Assembly: GCF_000001735.4 (NCBI RefSeq)
Contig: NC_003076.8
Location: forward strand, 11,098,001 to 11,162,000
Length of the DNA stretch: 64,000 nt
Direction of reading: 5' to 3'
DNA from: Arabidopsis thaliana
Lineage: Eukaryota; Streptophyta; Magnoliopsida; Brassicales; Brassicaceae
Shown: piece after piece, positions 1-64,000 of the stretch
How positions within the stretch are numbered: the first letter of the stretch is position 1
Layout: the number at the start of each line of letters is the position of its first letter
The notes under the pieces: generated by a model
Database searches by the model: none
The model's input: only the letters and a program-made list of their open reading frames with translations
What the model was told of the DNA's origin: nothing
Made by a program: the position numbers and the translations under genes

Positions 1-338
1 GGGTTAATTGGGGCAAGGCGATTTCAAGGGCTGACAAGTATCGAACGAGGGCTTCGGGAAGGGGAGAAGTCAAGCCGCAACCCTTGAAATAGATCTCGTA
101 TACGCAAAAGAACCCGGGACGGTGGTTCTCCGGCGACTCAGTGGGCTCCGGCATTTGCGAGTCCTTCATAACTTCAGCCGGAATCCGACAGAGATCTCCC
201 AATCGATTAAGAGATTGGAGAGTGCATGTGGTTTGATAGTGGGGACTGGCGATGTCATTTGGCCGGATGCAAAGGTCGTTACTAGAGCCGACATCATCGA
301 AAGAGGAGGATTCAGGTCTTTCAATTTCAGAATTCATC
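1..338 (-). CDS. Tat-lineage antisense ORF (aORF), N-terminal part, runs off the window
   Basis: The minus strand is open from an ATG at 338 to the window edge. Near the end it reads GFFCVYEIYFKGCG, followed by a leucine/alanine-rich helix. This matches the start of the 'putative gypsy type transposon' family (Pfam Transposase_28), which is the antisense product found downstream of pol in Tat elements. The role of this family is unknown. The orientation fits: the adjacent LTR at 703-1199 reads plus, so an antisense ORF should read minus. The residues before the motif are acidic and Ser/Pro-rich. The recognition rests on family memory. The remainder lies outside the window. Confidence 0.7.
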
Positions 339-702
339 GTGTAGTGAATAAGGGGATTGAAGGTTCGGAGAGAGAAAAAAGAACTTTGCTTTGAGAGTGA
401 AAGCGTGAAAAATAACAAGGAAAGAGTAAAGTGAATTTACCTTTACGTTTGCCAGTGATGATGATGGAACCGTCTTGGGAGTCGTGGAGGAAGTGGAAGA
501 GTTTCCCCGCTTTAATAGTTAATAAACAATATACGGTCATAATTGTGACAGATGTAACGCGAGTAATTGTAGGAGTTTCCGAGATCAAAGCAATAACGTG
601 ATTTAGGCGGGAAATCAGAGAGTCATTTGGCGCAATCTTTGCTTCTGGAACATTAAAGTCCTCCGAACTGGAGTATCATTTCGAAAGACTTGGGGGGCTA
701 AT
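339..702. other. Tat element 3' interior, leader of the antisense ORF, ending in a polypurine tract
   Basis: This stretch is non-coding as far as I can see. On the minus strand it would be the upstream leader of the antisense ORF, and a donor-like AAAG|GTAAAT occurs near 440. At 684-699 the plus strand reads AAGACTTGGGGGGCT, a purine run typical of the plus-strand primer just before a Tat 3' LTR. The short ORF on the minus strand here is probably incidental. Confidence 0.5.
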
Positions 703-1199
703 TGTTGGTATCGGATCCTGCACCATGGACTCAAGACCGGCCAAAGATTGCTACACAAGTAAGGGAGGCCCATAAGATGAAAGGCCCGTAAGATTCTTCG
801 AAGTAAGAGTATGGGCGAGATGTTGATTGGCGAAGTGGGTGCAACATCAAAGTTAGGACTACTCGAATTGAAGAAGACAAATGGGCCGAAGGGTGAAGTC
901 CAGGAGGCCCGGAGTGGTTTCAAATTCGAACGTTGAATAATTAATTCAAAGACTAGAAACGGATACATTTAAGGTAGAATAATTGTGTGTAAATGAGGAT
1001 TAAATGTATTCTTTGGGTATAAATTATGGGTCAAAGACCATGTAAAGACACACACATTTTTGTGCAAATTAGCTATACACATTTTCTCTACAAAACTCAT
1101 AGTTTTCTCTATAATCATCTATCTATTTTCTAGTATATTTGTCCTCAAGAATAATCCTTCTCACTAAATAAATAAATACTTAAGTGTGTGAATCCGACA
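703..1199 (+). repeat. Tat-lineage 3' LTR
   Basis: The stretch starts TGTTGG directly after the purine tract and ends CCGACA, giving TGT...ACA termini. A TATA-like TATAAATT lies at 1018-1025. It is followed by a T-rich transcribed leader, as expected for an LTR promoter on the plus strand. About 497 bp. The right boundary is the less certain one, because no second copy is in the window for comparison. Confidence 0.6.
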
Positions 1200-1439
1200 T
1201 CCACAATAAGTAGCATGTACTCTACATTTTCGAGAACAAGTTTTTTATCTAGTTTTATTCCGCAGACACTGTGTTCTAGACCTTTTGTAATCCGGATTTC
1301 TCTTTATCTATTCAGTATTCAGCATTCAGTATTTGTTCTTGATTTCGTTTACTGTTGTTCATCCTGTTATCGTTTTGCTATTACACTTTTGTTATCATGT
1401 TTTCATCCTGTTCAACGTTTATGTTCTCTGCAATGATGT
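1200..1439. other. Unassigned T-rich spacer
   Basis: T-rich sequence with short repeats of TATTCAGCATTCAG type around 1312-1332. I recognise no gene or element boundary in it. It may be flank of the Tat LTR or the outer part of the next Athila LTR. Confidence 0.3.
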
Positions 1440-2323
1440 ATGAGTAGTGAATAGGTTTCTAAGGATGGGTTAGAGTAGTGTAGAATTCTCAGTTTGCTAG
1501 GTGGTTGAGTATGGATTGATAGATCCCTTCTGGATAAGTTGTTCTTAATGCCTATTGCTTTCTGATCAACTGGAATTTGAGCCCAGACATTTCCGCGCCC
1601 AAAAGGTGTTCGATGAAATGTCTGAACCACTAATTCCAGAGATTCGTGGCCATGTACCAAGGTATTGGTTGCAAGGAGCGATTTGGCTATAACTTGTTGA
1701 TTCGTAATGCCTGTTAAGTTAGCTCTCGTCAATGGTGATTGAGTCTGGGACTAGGTTAACTTGAAGGTCTCTGTTGCGGTGGCACTTAGATTTGGGTAAT
1801 GAACTTGTTGTCTAGGGATAATTTATTGAGCATGTCAGTCACCTGTAAACTGAGGAAACGAAACTACTCAATTACCCCATCCTCGGGAATTCTTTATTTG
1901 ATTGATTTTATTGTTTACTCCACTGCTGTTTACTGTATCCTGTCATCTGCTGCTTAGTTTCTGTAATTCTTTTTTGTTACTCGACCTTATACTCGACCAC
2001 CTAGTTGTTTGGCAGCAGACTGTGCAGTCGAGGATCTGTGTCATACTTTCTGTCTGTTAGTCGACCTATCACTCGACCTCACCCAGTGCTCTGCAAAGAG
2101 CTGTGTTGGTGGAGTGTTTTATTGTTTCTGCTTGAATTTTTGTTTTCTGCATGTTCACTTAGAACTGCTAGAACACACCAAAACCTGTTATTGCTTGGCT
2201 TGACTTAGTGACTTCTGATCACATCTTGATTGTTAGCATCACACCCATTTGGATTGACAACCTAAAATACTACAACGACATGATTGGTGTTTTAGGATAA
2301 TTGATTTTAAAAACCTATTATCA
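1440..2323 (+). repeat. Athila-type LTR, right part
   Basis: Colinear by eye with the 3' part of the LTR ending at 13508. Shared landmarks are 'attccagaga', 'gaacttgttgtctagggata', 'gattaccccatcc' and the closing 'cctaaaatactacaacgacatga...tatca'. It differs by an extra patch at about 1979-2080 with several ACTCGACC/GTCGAGG motifs that the 13508 copy lacks, so it is a different subfamily. It stops at ...TTATCA (2323). The PBS that should follow is missing, and an unrelated minus-strand fragment begins at 2324. Confidence 0.6.
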
Positions 2324-3371
2324 ATAGCTCCAGCAATCTTCTTCCTCTCAAAATCAGCATTCTTGGTACTGTTGCTACAAGCGAGGTTCTCTATTAGGGT
2401 TGTACGTCAACTGGGTAACGTGTGTTGAAGTTACCATTGCTCGCTACATTTAGAGCCATCTGGTATCTCCAATCAACTCCTCTGAAGAAGGTACTTAGAA
2501 GTTGTACCTCACTGAAACCATGATGTGGACAATCTCGTTGGTACTGCTTGTAACGAACCCAAGCAGCCTTGAAAGCTTCAGCTGGACCTTGTGTGAAGGT
2601 ACACAGCTTGTTTCTCAACTCCTCAGACTTAGCATCATTGTAGAAATTCTTCAAGAAGGCTATCTTGATGCTTCTCCAAGTCTTGAGGGAACCTACTTTA
2701 AGTTGTTTCAGCCAAGTAGCTGCTTCCCCAGCAAATGAATAAGGGAAGAGCTTGCAAAGTAGGTAGTCCTCTGAGACTCCATTAGCCTTGATGCTCAGAA
2801 CAAGGTCCTCAAATCTCTCGATATGATCCATTGGCTGCTCATGAGATAAGCCATGGAAAGGATGCTGGCCAACTAAAGCAAAGTAGCCAGGCTTGAACTC
2901 ATAGTCGTTCCTCTGGAATGGTGGGGGTACAATCGCTAAACGATTAGCATAGAACAAGTCTGGCCTGTTGAAATCCCCAAGAGTACGACGTGGTTCCGCA
3001 GCTGGAGGAATAGCTGAAGGAATCTGGTGTTGGTGTCGATCGACACCTCTGTTGTGTCGTTCGACACCCAGTTGGTGTCGCCCGACACCGAGCCCTGCTG
3101 CATCTCTTGCAGCTAATTGCGCATTGAGGCGCGCTTGATCCTCATTGGCGTTCTCATGTAGGATAAGTCCATGATCATCCAATCTCTGACCAACTTCATT
3201 GTAGGCTTGCCCATCCACATCTCTCAAAACTCCTTCTGCATCAGCTCTGATGACTCTGTCAGCCATTGCTAATTTCTGAGTTTTTTGGTTTGTGCGTTCA
3301 AGTTTTCCAAAGTCCAGAACAGACAAGTTGATAAGCTCCTTCTGTTTTCTGCTCCTTGTTTGCCAAGGCAT
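2324..3371 (-). pseudogene. gag: Athila-type gag, truncated and frameshifted
   Basis: Capsid precursor of the LTR element, with ATG at 3371 (MPWQTRS). Residues of about 90-115 form repeats of GV(D/E/G)RH. The capsid-like region follows, with HIERFEDLVLSIKANGV, WRSIKIAFLKNFY and the FRGVDWRYQM block. The in-frame extension to 3419 lies in a leader and is probably not translated. A one-base deletion near 2406 shifts the frame and gives a stop at 2394. The proper frame can still be followed to the break at 2324. No RT or integrase follows because of the break. Confidence 0.75.
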
Positions 3372-3478
3372 AGACATGAAACGCAGAAAAGAAGAAAACA
3401 AGAAACGCGTGAGTAACAAAATAGAAGTAAAAACTAGACGAAATCTCTAAACAAAACTCAATGATGATTCCGAAGAAC

Positions 3479-3497
3479 TTCGGCAACGGCGCCAAAT
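3479..3497 (-). other. Primer-binding site, Athila type
   Basis: On the minus strand TTTGGCGCCGTTGCCGAAG sits directly inside the LTR end. TGGCGCCGTTGCCG is the usual Athila PBS, complementary to the 3' end of tRNA-Asp. Confidence 0.75.
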
Positions 3498-3498
3498 T

Positions 3499-4708
3499 TG
3501 ATATGATTCAAATTACCTAGAATTACTCTCTCAAATAAGAGATCAATTTCAGTATTTAAGGATCGAATTCACGGAGTTATTTTGTTCAAACAGTAAGTTG
3601 AATGTCGACATTAAGCTAGCAGGGTAATAGTGAAAATAAAAGAAAACAAAGTAAAAAGACAGCAGGATGATTGTGTTGTGAACGATTTAATAAAGACCTA
3701 GGAACAGGGTATTCTCAGGAAACTATTGGTTAGTAGATCTAATGAAAGCTAGGTTGTTATCGAACCATTGTTAAACTCAAACTCTTATTATGGAATAACC
3801 GGTGGGCGTGCCGCGAAACTCCCTATATCTATAGCTAATAATAACCGGAGAAGCCGAGAAACTATCAACCTAAATATGCATTCTTAGCGAGTTCAATTGT
3901 TCATCTTAGTAGATAGGCCGATTCTTATTACACACCTATAAACTTGACTCATCAAATAATAGATCCAACTACAGATACATATGGCGGGCATATCAATTGT
4001 CTGGATTCAAGATCTAGTTAATTACTCTAGATCTAGCATTAAACATAATTAAAGATGAAGAATTCTACAGATAACCTAGCAAAGGGGGCAATTTACTAAA
4101 CCATATGAATCCCTAATGAGAAACCCTATTCCTAACAAGCAGACTACTCAGACATATTGAATGAAACAAACAACATAATTGAGATAGAAAGCATAAACAC
4201 AACAATAGAGATAAGAGTTAGAAAAGATCTCTTCACTGTATTAAAAACTGGAATGAGTCTCTCAAGAACAATGGATGAATAGCTTATGTCTCTCAGTCAC
4301 AGGGTTTTGCAAAAGCTTGATAAAAGACTTGATAAAAGAAACATAGGTCTAAAAACAATATATAAAACCCTAAAAACGTTCAGGGACTAATAATGCAAAT
4401 AGGAAAGTTTTCTAGGGCAAATTTCCTCTTCTGTAAACTTGAAAGTGTCATGGACTTCTGCAGGGCCAAAACTGGTGTCGATCAACACCAAGAGTGTGTT
4501 GATCGACACTCCTCGCTGATTCCTAAACCAAAATCGTCCTTAGTTTCCTTTTCCTTAGCTATTACTCCAAAATGTCTCCTTATCTCCATTGTTGTCCCAT
4601 TGCATAGAATACCTGAAAAAACACTAAAAAGACTCGAGAAATAACATAAAGACTTAAAATCATATACCTAAAACATAGATAAAATCAGTGAAAATTGGGT
4701 TATATCAC
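3499..4708 (-). repeat. Athila-type LTR (minus)
   Basis: The LTR runs from TGATATGATTC (3499) to GGGTTATATCA (4708), so its inverted ends are TGATAT/ATATCA. Two degenerate TCGATCGA palindromes lie at 4474-4489 and 4495-4510, with centres 21 bp apart. It is the 5' LTR of the truncated fragment. Closely similar copies lie at 36241-37449, 48779-49977 and 61506-62714. Confidence 0.85.
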
Positions 4709-5705
4709 CCATCTGTGGGAAAAGACGCTACCCGAGCGATCAATCACGACCTAGGATGACTGCAAAAAGGCCTTCTTGGCAAAATTCTTCTCCAACTCCA
4801 GGACTGCAAGACTCCAGAATGAGATCTCGGGATTCACTCAGAAGCAAAATGAAAGCTTCTATGAAGCTTGGGAACGCTTTAAGGGTTATCAAACCAAATG
4901 CCCTCATCACGGATTTAAGGAAGCTTCCCTTCTCAGCACACTTTACAGAGGCGTCCTGCCTAATATACGTATGCTCCTTGACACCGCATCCAATGGGAAT
5001 ATCCTGAACAAAGATGTCGAAGACGCATGGGAGCTAGTTGAAAACTTGGCTCAGTCGGATGGCAATTACAACGAGGATTATGACAGAAGCATCCACACCA
5101 ACTCTGAATCTGATGACAAGAACCATCGAGAGATTAAAGCTCTCAATGACAAAATCGACAAACTCCTCCGAGTGCAACAGAAGCATGTTCACTTCGCCTC
5201 TGAGGATGAAGTATTCCAAATCCAAGAGGGGGAGAATGATCAGTGCGCTGAAATCAGTTATGTTCGAAACCAAGGCGGCTACAACAAAGGGTACAACAGT
5301 TACAGACCCAACCCAAATCTGTCATACAGAAGCACAAATGTCGCTAATCCTCAGGACCAAGTTTACCCTCAGAAGCAGCAGCGGCAGAACAAACCAAAAC
5401 CGTTTGTTCCTTACAACCAAAGCCAAGGGTTCGTTCATAAGCAACAGTTCCACGGAGGGTATTAACAGCAACATCCAGCACCAGCACTTCAGGAATCAGA
5501 CATGAAGAATATGCTCCAGCAAATAATGCAAGGCCAAGCCGCAGAAGTAATGGAAAATGCTAAGAAGCTGGCTGACTTACACAACAAAATTGACAAACAG
5601 TTCGTTGAAATGAGTAGCGGGATCGAATCATTGAGCAAAAGGGTACGACATATAGAAGGCACAACCGCTTCTACATCAGCCACACCAGGATACATCACAG
5701 GATAA
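4709..5705 (+). pseudogene. gag: Athila gag, 5'-truncated with in-frame stops
   Basis: The frame opens at HLWEKTLPERSITT, a mid-capsid block of Athila Gag. It continues through [30 protein letters not shown]-like LYRGVLP and the [20 protein letters not shown] tail. A coiled, lysine-rich segment follows from 5502. In-frame stops occur at about 4751 (TAG), 5463 (TAA, where Gln is expected) and 5703 (TAA). There is no start codon for this protein because the front third is absent. Confidence 0.8.
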
Positions 5706-6357
5706 CCAATACATAATTCAAAGGAGTATGCCCACTCAATCACTCTAAGAAGAGGACGAGCGTTGCCACCAAAAGGAGAGCCTAACCCCAACACTGAGGA
5801 CAATGTGGTTCAAGAGGGGGAGGATTTTTATCAAGACGATGTTTTGGCTGACAAAACAATCGAAGAGCCCACTCTCACCAGTCAACCCACTCAACCACGA
5901 GTCCCACCAGCTACTCCCTCTGTTGAAAAACTGGTAGCTGCAAAGACCAAAGACACAGTCTTTGTACCACCGCCCTACAAACCGCCGCTTCCATTCCCTG
6001 GTCGTTTCAAAAAAGTTCTGATTGCAAATTACCGTGCTTTTTTGGAAAAAGAGATAAACGATCTTGATGTCACTATGCCCTTGGTAGATTATTTCGCGCT
6101 GATACCTGACTGTCACAAATACGTGAAAGACCTAATCACAGAAAGGATCAAAGAAGTCCAAGGAATGGTGGTATTAAGTCATGAGTACAGTGCAATTATC
6201 CAATAGAAGGTCATACCTAAGAAATTGGAAGATCCAGGCTCATTCACTCTACCATGCTCACTAGGCCCTTTAGCATTCACAAGATGCTTATGCGATTTAG
6301 GTGCTTCGGTCAGTCTGATGCCTCTCTCCGTAGCCTAGAAACTTGGTTTTGATAAAT
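5706..6357 (+). pseudogene. Athila Gag-Pol linker and protease N-terminus
   Basis: Same frame as gag. HSITLRRGRALPPKGEP opens the region. A Pro-rich segment follows (VPPPYKPPLPFPGRFKK), then the protease entry CLCDLGASVSLMPLSVA. Athila proteases usually show D-L/F-G in place of D-T/S-G. Stops are at about 6204 and 6337. Right after the DLG motif the sequence jumps into reverse transcriptase, so the rest of the protease and the RT fingers are deleted. Confidence 0.75.
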
Positions 6358-7163
6358 ATAAAACTTATAGCAGCTTTTTTCAAATTCCTATCCACCCAAA
6401 TGACCAAGAGAAAACTACATTCACGTGTCCCTATGTGACTTTTGCTTATAAACGAATGCCTTTTGGACTTTATAATGCACCCGCCACTTTTCAGCAGTGC
6501 ATGACTTCTATTTTCTCCGATTTGATAGAGGAGATGGTCGAGATATTCATGAATGATTTTTCTGTGTATGGCTCTTCTTTCTCCTTATGTTTGCTTAATT
6601 TGTGCAGGGTACTTAAGAGATGCGAAGAGACAAACCTGGTGCTGAAATTGGAAAAATGTCACTTCATGGTCATAGAAGGAATCGTCTTGGGGCACAAAAT
6701 ATCAGAAAATGGGATAGAAGTTGATAAGGCAAAAGTTAATGTCATGGTGCAGTTGCAGCCACTAAAGACTGTGAAAGACATCAGAAGTTTTCTCGGACAT
6801 GCTGGGTTCTACAGGAGATTCATCAAGGATTTCTCTAAGTTGGCTAGACCACTCACCAGGCTGCTATGCAAAGAGGCTGAGTTCACGTTTGATGAAGAAT
6901 GTCTGGTTGCTTTCAAATTGATCAAAAGAATCATTGATCTCTGCTCCAATAGTCCAAGCACCTAATTGGGATCACCCTTTTGAAATCATGTGTGATGCTT
7001 CGGATTACGCTGTGGGAGCAGTTCTAGGACAAAGGATCGATAAGAAGTTGCATGTCATCTACTACGCTAGTAGAACGATGGATGATACACAAGTAAGGTA
7101 TGCCACTACGTAGAAAGAACTATAAGTTGTGGTCTTTGCATTCGAAAAGTTTAGGAACTATAA
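6358..7163 (+). pseudogene. Athila reverse transcriptase and RNase H, internally deleted
   Basis: The region starts at SFFQIPIHPNDQEKT, in the RT palm, and continues with PFGLYNAPATFQQCM and SFLGHAGFYRRFIKDFSKLARPLTRLL. The catalytic motif reads FMNDF where F/YxDD is expected, so one active-site Asp is lost. An extra A near 6921 shifts the frame. RNase H (CDASDYAVGAVLG) follows with two stops (about 7112 and 7124) and a second indel near 7160. In the following segment TDH reads TNH. Confidence 0.8.
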
Positions 7164-8737
7164 GTGACAGTCTACACTAATCATGCTACTCTAAGGCACA
7201 TCTATGCAAAGAAAGATACCAAGCCGAGGTTGCTAAGATGGATTCTGCTGCTCCAAGAATTCGATATGGAGATAGTGGATAAAAAGGGGATCAAAAATGG
7301 TGTAGCTGATCACTTATCACGAATGAAAATTGAAGATGCAGTCCCTATTGACGATACCATCCCTGAGGAACAGCTTATGGTCATCCAGGAAGTGAACAAA
7401 AAATTCAAAAGCAGCCAGTTTTGGGATGAGATGCTTGAAGTAGAGGAGAAACTTCCGTGGTATGCTGATTATGTCAACTATTTATCATGTGGTGAAGAGC
7501 CTCCAAATCTTTCAAGGTACGAAAGAAAGAAGTTCTTCAAAGACATAAATCGCTTTTACTGGGATGAGCATTACCTCTACACTCTCTGCAAAGATAAAAT
7601 CTATTGGAGATGTGTCTCAGAAGATGAAATAGAAGGTATCTTGCAGCACTGTCATGGTTCCAGCTATGGCGGCCATTTCGCAACATTCAAGACAGTATCT
7701 AAAATTTTACAAGCAGAATTTTGGTGGCCAACCATGTTCAAAGACGGTCAAGAGTTCATTTCAAAATGCGATTCGTGTCAGAGAAGGGGAAACATAAGCA
7801 GAAGAAATGAGATCCCTCATAACCCGACTTTAGAGGTTGAGATTTTTGACGTATGGGGAATTGATTTCATGGGTTCGTTTCCGTCCTTGTATGGGAATAA
7901 GTATATATTGGTTGCAGTAGACTATGTGTCAAAATGGGTGGAAGCAATAGCCAGCCCTACGAATGATGCTAGAGTCGTCCTGAAGTTATTCAAGAGCATC
8001 ATCTTCCCAAGATTTGGAGTTCCTAGAATAGTCATTAGTGATGGAGGCACGCACTTTGTCAACAAAGTTTTCGAGAGTTTACTGAGGAAGAATGGGGTTA
8101 AACACAAGGTAGCGACTCCTTACCACCCATAGACAAGTGCCCAGGTGGAAATCTCTAACAGGGAGATAAAATCGATTCTAGAGAAAGCTGTTGGGAACAC
8201 CAGGAGAGATTGGTCTGTAAAGCTCGATGATGCGTTATGGGTGTACAGAACAGCTTTCAAGACCCCCATTGGCACAACCCTGTTCAATCTTCTTTATGGG
8301 AAATCCTGTCACTTACCTGTTGAACTGGAGTACAAAGCTATGTGGGCAGTGAAACTTTTAAATTTCGACATCAAGACTGCTGAAGAGAAAAGATTGATAC
8401 AGCTTAACGACCTCGATGAGCTCCGTGTAGAAGCATATGACAGCTTAAGGAAAGTACCAAGTCGTTTCATAACAAGAAAATAACTTCAAAATATTTTAGA
8501 GTAGAAGATCAAGTGTTGCTATTCAATTCTCGCTTGAAGCTTTTTCCTAGAAAACTCATGTCTAGGTGGTCTGGCCCCTTCAATGTTAGTGCAGTAAGAC
8601 CATATGGAGCTATCACGTTGTCTGGAAAAGGTGAAGACTTCACAGTTAACGACCAAAGACTAAAGAAATATATGACAGACCAAACAATTCCAGAAGGAAC
8701 TTCTGTTCCACTGGAAGAGCCACCCAACCCCCAATAA
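7164..8737 (+). pseudogene. Athila RNase H end and integrase
   Basis: The end of RNase H is followed by [15 protein letters not shown] and DHLSRM. The integrase zinc finger follows ([11 protein letters not shown]...CDSCQ), then the catalytic core with all three acidic residues: [15 protein letters not shown] and QVEISNRE. Breaks are a TAG at 8130 (where Gln is expected), a stop at 8483 and a frame change before LFPRKLMSRWSGPF (8513-8737), which is the C-terminal barrel-like tail. No chromodomain is seen, as usual for Athila. Confidence 0.85.
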
Positions 8738-9287
8738 GCGTGAGGAGTCAAGCTAGAGACTCTAAACAAGCTCACTTGGGAGGAAATTCCATGACTATCT
8801 TTGTATATAATTTAAACTTTCTTATTGTTTTCTAACTCACTTTGGTGGTGTTTTAATCTTAGGAAAGTAAGTGACAAAATCAATTACAGGATGAATAGTG
8901 ATCTACAGGGTGAATAGTGATCTACAAGGTGAATAGTGAATTACAAGGTGAATAGTGGAGTCACTCAATCACGAAGTCAAGACGATTTTCAAACTTTTCG
9001 ATCGAGTGATTTATTTCCAGGGAAGTAACAGTTCGAAAATTTTGATAACGGGTCACTGCACGTTTTCGGTCAAGTCCAAGGTGTGATTGAGTACGTGGAG
9101 TGGGCGAAATCAGGCCATCACTTCCCAATGACAAAACCGGTGAAGCCCACCTTGTCCCCCATGACAAAAATGTCAACAATTCTATAGTTCTTACCACCCA
9201 CCTCTCATCACGTTTTTGCCAAGGGAAGAGCTCTCCTCACCTACGTACCTCACCTACGTAAGGAGCGCATCTACCTCCTCCTATTCC
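8738..9287. other. Athila spacer between pol and ORF-1
   Basis: Non-coding. It holds a 19-bp tandem repeat (listed separately). The rest is unremarkable sequence leading into a TATA box at 9288. Confidence 0.6.
8891..8958 (+). repeat. 19-bp tandem repeat, about 3.5 copies
   Basis: TGAATAGTG recurs at 8892, 8911, 8930 and 8949, an exact 19-bp period. The unit is GTGAATAGTGATCTACAAG with few mismatches. It lies in the spacer between pol and the ORF-1 promoter region. Confidence 0.85.
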
Positions 9288-9295
9288 TATAAATA
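9288..9295 (+). promoter_or_regulatory. TATA box of a possible internal ORF-1 promoter
   Basis: CCTATAAATACC lies 480 bp before the ORF-1 ATG. It is followed by a CT-rich leader with a CTCTCTCTCTC tract, the layout of a plant core promoter. It sits between pol and ORF-1 rather than in an LTR. That suggests a separate transcript for ORF-1, but this is inference. Confidence 0.5.
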
Positions 9296-9349
9296 CCAAT
9301 CTCCTCATCCAATGTTAATCACACACAACAACATCTCTCTCTCTCTCAT

Positions 9350-9686
9350 ACTCAATCGCAAGCTTCTCTGTCTTTAAGCGATGCCTTCACTCGATCGCAA
9401 GCCTCTCCACCCTTGGAAGTTTACTTCACTCGATCGCAAGCTCCCGACGCCTCGCCCTCTTTCACTTGGTCACAACCCTGTGACGCTCAACCGCCCCCAA
9501 CATCTCACTTAGAAGATCTTAAGCCATCCTCGTCAAGTTCACTCGATCACAAGCTCAAGACACCCGATTCTCACCTCTTTCCACTCGATCACAAACCCGC
9601 AACGTCTCCACGTTTGTTTCTCTCCCTCTTTTACTCGATCGTAACCACTCTGAGCTCAAGTCCACCTCTTTCACTCGATCACACTA
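9350..9686 (+). repeat. ACTCGATCRCAAG interspersed repeat array
   Basis: Copies or near copies of ACTCGATCGCAAG or ACTCGATCACAAG start at 9350, 9389, 9428, 9464, 9541, 9583, 9633 and 9673. The first three are exactly 39 bp apart and the others 36-77 bp apart. The stretch is open on the plus strand (9413-9730) and would encode repeated (S/P)LDHK or TRSQ-like units. I judge it a leader repeat, not a protein. Confidence 0.75.
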
Positions 9687-9775
9687 CCGCCGAAGTTCAG
9701 GAAGTCACTTCTCTCACTCCTCTTCCTTAGATTTGATAAAGTTTAGTTGTGAGTTTTGAATCAATTTCAGGAACA

Positions 9776-11658
9776 ATGACCTCATACAATTATGATTATC
9801 CAATGGATGCTGATTTCAACGGTGATGAGGCAGAGTCATGGTCAACAAGACCAGAGAGAGAAGCGAAGGAATACCAACGTTTCCGAGAAGAAACGGAGCG
9901 AGCCGCTGCCAATGACAGGAGAAGAGAAGAGATAGCCAGAGGGAAGAGGTCAATGACAGAGAATTATGAGCCAATCGATGAAGAGATGGAAGATGACGCG
10001 GAGTAAATTCTGGAGCAAACCCGTAAGACCACCAAGTCTTTGATGAAAAAAGACAAGCTGACCCCGGGAGACTACTACAAGGTTCTCAAAAGAAATCCAT
10101 TTTGGAGAACAAGATATCCTCACCCGGAGACAATAGCGGAGTTAGGCATCCTGGAGGACGTTCAGCTCTTGTTCGAGAAATGCCACATGACAACACTCAT
10201 GTCTCATCCCTATCCTACCTATGAGGATGACACACTTCAATTCCTTTCATCACTTCAAGTGGAATTGTTTGAGGGGTTGTCAGCTGCTGAGTTAAGAGAA
10301 GAAGGGCTTGGTTACTTAAGCTTCACTATCGACGACCGCGACTATATCATGGCGATCAAGACTCTGGAAACCATGTTCGGGTTTCCCAGTTGCACGGGAA
10401 TGAAACCGAGGTTTGCCCGAGAAGAATTAAAATCTTTGTGGAACACGATCGAAGACACCACCAGCTTCAACTCCGCTAGATCCAAGAGCAACTCCAATCG
10501 CAATCCCGCCATTCGCTATTTTCAGAGAACCATGGCCAATGTCCCTTACGCTAGGGAGATATCCGCCACTGTGATGAATCAAGACATGGATACGTTAGAC
10601 CTAGCGCTGCTGAGTTTCCTCTGTTACACCAAAGACAGGAAAACGATGAAAGGAGATGCCAATGACACACCCCCGTCAATGTATCTCCTCAATCACCTAT
10701 GCAGCTATAGAGGGTGGGCGCTGGCCAATGACAAGAAGAACGCAAAAGGAGCCCTTTGCATTGGAGAAGTGGTCACACCAATCCTCCTATCGTGCGATGT
10801 CCCGCTGCGACCGGATCTAATCCCACCACGTTGGATGGATATCGTCCATCTCAAGCTTGCCCATGTGATCGAGCATAAGGTCTATGACAGGAGGTACGCT
10901 TTCAAGTTTGATCACCCATCAACAGGAGAAGCAACTATTCTTCTCCCATTCAGTGAAATGACAACCATCACGGTGAGAGACAACATCGACTTCTCGTCAT
11001 CACAAGAAATCCTCCATGCTGTGATTGGAGGATCCGCGTCCCGCAATATTGAAAAAGTAGAAGGTCAGAGTGACAATGAGGAGACCAACTATGAGAACTA
11101 TGACACTAGCTGGTACCACATTGAAGAACACAAGCCCCCTTCACGAGAAAGCAAGAGTCTCGCTGAAGCACACCGGAAGCTCAGTCTAACCCAAAGGTGG
11201 TGCAAGTTTCAAGATAAGATCATCCATAAGTGTGTCAAAGCCATTGACAACATGCAGAAGGCACTCAACTGCACCACATCCACCAGTGCGATCACCAGAG
11301 ACAACTCGCTAGAAGACATGCCATCCAGGCGTCATGACATTGCTCCGCCAAGGCAATCTGCTTATCAACAGAGAGAACTCGCTGCCCGGCAAGAACCCGC
11401 ACAACACTCGTCTCACGAGGTCAGGGAGCACAAGAGGAGGAAAAGCGCTAGGATGGTCGGATCATGAAGCAAGGGTCGGATAATGTCGGGCCAGAGTGTC
11501 GTGCTCCACAACCTACTGGGGTTGCGATCGAGCATAACTACGAGGAGATGGCTGAGCCACATCAAGAACCGGTCATGCATGCGGAGTACACTCAAGCATA
11601 TATGGATGACTACATCTCAGCACATTCTACTGAGGTAACACACCAAAACCCTTTGTAA
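9776..11658 (+). pseudogene. Athila ORF-1 protein (PF03078 family), env-position ORF
   Basis: The ATG at 9776 follows an acceptor-like TTTGAATCAATTTCAG|GAACA. The product starts with an acidic/basic region ([19 protein letters not shown]). One in-frame TAA at 10004 interrupts it, then it is open to 11467. Recognisable blocks are [35 protein letters not shown] and [13 protein letters not shown], typical of the Athila ORF-1 family, which lies where retroviruses carry env. The function is unknown. At 11464-11467 the stop overlaps an ATG (ATGA), and the next frame continues to 11658 with a plausible C-terminus, so a one-base shift or a true overlap is present. Confidence 0.85.
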
Positions 11659-11735
11659 ATACCGCTTTTGTTTTTGTTTATATGTTTATCTTGAATTCTT
11701 TCACAAATTTTGATTACACAAGGGACAGTTAATTT

Positions 11736-11750
11736 AAGTTTGGGGGAGGG
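11736..11750 (+). other. Polypurine tract of the Athila element
   Basis: AAGTTTGGGGGAGGG is the usual Athila plus-strand primer site and lies about 80 bp past the end of ORF-1. Confidence 0.7.
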
Positions 11751-13508
11751 TTCAAGACGTATTTGACTTGTTTTTTTTGTGAATATCTTTTGAGTCTAAA
11801 TATCATCTAAGTCATAGAAAAAATAAAAACAAAAATTGAAATTTTTTGAAAATAAATTCCAAAAAAAAGAGTGATCATTTAGTTGCATTACATTTAGGAT
11901 CGAGTCTCGAGTGTTTCATAAAGGATTGTTGCATATGCATAGGGGATAATGAGGAAATAGCCTTGTAAGCATGATGATTCACTAAAATGAGTTATTAGTT
12001 CTTTGAGGCATTTGAATGCATGTCATGACACCTTTTCCTGTCAATTTGAACTTGAATCTGACTTATAATTATCATGTTTGCATCGTTTTTGAACTCGTGG
12101 ATAGAATACATATTTGGATTTTCTTTCACTTATTCACCACTCTTGTTAATCCAAGTAGCTGCTTCTATTATTGGAGTAGTTCCCCCACCCTTAACCAATC
12201 CTTCTTTCAAGCCATGTTATTTTGTGAGAGCATGTGAGGCCTATTTTCAGGATTGAGCTTGGTAGAACGTGTTAGGTTTGAGCCGACAAGAGTAGTATCT
12301 CATGTAGTTCCAATCCGCGTTTTCGGACTTGGTAGGACTAGGTGGGAACTTATTTGGGGATTGAGATTGAGTGTGAAGAGAAAAAGGAAGAAAAAAATGG
12401 GTTAGAGTCTTTAGGAGAAGGAAGCTGAAAATCATATTGAGGTCTCGTGAATGTTTGGGAAGCACAGAATTCTTAAGATATGCTCTAAAAAAAAATATGG
12501 CAACAAAACAGAAAAGAAAAAAAATTATAAGAGCCATAAGAGTTTAAGAAAAACTCAATTCACTAGACTAGACTCATAGAGTTTAAGAAAAGCTTCTCCT
12601 TAAGAACAAAAGTCAAAGAAAAGAAAGGAAACATTGATCCAAAAAAAAATCGAAATATGCCTTTAGTGCAAAAGGGTAGACTTAGGATCATCATTAAGTT
12701 TAGAGATATGACCATCTACTTGTTATTCACGGTTTATGTCATTGGGTAGATGGGGTGCTATTCTTGTATACATAGGTTGGCACTTACCTTTGGCAATCTT
12801 CTAAAGCCCAGTCCTTTTTAATTGAGAGTCCCCTGCTATTAAAATCTGAACCACTTAAAAGGGACCATCTTTGTCTCATAACCTGTCAGTAGTTGCGCTT
12901 ATTGCTTGTTTCACTGGCTAATGTGGAATATGAATCCAGACGTCCAACGCTCAAAAGGCGTTTAATGGACGTTGGATCTATTAATTCCAGAGATATTTGC
13001 CTCTACCCCGAAGGGATTGGCTTGTAGAGATGGTATTGGCTTTAACAATTTGATTCGATATTGCCTACTTAGTTAGAGATCGCTAATGAGAATTAGATCA
13101 GTGTCTAGCTTTGCTTGAGGATTTCTATCAAAGGAGTGAATTAATCTGTTGTTGAACTTGTTGTCTAGGGATAGCTTCTGTGAAGTTTTGTCAACCGCCT
13201 GAATATATTTAGGAGGCGACACTATTCGATTACCCCATCCTTAGGAATCGTTTATCCATTTGACTGCCTGTTATCATTTCTGCTTTGTTATTCACCTACC
13301 TGTTATTGCCATTTCTGCATTTAGTTTCATTTCATTTCTGTTATTGCATAATAGGACTGTTAATACCAACCAACTCTCTGCTTGGCTTGACTTAGAGCCT
13401 GTTAATCATATCTCATATGTTTGCATCACACCGGACTTGATTGACAACCTAAAATACTACAACGACATGATAGTGTTTTAGGATTAATTGAGTAAAATCC
13501 TACTATCA
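11751..13508 (+). repeat. Athila 3' LTR
   Basis: The LTR begins just after the polypurine tract (left edge approximate) and ends CTACTATCA at 13508. It contains A/T-rich and GA-rich patches (12360-12660). It also holds the block shared with 1440-2323, from about 12925 on, including 'gaacttgttgtctagggata' and 'gattaccccatcc'. No coding potential. The right flank is Tat sequence (ACTTC). Confidence 0.7.
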
Positions 13509-13840
13509 ACTTCTAACACTGAACCGACGATGAAGGAGGCTGTTCCGGAGCCTCTTCAATAAATGTCCCCCGAATTCGCTGCTTATTTTTTATTTTCTTT
13601 TGAACTCGTTATGGGCTCCGGCCCATTTAATTTGTGGAAAATTTGCTACTCTCCTTGATCTCGAAATATTCATTTTGGAGATATGCTTTAAATGCAGGGC
13701 TTACTGGAAGGCGTGAGTCTTTCTGCGAATCACTCCAGTCTTAAATGGAATTGCGATCTCCTAGGGTTACAAAATCCCTATAAATTGTGGTTCCAAGTTT
13801 TCCTTACTTTCTATCTACCCCTTCTTTTCCTTTTTTGCAG
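13509..13840 (+). promoter_or_regulatory. Upstream region or intron of the Tat antisense ORF
   Basis: On the plus strand CCCTATAAATTG (about 13777-13788) resembles a TATA box. The stretch closes with a pyrimidine tract and CAG (CTTTTTTGCAG|CATTGG, 13831-13840), like a 3' splice site. It either drives or splices into the ORF at 13841. There is no coding evidence of its own. Confidence 0.4.
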
Positions 13841-14283
13841 CATTGGAGTTTAACCTTCGATGCTCGGAGTTCATGCCAGACTTTTCTAGGGTCGGAATGA
13901 TGGATGAAGATATCCCAAATGTGCCAGGAAGTGGGCCTTCACCACCTCGCAGCTTCTTCAGGTCCCAAATCCGAGGTCCATGTGCACTGATCAAGGGACT
14001 TTTGGACAGAGACCAAGAAATCGCGATGGCATTCATCAAAGCTCTTACGGTTCAGCATCAGAAGCGTTCGTTGGAAAAGAGGAAGCTCCGAAAAAAGATT
14101 AACCGAATGTTACGTATAGTCACCGTAATATCAAGGGAACTTCACAACCTCAACTCTCATCTCGGGGATTGGATCGAACTTGGAATCTCCGAATTCGCTC
14201 GCATCCCGGATTGTATGATGCCGATCATCTATCTTGCTGGCCAAGGAGTCCAAGTGTTTTGTACGTCGAGAAGGGTTTCTTAA
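13841..14283 (+). CDS. Tat antisense ORF, C-terminal exon
   Basis: Open from an acceptor-like CAG to TAA at 14283, antisense to pol and directly downstream of integrase. The product has a Pro/Ser-rich start (GSGPSPPRSFFRSQ). A basic, likely coiled-coil stretch follows (QHQKRSLEKRKLRKKINRMLR), then a hydrophobic end. In the position and orientation of Tat aORFs this would be the C-terminal part. The N-terminal Transposase_28-like part is missing, presumably displaced by the Athila insertion at 13508. The first ATG in frame is inside the exon (FMPDFS). Function unknown. Confidence 0.5.
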
Positions 14284-14527
14284 CTCGAAATGTATACGTG
14301 GTGAAACTCATCTTTTTGCTTATTGCTTGAATAAATGTCGTTTTATATCCTGTATTTGTATATTCGCACAGTCGAACTTTACTTTTCTTTGTTTGTTCGC
14401 ATAATCAAACTCCTTTCCCTTTTAATGAATAAAACAAAATTTTATTAGTAGCTGAACTCGTTTCCGAGCTGCCTACGTACCAATTTCGGATCAAGCCACA
14501 CCGTAGTTCATGTACATAACAAAAACG

Positions 14528-15751
14528 CGAGTTAATTTGAACATAAAACTTCTTTAAGTTCACCACATTCCAAGAACGTTGGACTGGCCTGTCTTCTCAA
14601 TCCTTTAATCTGTAAACACCATTCTGAACCACTTCGGTAACAATATAAGGTCCTTCCCAATTAATGCCGAGCTTGCCTGGTCCTTCTTCCTTCTTATTGT
14701 CAAAAACACGCTTTAGCACGAAATCTCCTACAAAGAAAGGCCTGCTTTTAACTTTGGTATTGTAATGCCGAGCTGCTGCTTGCTGATAGTTTTGAATCCG
14801 GATTAAGGCTTGATCTCACCTTTCATTGATAGTATCTAACGAATCATCGAGCATCGCTGAGTTTTCCTTTTCGTTTAGGGGAGCCTCTGTTCGGCGAAGT
14901 CCAGGCACGTTGAGCTCGGCCGGAACCACTGCCTTCATCCTGTACACCAAAGAAAATGGAGTTTCCTCGGTAGAACGCCTAAGAGTTGTGCAGTAAGCCA
15001 ATAAAACCGGTTGGAGCTCATCGTACCATCCTCCCTTCAAATGACTTAGGCGCTTTTTTAGGTTACGTAGGATTGTCTTGTTTACGGCTTCGGCTTGGCC
15101 ATTTCCTTGTGGGTACGGTGGAGTAGAGTAACTAACTTTGATTCCCCAATCCAAACAGAAAGCTTCGAATTTGTGTGAAATGAATTGTGGTCCGTTGTCT
15201 GTAATTATCTCGTATGGGACACTGTGTCGACATATAATGTTTTTCCAAATGAAGGTTTTTACCGCCGAGTCCTTGATGCTCATGTATGCTTCAGTCTCAA
15301 TCCATTTTGAAAAGTAGTCAGTTAAGACCAAAAGATATTGCACGCCTCGGGTTGACCTGTGCAATGGTCCAATGATATCCATCGACCACCTCATGAACAG
15401 GTATGGGGCAGAGATGGAGGAGAATAACTCCGAAGGCTGATGGATAAGAGGTGCATGAAGTTGGCAACCTTTACATCGTTGGGCGTACTTAACACAATCT
15501 GTGATCATAGTGAGCCAGTAATACCCCATTCTTTTAATCTTGAAAGCCATGGCCCTTCCTAACGAATGAATGCCACACAAACCTTCGTGTACTTCGCTCA
15601 TGACGATCTCGACTTCGAGCCCAAAAATGCCCAATAGATAAGGATCGCTGACACCTCGTCTATACAAAGCATCCTTTGAAAGACAAAATTTTGCGCTAAC
15701 GATTCTCATTTTCCTAGCTTGCCACTTATTTTTTGGGAGCTTGCCTGTCAC
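14528..15751 (-). pseudogene. Tat integrase and C-terminal tail
   Basis: The integrase inserts the cDNA into the genome. The zinc finger residues are visible (HEGLCGIH...CKGCQ). The core has D in SMDIIGP, D in ITDNGPQF and E in GNGQAEAVN, so the DDE triad is intact. A TGA at 14814-14816 (Arg CGA expected) splits off the tail, which stays in frame to about 14530 ([21 protein letters not shown]). The frame breaks just upstream of 15751. Confidence 0.85.
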
Positions 15752-16089
15752 AATGTACTACTTTATTGGCTCCCTCCAATCAGCCCTCCAATCTTTAGCC
15801 AGAATTTGGTCGATCTCGTGGAATATTCATAGTTCTGGTTCGGGATGCTCATTTGGCTCAAGGATATCTTCCTCGATTAGTGGCTCGGTTCTTATAATTG
15901 TTTCTGGAACTGCATCTTCTGTCGGATTGATGGGCTCCTCGCTACTATTTTCTTTTGACACGCCGGGCCCGGGTATGGTTGAACCATTTGACTTTCTTCA
16001 TTTGACAGGTGGCAACTCTATCTCGGGTTCACCATGATCACGTATAGCTGCTTTGAAATGACGAGGGCTTCTTTTTTTCTCTTTAATGC
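15752..16089 (-). other. Degenerate spacer between Tat RNase H and integrase
   Basis: Pol sequence should continue here, but I can follow no single minus-strand frame. It contains acidic/Pro-rich remnants only. It is best read as the eroded linker between the second RNase H and integrase. Confidence 0.4.
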
Positions 16090-16601
16090 TTACTCTGAAA
16101 TACATTCCACCGGGATGACTCTTTTAACCTTAGGATCCGATGTTGATGCTAAAGCAGCAAGTGCATCCGTAGTCATATTTTCTCCACGAGGTATGCGAAT
16201 GAGTTCGAACTTTTTGAAGCTTTTAGTCAGATCTTTAACTACATTGAGATATGCTTCCATTCTTGAATCTTTGGCTTCATAATCTCCATTGAACATTGAA
16301 CTGGTTAACAACTAGTTGCGAATCACAATAAGCGAGTACTACTTCGGCTCCAATTCCTTGTGCTAGCCTAAGTCCTGCGATTAAAGCTTCATATTCTGCC
16401 TCGTTGTTAGTAGCGTTAAATAAAATCGGAATGCTTGTTCAAGAATTTCCAATGTTGGAGATTCGAAATTATTCCCACTCCGGACCCTTCTTTTGATGAA
16501 GATCCGTCTACATGCAATTTCCAAGTTTGACTCTCCGGTTGCTCTAGTGCGCCAAGTACTGATAATTCGGTCAAGAAATCTGCTAAAACTTGGGCCTTCA
16601 T
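16090..16601 (-). pseudogene. Tat archaeal-type RNase H domain, broken
   Basis: On the minus strand WKLHVDGSSSKEGSGVGI (about 16500-16530) is the start of the second, plant/archaeal-type RNase H of Tat elements. It is preceded by the linker MKAQVLADFLTEL. The downstream half (MEAYLNVVKDLTKSFKKFEL, RGENMTTDALAALAS) lies at 16090-16311 in another frame, so at least one frameshift or small deletion lies between. Confidence 0.75.
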
Positions 16602-16733
16602 GGCGACTCGGCTCTTTTACTCTATATTATACTCACTTAACTCCACTTCCCACTTCGCTAATATTCCGGACTGACTTGGACTATGAAGAATTTTTTGAAG
16701 TGGCTGGTTGGTTCAAACTTCGATTTGATGAGA

Positions 16734-17996
16734 CTAGAAATACGAACGCAGCTTCTGGGCAGAGGTTACAACCGCAAGTGTGAGATTTTCCATCATTGTA
16801 TATCTGGTTTCTGGATCTGTCATGTAGTAAATTGGTTTTTGTTCTCCACGATCCTCCCGTATCAAGACTCCGCTTACTGCATGGTTTGATACAGAAACGT
16901 ATAAGTCGAGCTTTTCATCCACTTCGGGTTTGGACAATACGGGTGGTGTGGTTAAGTACGCCTTAAGCTGTCCAAATGCCTCTTCACACTTCTCATCCCA
17001 AAGAAATCCTTTGTTTCCCTTTAGAAATTGATAGAAGGGTAAAGATTTATTTGTTGATCTTGAAATAAAACAGTTTAAAGCTACAATCCGACCAGTTAAC
17101 CGTTGTACTTCTTCGAAGTTTCTTGGAGACGACATGTTGAGAAAGGCATTGATTTGATTCAGATTGGCTTCAATTCCTCTTTTCGTCACAATATAACCAA
17201 GGAATTCCCCGGTGCATTTCGCCGGGTTCAGCTTCATTTTGTATTGATTGAGAATCTCAAAACATTCTTCTAAATGCTTAACGTGGTCCTTTTTCTTCAA
17301 CGACTTGACCAACATATCATCTATGTAAACTTCCATCGTCTTCCCAAGATATTCGTGGCACATTTTGTTGACCAATCGTTGATAAGTAGCTCCTGCATTT
17401 TAAAACCAAAATGCATTACCTTATAACAATAAATATCTCTATCGTTGATAAATGATGTCTTCTCTTGATCTTCGGGATTCATCATTATTTGATTATAACC
17501 AGAGAAGGCGTCCATGAAAGTTAGTAACTCGTTCCCAGTGGTTGATTCCACAAGACGATCTATATGCGAAAGTGGGAAACTATCCTTCGGGCAAGCTTTA
17601 TTGAGGTCCGTAAAGTCGATGCATACCCTATCCTTTCCATTCTTCTTTTTGACCACGACGTTGTTTGCCATCCAATCCGGGTATTGCACCTCCCTTATAG
17701 ATCCTATCTTTAAAAGCTTGTCCACTTCGTCATTTACCGCCTTTGCTTGTTCCACTCTGAGTTTTCTTATTTTTTTGTTTTACAGGTTTAAAGCTTGGAT
17801 CCACGTTTAGCTCGTGGTAGATTATGCTTGGATCTATGCCATACATATCCGCTGCTGAGCACGCAAACGATGCTTTATTTTTCTTCAAGAGTTCTATTAG
17901 GACTTCTTTTATTTTGCCGGTTAGAGTGGCTCCAATTCGAACTTTCCAATCTGGTTTATCCTCCTCTAACATTACTTCGATCACCACAATATCCAC
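16734..17996 (-). pseudogene. Tat reverse transcriptase and first RNase H, frameshifted
   Basis: The start is ACSAADMYGIDPSIIYHEL, then IREVQYPDWMANNVVVKKKNG, CIDFTDLNKACPKDSFPL and FMDAFSGYNQIMM. The catalytic YIDD is present (EVYIDDMLVKS). The gypsy RNase H begins at LYVSVSNHAVSGVLIRED. Frame changes near 17755 and near 17385 (in the KNAGATYQ region) break it into three pieces. By family knowledge it copies element RNA into DNA in cytoplasmic particles. This copy cannot make a full protein. Confidence 0.85.
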
Positions 17997-18053
17997 TTTC
18001 TGCCCACTCAGAAATCTTGGGATTATTCCTTTCTTCGCGGGCTTTGTTAATTG

Positions 18054-18563
18054 CTATTGGATCTTCAGACGATGGCTGACTAGATAACATGTGCGCAAAG
18101 CTTCTTGATCTCCCTGAATGGTTTCTACTCCACTTGGAGTTGGAAATTTGATGCATTGATGATACGTAGAGGGGACCGCCTTCATTTGATAAATCCAGGG
18201 AGTCCCGAGGATGATGTTGTAAGTTGTCGGTTTATCAAAAACGACAAAGTCCACAATTTTCGACATCTTTCCAGCTAGAACTCGTAGCTTGATTGTTCCA
18301 AGAGACATGGCTGATTCGCTCGTGAAAACCACCAAAGGAGATGGAGGTCCCACTATGTTTGCCCGACTAATTCTCATTCTTTCCAATGTACCTAGAAAGA
18401 TTAAATCAACCGAACTACCCGTATCGACGAGAATTCTTGACACTTCAAAGTTAGCCACGTCGAGCGTAATGACTAGAGCATCATCATGAGATCTTTCGAG
18501 GTGCCGCGTTTCTTCCTCGTCAAATGATATTGAAGTGCCTTGGTAATTAACTTCTTCTCTCAA
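18054..18563 (-). pseudogene. Tat aspartic protease
   Basis: The frame contains [16 protein letters not shown] with an intact D-T-G active-site motif and, later, [18 protein letters not shown], the flap and second half of a retropepsin. It is separated by a stop from the gag part upstream and by another frame change from RT downstream. Confidence 0.8.
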
Positions 18564-18589
18564 GCTTGATTTCAGTAGAACATTTTGCC

Positions 18590-19067
18590 TATGCTTTTAA
18601 ATAGCACTAATAGAATCTCGGCAAAGTTTGGAGCCTCCAAGGATCACATTGATCTTCCCCTTCGAACTCCTTGGTTCTTCTTTGTTGGTCAATCTTGGCC
18701 TTTTCGAGTTTTGAACTGGAGAGATCTCCACTGGCCCATAGCTCTGCGAGATGCCTTTTAAGGACACTACAATCTTTGGTTAGATGTCATGTTACCCTAT
18801 GCATGTTGCAGTATAGACTTTCGTCTCAGACCCAAGTGTTTGACTTTCCTTTTCCTTGGAACTGCTTCCCGACATTGTTATTGAAAGGTTGCGACCCAAA
18901 CTTCCTTGGCCCTTAGTTTTCCCTGGGCTCGAATTTCTTAGTAGGGAAAGTGACCGCCGGTTTTGCTGGCTTATTCCTTTTTGCAAAGATTTCTTTTTTG
19001 TCTTCTACTTCCATCCAATTGTTTGCTCGAAAAAGTGCATCTTGAATTGTGTCCGGTTTGTGAAATA
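18590..19067 (-). pseudogene. gag: Tat gag, nucleocapsid end
   Basis: On the minus strand a Lys/Pro-rich region is followed by a zinc-knuckle-like segment YCNMHRVT-HLTKDC, in which one codon has become TGA. LKRHLAELWASGDL then follows. The rest of gag is lost to the CACTA insertion at 19071. Confidence 0.65.
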
Positions 19068-19098
19068 TTACACTAAAAGAAAACAGGCAAACGACGAC
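19068..19098 (+). repeat. CACTA left terminal inverted repeat with TTA flank
   Basis: TTA (19068-19070) precedes CACTAAAAGAAAACAGGC, then AAACGACGACTACG. The CACTA start and 3-bp target duplication define the superfamily. The partner end is outside the window or lost. Confidence 0.8.
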
Positions 19099-19480
19099 TA
19101 CGAAAGGCGACTAACAATGTAGTCGTCCTTTTGTGCAACTACTTTACGACTGATGGACGACGTTACGGCAACATATAAATTGGTCATTCCGTAGTCGTAT
19201 TTTAGCGACTACAAAAATTAGTCGGTCAATGGTCGTCCAAATACGACTATTTGACGACGACATTACTGAAGGAAATAAGTAGTCGTAAAGTAGTCGTACG
19301 TACATTGACGACTACACTTCTGACTTTAATATTAAGTCGCAAAAAAGGCGACAATAATACGACTACCTTTTGTTTGTCGTCAAATAGTCGCATAATTATC
19401 GTATAATATGGTTGGAAAATGTTTTTCGCGTTGTTGGGTAGGTATACCTAATTTTGTAGCGACTACAGTGTGTAGTCGTA
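19071..19480 (+). repeat. Subterminal motif zone of the CACTA element
   Basis: Dense direct and inverted copies of TAGTCGT and CGACTAC occur through about 400 bp. En/Spm elements have such subterminal zones as binding sites for the element's TnpA-like protein. That role here is by analogy. Confidence 0.75.
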
Positions 19481-19500
19481 AAATAGTCGTAAAAATCCTC

Positions 19501-19507
19501 TATATAA
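19501..19507 (+). promoter_or_regulatory. TATA box of the CACTA transposase gene
   Basis: CTCTATATAATGC lies about 110 bp before the ATG at 19609 and is followed by an A-rich leader (CAAAACAACATCAAAAG). Confidence 0.7.
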
Positions 19508-19608
19508 TGCACGACACTCTTCATTCTCATTCACCAACAAATCAAAACAACATCAAAAGAAAAAAAAAAGATTTCAAAGAAAAAAATATAAGTTTAGTTT
19601 ATGGTATA

Positions 19609-21813
19609 ATGGCGGTAAACTACAATTATGGCGGTGGTGGCGGTTTATATCGAGATTGGATGTATAAGAGATTTGATAAAGTAACGGGAATTTTGTCTGC
19701 CGAATATGTCAGAGGAGTAGAGGAGTTCATGACATTCGCTAGTAGTCAGCCTATAGTACAGAGTAGTCGAGGTAAATTTCATTGTCCTTGTAGTGTATGC
19801 AAGAATGAAAAACACACCATCTCAAGTAAAAGAGTTAGTAGTCATTTGTTTAGTCAAGGATTCATGCTGGATTATTATGCTTGGTATAAGCATGGAGAAG
19901 AACTGAATATGGATAGAGGAACTAGTTACAAGGATAGGACATATTTTAGTGAGAATCATGAAGAAGTGGGTAATGTTGTAGAAGATCCATATGTGGATAT
20001 GGTGAACGATGCATTTAATTTTAACGTGGGGTTTGATGATAACTATCATCAGGATAGTTATCATCAGGATGGTACTTATCAGAATGTGGAAGAACTGGTC
20101 CGTAACCATTCAAAGAAATTCTACGACTTGTTAGAAGGTGCAAATACTCCATTGTACGATGGTTGTCGTGATGGCCAGTCGCATTTATCCTTAGCATCTC
20201 GACTCATGCAGAACAAGGCGGAGTATAATATGAGTGAAAAGTTGGTGGATACCGTTTGCGAAATGTTTACAGATTTTTTACCAGAAGGAAACCAGGCTAC
20301 TAGTTCACATTACCAAACCGAAAAGTTGATGCACAATTTAGGACTTCCATATCATACGATTGATGTTTGCTCGAACAATTGTATGCTTTTCTGGAAAGAA
20401 GCCGAAAAAGAAGATCATTGTCGATTTTGTGGCGCACAAAGATGGAAGCCTAAAGATGACCGTCGAAGAACCAAAGTACCATATAGTCGTATGTGGTATC
20501 TACCTATTGGAGACCGGTTAAAAAGAATGTATCAGAGCCACAAGACAGCTGCAGCAATGCGATGGCATGCTGAGCACCAATCAAAGGAGGGAGAAATGAA
20601 TCATCTTTCAGATGCGATAGAGTGGAGATATTTCCAAGAGTTACATCCCCGGTTTGCTGAAGAACCTTGTAACGTTTATCTCGGGTTGTGTACTGATGGG
20701 TTCAATCCGTTTGGCATGTCTCGTAATCATTCGTTGTGGCCTGTGATCCTGACTCCATATAATTTACCCCCTGGTATGTGCATGAATACAAAGTACTTAT
20801 TTCTTACAATTTTGAATTTTGGGCCAAATCATCCTCGAGCTAGTCTTGATGTCTTCCTCCAACCTCTTATTGAGGAGCTAAAAGAGTTGTGGTCTACTGG
20901 AGTCAATGCGTACGATGTATCATTGAGTCAGAATTTTAATCTAAAAGCAGTGCGACTGTGGACGATAAGCGACTTTTCGGCGTAGCATGTTATCAGGATG
21001 GACTACTCATGGTAAATTGTCTTTTCCAATTTGTATGGAAAGTACAAAGTCTTTTTATCTACCCAATGGACGGAAGACATGTTGGTTTGATTGTCATCGT
21101 AGATTTCTTCCTCATGGTCATCCATCCCGTAGGAACAAGAAAGACTTTCTGAGGGGGAAGAGACGCTTCTAGCGAGTATCCACCCGAGTCTTTGACAGGG
21201 GAGCAAGTTTATTACGAGCGGTTGGCTAGTGTAAATCCAGCAAAAACAAAGGACGTTGGTGGGAACGGCCATGAAAAGAAGATGCCACGCTACGGAAAGG
21301 AACATAATTGGCACAAGGAAAGCATTTTGTGGGAGTTGTCTTACTGCAAGGACCCCAATCTTCGCCATAATATTGATGTGATGCATACATAGAAGAATTT
21401 TCTTGACAACATCATGAACACTCTCATGAGTGTTAAGGGTAAATCAAAAGATAATATCATGTCAATATTGGATATTGAAATTTTTTGTTCTCGGTCAGAG
21501 TTACATATTGATAGTAAGGGTAAAGCTCCATTTCCAGCGTATACATTAACACAAGAAGCCAAACAGAGTTTATTGTCATGTGTCAAACATGAGGTTAAAT
21601 TCCCAGATGGTTATTCTTCAGATTTGGCTAGTTGTGTATACATGGAGAATCGAAAGTTTTCAGGCATGAAGAGTCATGATTGTCATGTTTTTATGGAGCG
21701 ACTACTGTCATTTATCTTTGTTGAACTCCTTGATCGGAATGTCCACCTTGCATTATCAGGTACAATAAATGTTGTCTAAGTTGCCACACTTTTTTAACCT
21801 CTGATTTAACTTA

Positions 21814-21859
<46 letters not shown>

Positions 21860-23510
21860 AGGAATTGGAGCATTTTTCCGGGACTTATGTTCGAGAACTT
21901 TACAGAAAAATGTGGTTCAAATTCTCAAACAGAACATAGTTTTAATAATCTGTAACTTGGAAAAAATCTTTCCACCATCATTTTTTGATGTTATGGAACA
22001 CCTACCTATCCATCTCCCATACGAAGCTGAATTGGGAGGTCCTGTCCAGTGTCCAATATCGGTGGATGTACCCATTTGAGAGGTTTTTCAAAAAGTTGAA
22101 AGGAAAAGTAAAGAACAAAAGATATGCGGCAGGATCAATTGTTGAGTCATATATCAATGACAAGATTGCTTATTTTTCAGAGCACTACTTTGTCGATCAT
22201 ATACAAACAAAATCAAGGTAAATATAATTATTTATTTTACGATGCGCAAGCTATACTTCAGAATTAAAACCAATTACATGGATCAGGTTAACAAGATTCG
22301 ATGAAGGAAAAGTTCCTGTATATCATGTCCTTGGAGTACCTAACATATTTATGCACGTCGGTCGTCCAAGTGGTGAAATGCACGTGGAATGGCTTTCAGA
22401 GAAAGACTACCAAAGCGCACATGCATATGTTTTAAGAAATTGTGACTATTTTCAACCACTTGAGAGGTATTTTTAATCACTCCTTAATTTAAAATTTCCA
22501 TTATGATAACTTTGATTTATTTATCTTTGGTTGTAAATATAGTATGTTCGAGGATTTTCTTTCTGTGAAATATCCAACCTTGTCCGAAAAAGAACTCTAC
22601 GCGAAAAGAGCTGAAGAATATTATCTATGGGTTAAAGAATATGTAAGTCTACATCATTTTAGTAATTTTGAAAAGTGATCATTTAAATTATGTTGAAATT
22701 GATATTGTTTATATATTATGTCGGTAACATATTGGAACCCTACTTCTCCATTTCCTACTTGGGTTCAAGAGATTGTGCATGGGCCTTTGAACAAGGTTAA
22801 AACTTGGCCAATGTATTTCACACGAGGATATTTTTTTCATACGAAAAATCATGGCGCTGGACGAAAAACATGTAACTATGGGGTACGTGTTAAAGGAGAA
22901 AATTATGCGGATTCATCTGATGAAGCGGATTTCTACGGTACCTTAACTGATATCATAGAACTCGAGTATGAGGGCATCGTCAATTTGAAAATCACACTTT
23001 TTAAGTGTAAGTGGTATGACCCTGTGATTGGTAGAGGCACTCGGCGAAGCCATGGTGACGTTGTAGACGTTCTATCATCTAGGAAATACAATAACTACGA
23101 GCCATTTATTCTAGGTACGTAATTAAGAATACATTAAGTTCTCTGTTAATTATTAAATAATTTTGTATATCTATTAATATGTATAACTTGCGTATGCACC
23201 ATCTCAAGGAGATCAAGTTTGTTGTATTTCGTATCCATATACAAAGAAACCAAAAAACATTTGGCTAAATGTTTTAAAAGTTAATCCTCGGGGAAACATT
23301 TCTGGAGAATATGAAAACAATGTTCCGACTCTTTTGCAAACAGAAAATGATGAAGCTGTGTTGCTGACTACAATTGAAGATTTGGTAATAGACAATCCGG
23401 TAGAAAGCTTAAACCCAATCATACTCGATTACAATGTCGGAGATGCTGAACAAGAAGATGAATTCCGATGTAATTTATCGTCTTCAGTCGAAGATGATGA
23501 AGAGTACTAA
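19609..23510 (+). pseudogene. CACTA transposase, TNP2 type, multi-exon, disrupted
   Basis: Start ATG at 19609 (MAVNYNYGGGGG). Domains in order: transposase-associated domain (YRDWMYKRF...CPCSVC...HLFSQGF, about 19650-19890), tnp2 catalytic region (20250-21390), DUF4218 (about 21530-22470) and DUF4216 (about 22720-23115). GT-AG introns fit at 21760-21861, 22218-22286, 22467-22552 and 22643-~22700. Damage: a frameshift at about 20982, another near 21165, a TAG at 21390, a 7-bp tandem duplication (TGTCCAG) near 22050, and a probable lost acceptor near 23197 (GCAC where GCAG is expected). The frame closes with TAA at 23508. Confidence 0.85.
21817..21857. repeat. (AT)n microsatellite in a transposase intron
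   Basis: About 20 AT units lie inside the intron at 21760-21861, just before its acceptor TTTTAG. Confidence 0.95.
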
Positions 23511-23640
23511 ATGTGTGCTTTATATGTATATTTATTTGAAAAATGCTGTTTAAGAATATATCATATAATGTTTAATTATTTGAATAAATATTACATAAAC
23601 CTTATAATTTTCATGAATATTTATAAGTATTATTAATTTG
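23511..23640. other. 3' region of the transposase gene
   Basis: A/T-rich downstream sequence with AATAAA-like signals (TGAATAAATATTAC near 23581). It probably includes the polyadenylation site. Confidence 0.4.
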
Positions 23641-24049
23641 TTGGGCTGTCAACATCCCAAGCCCAAGCCTAAACCCAATAAACTTAACGACGAAATTACG
23701 ATTAACAGACGACAGACGTTTAATTATATTGGGCTTTCAAATTTCGAGCCCAAACCCAAAAGAATTAACGACTAACGTGCGACAAACGTTTTATTAGTTG
23801 GGCTATTAAATTCCAAAGCCCAAACCTAATAATGTTAACGACGATAGTACGACTAACATGCGACACACTATTAATTTGTTGGGCTTTTAAATTCTGAAGC
23901 CCAAACCCAATAAAAATGAACGAGTATCCAACGACTATTTGGCGACAATTGTCTTTATAGTTGGGCTTTTAAATTTCGTGGCCCAAACCCAATTATTTAG
24001 TGACGAAAATACGACTAAATTGCGACTACCTGTATAAAGAAAACCCTAA
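23641..24049 (+). promoter_or_regulatory. Promoter array of CACTA gene 2: TTGGGCT...AGCCCAA units plus telo-box
   Basis: Five units start at 23641, 23729, 23798, 23879 and 23961 (spacing 69-88 bp). Each has TTGGGCTN(10-14)AAGCCCAA as an inverted pair, followed by ACGAC/TGCGAC motifs like those at the element end. TGTATAAAG and AAACCCTAA (24041-24049) follow. TGGGCY (site II) plus AAACCCTAA (telo-box) is a known pairing in plant promoters active in dividing cells. A 5' leader rich in CTTCTTC follows to the ATG at 24321. Confidence 0.65.
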
Positions 24050-24320
24050 TTCGATCGATTCACTTCTCATTTCGTCCAAACAACACTCTTCTTCGATCTT
24101 CTTCTTCAACTTCTTCTTCGATCCATTTTGAATTGACTTCTCCTTCTTCTATCTGTTATTCGATCTGTTCTTCGTCTCATCTCTACATAAACCCAATCGA
24201 GTTCTTCTTCTTCTTCTTAGATCTCATTCGATTCGAATCATCTTCGATCTCTTCGCTTTCTTCTACTCTTTGATCTCTTCGCTTTCTTCAGTTCTTCGAT
24301 CTCTTCGTCTCTCTTCATCG

Positions 24321-24831
24321 ATGCCTAACGCCGGTCGTGGAGGTTCACGAAAGCGGGAGATAACCCCCAATGTTACTCAGAGAGCCGGAGGGTCAACACC
24401 GCTTGGAAAACCCGCTTCGCTGCCTCAGCAGTACGACTTCACTCCGGTGTCGGTGCCTCAATTTCCTCAGACGCAGCCGCCAGAGCCTCAACGTCAGCCC
24501 CCCACTACCGCAACTATCTGCCGCTGCATCAACTATTCCAGAGCTCCACCACTCCGTGTGTAGATCCGCCGCCGCCGCGATCTGAAGAGGTGCAGTTTAA
24601 TCCACTGCCAGAAGCTCCTCTAAACCAAGATCAACCGGAGTCTCCAATTCCCAACTCTCAGGCACACAACCATCCATCTTCTCAAGGCAACAACTTTCAA
24701 GAGGGAGCTCCTCAATTGTTGTCGGAGCTACAAGAAGACTCGGGGAGGGCTCTCAATGACATACTTATGGTTCTCGGAAGGGAAATGTGGACCACTATAT
24801 TGTCTCCTATTCCCAAGCCGAAGACTGAATG
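24321..24831 (+). pseudogene. CACTA second gene, first exon (TnpA / Ptta-En/Spm-like), frameshifted
   Basis: The ATG at 24321 gives MPNAGRGGSRKREI and a Pro/Gln-rich region, typical of the N-terminus of the second CACTA product (the DNA-binding TnpA-like protein). The frame stops at 24563. A different frame carries on from about 24550 (EEVQFNPLPEAPLNQDQ...LNDILMVLGREMWTTIL) to a donor GAATG|GTATGTG at 24831. A frameshift near 24520-24560 therefore broke it. The later exons are not in the window. Confidence 0.6.
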
Positions 24832-25372
24832 GTATGTGCTCTTCCTCAACCCTATTAGATTTTTTAGATTGTCTATTAGCTTGTGTTAGGTTGCAGCAAT
24901 GATTAGCTTGTGTTAGGTTGTGTCTTGATTAGCTTGTGTTAGGTTGTGTCTTGATTAGCTTGTGTTAGATTGTGGTGGATTGCTCTTGTGTCCGCTTCGT
25001 TAATTTGTTGTGAACATAGATTGTGTCTTGATTTTCTTGTATTAGATTGTTTCATTGGATTGGCTTCTTGCTCTCTTGTGTTCGCTTGCTATCTTGTGTG
25101 ACCTATTTTGTGTGAACATAGATCTTGTCTTGATTAGCTTGTGTAAGATTATGGTTGCTTGCTATCTTGTGTGAACATAGTGGTCATGTCTAGAACCGCT
25201 TGTGTTCTGTTGTGGTGGCTTGCTATCTTGTGTTCTATTGTGGTGGCTTGCTCTCTTGTGTTCGCTTGCTATCTTGTGTTCTGTTGTGGTGGCTTGCTCT
25301 CTTGTGAACGCTTGCTATCTTCTGTGAAGTGGTCATGTCTAGCAATACTTGTGTTCTGTTGTGGTGGCTTGC
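24832..25372 (+). other. Intron of CACTA gene 2 with GCTTGTGTT/GCTTGCTATCTTGTG repeats
   Basis: After GTATGTG the sequence consists of imperfect repeats such as TTGATTAGCTTGTGTTAGGTTGTG and TGTGGTGGCTTGCT with no coding sense. It is cut by the start of LTR element E at 25373. Confidence 0.55.
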
Positions 25373-26953
25373 TGATGAGTGTTTTATTTCATTTCAGACT
25401 TTTACCTAAAAGACCACACGACTACTACAAGTGCACAGTATATCGGAGTAGTATTTTAGGATCGAATCCACAAGGAGAGAAGGAGTTCAGAGAAATCCTT
25501 AAGAAGAGAGTGAAGCTAGGACCAAAATAAAGAGAGGGGGTTGATGTATGCTATGAGTAACTAAACTAAAAGACTACTAACTAAACTAAACGATAAACTA
25601 TAAGAGAGAAGCGTTACGTCATCGGGGGTTTCTCCGGATGTTCATGGTTCAATAATAAGGTATAGATCTCAATCTAGGTGATAACATGGCTAGGTTTGTT
25701 TACTTCCAAATTCCCGAACATACGAAACTCTATCAAGACTAGTTAACCCTAACGGCTAATAGGTGAAAACTGGCTATTATCACTAGTATATTGTGTACGC
25801 AGTTGCCCTATCGGATATAGGTGCTAACATGGTTTCAAAATACAAGATCAAAGCATTAAGTTCAAATTCGATTCTAGTTCATAAGTCCCTATCACTCGGC
25901 GGGCGTGCAACAGTTATAGTTCTTTATTCAGTTGAGTTAGGTCAAGCATTTAAACGAGATTTTGCCAAAGAATGAAATACCTAAGGGCAAGTACTAGGTG
26001 GCGTTCCGGACATACAAGCATTAAGAATAAACTCAACTAGAAGGAATAGTGTAAACGATCAAACAAAGCCATAGAAACCACCAACCTAGATGTTTGATCT
26101 ATTGGTCCCCATGAATTCTCCTTTGAAAACCCCCTCAAACCCAACTAGAGAACTACTCGCTATGGCAAAGGGGCTAATCAAAGTTGGGTTGAGTAAACCA
26201 TAACTAAAAGATGAATAAAACTTAAAAGGGGTTTAGAGATTACTTCTTTGAATGGAGAATACAAGAGGCAAAGCTCCACCTTGAGTCTTACACGAAACCG
26301 AGAAAGAGAAAGAGAGAGATGGTGTTCTTCAAGCTTCAAGAGGTACGGCGGCAAGGAGGCAGCTCTTGGTGACGGCTAGGGTTTGCTGGTGATGAAGGCA
26401 CACCTAGGGTTAGGGCTAAGGACAAGTATTTATACTTGAGGCCCAAGAATTAGGTTTAGGGGTAAGAACGTCATTCCGCTGGATAAGTAAGTGATCGGGC
26501 CGAGAAGTGGGCTTCAAGGCAAGAGCCTAAAGGTGGCGACGCAAAGAGGGAAAGACTTGGGTGTGACCTAATGGTCGGTGGTGAGCTACTAGGAGCTGCC
26601 CGGGGTCAAGTCTCATCGGCCAGATGTGTTTTAGACTTATTATTTCCAAATGGCTGGTTCTTGACATGTCTTCACTCTTTGCGCCATATCTTCTAAACGG
26701 CTTTATGGATTGCTTCTAGCTTTCCATCCATACCGAAATATCATCATTTCGAATCTGGGAAGACCTTGGCCGGATGCTAAACTTCCGAAGCACTGGAATG
26801 ATCGTCTTTTGATACTTTTAGCTTCAAAACTCTTAAAACCTTCTTGGCACCTAGAATACGTGTTTCTCCTCTTACTGGCTCTAGAATGGCACCAAATGAT
26901 CTCTGAAGCATAAGAAAACAATAGCTAAAATGGGCTAAAAAGCCGTGTTATCA
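25373..26953 (-). repeat. 3' LTR of element E
   Basis: In minus orientation the LTR starts TGATAACACGG (26953) and ends CACTCATCA (25373), with TGAT/ATCA termini. A TATA box (TATAAATA on minus) lies at 26427-26434. The block 'gtattttaggatcgaat' and later landmarks are shared with the other Athila-type LTRs. The left edge is set by the TG...CA rule and is tentative. About 1.58 kb. Confidence 0.6.
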
Positions 26954-26991
26954 ACTCCCCTAGACTTAGACTTTGCTTGTCCTCAAGCAAA
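26954..26991 (-). other. Polypurine tract and adjacent hairpin of element E
   Basis: Next to the LTR the minus strand has TCTAGGGGAGT, the plus-strand primer. Beside it lie TTTGCTTG (26972-26979), TCCT and CAAGCAAA (26984-26991), a perfect 8-bp inverted repeat with a 4-base loop. Confidence 0.7.
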
Positions 26992-28353
26992 CAAAAGAAC
27001 AAATCTGGTGGAGAGGTTTGAAAATCGCGGGAACTCTCCTGTTATCAGTGACCATGTCTTGAATATATCCTACAGACCACATTAAACAAAAGTTGCGTTA
27101 GAACGGACGCTCAATAGTCTTATGCCTTTCTCGTCCTTGTCCATATGCCTTGATCCTGCAGAACTCTGAATTCATGTCAATCAACTCTTTACATTCTTTA
27201 AATGTTTTGGCGTGGACTTTCTCATTAGAAGGTGTCATTCGGGGTAGACGGCGCTTGGTATGAAAGGGGATTTTGGTTTTAAGTGGTGGAGTTAAAGTGT
27301 TTAGGGTTACCGTATAGTCTCGAATGCAGGATATGTTGCAAAACAGCAAGAGAGAACGGATCGGTTGAGGTCCACAGTTTCCAAGCACTTCGTCTTTTAA
27401 ACACCTTCTTCTGCTTTACTTCTTTCTTACTTTCGGTTCCCCCAGACTTAGGTTTTTCCAAGGGGGCTCTCTTTTGTAATTGGCTCATCTCTCCTTTATG
27501 TTTCAATGTCTTTCCTTGGAGCTATGCCACTAGACTCTCTTGGTTGTACTATTTCCTTTCCTTCCTTTTTTTATTATTATTTTTATTTATTTTTCTTTTC
27601 TTTTCTTTTCCTTTTTTTTTCTCTTTTTTGTTTTTTTATGGAAGGGGAAACAGAACTTCTAAACACTAAGTCTATTGAGCATACCTTTTGAATTGGTTCC
27701 AAGGAAAAATAAACTCTTGGGCCGTTTGTTGCAATCCCTTCTTTTACTTCCTTCTTCCGTCTTTGTGGCGAGAAACTATGTTGTTCTTTTCTCTCCGACG
27801 TTTATGCACATATCTACTAAATGAAAAAGGAAAACAGAATGCATGAGGCTTGAAAAGAGGATAGGGTTTAAGGGTAGGAACCACTAAAAGTGAGTGGCCA
27901 TTCAGGATCAGCAGAGAGTGGTAAAAAGGGAAAAGAAGTCCTAAATGTATATGCTCGTTTCCTCGATCTAACACCTCTTCATGAGAAAGAATTAAGTTCA
28001 GGTTAATCGTCCAATATAGGGTAGAGTTGACGTCGGAACCAACAGAAATTTCCGCGGGGTTAAGCTTCCGGGGGACGGTCCGGGCGTAGTGTTCAAGGTT
28101 GCCTGTTCCTTGCGACCATGTAAGTGTTCCTCAAGAAACAATTCTCAACACATAATGGTCAATAATCATCATATAACAAGGTCTTGGTTCTCTACTGGTT
28201 TTGACTCAAAAAAACATTACTCGATAAATAAGAAAAACTTTTTGCTTTATTACAAAATATCGGTGTAAAAAATGGAAAAATGTTTCAAGTCAACAAAATA
28301 GATAATAGCATTAGTAGTAACAGATTCATTAACCCCCAGACTTACTTCACACC
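26992..28353 (-). other. Element E 3' interior, non-coding
   Basis: No supportable gene. It contains a pyrimidine-rich low-complexity stretch at about 27545-27640 (long T and TTTTC runs) and the CCCCCAGACTTACTTCACACC site at 28334-28353. That site resembles the inner purine site at about 38393 in Athila-N. Confidence 0.55.
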
Positions 28354-28470
28354 GTCACTTAAGTGACCCGCGTAAGGACATCGGCCACGAGCAAGAGTAC
28401 GAATTTTTGAAAGTTGCCCGAATGCATGGCCAATTGACCTTAGGTGCTCAAAACACAATAGACTATCAAA

Positions 28471-28520
28471 GGGCAAGTTTGGGCAAGAATGGGCTCGAAT
28501 GGGCAAGTTAAGGCAAGAAC
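28471..28520 (+). repeat. 10-bp phased GGGCAAG repeat in LTR D
   Basis: GGGCAAGTTT, GGGCAAGAAT, GGGCTCGAAT, GGGCAAGTTA and AGGCAAGAAC start at 28471, 28481, 28491, 28501 and 28511, an exact 10-bp period about 110 bp from the LTR start. Confidence 0.9.
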
Positions 28521-29437
28521 AAGCGTGCCGCGGGCAAAGTTTGCCCCGCCGGGCGTTGACCGACAGTTGACCGCACCAAGGACGCGTGGCTTGGCTAACT
28601 TGGGGCCCAAGAAAAGTTGCTTGGAGCCGAATTTTAGTTGCTTGGAGTCGAAGTTTGGGCGGCCACGTGTTACTCATCCGCTAGAGCGGCGAGCATGTCA
28701 TCGCGGGTGGATGACATGTGGATTGGTGACTCGCCCATACTCATGACACGTGGACATATTGACTCGCCATTCCCTTGCCTATATAATCCCAACTCGACCC
28801 CAATTGTTTTGTGAAGAGAAATTGAGCGGAAGTGAGAGGCTGCCGAGTTTAAACCGTCCGTTTGATTCAAGTTAAAGTCCTGTAGCCGAAAACTCAGCCC
28901 GAATCGTTGGAAGCTTTTCGTTGGTTACTGAGTGAGTTCTGGATAATGGTTTAAGTTTCATAATCATATTCTCATGCATTCTTGATTGATTTCGTGAGTT
29001 ATACGTGGTGCTTGTGGTAGGAGGCAAAGACCATAAGCGTGCCAAGATCTTGATATGTCTGGCCTTCGTAGTGAACCGTGCTATCGTGGGGTCTTGTAAC
29101 ATTGTTACTTGATCGCCATGAGGTGCGAAGAACTCGGAGAGACGAGGCTAGCTACCGTTGGTGAGTGTGTACACGACGGTGTAGCGTTTGGTATTAATGC
29201 TCTCGTTGCATACATTTGTGGTTGTAACGCGGGAGATCACGGGAGTGTGCGTGTTTGTTGTTGGGTTTGAAAGCAGCATATCAGACCAAACTTACTAAAA
29301 CTGGAGTCTTAATGCATTGCATATTTATGTAGTTGCTTCGGCAAGCTACTGTTCGTTGCCATTATCTGTTGCGTGTTTCATGTTGGGTATTTGGGTTGGG
29401 GTAAACTAATGTCTGCTGCAGGGAATCCCGAGCTCAC

Positions 29438-29458
29438 TGAGTAATCTTAGATTACTCA
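29438..29458. repeat. 21-bp palindrome in LTR D
   Basis: TGAGTAATCT and AGATTACTCA flank one central T: perfect 10-bp arms. Related palindromes are at 31981-32001 (perfect), 35764-35784 (imperfect), 54498-54518 (perfect, different arm ends) and 59023-59043 (one mismatch). Confidence 0.9.
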
Positions 29459-31104
29459 TGATTCTACTAGTTTTGTAGAAAACCCGTAGTGGGAAGTAGA
29501 GGGCGTGGTGGACAATAGGAAACCCGGAGTAGTTTTGTGCCTTTTGTAAAACAAGTATGTTTCTATTATGTACCGTGCTTTTGGCACTAGGCTGTAACGC
29601 CCCCGAATTGCCCTATAGCCGGACTAGCCATGGGCGACCTGGCACTGATACCAACTTGTGAGACCCAGTCCCGGACGTCTCGGCGTCCGGCGACCGTGTA
29701 CTCAAGTTCGCGCCTCTTCCCGACCGAACCTCTTAATTTTTTGCGATTAACCATAGAATGGCCTTTACGAGGCTAAATTCTATAATCGCTTTCTTATTAC
29801 ACAGCGGAAGTCTTTCTAACCTTGGTTTAATTCTAACCAACTCTTGTACCGGTTTCATCGTCTTTGTCCCTTAGACTTAGATCGATCCTTTACTCGGTCA
29901 AGACATGCATATTGTTCGCTAACCATTCTAGGCCTAACAATCGCATATTCCTTTGTCCTATTTTCACGGTCAATTCCCAAACGTCTATCCTAACTAGTAA
30001 GCTAGATCGTTACATACCTTGGCCACTATGCAGATTTGATTCCTTAGCCCGTTTGTCGCTTTACTCCATTCGTTCAACGACTCGTATCCGATCGTGAATT
30101 GATGAACCAATCTCTATCGTTACTTAGCCATACAACCAACCAACCCCACTGGTCTAAGTACTACGATAGAGATTGGGGATCATACGATTCCCTTGGTTCA
30201 CGATGGCCGAATCAAGCTCTTGGCTCATTCGTCCATCCGTCCTCCAAACGTACGCCCCTTCGGTTCCATGGTGGATGATTCAGCACTCAGCTTATCGAAC
30301 CATCCATGTTTCGATCTGGTCGTTTACTACGACCGCCCATGGTTTACTAACTGTTTATCCGTCTGGTCTATGGTGGTCGATAAAGCTTTCGTCTTATCGA
30401 TCCATCCTTACGATCCGAACGATATTCTTAACACACCCAAGGGTCCGTGGATTCATCTATCAGATCATCGTAGGCTAGACTATGAAATCCTTCTTCCGTC
30501 GGCCTTAGGTTTGCTCGCGGGTCCAACGTCCGTTTTGTCCATCGGTTCCCACCGTGGACTTTCCTGTTGGTTATCAGTCGAGTCACCCTTTGGTCTTACC
30601 GATCTCTGATCCGTTTCACCATGGCTGAGGAGATAGATACATGAAGGCGGCCGCGATATTGATCCTATATGGTGAATCACGTTCCTTACCCATTCTTGGT
30701 GCTTTCTCCCTTTATCGGTGAGATTGCATCCATGGGCGACCCTTGAGTGTGTTCGGATGCACTTATCCTTGTGCTTCCTCGAACACTTTTCTTGATCCAT
30801 CCCATCCGATGATCGGTCTGTCCGACCCGATCCGTCCGACGATCGGTCTACCAGATTCGATTCGTCTCTAAGACGAACGGTCTACCCTCTCCATCCTCTA
30901 CACTCCATCGAACCGTTGGACCGGGAGGTAGCATGCGCATCAGTTCGGTCGAGTTATACTCGCCGAGCCGCACCCCCTTTCCGACCAACAACTTCGGGAT
31001 GTGTTGGGACACTTTTAAGAATGTTTTGTGGTGTATGGATGATGTGTGAGATGCCTTGGGCGTCCTCCCTTATATAGGGGGCGAATAGATGCTTCCCGAA
31101 GCAT

Positions 31105-31216
31105 CACATCCGTTCCTTGCACCCTTCCGAAAGGTCACATCCGTTCCTTGCACCCTTCCGAAAGGTCACATCCGTTCCTTGAACCCTTCCGAAAGGTCAC
31201 ATCCGTTCCTTGCATC
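31105..31216. repeat. 31-bp tandem repeat in LTR B2
   Basis: CACATCCGTTCCTTG recurs at 31105, 31136, 31167 and 31198, an exact 31-bp period with units containing CACCCTTCCGAAAGGT. A related single CATCCGTTCCTTGCACC is present in LTR C (about 41090 and 46852), showing B2 and C are cousins. Confidence 0.9.
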
Positions 31217-31299
31217 CTTTGGGCGTTGCAAATGTTCATTGGTACCCGCTCGACTTTACACCTTTTGGCCGAGACACCTCTTCACCCGTGAGCTACCAC

Positions 31300-31490
31300 A
31301 GTCCATCAGCTCGAGTGTCAGCTGACCGGACCACCCAGCTGGGTCAGTACTCGATCAGCTCACCGAGCTCAGTCGAGCTGTCGGTCAGCTCACCTAGCTG
31401 AGCTAGCTAGTCTTCCAGCTGGTTTAGCTCACCTAGCTTAGCTAGCTAGTTCATCCAGCTTGTCCAGCTCACCTAGCTGGTTCAACTTGA
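31300..31490. repeat. AGCT-palindrome-rich patch in LTR B2
   Basis: More than fifteen AGCT tetramers occur in about 190 bp, as CAGCTG, GAGCTC, TAGCTA and TCAGCTCACC(T/G)AGCT. A similar AGCT enrichment marks the same side of LTR C. Confidence 0.8.
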
Positions 31491-33233
31491 ACTTTCTCGT
31501 TCTTCCTACTAAGTATTTTGGTCCGTTCCTCGACCATGATCTAGTTTTCTCCTAAAATAAACCGGCCTCTTTATGAAAGCGGGACGCGGTCGTTACAGAC
31601 CTAGTTACGCTACAGTGAAAATGATCGATCACAACTTAGTAGAGTTTCCAGTTGAATCTGGTTCTTTAACGAAATTATAATCGACCCTCCTCCCACTAGG
31701 AACACCACTTTGGCTTGCTAATCTTCATGATATTCTAGTGTTGAGCGACCCGGAGTAGGTCTTATATCATTTAAGAAAACACTTTATGCATAGTATATAG
31801 CTTATACTTGGCAAAGAGTTACCCAAAAATATATCATTTTATCGGATCCTTGTTAAAATTTACATAATAATAAGTAATTTTGCAAAAGCAACGTAAAGCA
31901 TCCTATTTCCGGCATTTCCTAGTGTTCGTCTCCCCGCTATGGTCATCCTACTATGGTTACCTGTAAGACAAGTAGACTCATGAGTAATCTAAGATTACTC
32001 AGTGAGCTGGGTCTATGCACAAATAAATCTCTAGGGTTTAATCAACTTAATAGGTAAAGTTATCCATCAGAGATCACAGAGTACGTAATAAACGTATTAT
32101 CATATACTTATAATAATACCAGAATATGCAGCCAAACTAGACACATGAATGAACCTTGGGCCCAGCATACTACCAACCTTACCAAAAAGGTGCACCACAA
32201 CATCAACACAAACTCCTGCATACGTGTATATGTGTTCTCCACGCGTATGCTACCACACACACGTACGTGCACACCCACACCACACGTACGTACACAATTG
32301 TGAACACCCGAGCTATAGCCACAAAGGCTTATAACCAGATCATCACTTTAATGCATCGTCATGCATTACTCGGCATACGCTCCGAGTCTTGTGCCATCAT
32401 GTAAGTGACCACTCAGGATCAAGACTTACTATCACAATCACAACACAAAAAGGGAGACAGAAGCTTACTCTAAACATGATGGTATCGGGTAAACCTTGAA
32501 TACCACTTAGACACAATAACCTCATGCAGTACTATATATAAGTAGTTTACCATGCCCCAAACTAGTATAGACAATCAAGCATCAAATCATGTATCAATAT
32601 ATATTCATAATATAGCAAGGATTTATTCACAACCTCATAGCATATCTCATTTAAGTATAACAATCTAACAAGGTAAGTAAGCCCTCGAATCATATCTCAA
32701 TTCATCAAGTAAACTTATTTAAGTCCATATTCATTTAATCTAGTCATGTAGCCTTTCAGTCGAGTTTTTAATCAGACAGCCTTTCAGTCTCTCTCTCTTG
32801 CTTTCAAAAATGAAACTAGGCGGAGAGAGCTCTATTTCTAATCCGCCCAAGGTCGGCCATGCAGCACCGCCCGCTGCCACATGTCCGGACAGCTGCCGCG
32901 CCCATAGGCGACAAGTGTCTCAGACGACAGCGTGGTGATAGGTGGCGACGGGTGTCACTCCACCGCCCCATCAACTTCGGCTCCAAGAATTAGCTGACTT
33001 TGGCTCCAAGGTTGGTAACTTGAGGTGTCCTACTCATGTCAGTTTCGCGACCGGCGGGACAAACTTCGATGCAGCACGCCGAACTTTTTCCATCTTTGCC
33101 CATTCATAGCCATTCTTGCCCTTTGATGTTTTGGCACCGTTTGGACACACGCGGTCAATTGGCTTTGCATTCGGGCAAAAGTTTCTCATTCGGTCCTTTG
33201 GCCGTGCCCGATGCCCTTATGCGGGTCACTACA

Positions 33234-33856
33234 TTCTCCCCTCCTTAATAGAATTTGCCCTCAAATTCTAACCTTCGGTCATTTCCAACTTCCATGAATT
33301 CTCCCAACATTTTTACAAGGGCTTTGAATTTCCTTGTTCTAATTATACAATTGCCTGCTCCTCGAACCGAACTTCCTTTCTTTTGCTTATTTCCCTGAAG
33401 TATGCCCGATCTAGACTTATCTTGAGCCCAACTAAGTTCAATTTCTTTTCTCTGATTCTTCATTTGGCCGAACGTTGGTGAGGCACTTCCGATGGGGTTT
33501 CGAACTCATCTGATGCTTATAGAAGTTATTTCTCACTCATATAATGGTCGGCCACACAAAAGCAAGAAAATACTTAACTTATTATACATTCAAAAGGTTC
33601 ATACAAGTTATAAGTATCGAATTTTAGTCTTAGTCTTTATATATTATTCAACAAGTTCTAAGCCTTAGCATATTTACAAACAAAATTTCGCTATGACTCA
33701 GCCGATTCTATACTTACGCGAAAAGTTAACTATATTCTTCCTAGATGATCTTACGGACCATCTGTCAAGGGTTCCTACACTTAGGACACTCACACCTTAC
33801 CCATAAAAATGAGGGCATCCCTTCATTCAAACACTTCTCCTCCTCCGCCGTAGTCA
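33234..33856 (-). other. Element B polypurine tract and 3' interior
   Basis: On minus the purine run AAGGAGGGGAGAA (33234-33246) directly precedes the LTR start. The rest is non-coding, apart from an out-of-frame remnant of a third Cys-rich knuckle (CECPKC) near 33770. Confidence 0.6.
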
Positions 33857-34611
33857 TTAATGGCCCGATTCCTCTCGAAGATCCTTCGCCCGCATTTGGC
33901 ACAACATCAGGCAGTACATGGACACATGCCCCAGTCCTCCGCAACAATAGCACTTGGTATAGTTATCCATATAGGACATAGTCGGTGGTGGATACAAGCA
34001 CTCTTCGGTCAGATGATCGGTATGACCACATATTTTGCACGGACGCTTAGCTGGTGTGGCCAACTTCTCCCCAATTGACTTCCTCGCTGCTGCTCGTATT
34101 ATGTGTTTAACCTTGGAGTTAATCCCATATACGATCCCAAGTGGATGCAGGTTTATTTGAACGATCCGCTGGTCCTAAGCCTTCTCTGATCCCATTTCCA
34201 ATTCTGCCGCTCTCTTTCCCTTCTGCCTCTCATCTTCTCCCTCCTTATCAACCATCTTTCCTTTGGACCTTTCTTCATCAAGTCTTAAACGATTCATCAA
34301 AGACTTCTGATTCAGTTCCTTTTCAAGTAGCATCGGATCCCACCTCCCATTTCCTTCATCATCACTCGGTTCATTCCCTTTAAACATTTCATCCTCCCAG
34401 CATGAATCCGCCTCGCTAGGGTTCAATATTATCAAGATAGCTTTCAAACTGTCCAAGGAGATGTTGATCACACTCGGACTCTTAGGTTCTGGCGTTAAGG
34501 ATTCAAATGAGTCCGACTAGGAATCACCCCCATCGTTCCCATTTTCTCCTCCTTCTTCCCCATTCGGACCATAGTCTTGAGCACACTCGACAATTAACTG
34601 ATCAATTGCGT
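33857..34611 (-). pseudogene. Element B gag-like protein, C-terminal part with two zinc knuckles
   Basis: One minus frame carries an acidic, Gly/Asp/Glu-rich region. A charged segment (LLEKELNQKSLMNRLRLDEER) follows, then two canonical CX2CX4HX4C knuckles (CKICGHTDHLTEEC and CYCCGGLGHVSMYC). Stops interrupt the frame at about 34517 and 34175. Solo LTR H cuts it at 34611; the N-terminal part continues at 49978-50328. I do not recognise the protein beyond the knuckles. A Gag/nucleocapsid role is inferred from position. Confidence 0.6.
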
Positions 34612-36234
34612 TGTAATGACCCTCACCTTGAGTATGACTTTGCCCGTGATGCGCCCGCAGTTTGCCCCAGTATGCCCCAGTTCGCCCGTAGTGTGCCCGC
34701 AGTGTGCCCGTAGTATGCCCGTGGTACGCCTGCAGTGTGCCCGCAGTAGGCAGTGTGAGCGACCCGCGCTGGCCTAAGTTTGGCCGAGATGGGCGTGTGC
34801 TGGACCATGGACCATGTCATCGACCTGCTTAAGGCTGCGAGCAGGTGGGTAAGCTGCTTGGTGTTTTGTGGCTGAGAATCGACCATGTCGATCTGCCAAA
34901 ATTCTGTGGCTGCGGAGCGGCCACCGAGCAGGATCCGGTTGGACGACAGGTGGGTGATGACTCAGGGCCGGTTGTCGCCCCTTGAGTAGCCCATGGACGG
35001 CTGTCGACTAGCGGGATGTGCTGAGTGTCTTGGGTGGTGACTCAGCGCCATGTGTCGCCGGGCAGGATGCGATTAGTGGCGAGACTCCGGTGACTCACGG
35101 CTGGGTGTCGCTCCCACAGCGTGTCCAGTCCGTGGGTCGCCTATCGAGCGTGGCTTGGTGGTGACGGCCGTAACAAGTCTCCCCAAGCACCTTAGCTAAC
35201 CAACTTCCCCGAAAACCTATAAATAGCCCTCATTCCTGATCCTTAGAACTTACACCTCGAATAAAAACCCACTATAAGTACCTTCGGCCACTAGTAAACC
35301 AGAGGAGAACCCGCGAAAAGACCCAATTTGGAAGTCGGTAAGTTTTCCGACCTTAGTTGCTTTTAGTAACCGCAGATTAGTACTTAATAGAGTTAGGTTG
35401 TGGATTGCTAGATAACCGAGTAAGAGAAGGAACCAATGGATTCGAGGGGGTAGGTATGGCCGTTTCCCGAGGATGCGTGGATCACCAGTAAGTCTCGGAC
35501 ATGTGAAGTAGCACATGTTTAGGTGTTTAATTTTATTTACTTATAATTGCCTAGGAGGTTAGTAAATCATACTAAGTGATAATTATTGTGTGATGCATTG
35601 TCTTTTGTTGTGATTGCATAATGTTAAAGTGTAGTATAAACGTTGTGCTACCCAAGTTCTGACAACATTGTCGATTGAGTCTTGCTTGTTGATTGTAAAT
35701 TGCTTGGTATAGTTAGGTGTTCCGATAGCGGTATAGGTGAAACCCTAGAGATCCCGGTCTAATTGAGTAATACTAGGTTACTCATGATGCTACCTTTTTG
35801 TTTACACGAAACCTTAGCGGGGAATCTATAAACGGCGCGATGATCATTAGGCCAACCAGCTTAGATTTTACAGCTCTTGCAAATACTGATAATGTTTATT
35901 ATATATGATTTCCTATGAAAATTAATAAGGATCCGCCCTATATACGAGTTTTGGTAACGTTTTATTCGTATATATATAATGTAATGATTTAACCCTTTTT
36001 ATAATGGAATTGATGGTTGAATCGATAATATTATTAGTCTAGTCCAAGACTAACACAACTCGTGTTCTCGGAACGGGTTGAAAAGCCTTAGGCCACGAAC
36101 ACGACGAAAAGTTTCTCACGGTTGGTCGACTATGTGAACGGTCGTGTTCCGGACACCTGGTTGACTAACTACAAGGGTCTAACGTGATGCTTCCGAATTT
36201 GTCCTTAGTTTTAGGACGGTTCGGGGGTGTTACA
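34612..36234 (+). mobile_element. Solo LTR H (chromovirus type)
   Basis: It starts TGTAATGACCC (34612) and ends TCGGGGGTGTTACA (36234). Flanks are TGCGT (34607-34611) and CGCGT (36235-36239), one mismatch. It has a TATA box TATAAATA at 35218-35225, phased GCCC motifs at 34642-34745 and an imperfect TGAGTAAT palindrome at 35764-35784. No PBS or PPT. It lies in the gag of element B. Confidence 0.8.
34641..34745. repeat. 10-11 bp phased TGCCC repeat in LTR H
   Basis: The G of GCCC (or GCC) falls at 34642, 34653, 34664, 34674, 34684, 34695, 34706, 34717, 34728 and 34739. Spacing is always 10 or 11 bp over ten copies. Confidence 0.9.
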
Positions 36235-36240
36235 CGCGTG

Positions 36241-37449
36241 TGATATGGTTCAAATTACCTAGAACTACTCTCTCAAATAAGAGATCAATTGCAGTATTTT
36301 AGGATCGAATTCTCAAAGTTCTTTTGTTCAAACAATGAGTTAAATGTCAAGATTAAGCTAGCAGGGTATGAGTGAAATAGTAAGTAAACAAAGTAAAAAG
36401 ACAGCAGATTGATTGGGTTGTAAACGATTAGGAAAAGAGCTAGGAACATGGTATCCTCAGGAAACTATTAGTTAGTAGATTTAATAAAAGCTAGGTTGTT
36501 ATCGAACCATTCTTAAACTCAAACTCTAATTATGGAATAACCGGGGGGCGTGCCGCGAAACTCCCTATATCTATAGCCAATAATAACCGGAGAAGCCGAG
36601 AAACTATCAACCTAAATATGCATTCTTAACGAGTTCAATTTTTCATCTTAGTAAATAGGCCGATTCTTATTACACACCTATAAACCAGACTCATCAAATA
36701 ATAGATCCAACTATAGATACCTATGGCGGGCATATCTATTGTCTAGATTCAAGATCTAGTTAATTACTCTAGATCTAGCATTAAGCATAATTAAAGATGA
36801 AGAATTCTACAGATAACCTAGCAAAGGGGGCAATCTACTAAACCATATGAATCCCTAATGAGAAACCATATTCCTAACAAGCAGACTATTCAGACATATT
36901 GAATGAAACAAACAACATAATTGAGATAGAAAGCATAAACACAGTAAACAGAGAAGGGGAAAGAAAGGATCTCTTCACTGTATTAAAAACTAGAATGAAT
37001 CTCTCAAGAACAATGGATGAATAGCTTATGTCTCTCACAATAGGGTTTTGCAAAGAACTTGATAAAAGACTTTATTTACGAAACTTAGGTCTAAAACAAT
37101 ATATATAGACCCTAAAAACGTCCAGGGACTACTAATGCAAATAGGGAAGTCTTTTGGGGCAAATTTGATCTTTTATAAACTCAAAAGCGTCTAGGGTTTT
37201 TGCTGGGCCAAAATTGGTGTCGATCGACACCAAGAATGTGTCGATCGACACTCCTCGCTGATTTCTGAACCAAAATCGTCCTTAGCTTCCTTTTCCTTAG
37301 CTTTTGCTCCAAAATGTCTCCTTATCTCCATTGTTGTCCCATTGAATTGAATACCTGAAAAGACACTAAAAATACTCGAGAAATAACTTAAAGACTCAAA
37401 ATCCTATACGTAAAACATAGATAAAATTGGTGAAAATCGGGTTATATCA
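36241..37449 (-). repeat. 3' LTR of Athila-N
   Basis: Runs from TGATATGGTTC (36241) to GGGTTATATCA (37449), 1,209 bp. It holds the two palindromes GGTGTCGATCGACACC (37216-37231) and TGTGTCGATCGACACT (37237-37252), with centres 21 bp apart. Confidence 0.9.
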
Positions 37450-37488
37450 ACTCCCCCAGACTTAGCTTTTGCTTGCCCTCAAGCAAAA
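37450..37488 (-). other. Polypurine tract and hairpin of Athila-N
   Basis: On minus the primer CTAAGTCTGGGGGAGT precedes the LTR start. Beside it TTTTGCTTG (37467-37475), CCCT and CAAGCAAAA (37480-37488) form a perfect 9-bp inverted repeat with a 4-base loop. Confidence 0.75.
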
Positions 37489-38999
37489 CACAAAAGCCGA
37501 ACCCGTGGAAGAGGTTTTGAAAACAAAGGAACTCCCAACATTCTCTAGCCTATTACCATGATCATTCAAACTAAGTCCATATGCCTAACAAGTCTAATCA
37601 AATCCTAACCAACATGTACTTCTCTGCAAGCTTACACAACATTCTAGATTCCATACCTAAGTTCCACAACTATATCCACCAGGCTTTCATCGCTGGGTCT
37701 CATCAAACAAGCCACCATTCAAGATCCTTCTAGACTCATTCATGTACTATACCATGATAAATTAACCATTCTTTATATATTTTTTTCTTTTTCAGTGTTC
37801 TTTCTCTCCCCCTGACTTATTCTTTTTTGAGAGTAAACAAAGGGGAACTCGCATACTAGATCGACACCCTCGGCATTTTCCAACCTTTGTAATTGATTAT
37901 TCCAAAAAATGTATAATAATGGGGTCATAGGAAACATTCCTACCCCTATACACTATCCGAAAGTCGTCTCAATCTCTCATTATATATATTTTTTTCATTT
38001 TATAAGGGGAGAGGAACATATTCTTTTTATCACATTGGTCTCAATATCAGGTATGAACGAGGAATCAAGATCTATGAATACTAACCGTTTGAAGAGGTAA
38101 AAGGAAGAGTAGTGAGATTAGCTCCAGCCTTAGTGGTTGAGTTGGAAACTAGGATATCCTCTAGTCTGTTGGTTTGCCATCTAGATTTTCCAATAGTCGG
38201 ATTGGCTCGAACCTGCAGCACTCATAAATCAGGCAATAAACAAGAGAAATATAGATCATGATTCCTAACTAAACTAAAGAAAACGTTTTTTTTTTTTTTT
38301 GGGAAGGGAAATAAAAGAAGTAACCAAATGAACTGCAAAACGAAAAATAATAAGAAACAAAAATAAAAGCATCAATAGTAAGAACCTCCCCCAGACTTAG
38401 ACGACACAGTCCCCAGTGGCATTCAAATCCAGAGAAAGCGGGAAAAATAAATCAAAAATAAAAGAAAATAAAAGAAAGGGAAAAGAAAAATCAAACCAGT
38501 GGGTTGCCTCCCACTAAGCGCTTGTTTTGAGTCAATAGCTTGACTTGGCGGAGTTCAGGATGTGGGTGGAGTGGTGGAGGATTGCATCTGCCGCCTCGCC
38601 TTCCAAGGTGGTGTGTAAACGGATCTGGTTGTAGCAGCTTCTGGTGTCGATCGACACTCAGTGGTGTGTTAATCGACACTCTTCTCGTCACCTGCAAGAA
38701 CAATAAGAGAAACAAGCTTTCGAGGAACTCTAGGCTTGTTATCTAGTGAAGCAGTCTTCGAATAATCTAAAGAATTAATCAAAGATAAAACAGGAGAAGA
38801 GAAAGATGAGAACTTATCACATAGGTCCTCAATTGGTGTGGGCTGAAGAGAATGTGCAGAATCCTCTGTCTGTGAAACCCGAGGGTGTCGATCGACAGGG
38901 GTAGTGGTGTCGATCGACACCGTTCCTCTACAACTCTCATTGGCGAGCTGAACGGGTTTGGAGCGTTGTGTGTGGCTCTGTGGTGGGATTCTGATCAAT
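37489..38999 (-). other. Athila-N 3' interior, mostly non-coding
   Basis: Contains a T-rich run (about 37775-37800), a homopolymer T run (38286-38300) and an inner purine site, CCCCCAGACTTAG, at about 38393. GGGTTGCCTCCCACT lies at 38504, and palindrome pairs with centres 22 bp apart lie at 38643-38680 and 38884-38921. A short frame here reads VSIN/VDRH-type residues, which are the palindromes translated. I see no real gene. Confidence 0.6.
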
Positions 39000-40256
39000 C
39001 TAGGGAGGTGTGTCTGTGCTGGAGGCAATGCAACTGATAGGCTTAGTAAGCTCTGAACCATCCATGCCAAACTCCATCTCTGAATTACAAACCTTGAGAG
39101 AGATTCTCCCTCTCTTCACATCAAACCTAGTACCAGCTGTAACTAAGGATGCTCTTCCAAGGATAAGGGGATCCTTGGGTTCCTTCTCATAGTCCAGGAC
39201 CACGAAATCAGCAGGGATTATGGAGTTACCAACCTTAACATGAACATCTTCAAGGATTCCTTCAGGGCTTCGCTTGGAACGATCCGCGAAGAGATGAGTG
39301 ATGCTAGTAGGCCTGTAGTGAGTCATGCCTAGTCTCTCAGCAACAGACTTGGGCATGAGGTTGATGCTTGATCCTAGATCACACAAAGAGCAGCTGAATC
39401 TGCTTGTGGAGATAGAGCAATCAAGAACAAAGCTACCTGGATCTGGAATCTTCTCAATTGTCTAACCAGGAGTAATGGTGCGGATGTACTCAGCTATGTC
39501 TACTCTCTATGCCTTCTCCTTCTTGGCCTTAGGCAGCATGATTGCACTGATATCTCTGGTAAGCAGCTTAGCTTCATCTGAACTAATTCCAATGTCAACA
39601 AGTCGCTTGACATACCTGTTGAGTGAGGCGGAAGATGTCTCTGAAACATCCTTAGGAAGAGTATGGAGGATCTTCTCCATTATGGCTGTGCACTTGGCAG
39701 CATGAAGCTTCTGCTTAGAACAACGCCTCCTCGGATAAGGGATAGGAGGAGTGTAGACAAACTCGGGATGCATAGGTATTTGCACCTCACAGGGTGGAGT
39801 CCGGATCCAGTGTCGATCGACAGTAGAGGGGTATCGATCGACACCGTCGTATTGAGTCGTCTCTGAGAAAAGGGTCCCGTATGGTGTCGATCGACACCAT
39901 CTCTGCAACTGCGAGCTCCAACTCGTCTTCAATGTCCAATTCCTCACACACATCTTCTCCTTCTCTGATCAAGATGGCATTGCAGCTCTTCTTTGGGTTA
40001 GCATCAGGGTAACCAGGAAGAAAACCCTCTTGTCTCTTGATAGATTGTGCAGTTTGAGCTACATGTACATCTAGCTTCTTCAAGTGAGAACTTAGATTGT
40101 CGATCTTCCCATTAAGATCTATGTAGACATCATCAAACTTGCCATTAAATTCCACAACAAGCTTTGTTTGGCTCTCCAGAATCTGCTCAAGCATCGATTC
40201 CACTCTTGTCTCTGATGAGGGTGGGGGGGGGGGGCTTGGTAAGTTGAATTACCATA
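39000..40256 (-). pseudogene. Athila-N gag C-terminus, linker and aspartic protease
   Basis: In order: RNYGNSTYQAPPP at the edge of element C, MESMLEQILESQTKLVVEFN, the linker with QIPMHPEFVYTPPIPYP and SASLNRYVKRLVDIG, then the protease CDLGSSINLMPKSVAERLG...DPLILGRASLVTAGT. The active site is DLG, not DT/SG, as usual in Athila. Frameshifts lie near 39800-39890, where three TCGATCGA palindromes also sit, and near 39450. A run of ten or more Gs at about 40222-40234 lies within the coding region. Confidence 0.75.
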
Positions 40257-40261
40257 GTTCC

Positions 40262-41520
40262 TGAAAGGCCCCGATCCAGACTGCCTAAAGTCCGGACGAG
40301 TTCTCTCGACCCAAGCCACTAAGTGACTCGGCCCTAACCGTTTATGAGGTTCTTTCCTAGTCTAATCCGTTCCATATGATTCCGTGATTCAATATATGAG
40401 ACGAATAGAGTAAACAACCAATCGGATACTTTATTGATTAAGCAAAGGATTCGATACAACCTATGAGTTTGCATATAAGCTATTACAAGTCATATAATCG
40501 ATCCCTAGACTATCCGAACTATCACCACCCATCAGCCCGGCCTTGAGTCTCTCGCGCTTAAGCCAAGTCCTTCCCACGATCACCATTTGTTCCTGAAAGT
40601 CATAGAGCCATAAGTAATCTCATTTACTTAATCATATGCAAGTCCATGCAATGCTCTATATGCCATACACTACTCGGATACGTGGAGAGAATTCAGAGAG
40701 GGGAAGATCGCGCATCAGTCCGGCCGATTCTCGGCAGGTCAGTTAAGACCCGCCGGTCCTCCGCCGAGCCGCGTCCCTGCCTCAGCCGATCCCTACCTGG
40801 ACCGAGTCTTGTGTAGGATGCACATGACCCGGATACTACCCAGCCCTCTAGTCGATCCTTTCAAGGATCCGACTACTAACTCACATCCTAGAACCCTTAG
40901 ACTCAAAGTCTAGGATCCCTTACCTTCCTTCTCGAGGTTAGGTCGATCCGACCCTCCTTCTTTATTGCCGGCCACAGCCCGGCTACCGAATCCTAAGACT
41001 ATTTATTCTCCCAAGAGGGAGAGAGTTTTAATGGTGAGTTTCTTGTGTTTTCGGTGTGTTGTGGTGAGTGGATGCTTCCCGAATCAACACATCCGTTCCT
41101 TGCACCTTTCCAAAGAGTTGCACCTTTCCGAAGAGTTGCGCCTTTCCGAAGAGTTGTATCTCTTCGCCCATAACCACCCAGCTAGTCCGTTACTCGTCCA
41201 GTTACCTCGAGCTCGTCCGTCACTCGTCCAGCTACCTCGAGCTCGTCCGTCACTCGTCCAGCTACCTCGAGCTCAACCGTCACTCGTCCAACTGCCCGAG
41301 CTGGACTGTCACTCGACCTGAGTAACCGTCACTCCTTCCAGCTGAGCTTGAGCTTTGGGCGAGCTGACCCAACTGATTTCTTTACGATCCTAGCTTAGCC
41401 TGCATGATTTCTCCTTTGTCCGAGCTTATGGCCAGCTCCTTCTCACTTGTCTGAGACTACACCTTCTTCTCTCGGACCAAGTCCTAGCCAACGATCCTAT
41501 TGAGGATCGCGGGCGTTACA
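40262..41520 (-). repeat. 3' LTR of element C
   Basis: Minus: TGTAACGCCCGCGATCC...GGGGCCTTTCA, 1,259 bp. It contains an 18-bp repeat TTGCACCTTTCCGAAGAG (41101-41155) and a 30-bp repeat TCACTCGTCCAGCTACCTCGAGC-like with ACTCGTCC at 41192, 41222, 41252 and 41282. A TATA-like AATAAATAG on minus lies near 41002-41010. The PPT on minus (CAAGGGGGGGGAGACT) adjoins at 41521. Confidence 0.9.
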
Positions 41521-41590
41521 AGTCTCCCCCCCCTTGAATTGGATTTGTCCTCGAATCCGCATCAAGTTGATCTTTACCCATCTCCTTGAA

Positions 41591-44500
41591 TCACTCCGGA
41601 AAATTGGCCTTCATCTTATTCTCGGTTTTCCAAGTGTATTCTTCACGGCCTCCACAATTCCACAAGACTTTTAACAAATCCCTTGATTTTCCCCGAGTCC
41701 CTTTCGTCATCCGGTCCATGATCCGTACCGGCCATGCTTCCACCGTCATGTTCTCCTTTAACCCGGGAGGTATATCTTCCACGCTTTCTTCTTGATCACT
41801 TAAACACTTCCGTAATTGTGACACATGGAAGACGTTGTGAAACGCATTTAGTTTTGGAGGAAGGTCAAGTTTGTATGCCACCGCCCCTACTCGTTCGATC
41901 GCCTTGTACGGGCCAACATACCTTGGGCTTAACTTTTTCCTTGAGGTGAATCGCCCTGCCCCTTTGTAGGTCATCGCCTTTAAGTACACCAAATCTCCTA
42001 CTTGGAATTCCAATTCCTTTCGATGTTTGTTGGCGTAGCTTTTCTGTCGATCTTGGGCTTCCTTTAACTTGATTTTTAAGAACTTCATTCTCTCCGTGGT
42101 TTCATCCACGATCGTAGGTCCAAACAACCGACGTTCGCCCACAGGCGTCTAACACAACGGTGTTCTACAAGCTCGACCATACAACGCCACATAGGGAGAC
42201 ATACCAATACTAGCTTGAAAACTATTATTGTATGCAAACTCTACTAACCTTAGAAATTTCTCCCAGTTTCCTCCCCAATCCAAGACGCATGCCCTCAACA
42301 TGTCCTCAAGGGTTTGAATCGTTCGTTTGGACTGTCCGTCTGTCTGTGGGTGGTAGGCAGTACTTAGGTTCGCTCGAGTTCCTAAGGCCTTTTGGAAAGC
42401 CTTCCAAAACTTTGACGTGAACCTTGAGTCTCGGTCTGACACTATACTAACCGGAATCCCATGTAACCGCACGATCTCGTCTATATACTTCTCGGCAATG
42501 ATTTCCGCTCCATCCTTATCCAAGATCGCCATGAAGTGCGCAGACTTAGTCAATCGGTCTACCACAACCCATACCGCATTGTGTTTGGATTTGATCCCCG
42601 TTGGCAGTCCAGTGACGAAGTCCATCGTTATGTGGTCCCACTTCCATTCCGGTATAGGTAGGTTTTGTAACAACCCACTTGGTACTTGATGCTCCGCCTT
42701 GACCATTTGACAAGTCGGGCACTTGGCCACCCATCTGGCCACGTCTTTCTTCATTCCTACCCAATGGTAGTACCTTTTAAGGTCGCGGTACATCTTGTTC
42801 GACCCAGGATGGATTGAGAACTTCGATTGATGCGCCTCTCTTAGGATCTCCTCCTTTAATGCCCTATCGTTCGGCACACATACTCGATCGTTCACCACGA
42901 TTGTACCATTGTTCGAGGTTTGGTACTCGGTCTTGTTGTTTAGTGCCCATCCTTTTATCTCCTCGTCCCGTTCCTGAGCCAGCCGGATCCTACTAAGCAA
43001 GTCGGCCTGACCGTCCCGTTCCGCCTCAACTTCCGAGCGCCTCCTACTCAGGGCGTCGGTGACTTGGTTGGCATTGCACGGATGGTACGCTATATCCAAG
43101 TCGTAATCCGCCACAAGTTCCATCCACCTTCTTTGCCTTAGATTCAACTCCGGCTGAGTGAATATGTACTTTAGGATTTTGTGGTCAGTATAGATTTGAA
43201 CTTTAGCACCATACAAGTATGATCGCCAAATCTTCAAGGCAAATACTACCGCGGCCATTTCCAAATCATGCGTAGGGTAATTCTTCTCATGTTTTCGCAA
43301 TTGCCTTGATGCGTATGCGATAACACTCCCCTTTTGCATCAGTACGCATCCTAGTCCCACTATGGATGCGTCCGTATAAACCGTATAGGGCTCACCTTCC
43401 TCCGGTAAGACCAATACCGGTGCATTAGTCAACATGGCCTTTAACTCCAGGAAGCTTTTCTCGCACTCATCCGACCAGTTGAATGCGGGGTCTTTTCCGG
43501 TCAGTCGAGTCAAGGGTTGGGCCATGCTCGCAAAACTCATTACGAACCTTCGGTAATACCCCGCTAGTCCGAGAAAACTCCTAATCTCGGTGGCATTCCG
43601 TGGTCGTGGCCACTCCTTTATTGACCGTATTTTCTCCGGATCAACCGATACTCCTTGGTCCGAGATAACATGACCAAGAAAACCAACGCTCCTTTGCCAA
43701 AATGAGCATTTACTTAACTTCCCAAATAGCTCATGTTCCCTTAGCCGTTCCAGCACCGCCCTTAGATGTTCTTGGTGAGCTTCCCAAGATTTCGAGTAAA
43801 CAAGGATATCGTCAATGAAGATGATAACAAACTCGTCTAAGAAATCCCGGAATACCCCATTCATCATTTTCATGAAGGCTGCTGGTGCATTGGTCAATCC
43901 GAATGGCATGACCACAAACTCAAAGTGGTCGTACCTTGTCCGGAAAGCCGTTTTCCTCACGTCCGTTGGCGCTATGGGAATTTGGTGATATCTTGAGGCC
44001 AAGTCGATTTTTGAAAACCACTGTGCACCTCCAAGTTGATCCATCAACTCATCTATCCGGGGTAAAGGATATTTGTTTTTCACAGTAACTTTATTCAATC
44101 CCCAATAGTCGATGCATAGCCTAAAGCTACCATCTTTCTTTTTCACAAACAGAACCGGCGCACCCCATGGTGAGCTACTCGGCCTGATGAATCCTTTATC
44201 CAACAACTCCTCCAACTGTTTCTTTAGCTCCGCCATTTCCGCTGGTGCCATCCGGTACGGAGCTTTAGATATGGGGGTTGTCCCGGGCTCGAGTTCTATC
44301 GTGAACGGGTCTGACCGGTCCGGTGGTACACCACTAACAGCCGCAAACACGTCCGAGAACTCGTTGACGATCGGAATGTCTTTCAACTCCGCACTCGCCC
44401 CCACTTCCTTGGTTGTGATCGTGGCTAAATATGCCTCACAACCTTTCCCGAGCATCCTTTCAGCCTGGATTGTCGAGATTACCAAGCTTCCCGAGGTTGT

Positions 44501-44859
44501 TCTTATTCCTTGGAATTTTAACATACCCTCGTCCCTCTCGAATTGTATCCGTCCTCGGTGACAATCTATGTGAGCCTTGTACTTCCCCAACCAGTCCATC
44601 CCTAAGATAACATCATGTTTCTTTAGTGGGACAATGATTAGGTCCGCGGGCATATTGACACCGTTCACTACAACCGAGATGCCCCGAACAAGTCCGGTCG
44701 GATACATTGCCTGTCCGCCGGCCGCTCGTACCATTCCATAATCGGTGTTTGGTTCTTTCCTGAACCCACCTGTTTCAACCAATTCTGGACTAACAAAACA
44801 ATGTGTAGCCCCAGAATCAAATAGAGTGTGCGTTACTACGTCACCACCTCTCAAGGTCC
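41591..44859 (-). CDS. pol: Element C pol polyprotein, one premature stop
   Basis: Protease [12 protein letters not shown] (DSG intact), then RT with [30 protein letters not shown] and the catalytic [10 protein letters not shown]. RNase H has [14 protein letters not shown] and [11 protein letters not shown]. The integrase zinc finger is H-H...CPTC. The core has D in TMDFVTG and D in VSDRDSRF, but the Glu expected 35 residues later is Lys (DGQSKRT). The tail has VGDLVYLKA and FHVSQLRK, then a degenerate chromodomain-like end (PVRIMDRM...REEYTWKTE). A TAG at 42149-42151 (Trp expected in TPLC-TPV) is in frame. Otherwise the frame is open from 45061 to 41591. Confidence 0.9.
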
Positions 44860-44962
44860 CTACACATTCCCTTAGAATGCTGAGTACCTCCCCTTTCCCA
44901 TATGTATGATGCAATGCAAATGCAGTTATTGAAATAATGAATAGGGAGTTGTGAGAACGTAC
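44860..44962 (-). other. Candidate intron between gag and pol of element C
   Basis: On minus, AITG-coding sequence is followed by GTACGTTCTC... and ends ...GGAATGTGTAG before GGACCTTGAGAGG. Length is 103 nt (1 mod 3). Gag and pol lie in different frames, and removing exactly this GT-AG interval joins ITG to TLRGG...THTLFDSGA in one frame. If retained, Gag ends at a stop shortly afterwards. A branch-like TTCTAAG is near the 3' end. Splicing itself is inferred. Confidence 0.55.
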
Positions 44963-45896
44963 CAGTGATCGCCCTGAAGTTTCCGGCATCGTTAGCTTCC
45001 TCCGACAACTCATAAACTCGCGGTGCCACGGCTTGCCGCTTTGGGGGAGGCGGCAGTCCATTTCCCCCGCGATTGTCCCTTTGTCCGGCCTGCTTCTCCG
45101 CAGTCAACTTAGGGCACTCTCGCTTTAGATGTCCAGTCTTTCCGCAATAGAAACAAGTCCTTGTCTCTTCACCGAGAACCTTGGACTGTCCTGGTTCCAT
45201 TCTCGGGCAACTTTGGATCGCATGGTCCTTGCTTCCACACCGGCCACATGCACCTATGGCCTTCCAGCAAGTTCCGCTGTGGCTCTTACCACAGGTCACG
45301 CATTCCCCGGTCTTAGCATCGGACTTGGTGTTATCCACCTTGTTAAATTTCCTTTTCTTATCCGCGGGTTTGGTGGATTGATTGTTCCGGATCGGTGCTT
45401 TCTCCCGGTTCAAGTACCTCTCCTCCTCGATCCCTTCCTCAATCATTGCTGCCCTTTCAACCAATTCGGAAACCGAGTTGAATGTCCGGACCAAACAATG
45501 GTTGCGGATCTCTATCCTTAGTCCACGGATAAATCGACGCACTTGAGCTTGTTTCTCCTCAAGTTCACGTCCCACATAACGCCTTAGGCGGTTAAATTCC
45601 TCATCATATTCACGCACCGTGCGGTTCCCTTGAACTAGGTCGAGGTACGCACATTCAAGCCTATCCCAAGCCTCCGATGGAAAGTACTTCTTGTTAAACT
45701 CGTGTTTGAAATCCGCAAAGGACCGGACCTCGTCCCCTCTGCGTTTCTCGACGGTTAACCACCAGTTATGGGCGTCTCCTTCAAGGAAGTGGACCACAAT
45801 GTCCCTTTGGTAATCCTCAAGGCAGCGGGTAGACTTGAAGTTCCTCTTGAGTCTACTCCTCCACTCATCGGCTACAATCGGGTCCGTACTGCCCAT
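44963..45896 (-). CDS. gag: Element C gag with three zinc knuckles
   Basis: The first in-frame ATG is at 45896 ([12 protein letters not shown]). The frame is open upstream to 46004, but only from a TTG next to the PBS, so a normal Gag N-terminus seems short or lost. Capsid blocks: [42 protein letters not shown] and [13 protein letters not shown]. The nucleocapsid has [26 protein letters not shown] and [14 protein letters not shown]. Without splicing the frame runs on to a stop at 44841. Confidence 0.85.
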
Positions 45897-46007
45897 GAAG
45901 TGTCTCGTGCCCAGCCTTGAGATATGTTCGAGAACAACTATCGCGAGATTCTCAAGCCGACAAGGGGTGATACCCCTTAACCCAACACCTAGTCCTAGAA
46001 CCAAGCA

Positions 46008-46023
46008 TGCTCTGATACCAACT
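46008..46023 (-). other. Primer-binding site of element C (tRNA-Met)
   Basis: Minus AGTTGGTATCAGAGC starts right after the 5' LTR. TGGTATCAGAGC is complementary to the 3' end of plant initiator tRNA-Met. Confidence 0.9.
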
Positions 46024-47281
46024 TGAAAGGCCCCAATCCAGACTGCCTAAAGTCCGGACGAGTTCTCTCGACCCAAGCCACTAAGTGACTCGGCCCTAAC
46101 CGTTTATGAGGTTCTTTCCTAGTCTAATCCGTTCCATATGATTCCGTGATTCAATATATGACGCGAATAGAGTAAACAACCAATCAAATACTTTATTGAT
46201 TAAGCAAAGGATTCGATACAACCTATGAGTTTGCATATAAGCTATTACAAGTAATATAATCGATCCCTAGACTATCCGAACTATCACCACCCATCATCCT
46301 GGCCTTGAGTCTCTCGCGCTTAAGCCAAGTCCTTCCCACGATCACCATTCGTTCCTGAAAGTCATAGAGCCATAAGTAATCTCATTTACTTAATCATATG
46401 CAAGTCCATGCAATGCTCTATATGCCATACACTACTCGGATCCGTGGAGAGAATTCAGAGAGGGGAAGATCGCGCATCAGTCTGGCCGATTCTCGGCAGG
46501 TCAGTTAAGACCCGCCGGTCCTCCGCCGAGCCGCGTCCCGGCTCAGCCGATCCCTACCCGGACCGAGTCTTGTGTAGGATGCACATGACCCGGAAACTAC
46601 CCAGCCCTCTAGTCGATCCTTTCAAGGATCCGGCTACTAACTCACATCCTAGAACCCTTAGACTCAAAGTCTAGGATCCCTTACCTTCCTTCTCGAGGTT
46701 AGGTCGATCCGACCCTCCTTCTTTATTGTCGGCCACAGCCCGGCTACCGAATCCTAAGACTATTTATTCTCCCAAGAGGGAGAGAGTTTTAATGGTGAGT
46801 TTCTTGTGTTTTCGGTGTGTTGTGGTGAGTGGATGCTTCCCGAATCAACACATCCGTTCCTTGCACCTTTCCAAAGAGTTGCACCTTTCCGAAGAGTTGC
46901 GCCTTTCCGAAGAGTTGTATCTCTTCGCCCATAACCGCCCAGCTAGTCCGTCACTCGTCCAGTTACCTCGAGCTCGTCCATCACTCGTCCAGCTACCTCG
47001 AGCTCGTCCGTCACTCGTCCAGCTACCTCGAGCTCAACCGTCACTCGTCCAGCTGCCCGAGCTGGACTGTCACTCGACCTGAGTAACCGTCACTCCTTCC
47101 AGCTGAGCTTGAGCTTTGGGCGAGCTGACCCAACTGATTTCTTTACGATCCTAGCTTAGCCTGCATGATTTCTCCTTTGTCCGAGCTTATGGCCAGCTCC
47201 TTCTCACTTGTCCGAGACTCCACCTTCTTCTCTCGGACCAAGTCCTAGCCAGCGATCCTATTGAGGATCGCGGGCGTTAAA
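46024..47281 (-). repeat. 5' LTR of element C
   Basis: 1,258 bp, nearly identical to 40262-41520, with the same 18-bp and 30-bp repeats (ACTCGTCC at 46953, 46983, 47013 and 47043). The outermost bases read GTTAAA instead of GTTACA. GTTCC follows. Confidence 0.92.
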
Positions 47282-47286
47282 GTTCC

Positions 47287-48651
47287 TCTAAAAGCTGCTT
47301 TGAGGAAAAGTCTTCTAGAAAGCAGGCTTTGGAGTGTAGTTGGAGGAAACCTGGTTCCCTGTAAACCTGTTGCCACTGAAGTTGCCATGTGGCTGCCCAA
47401 ACTTCCTGTATCCCTCACCATCTATGTAGAAGACTCATTCCTCTGACTCATGGTCAGGCTCAATAGTTTCTTCCTCAGCAGCAAATTAGACATGCTTCTT
47501 CCATGTGAGCAAGTATGAACTGAATCCAGCTTAGCATTCACCTCTGCGATCTGATTTCCTGAAATAGCTCTAGCAATCTTCTTCCTCTCAAAATCAGCAT
47601 TCTTGGTGCTGTTGCTGCAAGCAAGGTTCTCTATCAGGGCTGTAGCATTAGCTGGGTAACGTGTGTTGAAGTTACCATTGCTTGCTGCATCTAAAGCCAT
47701 CTGGTATCTCCAATCAACTCCTCTGAAAAAGGTACCTAGAAGTTGTACCTCACTGAAACCATTATGTGGACAATCTCGTTGGTATTCCTTGAAACGAACC
47801 CAAGCAGCCTTGAAAGCTTCAGCTGGACCTTGTGTGAAGGTAGACAGCTTGTTTCTCAACTCCTCAGACTTAGCATCATCGTAGAAATTGTTCAAGAAGG
47901 CTATCTTGATGCTTCTCCAAGTCTTGAGGGACCCTGCTTTAAGTTGCTTCAGCCAAGAAGCTGCTTCCCCAGCAAGTGAATAAGGGAAGAGCTTGCACAG
48001 AAGGTAGTCCTCTGAGACTCCATTAGCCTGGATGCTCAGAACAAGGTCCTCAAATCTCTCGATATGATCCATTGGCTGCTCATGAGATAAGCCATGGAAA
48101 GGACGCTGGCCAACTAAAGCAAAGTAGCCAGGCTTCAGCTCATAATCGTTCCTCTAGAATGGTGGGGGTACAATCGCTGATCAATTAGCATAGAACAGGT
48201 ATGACCTGTTGAAATCCCCAAGAGTACGACGTGGTTCCGCAGCTGAAGGAATAGGTGCAGGAATCTGGTGTTGGTGTCGATCGACACCTCTGTTGTGTCA
48301 TTCGACACCGACTGCATCGGCGTGCTGCTCCCGATGGTGTCGATCGACACCCAGTTGGTGTCGCTCGACACCGTGCCCTTCTCCATCTCAAGCAGCTAAC
48401 TGCGCATTGAGGCGCGCTTGATCCTCATTGGCGTCCTCAGGTAGGATGAGTCCATGATCATCCAATCTCTGACCAGCCTCATTGTAGGCTCACCCATCCT
48501 CATCTCTCAAAACTCCTTCTGCAGCTCTGATGACCCTGTCAGCCATTGCTAATTTCTGAGTTTTTCGGTTGGTGCGTTCAAGTTTTCCCAAGTCCAGAAC
48601 AGACAAGTTGATATGCTCCTTCTGTTTTGTGCTCCTTGTTTGCCTAGGCAT
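47287..48651 (-). pseudogene. gag: Athila-N gag, N-terminal and capsid part
   Basis: ATG at 48651 (MPRQTRSTKQKEHINLSVLD) follows an acceptor-like pyrimidine/CAG leader. It includes the GVDRH heptad repeats (48273-48372) and the capsid blocks HIERFEDLVLSIQANG, WRSIKIAFLNNFYDD and FRGVDWRYQMALDAASNG. In-frame stops occur at several sites (for example about 48490, 48398 and 48180), and a frameshift near 47500 precedes the GYRKFGQPHGNFSGN tail. The protein continues across element C at 40256. Confidence 0.75.
48273..48372. repeat. 21-bp-phased palindrome array in gag
   Basis: GGTGTCGATCGACACC or variants have centres at 48280.5, 48301.5, 48343.5 and 48364.5, so the spacings are 21, 42 and 21 bp. 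On the coding (minus) strand each unit gives GV(D/E)RH with a 7-residue period. The same register occurs at 3032-3089 and 63124-63223. Confidence 0.95.
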
Positions 48652-48778
48652 ACACCTGAAACACAGAAAAGAAGAAAACAAGAAACGCGTGAGTAACAAA
48701 ATAGAAGTAAAAACTAGACAAATTCACTAAACAAAACTCAATGATGATTCCCAAGAACTCCAACAACGGCGCCAAGTT

Positions 48779-49977
48779 TGATATGGTTCAAATTACGTAG
48801 AACTACTCTCTCAAATAAGAGATCATTTGCAGTATTTTAGGATCGAATTCACGGAGTTCTTTTGTTCAAACAATGAGTTAAATGTTGAGATTAAGCTAGG
48901 AGGGTATGAGTGAAATAGTAAGTAAACAAAGTAAAAAGACAGCAGATTGATTGGGTTGTAAACGATTAGGAAAAGAGCTAGGAACAGGGTATTCTCAGGA
49001 AACGATTGGTTAGTAGATCTAATAAAAGCTAGGTTGTTATCGAACCATTCTTAAACTCAAACTCTAATTATGGAATAACCAGTGGGCGTGCCGCGAAACT
49101 CCCTATATCTAGAGCCAATAATAACCGGAGAAGCCGAGAAACTATCAACCTAAATATGCATTCTTAACGAGTTCAATTGTTCATCTTAGTAAATAGGCCG
49201 ATTCTTATTACACACCTATAAACCAGACTCATCAAATAATAGATCCATATACAGATACCTATGGCGGGCATATCTATTGTCTGTATTCAAGATCTAGTTA
49301 ATTACTCTAGATCAAGCATTAAGCATAATCAAAGATGAAGAATTACAGATAACCTAGCAAAGGGGGCAATCTACTAAACCATATGAATCCCTAATGAGAA
49401 ACCCTATTCCTAACAAGCAGACTACTCATACATATTGAATGAAACAAACGACATAATTGAGATAGAAAGCATAAACACAATAAATAGAGAAGGGGAAAAA
49501 AAGGATCTCTTCATTGTATTAAAAACTAGAATCTCTCAAGAACAATGGATGAATAGCTTATGTCTCTCACAATAGGGTTTTGCAAAGAACTTGATAAAAG
49601 ACTTTATTTACAAAACTTAGGTCTAAAAACAATATATATAGACCCTAAAAACGTCCAGGGACTAATAATGCACATAGGGAAGTCTTCTGGGCAAATTTGA
49701 GCTTCTGTAAACTCGAAAGCGTCTAGGGTTTTTGCTGGGCCGAAACTGGTGTCGATCGACACAAAGAGTGATTCGATCGACACTCCTCGCTGATTTCTGA
49801 ACCAAAATCGTCCTTAGCTTCCTTTTCCTTAGCTTTTGCTCCAAAATGTCTCCTTATCTCCATTGTTGTCCCATTACATAGAATACTTAAAAAGAGACTA
49901 AAAAGACTCGAGAAATAACATAAAGACTCAAAATCTTATACCTAAAACATAGATAAAATCGGTGAAAATCGGGTTAT
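48779..49977 (-). repeat. 5' LTR of Athila-N
   Basis: Starts TGATATGG (48779) and reads GGGTTAT at 49971-49977, where the expected final ATCA is missing. Palindromes are at 49748-49763 and 49769-49784, with centres 21 bp apart. A PBS (GGCGCCGTTG on minus) adjoins on the left at about 48764-48775. Confidence 0.85.
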
Positions 49978-50328
49978 TGATAGCATGTTGTTAAGACTAT
50001 CGTTCGCTTGTTCTTCGGTCGCATTCTCGGTTGGTACCAGAAATAAATTGCCATCATCGGTGATCATCCACTCAACATGGTTCGCTTCTTCACTAGATAA
50101 CGGGTCATGATGATCATCATCATTCTCCGAACATTCAGACGGATCAGATTCAATTGACATATCGGACTTAGTAGATTTACTATCTTCGGCCATAATTTGA
50201 TCATTCATGGCCACAGACAAACTGTCATCGTCCGTACTGCTCGGCGGAGCAAAGTTTTCGGGGTTGGGCACATTAAGACCGTGCAACGAACTGACTGTGT
50301 TGCTTCCTTTGCTAGACAACATCTGCAA
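49978..50328 (-). CDS. Element B gag-like protein, N-terminal part
   Basis: ATG at 50328. The product is strongly acidic and Ser-rich (SDMSIESDPSECSENDDDHHD) without recognisable domains. It is cut by Athila-N at 49977; the continuation is at 34611 and below. Just upstream are the PBS and 5' LTR, so it is the first ORF of element B. Function unknown. Confidence 0.55.
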
Positions 50329-50459
50329 AACGAGGTAAACCTATCCCCCACTTAGCCATCTAAAAGACGAACAACCGGAATCTAATGTTGCATTCTGCGA
50401 CTTAAATTTACTCGATAAAATCATCGAAAACCCAAGTGTCCACGAGCATCGCATAACCA

Positions 50460-50477
50460 TGCTCTGATAACAAAAAT
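50460..50477 (-). other. Primer-binding site of element B
   Basis: Minus ATTTTTGTTATCAGAGCA lies next to the LTR end. It resembles the tRNA-Met site TGGTATCAGAGC with one change (TGTTATCAGAGC). Confidence 0.7.
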
Positions 50478-51502
50478 TGTAACGCCCCCGAATTGCCCTA
50501 TGGCTAGACAAGCCACGGGTGACACAGTTACGCTACAGTGAAGTTGATCGATCACAACTTAGTAGAGGTTCCAGATGAATCCGGTTCTTTAACCAAATTA
50601 TAATCGACCTTCCACCCACTAGGAACACCACTTAGGCTTGCCAACCCTCGTGATATTATAGTGTTGAGCGACCCGGACTAGGTCTTATATCATTAAACAC
50701 TCGGCTGCCTTTAAGAAAACATTTTATGCATAGTATATAGCTTATACTTGGCAAAGAGTTACCCAAAAATATATCTTTATATCGGATCCTTGTTAAAATT
50801 TACATAATAACAAGTAATTTTGCAGAAGCAACGTAAAATATCCTATTGCAGAAGCAACGTAAAATATCTCTAGTCTGAAACAAGTTATTTTGCAGAAGCA
50901 ACGTAAAATATCTCTAGTCTGAAACAATGTTTCCTCGACCATGTGCAAGGTTTTATCGATTCAGGCAAGTTTTTCTTAGTTTCGGTCGAGTTTTTAATCG
51001 GACAGCCTTTTAGTCTCTCTCTCTTGCCTTCAAAAATGAAACTAGGCGGAGAGAGCTCTATTTATAATCCGCCCAAGGTTGGCCATGCATTACCGCCCGC
51101 TGCCACAAGTCCGGACAGCTGCCGCGCCCACAGGCGACAGGTGTCTCGAACGACAGCGTGGTGACAGGTGGCAACGAGTGTCACTCCACCACCCATCAAC
51201 TTCGGCTCCAAGACTCAGCTGACTTCGTCTCCAAGACTCAGCTGACTTCGGCTCCAAGGTTGGTAACTTGAGCCGCAAGGCACCGCGAGTGAGGTGTCCT
51301 ACTCATGTCGGTTCCGCGGCCGGTGGGGCAAACTTCACCGTGGCACGCCCTTCTTTTCCCATCTTTGCCCATTCGTGCCCATTCTTGCCCTTTGATGTTT
51401 TGGCACCGTTTGGACACACGCGGTCAATTGGCTTTGCATTCGGGCAAAAGTTTCTCATTTGGTCCTTTGGCCGTGCCTGATGCCCTTATGGGGGTCACTA
51501 CA
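50478..51502 (-). repeat. 5' LTR of element B, internally rearranged
   Basis: TGTAACGCCCCCG (50478) to GGGGTCACTACA (51502), 1,025 bp. It is about 650 bp shorter than the B 3' LTR after the B2 insertion is removed. A middle block is replaced by three copies of GCAGAAGCAACGTAAAATAT (50822, 50848 and 50892). The TATA box (TTATAAATAG on minus) is at about 51059-51068 and the TTGCCC repeat of exactly 10-bp period is at 51365-51390. Confidence 0.85.
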
Positions 51503-51776
51503 TAGGCCCTAGCCATGAAATTTATAAATGTTTGGTAACATGTTGTGTCGTAATGACTGATAATGACTTAATCCTAGTCGGCACAACACTTAAATATCGC
51601 GAGGGTTGGCAAGCATAAACGATGTTTAAGTGGGAGAGTGGTCGTCTATACACTGGCCAAGGGTTGGGATTGGTTCTCGAACCTCGGTTGGATATTGATG
51701 ATCAATCTCAATGTGGCATTTTTGGGGAGCCCGTGACTTGTCCGGTCATAGAGCATCTCGGGGGCGTTACAGTCCC

Positions 51777-52739
51777 CGGTGTGAGAATAAGCATTGGGAT
51801 GAATACGTGAGAAAGATAAGTTATAATCAATGTCACCTTGTATGTGGTGACTAACCGGATGGTCTTTCTCCTTGCTTAACATCGGCCATACTCGGCTTAG
51901 TGAGGTCGAATTCCATGATATTGATCTCCATTCGCTTCTTCCTTGAAACAAAAACCTAAAACCACTAATAGCTTTAACGAAACAAAATAAATAAAAACAT
52001 ACCTAAGATAAATTGATATTGTTGTAGTTTATACGACAACAAATAAGATCAAATTCGTGGTGACGGATGGTGTGAATGGATGGTGGGCAGTTGCGGGCTT
52101 GGCCGAAAGGGTGGAGTGGGTGGGCAAGTAACGTCCGGGTGTTGGATGGGGTCGCCGGGCGTTGCGATGGGCAGAATGGTCATGTGTTAAACGAATCCAT
52201 TGGCGGACCGATCGGTCGTGGTGGTGAAACTCCCCTTGTCCATTCACGTGTTTGCCCGAGTTGGCCAAGTCTTGCCCGGATGAGTTTGCATTCGGCCGGA
52301 CCGGTGGGCAAGTTGTTGCCCGGGCTGCCAGGTGGGGCAAGTCTGGCAAAGGCGTGGCACACTCCGGCGAGGTCCGGCGGGTGGTCGGGGCGCATTGGCA
52401 AACTCTGGCCAAGTGATGGCGCAAATCAGCGTGCTCTGGCTAAGACTTGGCATGGCTGGGCCGGCTTTTCCTGGCGGCACCGGTTACTCGGGCGAGTAGA
52501 TGGGCCTGTTGTCACGGTGCCTAGTGACTGGTCCAAGTGACCCTTCTTCCTTCTCTTCTTTTTGGGTTTTTCTGTTTTCTATTTTTCTATTTTTGTTTAT
52601 TTTATAAAATCTGAAACAAATACTAGAAAGGTTAAAACTAAAAGCAAAATAAAAATCCCAAGGGAAAAGTAGCTACCTAAAGGGTTGCCTCCCACTTAGC
52701 GCGCTTGTTTAACGTCGTTGGCTCGACGGTTGGGTCTTA
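51777..52739 (-). other. Element E 3' interior, including a GC-rich GGCAAG-motif patch
   Basis: 52040-52540 is GC-rich, with scattered GGGCAAG/CTTGCCCGG motifs and open frames on both strands. These have biased composition and no family, so I do not call a gene. GGGTTGCCTCCCACT at 52683 marks the end of the coding part, as in Athila-N. Confidence 0.5.
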
Positions 52740-53447
52740 CTAGGCGTGGTAAGATAGGTTGTTTCGCCCTAGGCGACCTTTCTTTGATTGAAACTCCTTG
52801 GGAGGTTCTTCCGTGCTCTCGCCATTTGACCTCCTTCTCCTTTTTGAGCCCGGGGTAAACGGCACCATCTTGTGGAACACTTCATCATCGATGTTGGCGA
52901 AGAATACTGTTTGATTAAGCCAATCCATTATAGTGACCGCTGTGGCTAGGAACCCACCTCCTAGTATGAGTTGAGAGGGTCTTCCTTTCTCGACCTTTAT
53001 GACATGGAAATTGGTCGGCACATTGCACCTTCCAACCCGAACATAGACGTTGCAGACTATCCCTTCGGGAACCATGAAAGACGAGTCTGCAAGTCCAATT
53101 CGCACATCCAAAGGTTGTAGCTCCTTGATTCTAAGATCCTTCGATGTCTCCTTTGTCATAATGTTGATGCATGATCCAAAATCACATAGGGCATCCTTGA
53201 ATTCAACACATCGTATAGAACAAGTCACAAGGAATCTTCTCGGGCTCTCTATCTTTCGAAGAGTGTTGAACGGTTTCAAGTGGTGTAAGGCTTCCTCGTA
53301 CAATTCCTTCATCTCTCTCCTTGTTTCGCAACTCTCAAGAAAGAAATGGTCAATATGGTAAACCGAACAAGCTTTAGAGAAAGGGATACCTCGAGGTAGC
53401 TTAGAAACGGCTCGGTTAAAGTCTCCAAGTCTTCTCAAGCTTATCAT
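52740..53447 (-). pseudogene. Element E aspartic protease region
   Basis: Key blocks are LCDFGSCINIMTKETSKDL (active site DFG) and PSQLILGGGFLATAVTIMD, the Athila-type protease fold. A Lys/Arg-rich end follows (GSKRRRRSN). The upstream part (PRGIPFSKACSVYHIDHFFLE) is the linker. It is in a different frame from gag (53468-54098), so a frameshift lies near 53450. No RT follows. Confidence 0.65.
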
Positions 53448-53467
53448 GCGTGGATGCCACTGGTCTT

Positions 53468-54098
53468 CTAGGAGAGTGACTGGTTGTAAACGCTTGTCCT
53501 CCCGGGAGGATCTTCATTCCTTTTGTCGATTTCATCTTCTTTAAGGTCGTGAGGATCTCGGTAAGTTGTAGCCGCATCGCAAAGCACATGGGGGCTAGAG
53601 TCTTCTTCTTCGCTCTCCATTGGTTCATGCCCTTCTATGCATGTTATTAGGTTATCAACTTTCTGGTCCAAATCAAGAATTCTATCAAGCAATTCCACGT
53701 ATTTCCTTGAGGATTCCATCGTCACTATCCTAAGTGATGCCTGTATCCTTGATTGATCATCAACGTTCTTGACTTGGTTCTCCTCAACTTCACCTTGTCT
53801 TCTTATCACGTCCTCCAAAGCCACATCTTCTTTCGCGTCATTATCTTCTAGTCGATTAATGCGCGTTTGAAGCCTCCATCTGCTATCATCGACGCCTTCC
53901 ATCCTGGATTGGATTCTCCTTAGGTCATCTTGGCTAATTGAAGAGAATTCTTCACCTGGGCGAGGTGACAACTCACGTTTGTCTCTCGGTTCAAGATCAT
54001 CCCCGCCCGCGGCAAGGATGGTCTTTTCTGACAAGGTTTCGTGAAATAGGTTTTGCCGGTAGCTTAGACCAGCATCCTCCTTTGTTCCTCATAGAAAC
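53468..54098 (-). pseudogene. gag: Element E gag, C-terminal part
   Basis: The minus frame runs off the edge of element F, with no true start. It encodes a charged, coiled-coil-rich segment (RLQTRINRLEDN, VELLDRILDLDQKVDNLITCIEG). The latter resembles the coiled segment before the protease in Athila Gag (compare MESMLEQIL...LNGKIDNLSSHL in Athila-N). The N-terminal gag is not in the window. Confidence 0.5.
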
Positions 54099-56201
54099 TG
54101 TAACGCCCCCGAATCGCTCTATGGCCGGACAAGCCAAGGGCAACCCGAAAACGCCACATTGATAGCTCACACGGACAACCCAACTTAGGTTCCAAATGGC
54201 TTTAGACCCTTAGCCAGATTATCCACATGAACATCCCTCACGAACACGGTTTAGGCTTTTCAACCCTTGCCATGATCGTGAGTTATGTCAGTCTAGACAA
54301 GACTAATATCGCATGAAACACACTCAACTATCCAAAACGTTTCAACAATGGGCCCTTCAGCATACACGCTCAAATCCAACAAAAATCATAATCATTAAGT
54401 TTTTCAAAAAGTTACAAACTCTATACTGGCTTTCCTACGTCCTGAGCATCCCTCTAATGGTTCCCACTAAGGTTTCCTGCAAAACAAAATGGAATCATAA
54501 GTAATCTAAGATTACTTAGTGAGCTCGGTCTACCTGCAACAGATATTAGTTCCCCATCCCATTATCATAACCCGAAACATGCAACAGAGAATAACAACAA
54601 AAGGCAACTTACCGAAGCATCTACCAAAAATATGCACATGCAACTAAGACTCCAGTTTTATTAAGTTTTTAAAAGGGCCTTATATGCTGCCTTCAAACCC
54701 AACGCCAAACACACACACTCCCGTGATCTCCCGCGTTACAACCACAAAGGTATGCAACCGGAACATCACTACCAAACGCTACACCATCGTGTAGACACTC
54801 GGCCAGGGTAGTTAGGCCCGTCTCTCCAAGTTCTCCGTACTTCATGGCGATCAAGTAACAACGTTACAAGACCCCAGAATAGCACGGTTCACTACGAAGG
54901 TCAGACATACCACAATCTTGATACGCTTATGGTCTCTACCTCCTACCAAGAGCACCACGTACTAAGACCCAACATTTAAGATATTATGAGACATATGGTT
55001 ACTCAAACTCATAGAATCATCAATATTCTTACTCATCACAACCTCCCAAACCTAACCCTTAAGCATAAGAATCTAAAAGATCTCATATGCGGCTTAGTAC
55101 CATCACACCATTAGTTAATACTCATATAATTCATGAAATAAATCAATGAATGCAAGAGTATATGATCATGCAACCAAACAAGCAATCAATCACCCAAATA
55201 AACACTCAAACCTATCATTTGCCATATCACACGCTTCGAGACTCACAGAGATTCGGTTGAAGGTTTAAGGTTAGCTTCAACGATTCTCGGACATTCCATG
55301 GCTTCCCAATCTTGATCCCAGCTCAATTTACCTCTCTTCATCTTGATCTAACATCTCTTGATAGAAGCAACCTTGATTCATGAAGCTTTACTCTGAACAC
55401 ACATTTATGGGACGGGTTCCTCGGAAGGTTCTCGATCGGACAGGATAACAGCATGGATTTCTCGCTCATGGGCAGGAATTCTCGATCACGGACATGATTT
55501 CTTCACTCACGGTCAAAGAATCGCAGTCACGGGCAGAGTTTTTCAATTGTGGGCAAGTTTTCTCTCGATTACGGGCGATTTTTATGAGTCGGGCAGCCAT
55601 TCGGATCACTCTCCATTCTCCCATCAAATGGCTCGAGTTTGGCCAAGCATTTATAGGTGGAACAGCTTGGGCTCCAAGCAAACGCATGTCATCTGGTGGT
55701 GACACCTTGCGGGACACATGTCGCCCGCCCGTGAAGACACATATGCTGCAGGAATGGGACGATGACACGTGGAAGGGGAAACTTCGGCTCCAATCCTCAT
55801 AATTTTGGCTCCAAGCAACTTTCTTGGGCTCCAAGTAAGCCAGTCCACGTGTCCATGGCGCGGTCAAAGGGCGGTCAATGCCCGACAGGGCAAATTTTCG
55901 CCCGTGGAACGCCCGTATTGCCCAATCTTGCCCATCTTTGCCCATTATTGCCCAAATAGTAATATCTTTTGCCCTTTGATGGTTTAACACTTTTTGGGCA
56001 CATATGGGAATCGACCATGTACCCAGGGCAACTTTCTCCCGGATGACCCCATCTCGAACTAGAGTTAACCATATTCATTCTTGCCTTGATCGTCTCTTTG
56101 GATTTCGTTCCTTAACTATTTATTTTCTCTTTCAGGTCATCCTCAGATGTTCCTCGATGTTTTTCCGCTTGGGCGTTTACCCCTTAGCGAGGGTCATTAC
56201 A
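54099..56201 (-). repeat. 3' LTR of element F
   Basis: TGTAACGCCCCCGAATCG (54099) to GAGGGTCATTACA (56201), 2,103 bp. It has the palindrome TAAGTAATCT-A-AGATTACTTA (54498-54518), a TATA box (TATAAATG on minus, about 55650-55657) and the 10-bp-phased TTGCCC array at 55911-55960. On minus, the PPT (AAGGGGGGGGGGAGGGGT) adjoins at 56206. Confidence 0.88.
55911..55960. repeat. 10-bp phased TTGCCC repeat in LTR F
   Basis: GCCCGTATTG, CCCAATCTTG, CCCATCTTTG, CCCATTATTG and CCCAAATAGT start at 55911, 55921, 55931, 55941 and 55951, an exact 10-bp period. Confidence 0.92.
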
Positions 56202-58562
56202 TTCTACCCCTCCCCCCCCCTTAAAGGAATTTGTCCCCAAATTTTATCTTTTGGGCATCTCCTTCTTCTTAGGTTTCTCCTGACACTCGCTCATAAGATT
56301 CTTAAGTCCTTCTCCATGTAATGCTCCTTCTCGCCACCTTGGACAACTTGATTATCTTCACTATCACTCATTGCTTATTATTATTCCACCTTCTCTTGAA
56401 TTCGTCTCGCCACAGTTTTCACCAATCCCTAGTCTTTCATTTGGCTGAATCGCTCTTTACATAATTTCAGCTATTGAAAACTTCTATTCTCGTCTTGATG
56501 GTAATATCTTATCCGAAGGTAGAGATAACTCTTCCCACAAGTTTCTTGCTTTGTCAATATTTGATACCACAAACTACTCCATTCTGAGAAATCCTTAAAT
56601 CATAAAAGCTTAAGTTGGAGTGATTAGGAAAGCTTCTTCATCTCTAGCATCTTCTGACTCTCTTATATTTTTTAACTTCTTGGGGTACGAAGGTTACTTC
56701 CTTAATGTACCATGACTCAAGCCATTTCCCAACTGAATTCTCACTACTTGAACATTTATCTGACCGGTAAAGAGATTCTTCGATGTTTACCACAGATACT
56801 TCAACTACTCGCTTCTCCACAACAAGGGTTCGGCTTCAGGGAACAGTTCAATCTAATGACTACTCCAATTAGGAAGGCACCCTCAACAATTACACACAAA
56901 AACTTGGGATCACTCAACACTCCGGAGTCGACCCCACTCAACACGGATGCATGCATAATTTAAATTAAGCAACTAATCTACCAACTATTCACACAATCAC
57001 ACAATCACATTCAAGAGAATAAATAAAACCCATACGTACCTTATCTGAGACTCTTAAGGTCAAGAAGGCTTAGGGTAAATCTATTTCTATGGTTTAACTC
57101 TCACTCAGTAACTTGATACCTTCATGACTTCCCGATCGATAGACTGGCCGGGGTGACGGACCGTTGATGACTCCTTCATCTTTTTCAACAAAAAGACTTG
57201 ACCCATTCATAAGTTCTCAAACACTTCCTTAACTCCTCTGACTATTCTTCCCATAACCAACTTTTCTCTGGTTTCTTCTCAGGTACTTTGATTTGTCCCC
57301 ATCATTTTAACTTTGCCATTTCCTTTAATGACTTGGATCATTCTTCATATATCATCCTCCGATATTAACTCCAAGACTTGATTCCGTGGATCATTGTCTC
57401 TCTACTCCTTTAATGCTTACATTCGATTGTTTTCCTTTTCGGTACGACTTCCTTTCGTTCTCATATTTACCTTTACGATACCTCCAATCTTAACTTCGTT
57501 TAACTGATCATCTTCTTTGAATCTACAACCTCCTCATATTTTGTACACTTCTCCCTTTAGCGGCTTCAGTTGAACTACTTAACTCATCACTCTTCTTTAC
57601 CGACTTTCTCCTTTAAGTTTTGGATCTTTCATACCTTGCACCTTTACTCGCTCGATAATCTTTTTGCATTATCTCTATCTTGATCATCCCGCTTACACCC
57701 GTTTACTCTCTGATCATGTATCCTTCTTCGAACATTACCATTTGATCCTTAGACGCAGTTTTCTTCCCACATCCCTCCGATAACGATATTCCTTTGATCA
57801 AACTTCACCTTCTCAGTTTTTGATTCACCTCACCTTGTCTTACTACGCCTCCTTTTTCCCTTTATAATGATCCCAAAAATATACTCCATCTCCTTTCTCG
57901 AACTCCATCGTTACTCACCATATATTGATTTGTGATCACCACCTATGTCTCTTAAATGGTTTTGCTCCCCCAATACTCAATCTCTTCTTCACCCACTACT
58001 TCGATGTGCTGCTTACTCTTCATTTAAGTGATCTCCAATAACTTTCCTTCTAATCACTTACTTCTTCTCAGCTTCATCACTTCCCTCATGCCTTTCTCCG
58101 ATTAATAAGTCTTGCTCATCATTCTTCCAAATGATTTCATTCATCTTCCGTTTTCCTCCTTCCTTAGAAATGATCTTTACACCTTCGGCTCTTGTCCTCT
58201 GCAACTCGCATCTCATCACCCACCTTGGCTCTTACTCTTTCTCTAAAAATCTCCTCAACTTCTCCTTCACTATTTCTTAGTTTTCTCCGAAACAACTTAC
58301 CTGCTTCCCCTTTTGCTCTCACTTGAGTTACAAGCCCTTGTTACTGAGCTCGACCAGGATTCTTCAACACTTTAAATCTTGGTTGCGGTCCCCCACGACC
58401 ATCCATTCTCAATCCAATCCAAACGTACAACTACAACAACAACAAGGGCAATACCTAACCCATTCCCCACTAACTCAGGACATACAAGTTTACCTAGTTG
58501 CTTTTGCGACTCATTTACTCGATAAAACTTTTAGAAAACGTGTGTCCCGTGAGCATCATGAA
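56202..58562 (-). other. Element F interior, pyrimidine-rich on plus, no gene
   Basis: About 2.4 kb with only short frames. Composition is C/T-rich on plus and A/G-rich on minus throughout, for example 57400-58300. I see no protease, RT, integrase or knuckle motif. It may be an eroded or internally substituted interior. Confidence 0.6.
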
Positions 58563-58578
58563 CCATGCTCTGATACCA
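58563..58578 (-). other. Primer-binding site of element F (tRNA-Met)
   Basis: Minus TGGTATCAGAGCATGG, complementary to initiator tRNA-Met, directly beside the 5' LTR. The LTR's first bases (TGT) are lost or changed here. Confidence 0.85.
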
Positions 58579-60087
58579 AAACGCCCTCGAATCGCTCTAT
58601 GGCCTGACAAGCCAAGGGCAACCCGGAAACGCCACATTGATAACTCACACGGACAACCCAACTTAGGTTCCAAATGGCTTTAGACCCTTAGCCAGATTAT
58701 CCACATGAACATCCCTCACGAACGCGGTTTAGGCTTTTCAACCCTTGCCATGATCGTGAGTTATGTCAGTCCCGACAAGACTAATATCGCATGAAACACA
58801 CTCTTTATATGAAAATAATCTTTTATAATATATAAATTTCTCAGACAACCAAGTATCCAAAACGTTTCAACAATGGGCCCTTGAGCATACACGCTCAAAT
58901 CCAACAAAAATCATAATCATTAAATTTTGCAAAAAACAACAAACTATATACCGGCTTTCCTACGTCTTGAGCATCCCTCTAATGGTTCCCACTAAGGTTT
59001 CCTGCAAAACAAAATGGAGTCATAAGAAATCTAAGATTACTTAGTGAGCTCGGTCTACCTGCAACAGATATTAGTTCCCCATCCCACTATCATAATACGA
59101 AACACGCAACAGAGAATAACAACAAAAGGTAGCTTGCCGAAGCATCTACCAAAAATATGCACATGCAACTAAGACTCCTGTTTTATTAAGTTTTTAAAAG
59201 GGCCCGATATGCAAAACATCAAACCCAACGCCAAACACACACTCCCGTGATCTCCCGCGTTACAACCACAAAGGTATGTAACCGGAGCATCACTAACAAA
59301 CGCTACACCGTCGTGTAGACACTCGGCCAGGGTAGCTAGCCCCGTCTCTCCGAATTCTTCACACTTCATGGCGATCAAGTAACATAGTTACAAGACCCCA
59401 CAATATCACGGTTCACTACGAAGGTCAGACATACCACGATCTTGATACGCTTATGGTCTCTTCCTCCTACCACGAGCACCACGTATCAAGACCCATATTT
59501 AACATATTATGAGACATATGGTTACTCAAAATCATAGAATCATCAATATTCTTACTCACCACAACCTCCCAAACATAAGCCTTAAGCATAAGAATCTAAA
59601 AAAACCTCATATGCGGCTTAGTACCATTAATTAATACTCATATAATTCATGAAATAAATCAATGAATGCAAGAGTATATGATCATGCAACCAAACAAGCA
59701 ATCATGCAACCAAACAAGCAATCAATCACCCAAATAAACACTCAAACCTATCATGTGCCATATCACACGCTTCAAGACTCACAGAGATTCGGTTGAAGGT
59801 TTAAGGTTAGCTTCAACGATTCTCGGACATTCGATGGCTTCCCAATCTTGATCCCAGCTCAATTTAACTCTCCTCATCTTAATCTAACACCTCTTGATAG
59901 AAGCAGCCTTGATTCATGAAGCTTTACTCCGAATAAAGACGGGTTCCTCGGAAGGTTCTCGATCGGACAGGAAAACAGCTTGGATTTCTCGCTCATGGGC
60001 AGGAATTCTCGATCACAGACATGATTTCTTCACTCACAGTAAAAAAATCTCAGTCACGGGCAGAGTTTTTCAATCGTGGGCAAGTTT
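58579..60087 (-). repeat. 5' LTR of element F, truncated
   Basis: Colinear with 54099 to about 55560 (shared text such as 'tttagacccttagccagattatccacatgaac'), including the palindrome at 59023-59043. It has a small insertion of CATGCAACCAAACAAGCAAT-type duplication near 59690-59715. It breaks at 60087 inside GGGCAAGTTT, where Athila sequence begins, so about 600 bp of the U3 end, including the phased array, is missing. Confidence 0.82.
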
Positions 60088-61505
60088 CCAATAGTCGGAT
60101 TGACTCGAACTTGCAGTACTTATCAATCAAGCAATAATCAAGAGAAATATAGATCATGACTCCTAACTAAACTAAAGAAAACGTTTATTTTTTAAGACCC
60201 AATAAACTCAAAAACGGAAAATAATAAGAATCAAAAATAAAACCAATATTAGTAAGAACCTCCCCAGTGGTATTAAAATCCAGAGAAATCGGGAAAAATA
60301 AATCAAAAATGAAAGAAAATAAAAGAAAGGGAAAAGAAAAATCAAACTTGTGGGTTGCCTCCCACTAAGCGCTTGTTTTGAGTAAATAGGTTGACTCTGT
60401 AGTTGCTTAATCAACAGGTGGATCCTGAAGATCCAAAGGCTTTTCTACTGGAATCTTGGCTTCAGCCCAGTAGTGTTTGACTCTATGTCCATTCACAGCA
60501 AATGGTTTTTCATTGTTGTTTTTGAGAATGACTATTCCATATGGCCTAACCGAGTGGACTATGAAGGGATCTGTCCAACGAGAACACAATTTTCCAGGAA
60601 ATATTGTCAATCTAGAATCATAAAGAAGTACCTGGTCATTAGGCTCAAAGGTCCGAGTGAGGATCTTCTTGTTGTGGTAAGCTTTTGTGTGTTCCTTGTA
60701 GAGCTTCGAGTTGTCTAAGGCGTGAATTCATAATTCATCAAGCTCATTCAACTGAATAAGACTCCTTTCTCCAGTTGATTTGATGTCGAAATTCATCATC
60801 TTGACTACCCAAGCTGCTTTGTGCTCTAATTTCACTAAAAGATGACAAGCTTTACCATATAGAAGATGAAAATGTGTGGTCCCAAGCGGAGTTTTGAAAA
60901 CTATCTTGTAGGCCCACAGTGCATCATCTAACTTGTAGGACCACTCCTTTTTCGCTTTACCCACTGTTTTCTCAAGAATCTCTTTGATTTGCCTGTTGCA
61001 AACTTCAACTTGGCCGCTCGTTTGTGGATGGTAGGGAGTAGCAACCCGATGCTGAACTCCATACTGTAAAAGCAATTTCGCTAGAATCTTGTTAATGAAA
61101 TGCTTACCTTTGTCACTAATGACTATGCGTGGCACTCCAAAACGAGGGAAGATGATTAACTTGAAGAGTTTCATGACAATCGCTAAATCGTTCTTTGGAC
61201 TAGCTATAGCTTCTACCCATTTGGAGACATAATCCACAGCTACTAGGGTGTAGAGATTCTTGTTGGATTGCGGGAAGGCTCCCATGAAATCTATACCCCA
61301 ACAATTAAAGACTTCGACTTCGAGTATAAATTTCTGAGGCATCTCATTACGCTTGCTGATCTTTCCCCTTCTCTGACAAGGGTCACATTGCGATATGAAC
61401 TTCTGAGCATCCCGAAACATTGTAGGCCACCAAAAGCCTGCTTGAAGAACTTTGGATACTGTGAAATGACCACCATAGCTAGAGCTGTGACAATGCGATA
61501 GTATA
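60088..61505 (-). mobile_element. Athila fragment: 3' interior and end of pol
   Basis: 60088-60406 matches the non-coding 3' interior of Athila-N ('ccaatagtcggattg', GGGTTGCCTCCCACT at 60353). Above it lies the end of pol. The fragment is cut on the left by element F and on the right by the LTR of element G (61506). This is the only Athila copy here that keeps both pol and this type of 3' interior. Confidence 0.75.
60407..61505 (-). pseudogene. Athila integrase and C-terminal tail
   Basis: Starts inside the zinc finger ([11 protein letters not shown]...CDPCQRRGK). The core has D in GIDFMGAF, D in ISDKGKHF and E in [12 protein letters not shown], all present. One in-frame stop (TGA at 60728-60730) follows QLNELDEL. 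The frame continues to SRWTDPFIVHSVRPYG and ends at 60407. The front is removed by element G. Confidence 0.85.
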
Positions 61506-62714
61506 TGAAATAACCCGATTTTCACTGATTTTATCTACGTGTTAGGTATAAGATTTTGAGTCTTTATGTTATTTCTCGAGTCTTTTTTGTGTCTTTTTAG
61601 GTATTCTATGAAATGGGACAACAATGGAGATAATGAGACATTTTGGAGCAAAAGTTATGAAAAAGGAAGCTTAGGACGATTTTGGTTCAGGAATCAGCGA
61701 GGAGTGTCGATCGACACACTCTTGGTGTCGATCGACACCAGTTTCGGCCCAGAAAAAACCCTAGATGCCTCCGAGTTTACAGAAGATCAAGTATGCCCCA
61801 GTAGATTTCCCTATTTGCGTTATTAGTCCCTTGATGTTTTTAGGGTATATATATATTAGTTTTAGACCTAAGTTTCTTTTATCAAGTCTTTTATCAAGTT
61901 TTCTACAAACCCTATTACTGAGAGACATAAACCAGTCGTCGATTGTTTTCAGAGTTTTATTCAGATCTATATATAGTGAAGAGATCCATTCTTTCCCCTT
62001 CTCTATTTACTGTGTTTATGCTTTCACACTCAAATATGTTGTTTGCTTCATCCAATATGTCTGAGTAATCTTCTTGTTAGGAATAGGGTTTCTCATTAGG
62101 GATTCATATGGTTTAGTAGATTGTCCCCCTTGTTAGGTTATCTGTAGAATTTTTCATCTTTAACTATGCATAATGCTAGATCTGGAGTAATTAACTAGAT
62201 CTTGAATCCAGACAATAGATATGCCCGCCATAGGTATCTGTAGTTGGATCTATTATTTGATGAGTCTGGTTTATAGGTGTGTAATAAGAATCGGCCTATC
62301 TACTAAAATGAACAATTGAACTCGTTAAGAATGCATATTTAGGTTGATAGTTTCTCGGCTTCTCTGGTTATTATAAGCTATAGATATAGGGAGTTTTGCA
62401 GCACGCCCACCGGTTATTCCATAATTAGAGTTTGAGTTTAAGAATGGTTCGATAACAACCTTGCTTTCATTAGATCTACTAACTAATAGTTACCCTGAGA
62501 ATACCCTGTTCCTAGCTCTTTATTAAATCGTTTACAACACAATCAATCTGCTGTCTTTTTACTTTGTTCTCTTTTATTTTCACTATTACCATGCTAGCTT
62601 AATCTCGACATTCAACTCACTGTTTGAACAAAAGAACTCCGTGAATTCGATCCTAAAATACTACAATTGATCTCTTATTTGAAAGAGTAGTTCTAGGTAA
62701 TTTGAACCATATCA
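61506..62714 (+). repeat. 5' LTR of element G
   Basis: Starts TGAAATAACCCG (expected TGATATAACCC) and ends GAACCATATCA. Palindromes are at 61703-61718 and 61724-61739, with centres 21 bp apart. TATA (TATATATATATT) lies at about 61846-61857, roughly 110 bp downstream of the palindromes, so the pair is in the U3 enhancer position. Confidence 0.9.
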
Positions 62715-62718
62715 AATT

Positions 62719-62735
62719 TGGCGCCGTCGCCGAAG
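62719..62735 (+). other. Primer-binding site of element G
   Basis: TGGCGCCGTCGCCGAAG, the Athila PBS (tRNA-Asp type), starts 4 bases after the LTR. Confidence 0.8.
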
Positions 62736-62841
62736 TTCTTGAGAATCAACATTGAGTTTTGTTTAGAGATTTCGTTTAGTTTTTACTTCTATTTTGTTAC
62801 ACACGTGTTTCTTGTTTTCTTCTTTTCTAAGTTTCAGGTGT

Positions 62842-64000
62842 ATGCCTAGGCAAACAAGGAGCACAAAACAGAAGGAGCTTATCAACTTGTCTGTTCTGGA
62901 CTTGGGAAAACTTGAACGCACCAACCGAAAAACTCAGAAATTAGCAATGGCTGAAAAAGTCATCAGAGCTGATGCAGAAGGAGTTTTGAGAGATGAGGAT
63001 GGGCAAGCTTACAATGAGGCTGGTCAGAGATTGGATGATCATGGACTCATCCTACTTGAGGACGCCAATGAGGATCAAGCGCGCCTCAATGCGCAGTTAG
63101 CTGCTAGAGATGTAGCAGGGCTCGGTGGTGAGCGACACCAACTAGGTGTCGATCGACACCATCGGGAGCAGCACGCGGATGCAATCGGTATCGAACGACA
63201 CAACAGAGGTGTCGATCGACACCAACACCAGATTCCTGCAGCTATTCTTCCATCTGCGGAACCTCGTCGTACTCTTGGGGATTTCAACAGACCAGACCTG
63301 TTCTATGCTAATCGATCAGCGATTGTACCCCCACATTCCAGAGAAACGACTATGAGCTGAAGCCTGGCTACTTTGCTTTAGTTGGCTAGCATCCTTTCCA
63401 TGGCTTATCTCATGAGCAGCCAATGGATCATATCGAGCGATTTGAGGACCTTGTTCTGAGCATCAAGGCTAATGGAGTCTCAGAGGACTACCTACTGTGC
63501 AAGTTTTTCCCTTATTCACTTGTTGGGGAAGCAGCTTCTTGGCTGAAGCAACTTAAAGCAGGTTCCCTCAAGACTTGGAGAAGCATCAAGATAGTCTTTT
63601 TGAACAATTTCTACGATGATGCTAAGTCTGAGGAGTTGAGAAACAAGCTGTCTACCTTCACACAAGGTCCAACTTTCAAGGCTGCTTGGATTTGTTTCAA
63701 GGAGTACCAACGAGATTGTCCACATCATGGTTTCAGTGAGGTACAACTTCTAGGTACCTTTTTCAGAGGAGTTGATTGGAGATACCAGATGGCTCTAGAT
63801 GCAGCGAGTAATGGTAACTTCAATACACGTTACCCAGCTGATGCTACAGCCGTGATAGAGAAGCTTGCTTGTCGCAACAATACCAAGAATGCTGATTTTG
63901 AGAGGAAGAAGATTGCCGGAGCTATTTCAGGAAATCAGATGGCAGAGGTTAATGCTAAGCTGGATTCGGTTCATAACTTGCTCACAAGGAAGAAGCATGC
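62842..64000 (+). pseudogene. gag: Element G gag, frameshifted, runs off the window
   Basis: ATG at 62842 (MPRQTRSTKQKELINLSVLDL) directly follows TTTCTAAGTTTCAGGTGT, which resembles a 3' splice site. GV(D/E)RH heptads lie at 63124-63223. A one-base deletion near 63332 shifts the frame and gives a stop at 63358. The capsid then continues in the other frame, with a TAG at about 63388 (Gln expected) and a short in-frame loss in the GPAEAFKAAW block. The end is outside the window. Confidence 0.78.

Follow-up and report, generated by a model that had tools for sequence, protein, structure and literature searches.

A 14-bp dyad-symmetric word, GTGTCG-NN-CGACAC, is found in pairs in the LTRs of several Athila families of Arabidopsis thaliana and is repeated within gag and between the coding domains of the same elements. 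We consider it a candidate cis-acting recognition site for a homodimeric sequence-specific DNA-binding protein, likely a host transcription factor, and give this reading about an even chance. The window analysed was a stretch of 64,000 nucleotides (contig NC_003076.8, positions 11,098,001 to 11,162,000), to which all coordinates below refer. The first-pass annotation of this DNA had described a paired palindromic site lying upstream of the LTR TATA box and recurring in gag and near the protease. That description is supported here, and the interpretation as a whole is supported in part.

The conserved unit and its abundance

The sites were originally reported as 16-bp palindromes. Dyad-symmetric sites are indeed present, but the two end bases of the 16-mer are often not complementary in the window (AGTG..CACA, TGTG..CACT) and 14 bp were therefore taken as the conserved unit. 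Across 348 instances the 2-bp centre is freer than the arms, around a core of TGTCG-NN-CGACA. Genome-wide there are 853 exact matches to the 12-mer TGTCGATCGACA and 5 to its reversed pattern, and GTGTCGNNCGACAC has 945 genome copies against none for its reversed control, although the instances are related by descent and such large counts are not independent. Variants with a 3-bp centre (3 copies) or a 1-bp centre (1 copy, whose reversed control has 2) are rare. When up to two mismatches were allowed, TGTCGATCGACA was found 26 times in the window, compared with a shuffle mean of 1.95 (0 of 100 shuffles reached 26). Among the 14-mers listed on C1 the first lies at 12.85 Mb, and no host-gene use is visible before it; by our own arithmetic, only about one such 14-mer is expected there by chance.

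Paired sites in the LTRs

Four LTRs in the window carry the pair, and the centres reported for them (4481.5/4502.5, 37223.5/37244.5, 49755.5/49776.5 and 61710.5/61731.5) were all recovered on recomputation. The family-A LTR at 3499..4707 (minus strand), identified by BLAST to 36241-37449, the 48776-49977 region and 61506-62714 and present among 42 genome matches, contains the U3 pair GGTGTCGATCAACACC / TGTGTTGATCGACACT, 21 bp apart, at 4474..4510. An interrupted element on the minus strand, running from 49977 to 36238, is bounded on its 5′ side by the LTR at 48776..49977, found by BLAST, and on its 3′ side by the LTR at 36238..37449, which shares 94.5% identity with it and is immediately preceded by a PPT-like agtctgggggag; their U3 pairs, both at 21 bp, lie at 49748..49784 and 37216..37252. 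The fourth, a family-A LTR in the opposite orientation (61506..62714, plus strand), was found by BLAST and the genome search and has its pair, again 21 bp apart, at 61703..61739.

The claim that every LTR of the family has the pair, always 21 bp apart, holds for these four but not for family A as a whole. The 30 family-A LTRs examined are loci cut from 42 listed matches, which in turn derive from the top 40 among 472 candidates; their spacing is 21 bp in 27 and 16 bp in one, and two have a single site. Paired sites, 21 or 22 bp apart, are also present in other Athila LTR groups (B, C and part of D). In family B it is 21 bp apart in 9 of the 12 LTRs examined, the remaining three having a lone site; the family-C spacing is 22 bp, that of one diverged relative is 12 bp, and both sites are kept in three of six family-D copies.

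The position of the pair is similar between families, starting roughly 175-200 bp into the LTR. In family A its first site falls between +196 and +202 in 27 of 30 matches; the range over the 12 matches of family B is +174 to +202, and the family-C LTR at locus L044 has the site at +194. The last site is followed at 116-138 bp by a TATAWA in all but one of the 30 family-A LTRs, bearing out for this family a location upstream of the TATA box; in L044 the distance is 123 bp. No TATAWA-like run occurs at the corresponding place in family B (12 of 12 examined). The distance from the last site to a shared U3 block is 98-100 bp in family A (29 of 30 LTRs) and 89 bp in family B (11 of 12 LTRs); the family-C and family-D copies tried gave no acceptable match (7 mismatches).

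Taking all distances between neighbouring sites of up to 130 bp, 140 of 189 are 20-22 bp, in agreement with the spacing of about two helical turns proposed at the outset. Two dimers bound side by side would then share one face of the helix, which may raise occupancy. Phasing of the longer spacings was also considered. A hand list of 28 site-pair kinds gave R = 0.87 at 10.5 bp with a best period of 10.75, and the six long distances on it had p = 0.0014. Missing from that list were 10 of the 43 long distances (41, 44, 44, 48, 50, 52, 81, 90, 90 and 109 bp). The complete set of distinct spacings longer than 30 bp gave R = 0.26 with p = 0.47; long-spacing phasing was therefore dropped as support, which makes the protein-site reading marginally less likely and a neutral origin marginally more so.

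Internal clusters and reading frames

Beyond the LTR, clusters are found in gag, in the gag-protease and RNase H-integrase linkers, and downstream of the protease. Three palindromes at 3032..3089 (spacing 21/21) lie in the 5′ part of a gag ORF (2394..3419, minus strand; Retrotrans_gag PF03732, E 7e-21), and four at 48273..48372 and four at 63124..63223 (21/42/21 in each) lie in the 5′ part of gag regions, so that reuse in gag at 21 or 42 bp is confirmed. The cluster at 48273..48372 is outside the frame of the gag ORF of the interrupted element (47422..48153, minus strand; PF03732, E 5.7e-23), and both PF03732 matches place a Ty3-type gag domain beside the motif. Spacings of 21-22 bp near the protease were likewise confirmed. 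The pair centred at 39816.5/39837.5 belongs to a run of three sites in the gag-protease linker (39809..39898, spacing 21/53), and the 38643-38921 group consists of two post-protease pairs at 22 bp (38643..38680 and 38884..38921), the second encoding SIDT and then VDRH within one ORF. The protease-like ORF (39000..39461, minus strand) has DLGSS in its translation and matches Asp_protease_2 (PF13650, E 4.3e-4) at 21.4 bits, below the cut-off of 24.3. The interrupted element at 36238-49977 holds 15 sites at no more than 4 mismatches of 16; the second Athila element of the window, at 4776-11467, lacks the motif.

Within single open ORFs the motif is used in all three frames, where it encodes VDRH, SIDT or CRST. 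More than one motif frame occurs in 28 ORF stretches, and all three frames in two single ORFs (533 and 497 aa) that are nearly identical. When these peptides were searched by amino acids alone, motif DNA encoded 28 of 32 VDRH, 15 of 16 CRST and 23 of 27 SIDT peptides, compared with about 0.4-1.3% expected from codon usage. Since the motif is used in every frame, the constraint on it, judged from sequence, is at the level of nucleic acid rather than protein. Two gag-pol relatives from Capsella repeat the layout of CRST followed at +95 by VDRH/VERH, one adding VDRH at +21; linker sites are present again in other genera. ONSEN heat elements have a symmetric regulatory site in the LTR; we know of no LTR palindrome of the ONSEN or Tnt1 type that recurs across coding linkers in more than one frame.

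A constraint on nucleic acid could also act on RNA. The word GGUGUC-GAUC-GACACC would allow a stem of 6 bp whose loop is self-complementary. Such hairpins, where they lie in gag, would be part of the genomic RNA, and their GAUC loops might serve dimerisation or packaging as in the paired packaging hairpins of retroviruses. However, the arms show no clear covariation. Among 348 instances, core position 2 is changed on the left alone in 34 and on the right alone in 31, with no double change against 3.0 expected, and other arm positions show 1-5 double changes (1-4 of them complementary), which are close to independent expectation or come from 1-4 copies. This covariation count is a weak one, as the changes are mostly post-insertion decay, but we regard an RNA element as very unlikely.

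Conservation within and between families

The expectation that the palindromes are better conserved than their flanks failed within family A, where the 16-bp windows rank 0.42 and 0.59 of all, much like neutral sequence, which is the outcome that the first-pass annotation had named as refuting. This comparison probably has low power and says little, because the copies appear to differ mostly through decay after insertion. CpG survival in family A averages 0.905 in the motif (4 sites) and 0.77 at 24 other CpGs, a small difference that is not relied on. Comparison between families favours conservation of the motif, in an alignment that is partly motif-anchored: U3 identity is 0.745 in the motif and 0.366 elsewhere. 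Masking the motif before alignment lost the register (0.30 in the motif against 0.35 in the rest), and part of the gain is therefore attributable to anchoring. In an alignment-free check of LTR positions +1 to +420, with the second family-C copy excluded from every pair, the longest shared word was a motif word in 221 of 360 A-B pairs, 7 of 12 B-D, 3 of 30 A-D, 2 of 30 A-C, 2 of 12 B-C and 0 of 1 C-D pairs, which lends mixed support to conservation.

The neutral-like variation within family A would suit a minisatellite, that is, a functionless unit of 21-22 bp spread through slippage and template switching. LTRs with a single site resemble deletions between both repeats, the spacers of some pairs look alike by eye, and the longer spacings have no robust phasing. 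Nevertheless, 82 motif clusters sort into 11 groups whose flanks are unlike, all three frames are used, a 2-bp centre is kept (945 copies against 1 and 3 for 1-bp and 3-bp centres), families A, B and C and three of the six family-D copies retain the two LTR sites, and the linker sites are seen again in other genera. Each of these counterpoints is weakened by shared descent; even so, a neutral origin seems unlikely to us.

Coding capacity of the host elements

Among relatives bearing the motif, L048 has a family-B LTR and L052 is related to it. RNase H domains were found in L052 and integrase domains in both, and both encode a diverged protein of the ATHILA ORF family PF03078 (L052:3496-4125, E 2.3e-17; L048:3570-4199, E 9.4e-18). 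No RT was recognised in the family-A element of the window (Pfam on three ORFs, the remaining ORF list by eye), and a protein search with the PF03078 ORF of the window gave, for family-A loci, only a weak match in the flank of L020. After many LTRs lies TTTGGCGCCGTTGCC or a near variant, a putative primer-binding site that may correspond to tRNA-Asp.

These genes bear on whether the motif is the target of an element-encoded anti-silencing or regulatory protein, acting in trans on the non-autonomous family A in the way of the VANC proteins of VANDALs, which are DNA transposons. The majority of sampled clusters fall within one Athila group and are scattered along element bodies, and the motif is kept in the window family-A element, in which no PF03078 protein was seen, while L048 and L052 encode one. 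VANC targets, in the portion of the source available, are also short motifs multiplied by tandem repeats in one Arabidopsis transposon group (PMC5735166). They differ in being YAGTATTAY and AGTTGTCC/AGTTGTAC, non-palindromic as printed, located in non-coding regions and bound by a known element-encoded protein, whereas the palindromes here are also coding; by eye, the Athila palindrome matches neither the VANC21 nor the VANC6 motif printed there (PMC5735166). In addition, the PF03078 ORF of the window sits in the motif-free element, and its predicted structure (pLDDT 39.6) is too poor to show a fold. A VANC-like target is accordingly judged improbable.

Relation to known regulatory sites

The statement that no standard LTR component explains the pair overlooks a precedent in the palindromic repeated motifs of Sireviruses, for which we draw on part of the published account (PMC2829016). 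The Sirevirus repeated motif is the closest known parallel, being a short dyad palindrome with many copies per element, an LTR cluster upstream of the TATA box and additional copies at a second internal place; transcriptional control was proposed as its role (PMC2829016). Sirevirus motifs were called at 8 or more copies per element, and the window element has 15. However, Sireviruses are Ty1/copia elements, whereas a Ty3-type gag and the ATHILA ORF are found here; their core is CGG-CCG in most elements and not CG-NN-CG; and their extra copies lie mostly before ENV rather than in gag and the gag-PR, post-PR and RNase H-integrase linkers (PMC2829016). Fixed pairs at 20-22 bp and coding use in three frames do not feature in the parts of the Sirevirus account consulted (PMC2829016). 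Box I of Tnt1, as mentioned in the same account, is another symmetric regulatory site in an LTR (PMC2829016).

The arms also resemble auxin response elements. TGTCGA/TCGACA may be read as inverted TGTCNN half-sites with the TGTC core of ARF sites, and the sources as available describe ARF binding to repeated TGTCNN (PMC10690724) and paired half-sites whose spacing is read by dimers (PMC10690724, PMC6207667). The hexamers here, however, are 0 bp apart where canonical inverted repeats have 7-8 bp (PMC10690724), and the half-site extends outwards to GTGTCG. Moreover, ARFs favour TGTCGG (PMC10690724), whereas the last base of the hexamer falls in the freer centre of the Athila motif. An auxin response element pair thus strikes us as most improbable, and a search for ARF with TGTCGA found no match in the open-licence PMC literature.

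As regards integration, no observation made here links the motif to insertion. In the available part of one study, palindromes are reported to be no more than slightly preferred as insertion sites, and Athila is one of the four families that contribute to this preference (PMC6911290). Searches of the open-licence PMC literature for Athila with palindromes, LTR factors or repeated motifs returned no such motif in the titles and abstract openings listed. The 12-mer occurs in five papers of that literature, in one of which it belongs to a 35S terminator primer, and MAIL1/PP7L/DOMINO, considered as a possible link, gave no match there.

Proposed function and significance

If the motif is a site for a homodimeric DNA-binding protein, the LTR pair would be a promoter-proximal enhancer that probably contributes to LTR promoter activity. 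Further enhancer sites inside the element would be provided by the gag and pol-linker clusters, placed where extra codons may be tolerated. The site was probably multiplied via short tandem duplication, after which selection for expression could have kept it while the elements replicated. A more elaborate possibility, which we think distinctly doubtful, is that a clade of Athila elements has a distributed regulatory code of its own, with some 15 dimer sites in each element, most of them in pairs roughly two helical turns apart and set in the promoter and polyprotein linkers in whichever frame fits. An element-encoded reader acting in trans, for example the family-B PF03078 product, would open or mark motif-bearing pericentromeric Athila chromatin, and non-autonomous copies would parasitise the system.

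Athila occupies the centromeres of Arabidopsis and, according to the part of the account available, matters for centromere function when silencing fails (PMC10418216). What recognises and activates Athila is a live question, and a defined, testable DNA site in the LTR and body of one Athila group would offer a handle on the factor. The motif is also a clear case of one DNA word kept in coding sequence in three frames, for which a reading at the protein level would mislead.

Abundance and composition of the motif

The palindrome coordinates of the first-pass annotation all proved correct when the window was re-scanned. At two or fewer mismatches, the 12-mer TGTCGATCGACA was found 26 times in the window against 1.95 expected, and 853 exact copies were found genome-wide compared with 5 for the pattern read backwards. 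GTGTCGNNCGACAC has 945 genome copies and its reversed control has none. The motif with a 3-bp centre has three genome copies (control 0) and that with a 1-bp centre has one (control 2). Allowing ≤3 mismatches across the 12 arm positions, the window together with 54 fetched loci yielded an instance set of 348 non-redundant sites, and a base profile was made from the 305 instances with ≤2 arm mismatches. The conserved part in these 305 is the arms, GTGTCG and CGACAC. A or T positions in the arms are kept in about 99% of instances, compared with 86% for the central A and 89% for the central T, a contrast somewhat inflated because the arms themselves served to choose instances. A strict 2-bp gap is what a homodimer on two half-sites would require.

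Elements carrying the motif in the window

The window (C5:11098001-11162000, within a 119.7-Mb genome of 7 contigs) is placed, we infer, in the pericentromere of chromosome 5. Motif carriers within it are Athila-type elements. One palindrome-bearing element on the minus strand runs from an LTR at 48776-49977 through gag, a gag-protease linker and a protease-like ORF to an LTR at 36238-37449, and is split after gag, ahead of the linker, by a nested Ty3 element (40262-47286, minus strand). An LTR with partial gag lies at 2323-4707 (minus strand) and another at 61506-64000 (plus strand). No RT was recognised in the own parts of the window element of family A, the LTR group present here, and so this family looks non-autonomous. 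The nested Ty3 element has LTRs 97.9% identical, an open gag of 401 aa and a pol of 984 aa. A zinc knuckle is present in its gag, and the element has no palindrome; it is therefore probably of a different lineage. A further Athila remnant (4776-11467, plus strand) comprises a gag-like region, an integrase and a 475-aa ORF of PF03078, the ATHILA-family extra ORF. No palindrome (≤4 mismatches of 16) was found from 4510 to 37216, a span covering this remnant. Elsewhere, a lone two-mismatch match lies at 51144-51155, away from all clusters, and a repeated pair within 54318-60087 (54318-55560 and 58845-60087, 91% identical) adjoins an integrase ORF at 60728-61534.

Spacing and position of the pairs

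Neighbour distances of 130 bp or less (n = 189) comprise 98 of 21 bp, 31 of 22 bp, 11 of 20 bp and 20 of 42 bp. Spacings of 20-22 bp dominate and correspond to about two turns of the helix. Helical phasing of the longer spacings was also considered. Six hand-listed values (42, 53, 54, 54, 65 and 95) fall close to integral numbers of turns (p = 0.0014), but the phasing is gone once all distinct distances above 30 bp are used (p = 0.47). By copies, 33 of 43 long distances are 42, 53, 54 or 95, these copies being related by descent.

A DNA search and the fetched loci yielded three extra LTR groups, families B, C and D, the last being diverged relatives. The sample comprised 12 of the 44 matches listed for family B, 8 of 54 for family C together with locus L044, and 5 of 59 for family D together with locus L001. 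Spacing is 21 bp in 27/30 family-A LTRs (16 bp in one, a single site in two) and in 9/12 examined from family B (a single site in 3/12). It is 22 bp in L044 and in seven of the eight further family-C copies examined, the palindrome being missing from the other one. Family D has 21 bp in three copies (≤3 mismatches), a single site in two and 12 bp in L001. The family-A LTR with 16-bp spacing (L012, sites at +202/+218) represents a naturally occurring pair shifted by half a turn. Two family-A LTRs in opposite orientation on contig C1 (L030, L031) have an identical single-site state and match score and are perhaps copies of one duplicated stretch. Also on C1, the motif spacings of 14357808-14381873 (L049) recur at 14403461-14427526, which suggests a duplicated stretch of ~24 kb.

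In 27/30 family-A matches the first site begins between +196 and +202; the range is +174 to +202 across the 12 from family B, and the position in L044 is +194. TATAWA lies 116-138 bp past the last site in 29/30 family-A copies and 123 bp past it in L044; it was not found at the corresponding place in the 12 family-B matches examined.

Conservation within and between families

The first-pass annotation gave neutral-like variation of the palindromes and of their 21-bp spacing across the family as the outcome that would refute it. Within family A the palindromes do vary like the remaining LTR (0.42 and 0.59 in the ranking of 16-bp windows), but copies with a shared recent master mostly differ by post-insertion decay. 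A cross-family alignment of 57 rows (30 A, 12 B, 9 C, 6 D) gives an identity of 0.745 for motif positions versus 0.366 elsewhere; among 12-bp windows the second palindrome is the best of all while the first ranks 0.91. This gain is partly due to the motif anchoring the alignment, since masking it loses the register (motif 0.30, rest 0.35). Only for families A and B does a shared U3 block offer an independent anchor; its distance past the last site is 98-100 bp in 29/30 family-A copies and 89 bp in 11/12 from family B.

The motif inside genes

Internal clusters occur in the 5′ part of gag, in the gag-protease linker and after the protease; in loci L048, L052 and L027 the RNase H-integrase interval also holds clusters. 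Most lie in stretches separating recognised domains. Single ORFs in L047 (533 aa) and its near-identical copy L051 (497 aa) use the motif in every one of the three frames, where it encodes VSIDT, YRSTP and GVDRH/PVDRH. More than one frame is used in 28 ORF stretches, ORFs that overlap in different frames being counted separately. Peptides found by amino acids alone are coded by motif DNA in 28/32 cases for VDRH, 15/16 for CRST and 23/27 for SIDT, where codon usage predicts ~0.4-1.3%; these counts are non-independent, the copies being related by descent. As the coding DNA is nearly always the motif word, selection on protein alone would not account for its uniformity.

For other plants, the best 7,995 candidates of a protein search were scored, giving 162 relatives, of which the 120 listed were analysed. 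These 120 contain 55 exact VDRH, SIDT or CRST words versus 1.7 in shuffles. Genus was assigned for 102. Among the matches listed, proteins with at least one word number 8/9 in Arabidopsis, 4/6 in Capsella, 1/9 in Camelina, 3/39 in Eutrema, 2/26 in Brassica and 0/13 in Microthlaspi. Two Capsella proteins keep CRST followed at +95 by VDRH/VERH, one adding VDRH at +21, and 6/7 Eutrema proteins inspected have a drifted form, SSDT then VARH (implied 22 bp). From these word counts, the Capsella layout and the Eutrema drift, all read from proteins, the motif appears richest in Arabidopsis and Capsella and would fade or alter farther out.

Related systems and candidate binders

Sireviruses are described as having palindromic repeated motifs upstream of TATA and before ENV (PMC2829016). 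As described there, the Sirevirus repeat is the same kind of feature in another superfamily and with another core, and the Athila motif differs from it by its pairs and three-frame coding use. Motifs of VANC, a VANDAL-transposon protein, are a functional analogue on the account in PMC5735166. Auxin response factor sites, as presented in PMC10690724, have TGTC in common with the Athila motif but differ in spacing.

The putative binding protein would most likely be a host factor. An element-encoded binder also has room as a candidate, since a diverged PF03078 ORF is present in L048, a family-B locus, and in the related L052. The window element that carries PF03078 lacks the motif. Six PF03078 matches on C1, taken from the 93 listed, were compared with 38 motif positions and lie 6.4-32 kb from the nearest one; diverged copies of the L052 type fall outside the 93. 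A putative DNA site that a dimeric protein would occupy in pairs accounts best for the evidence. The LTR pair would then stand in an enhancer position through which transcription may be activated, and the internal copies would provide further sites for the same dimeric protein.
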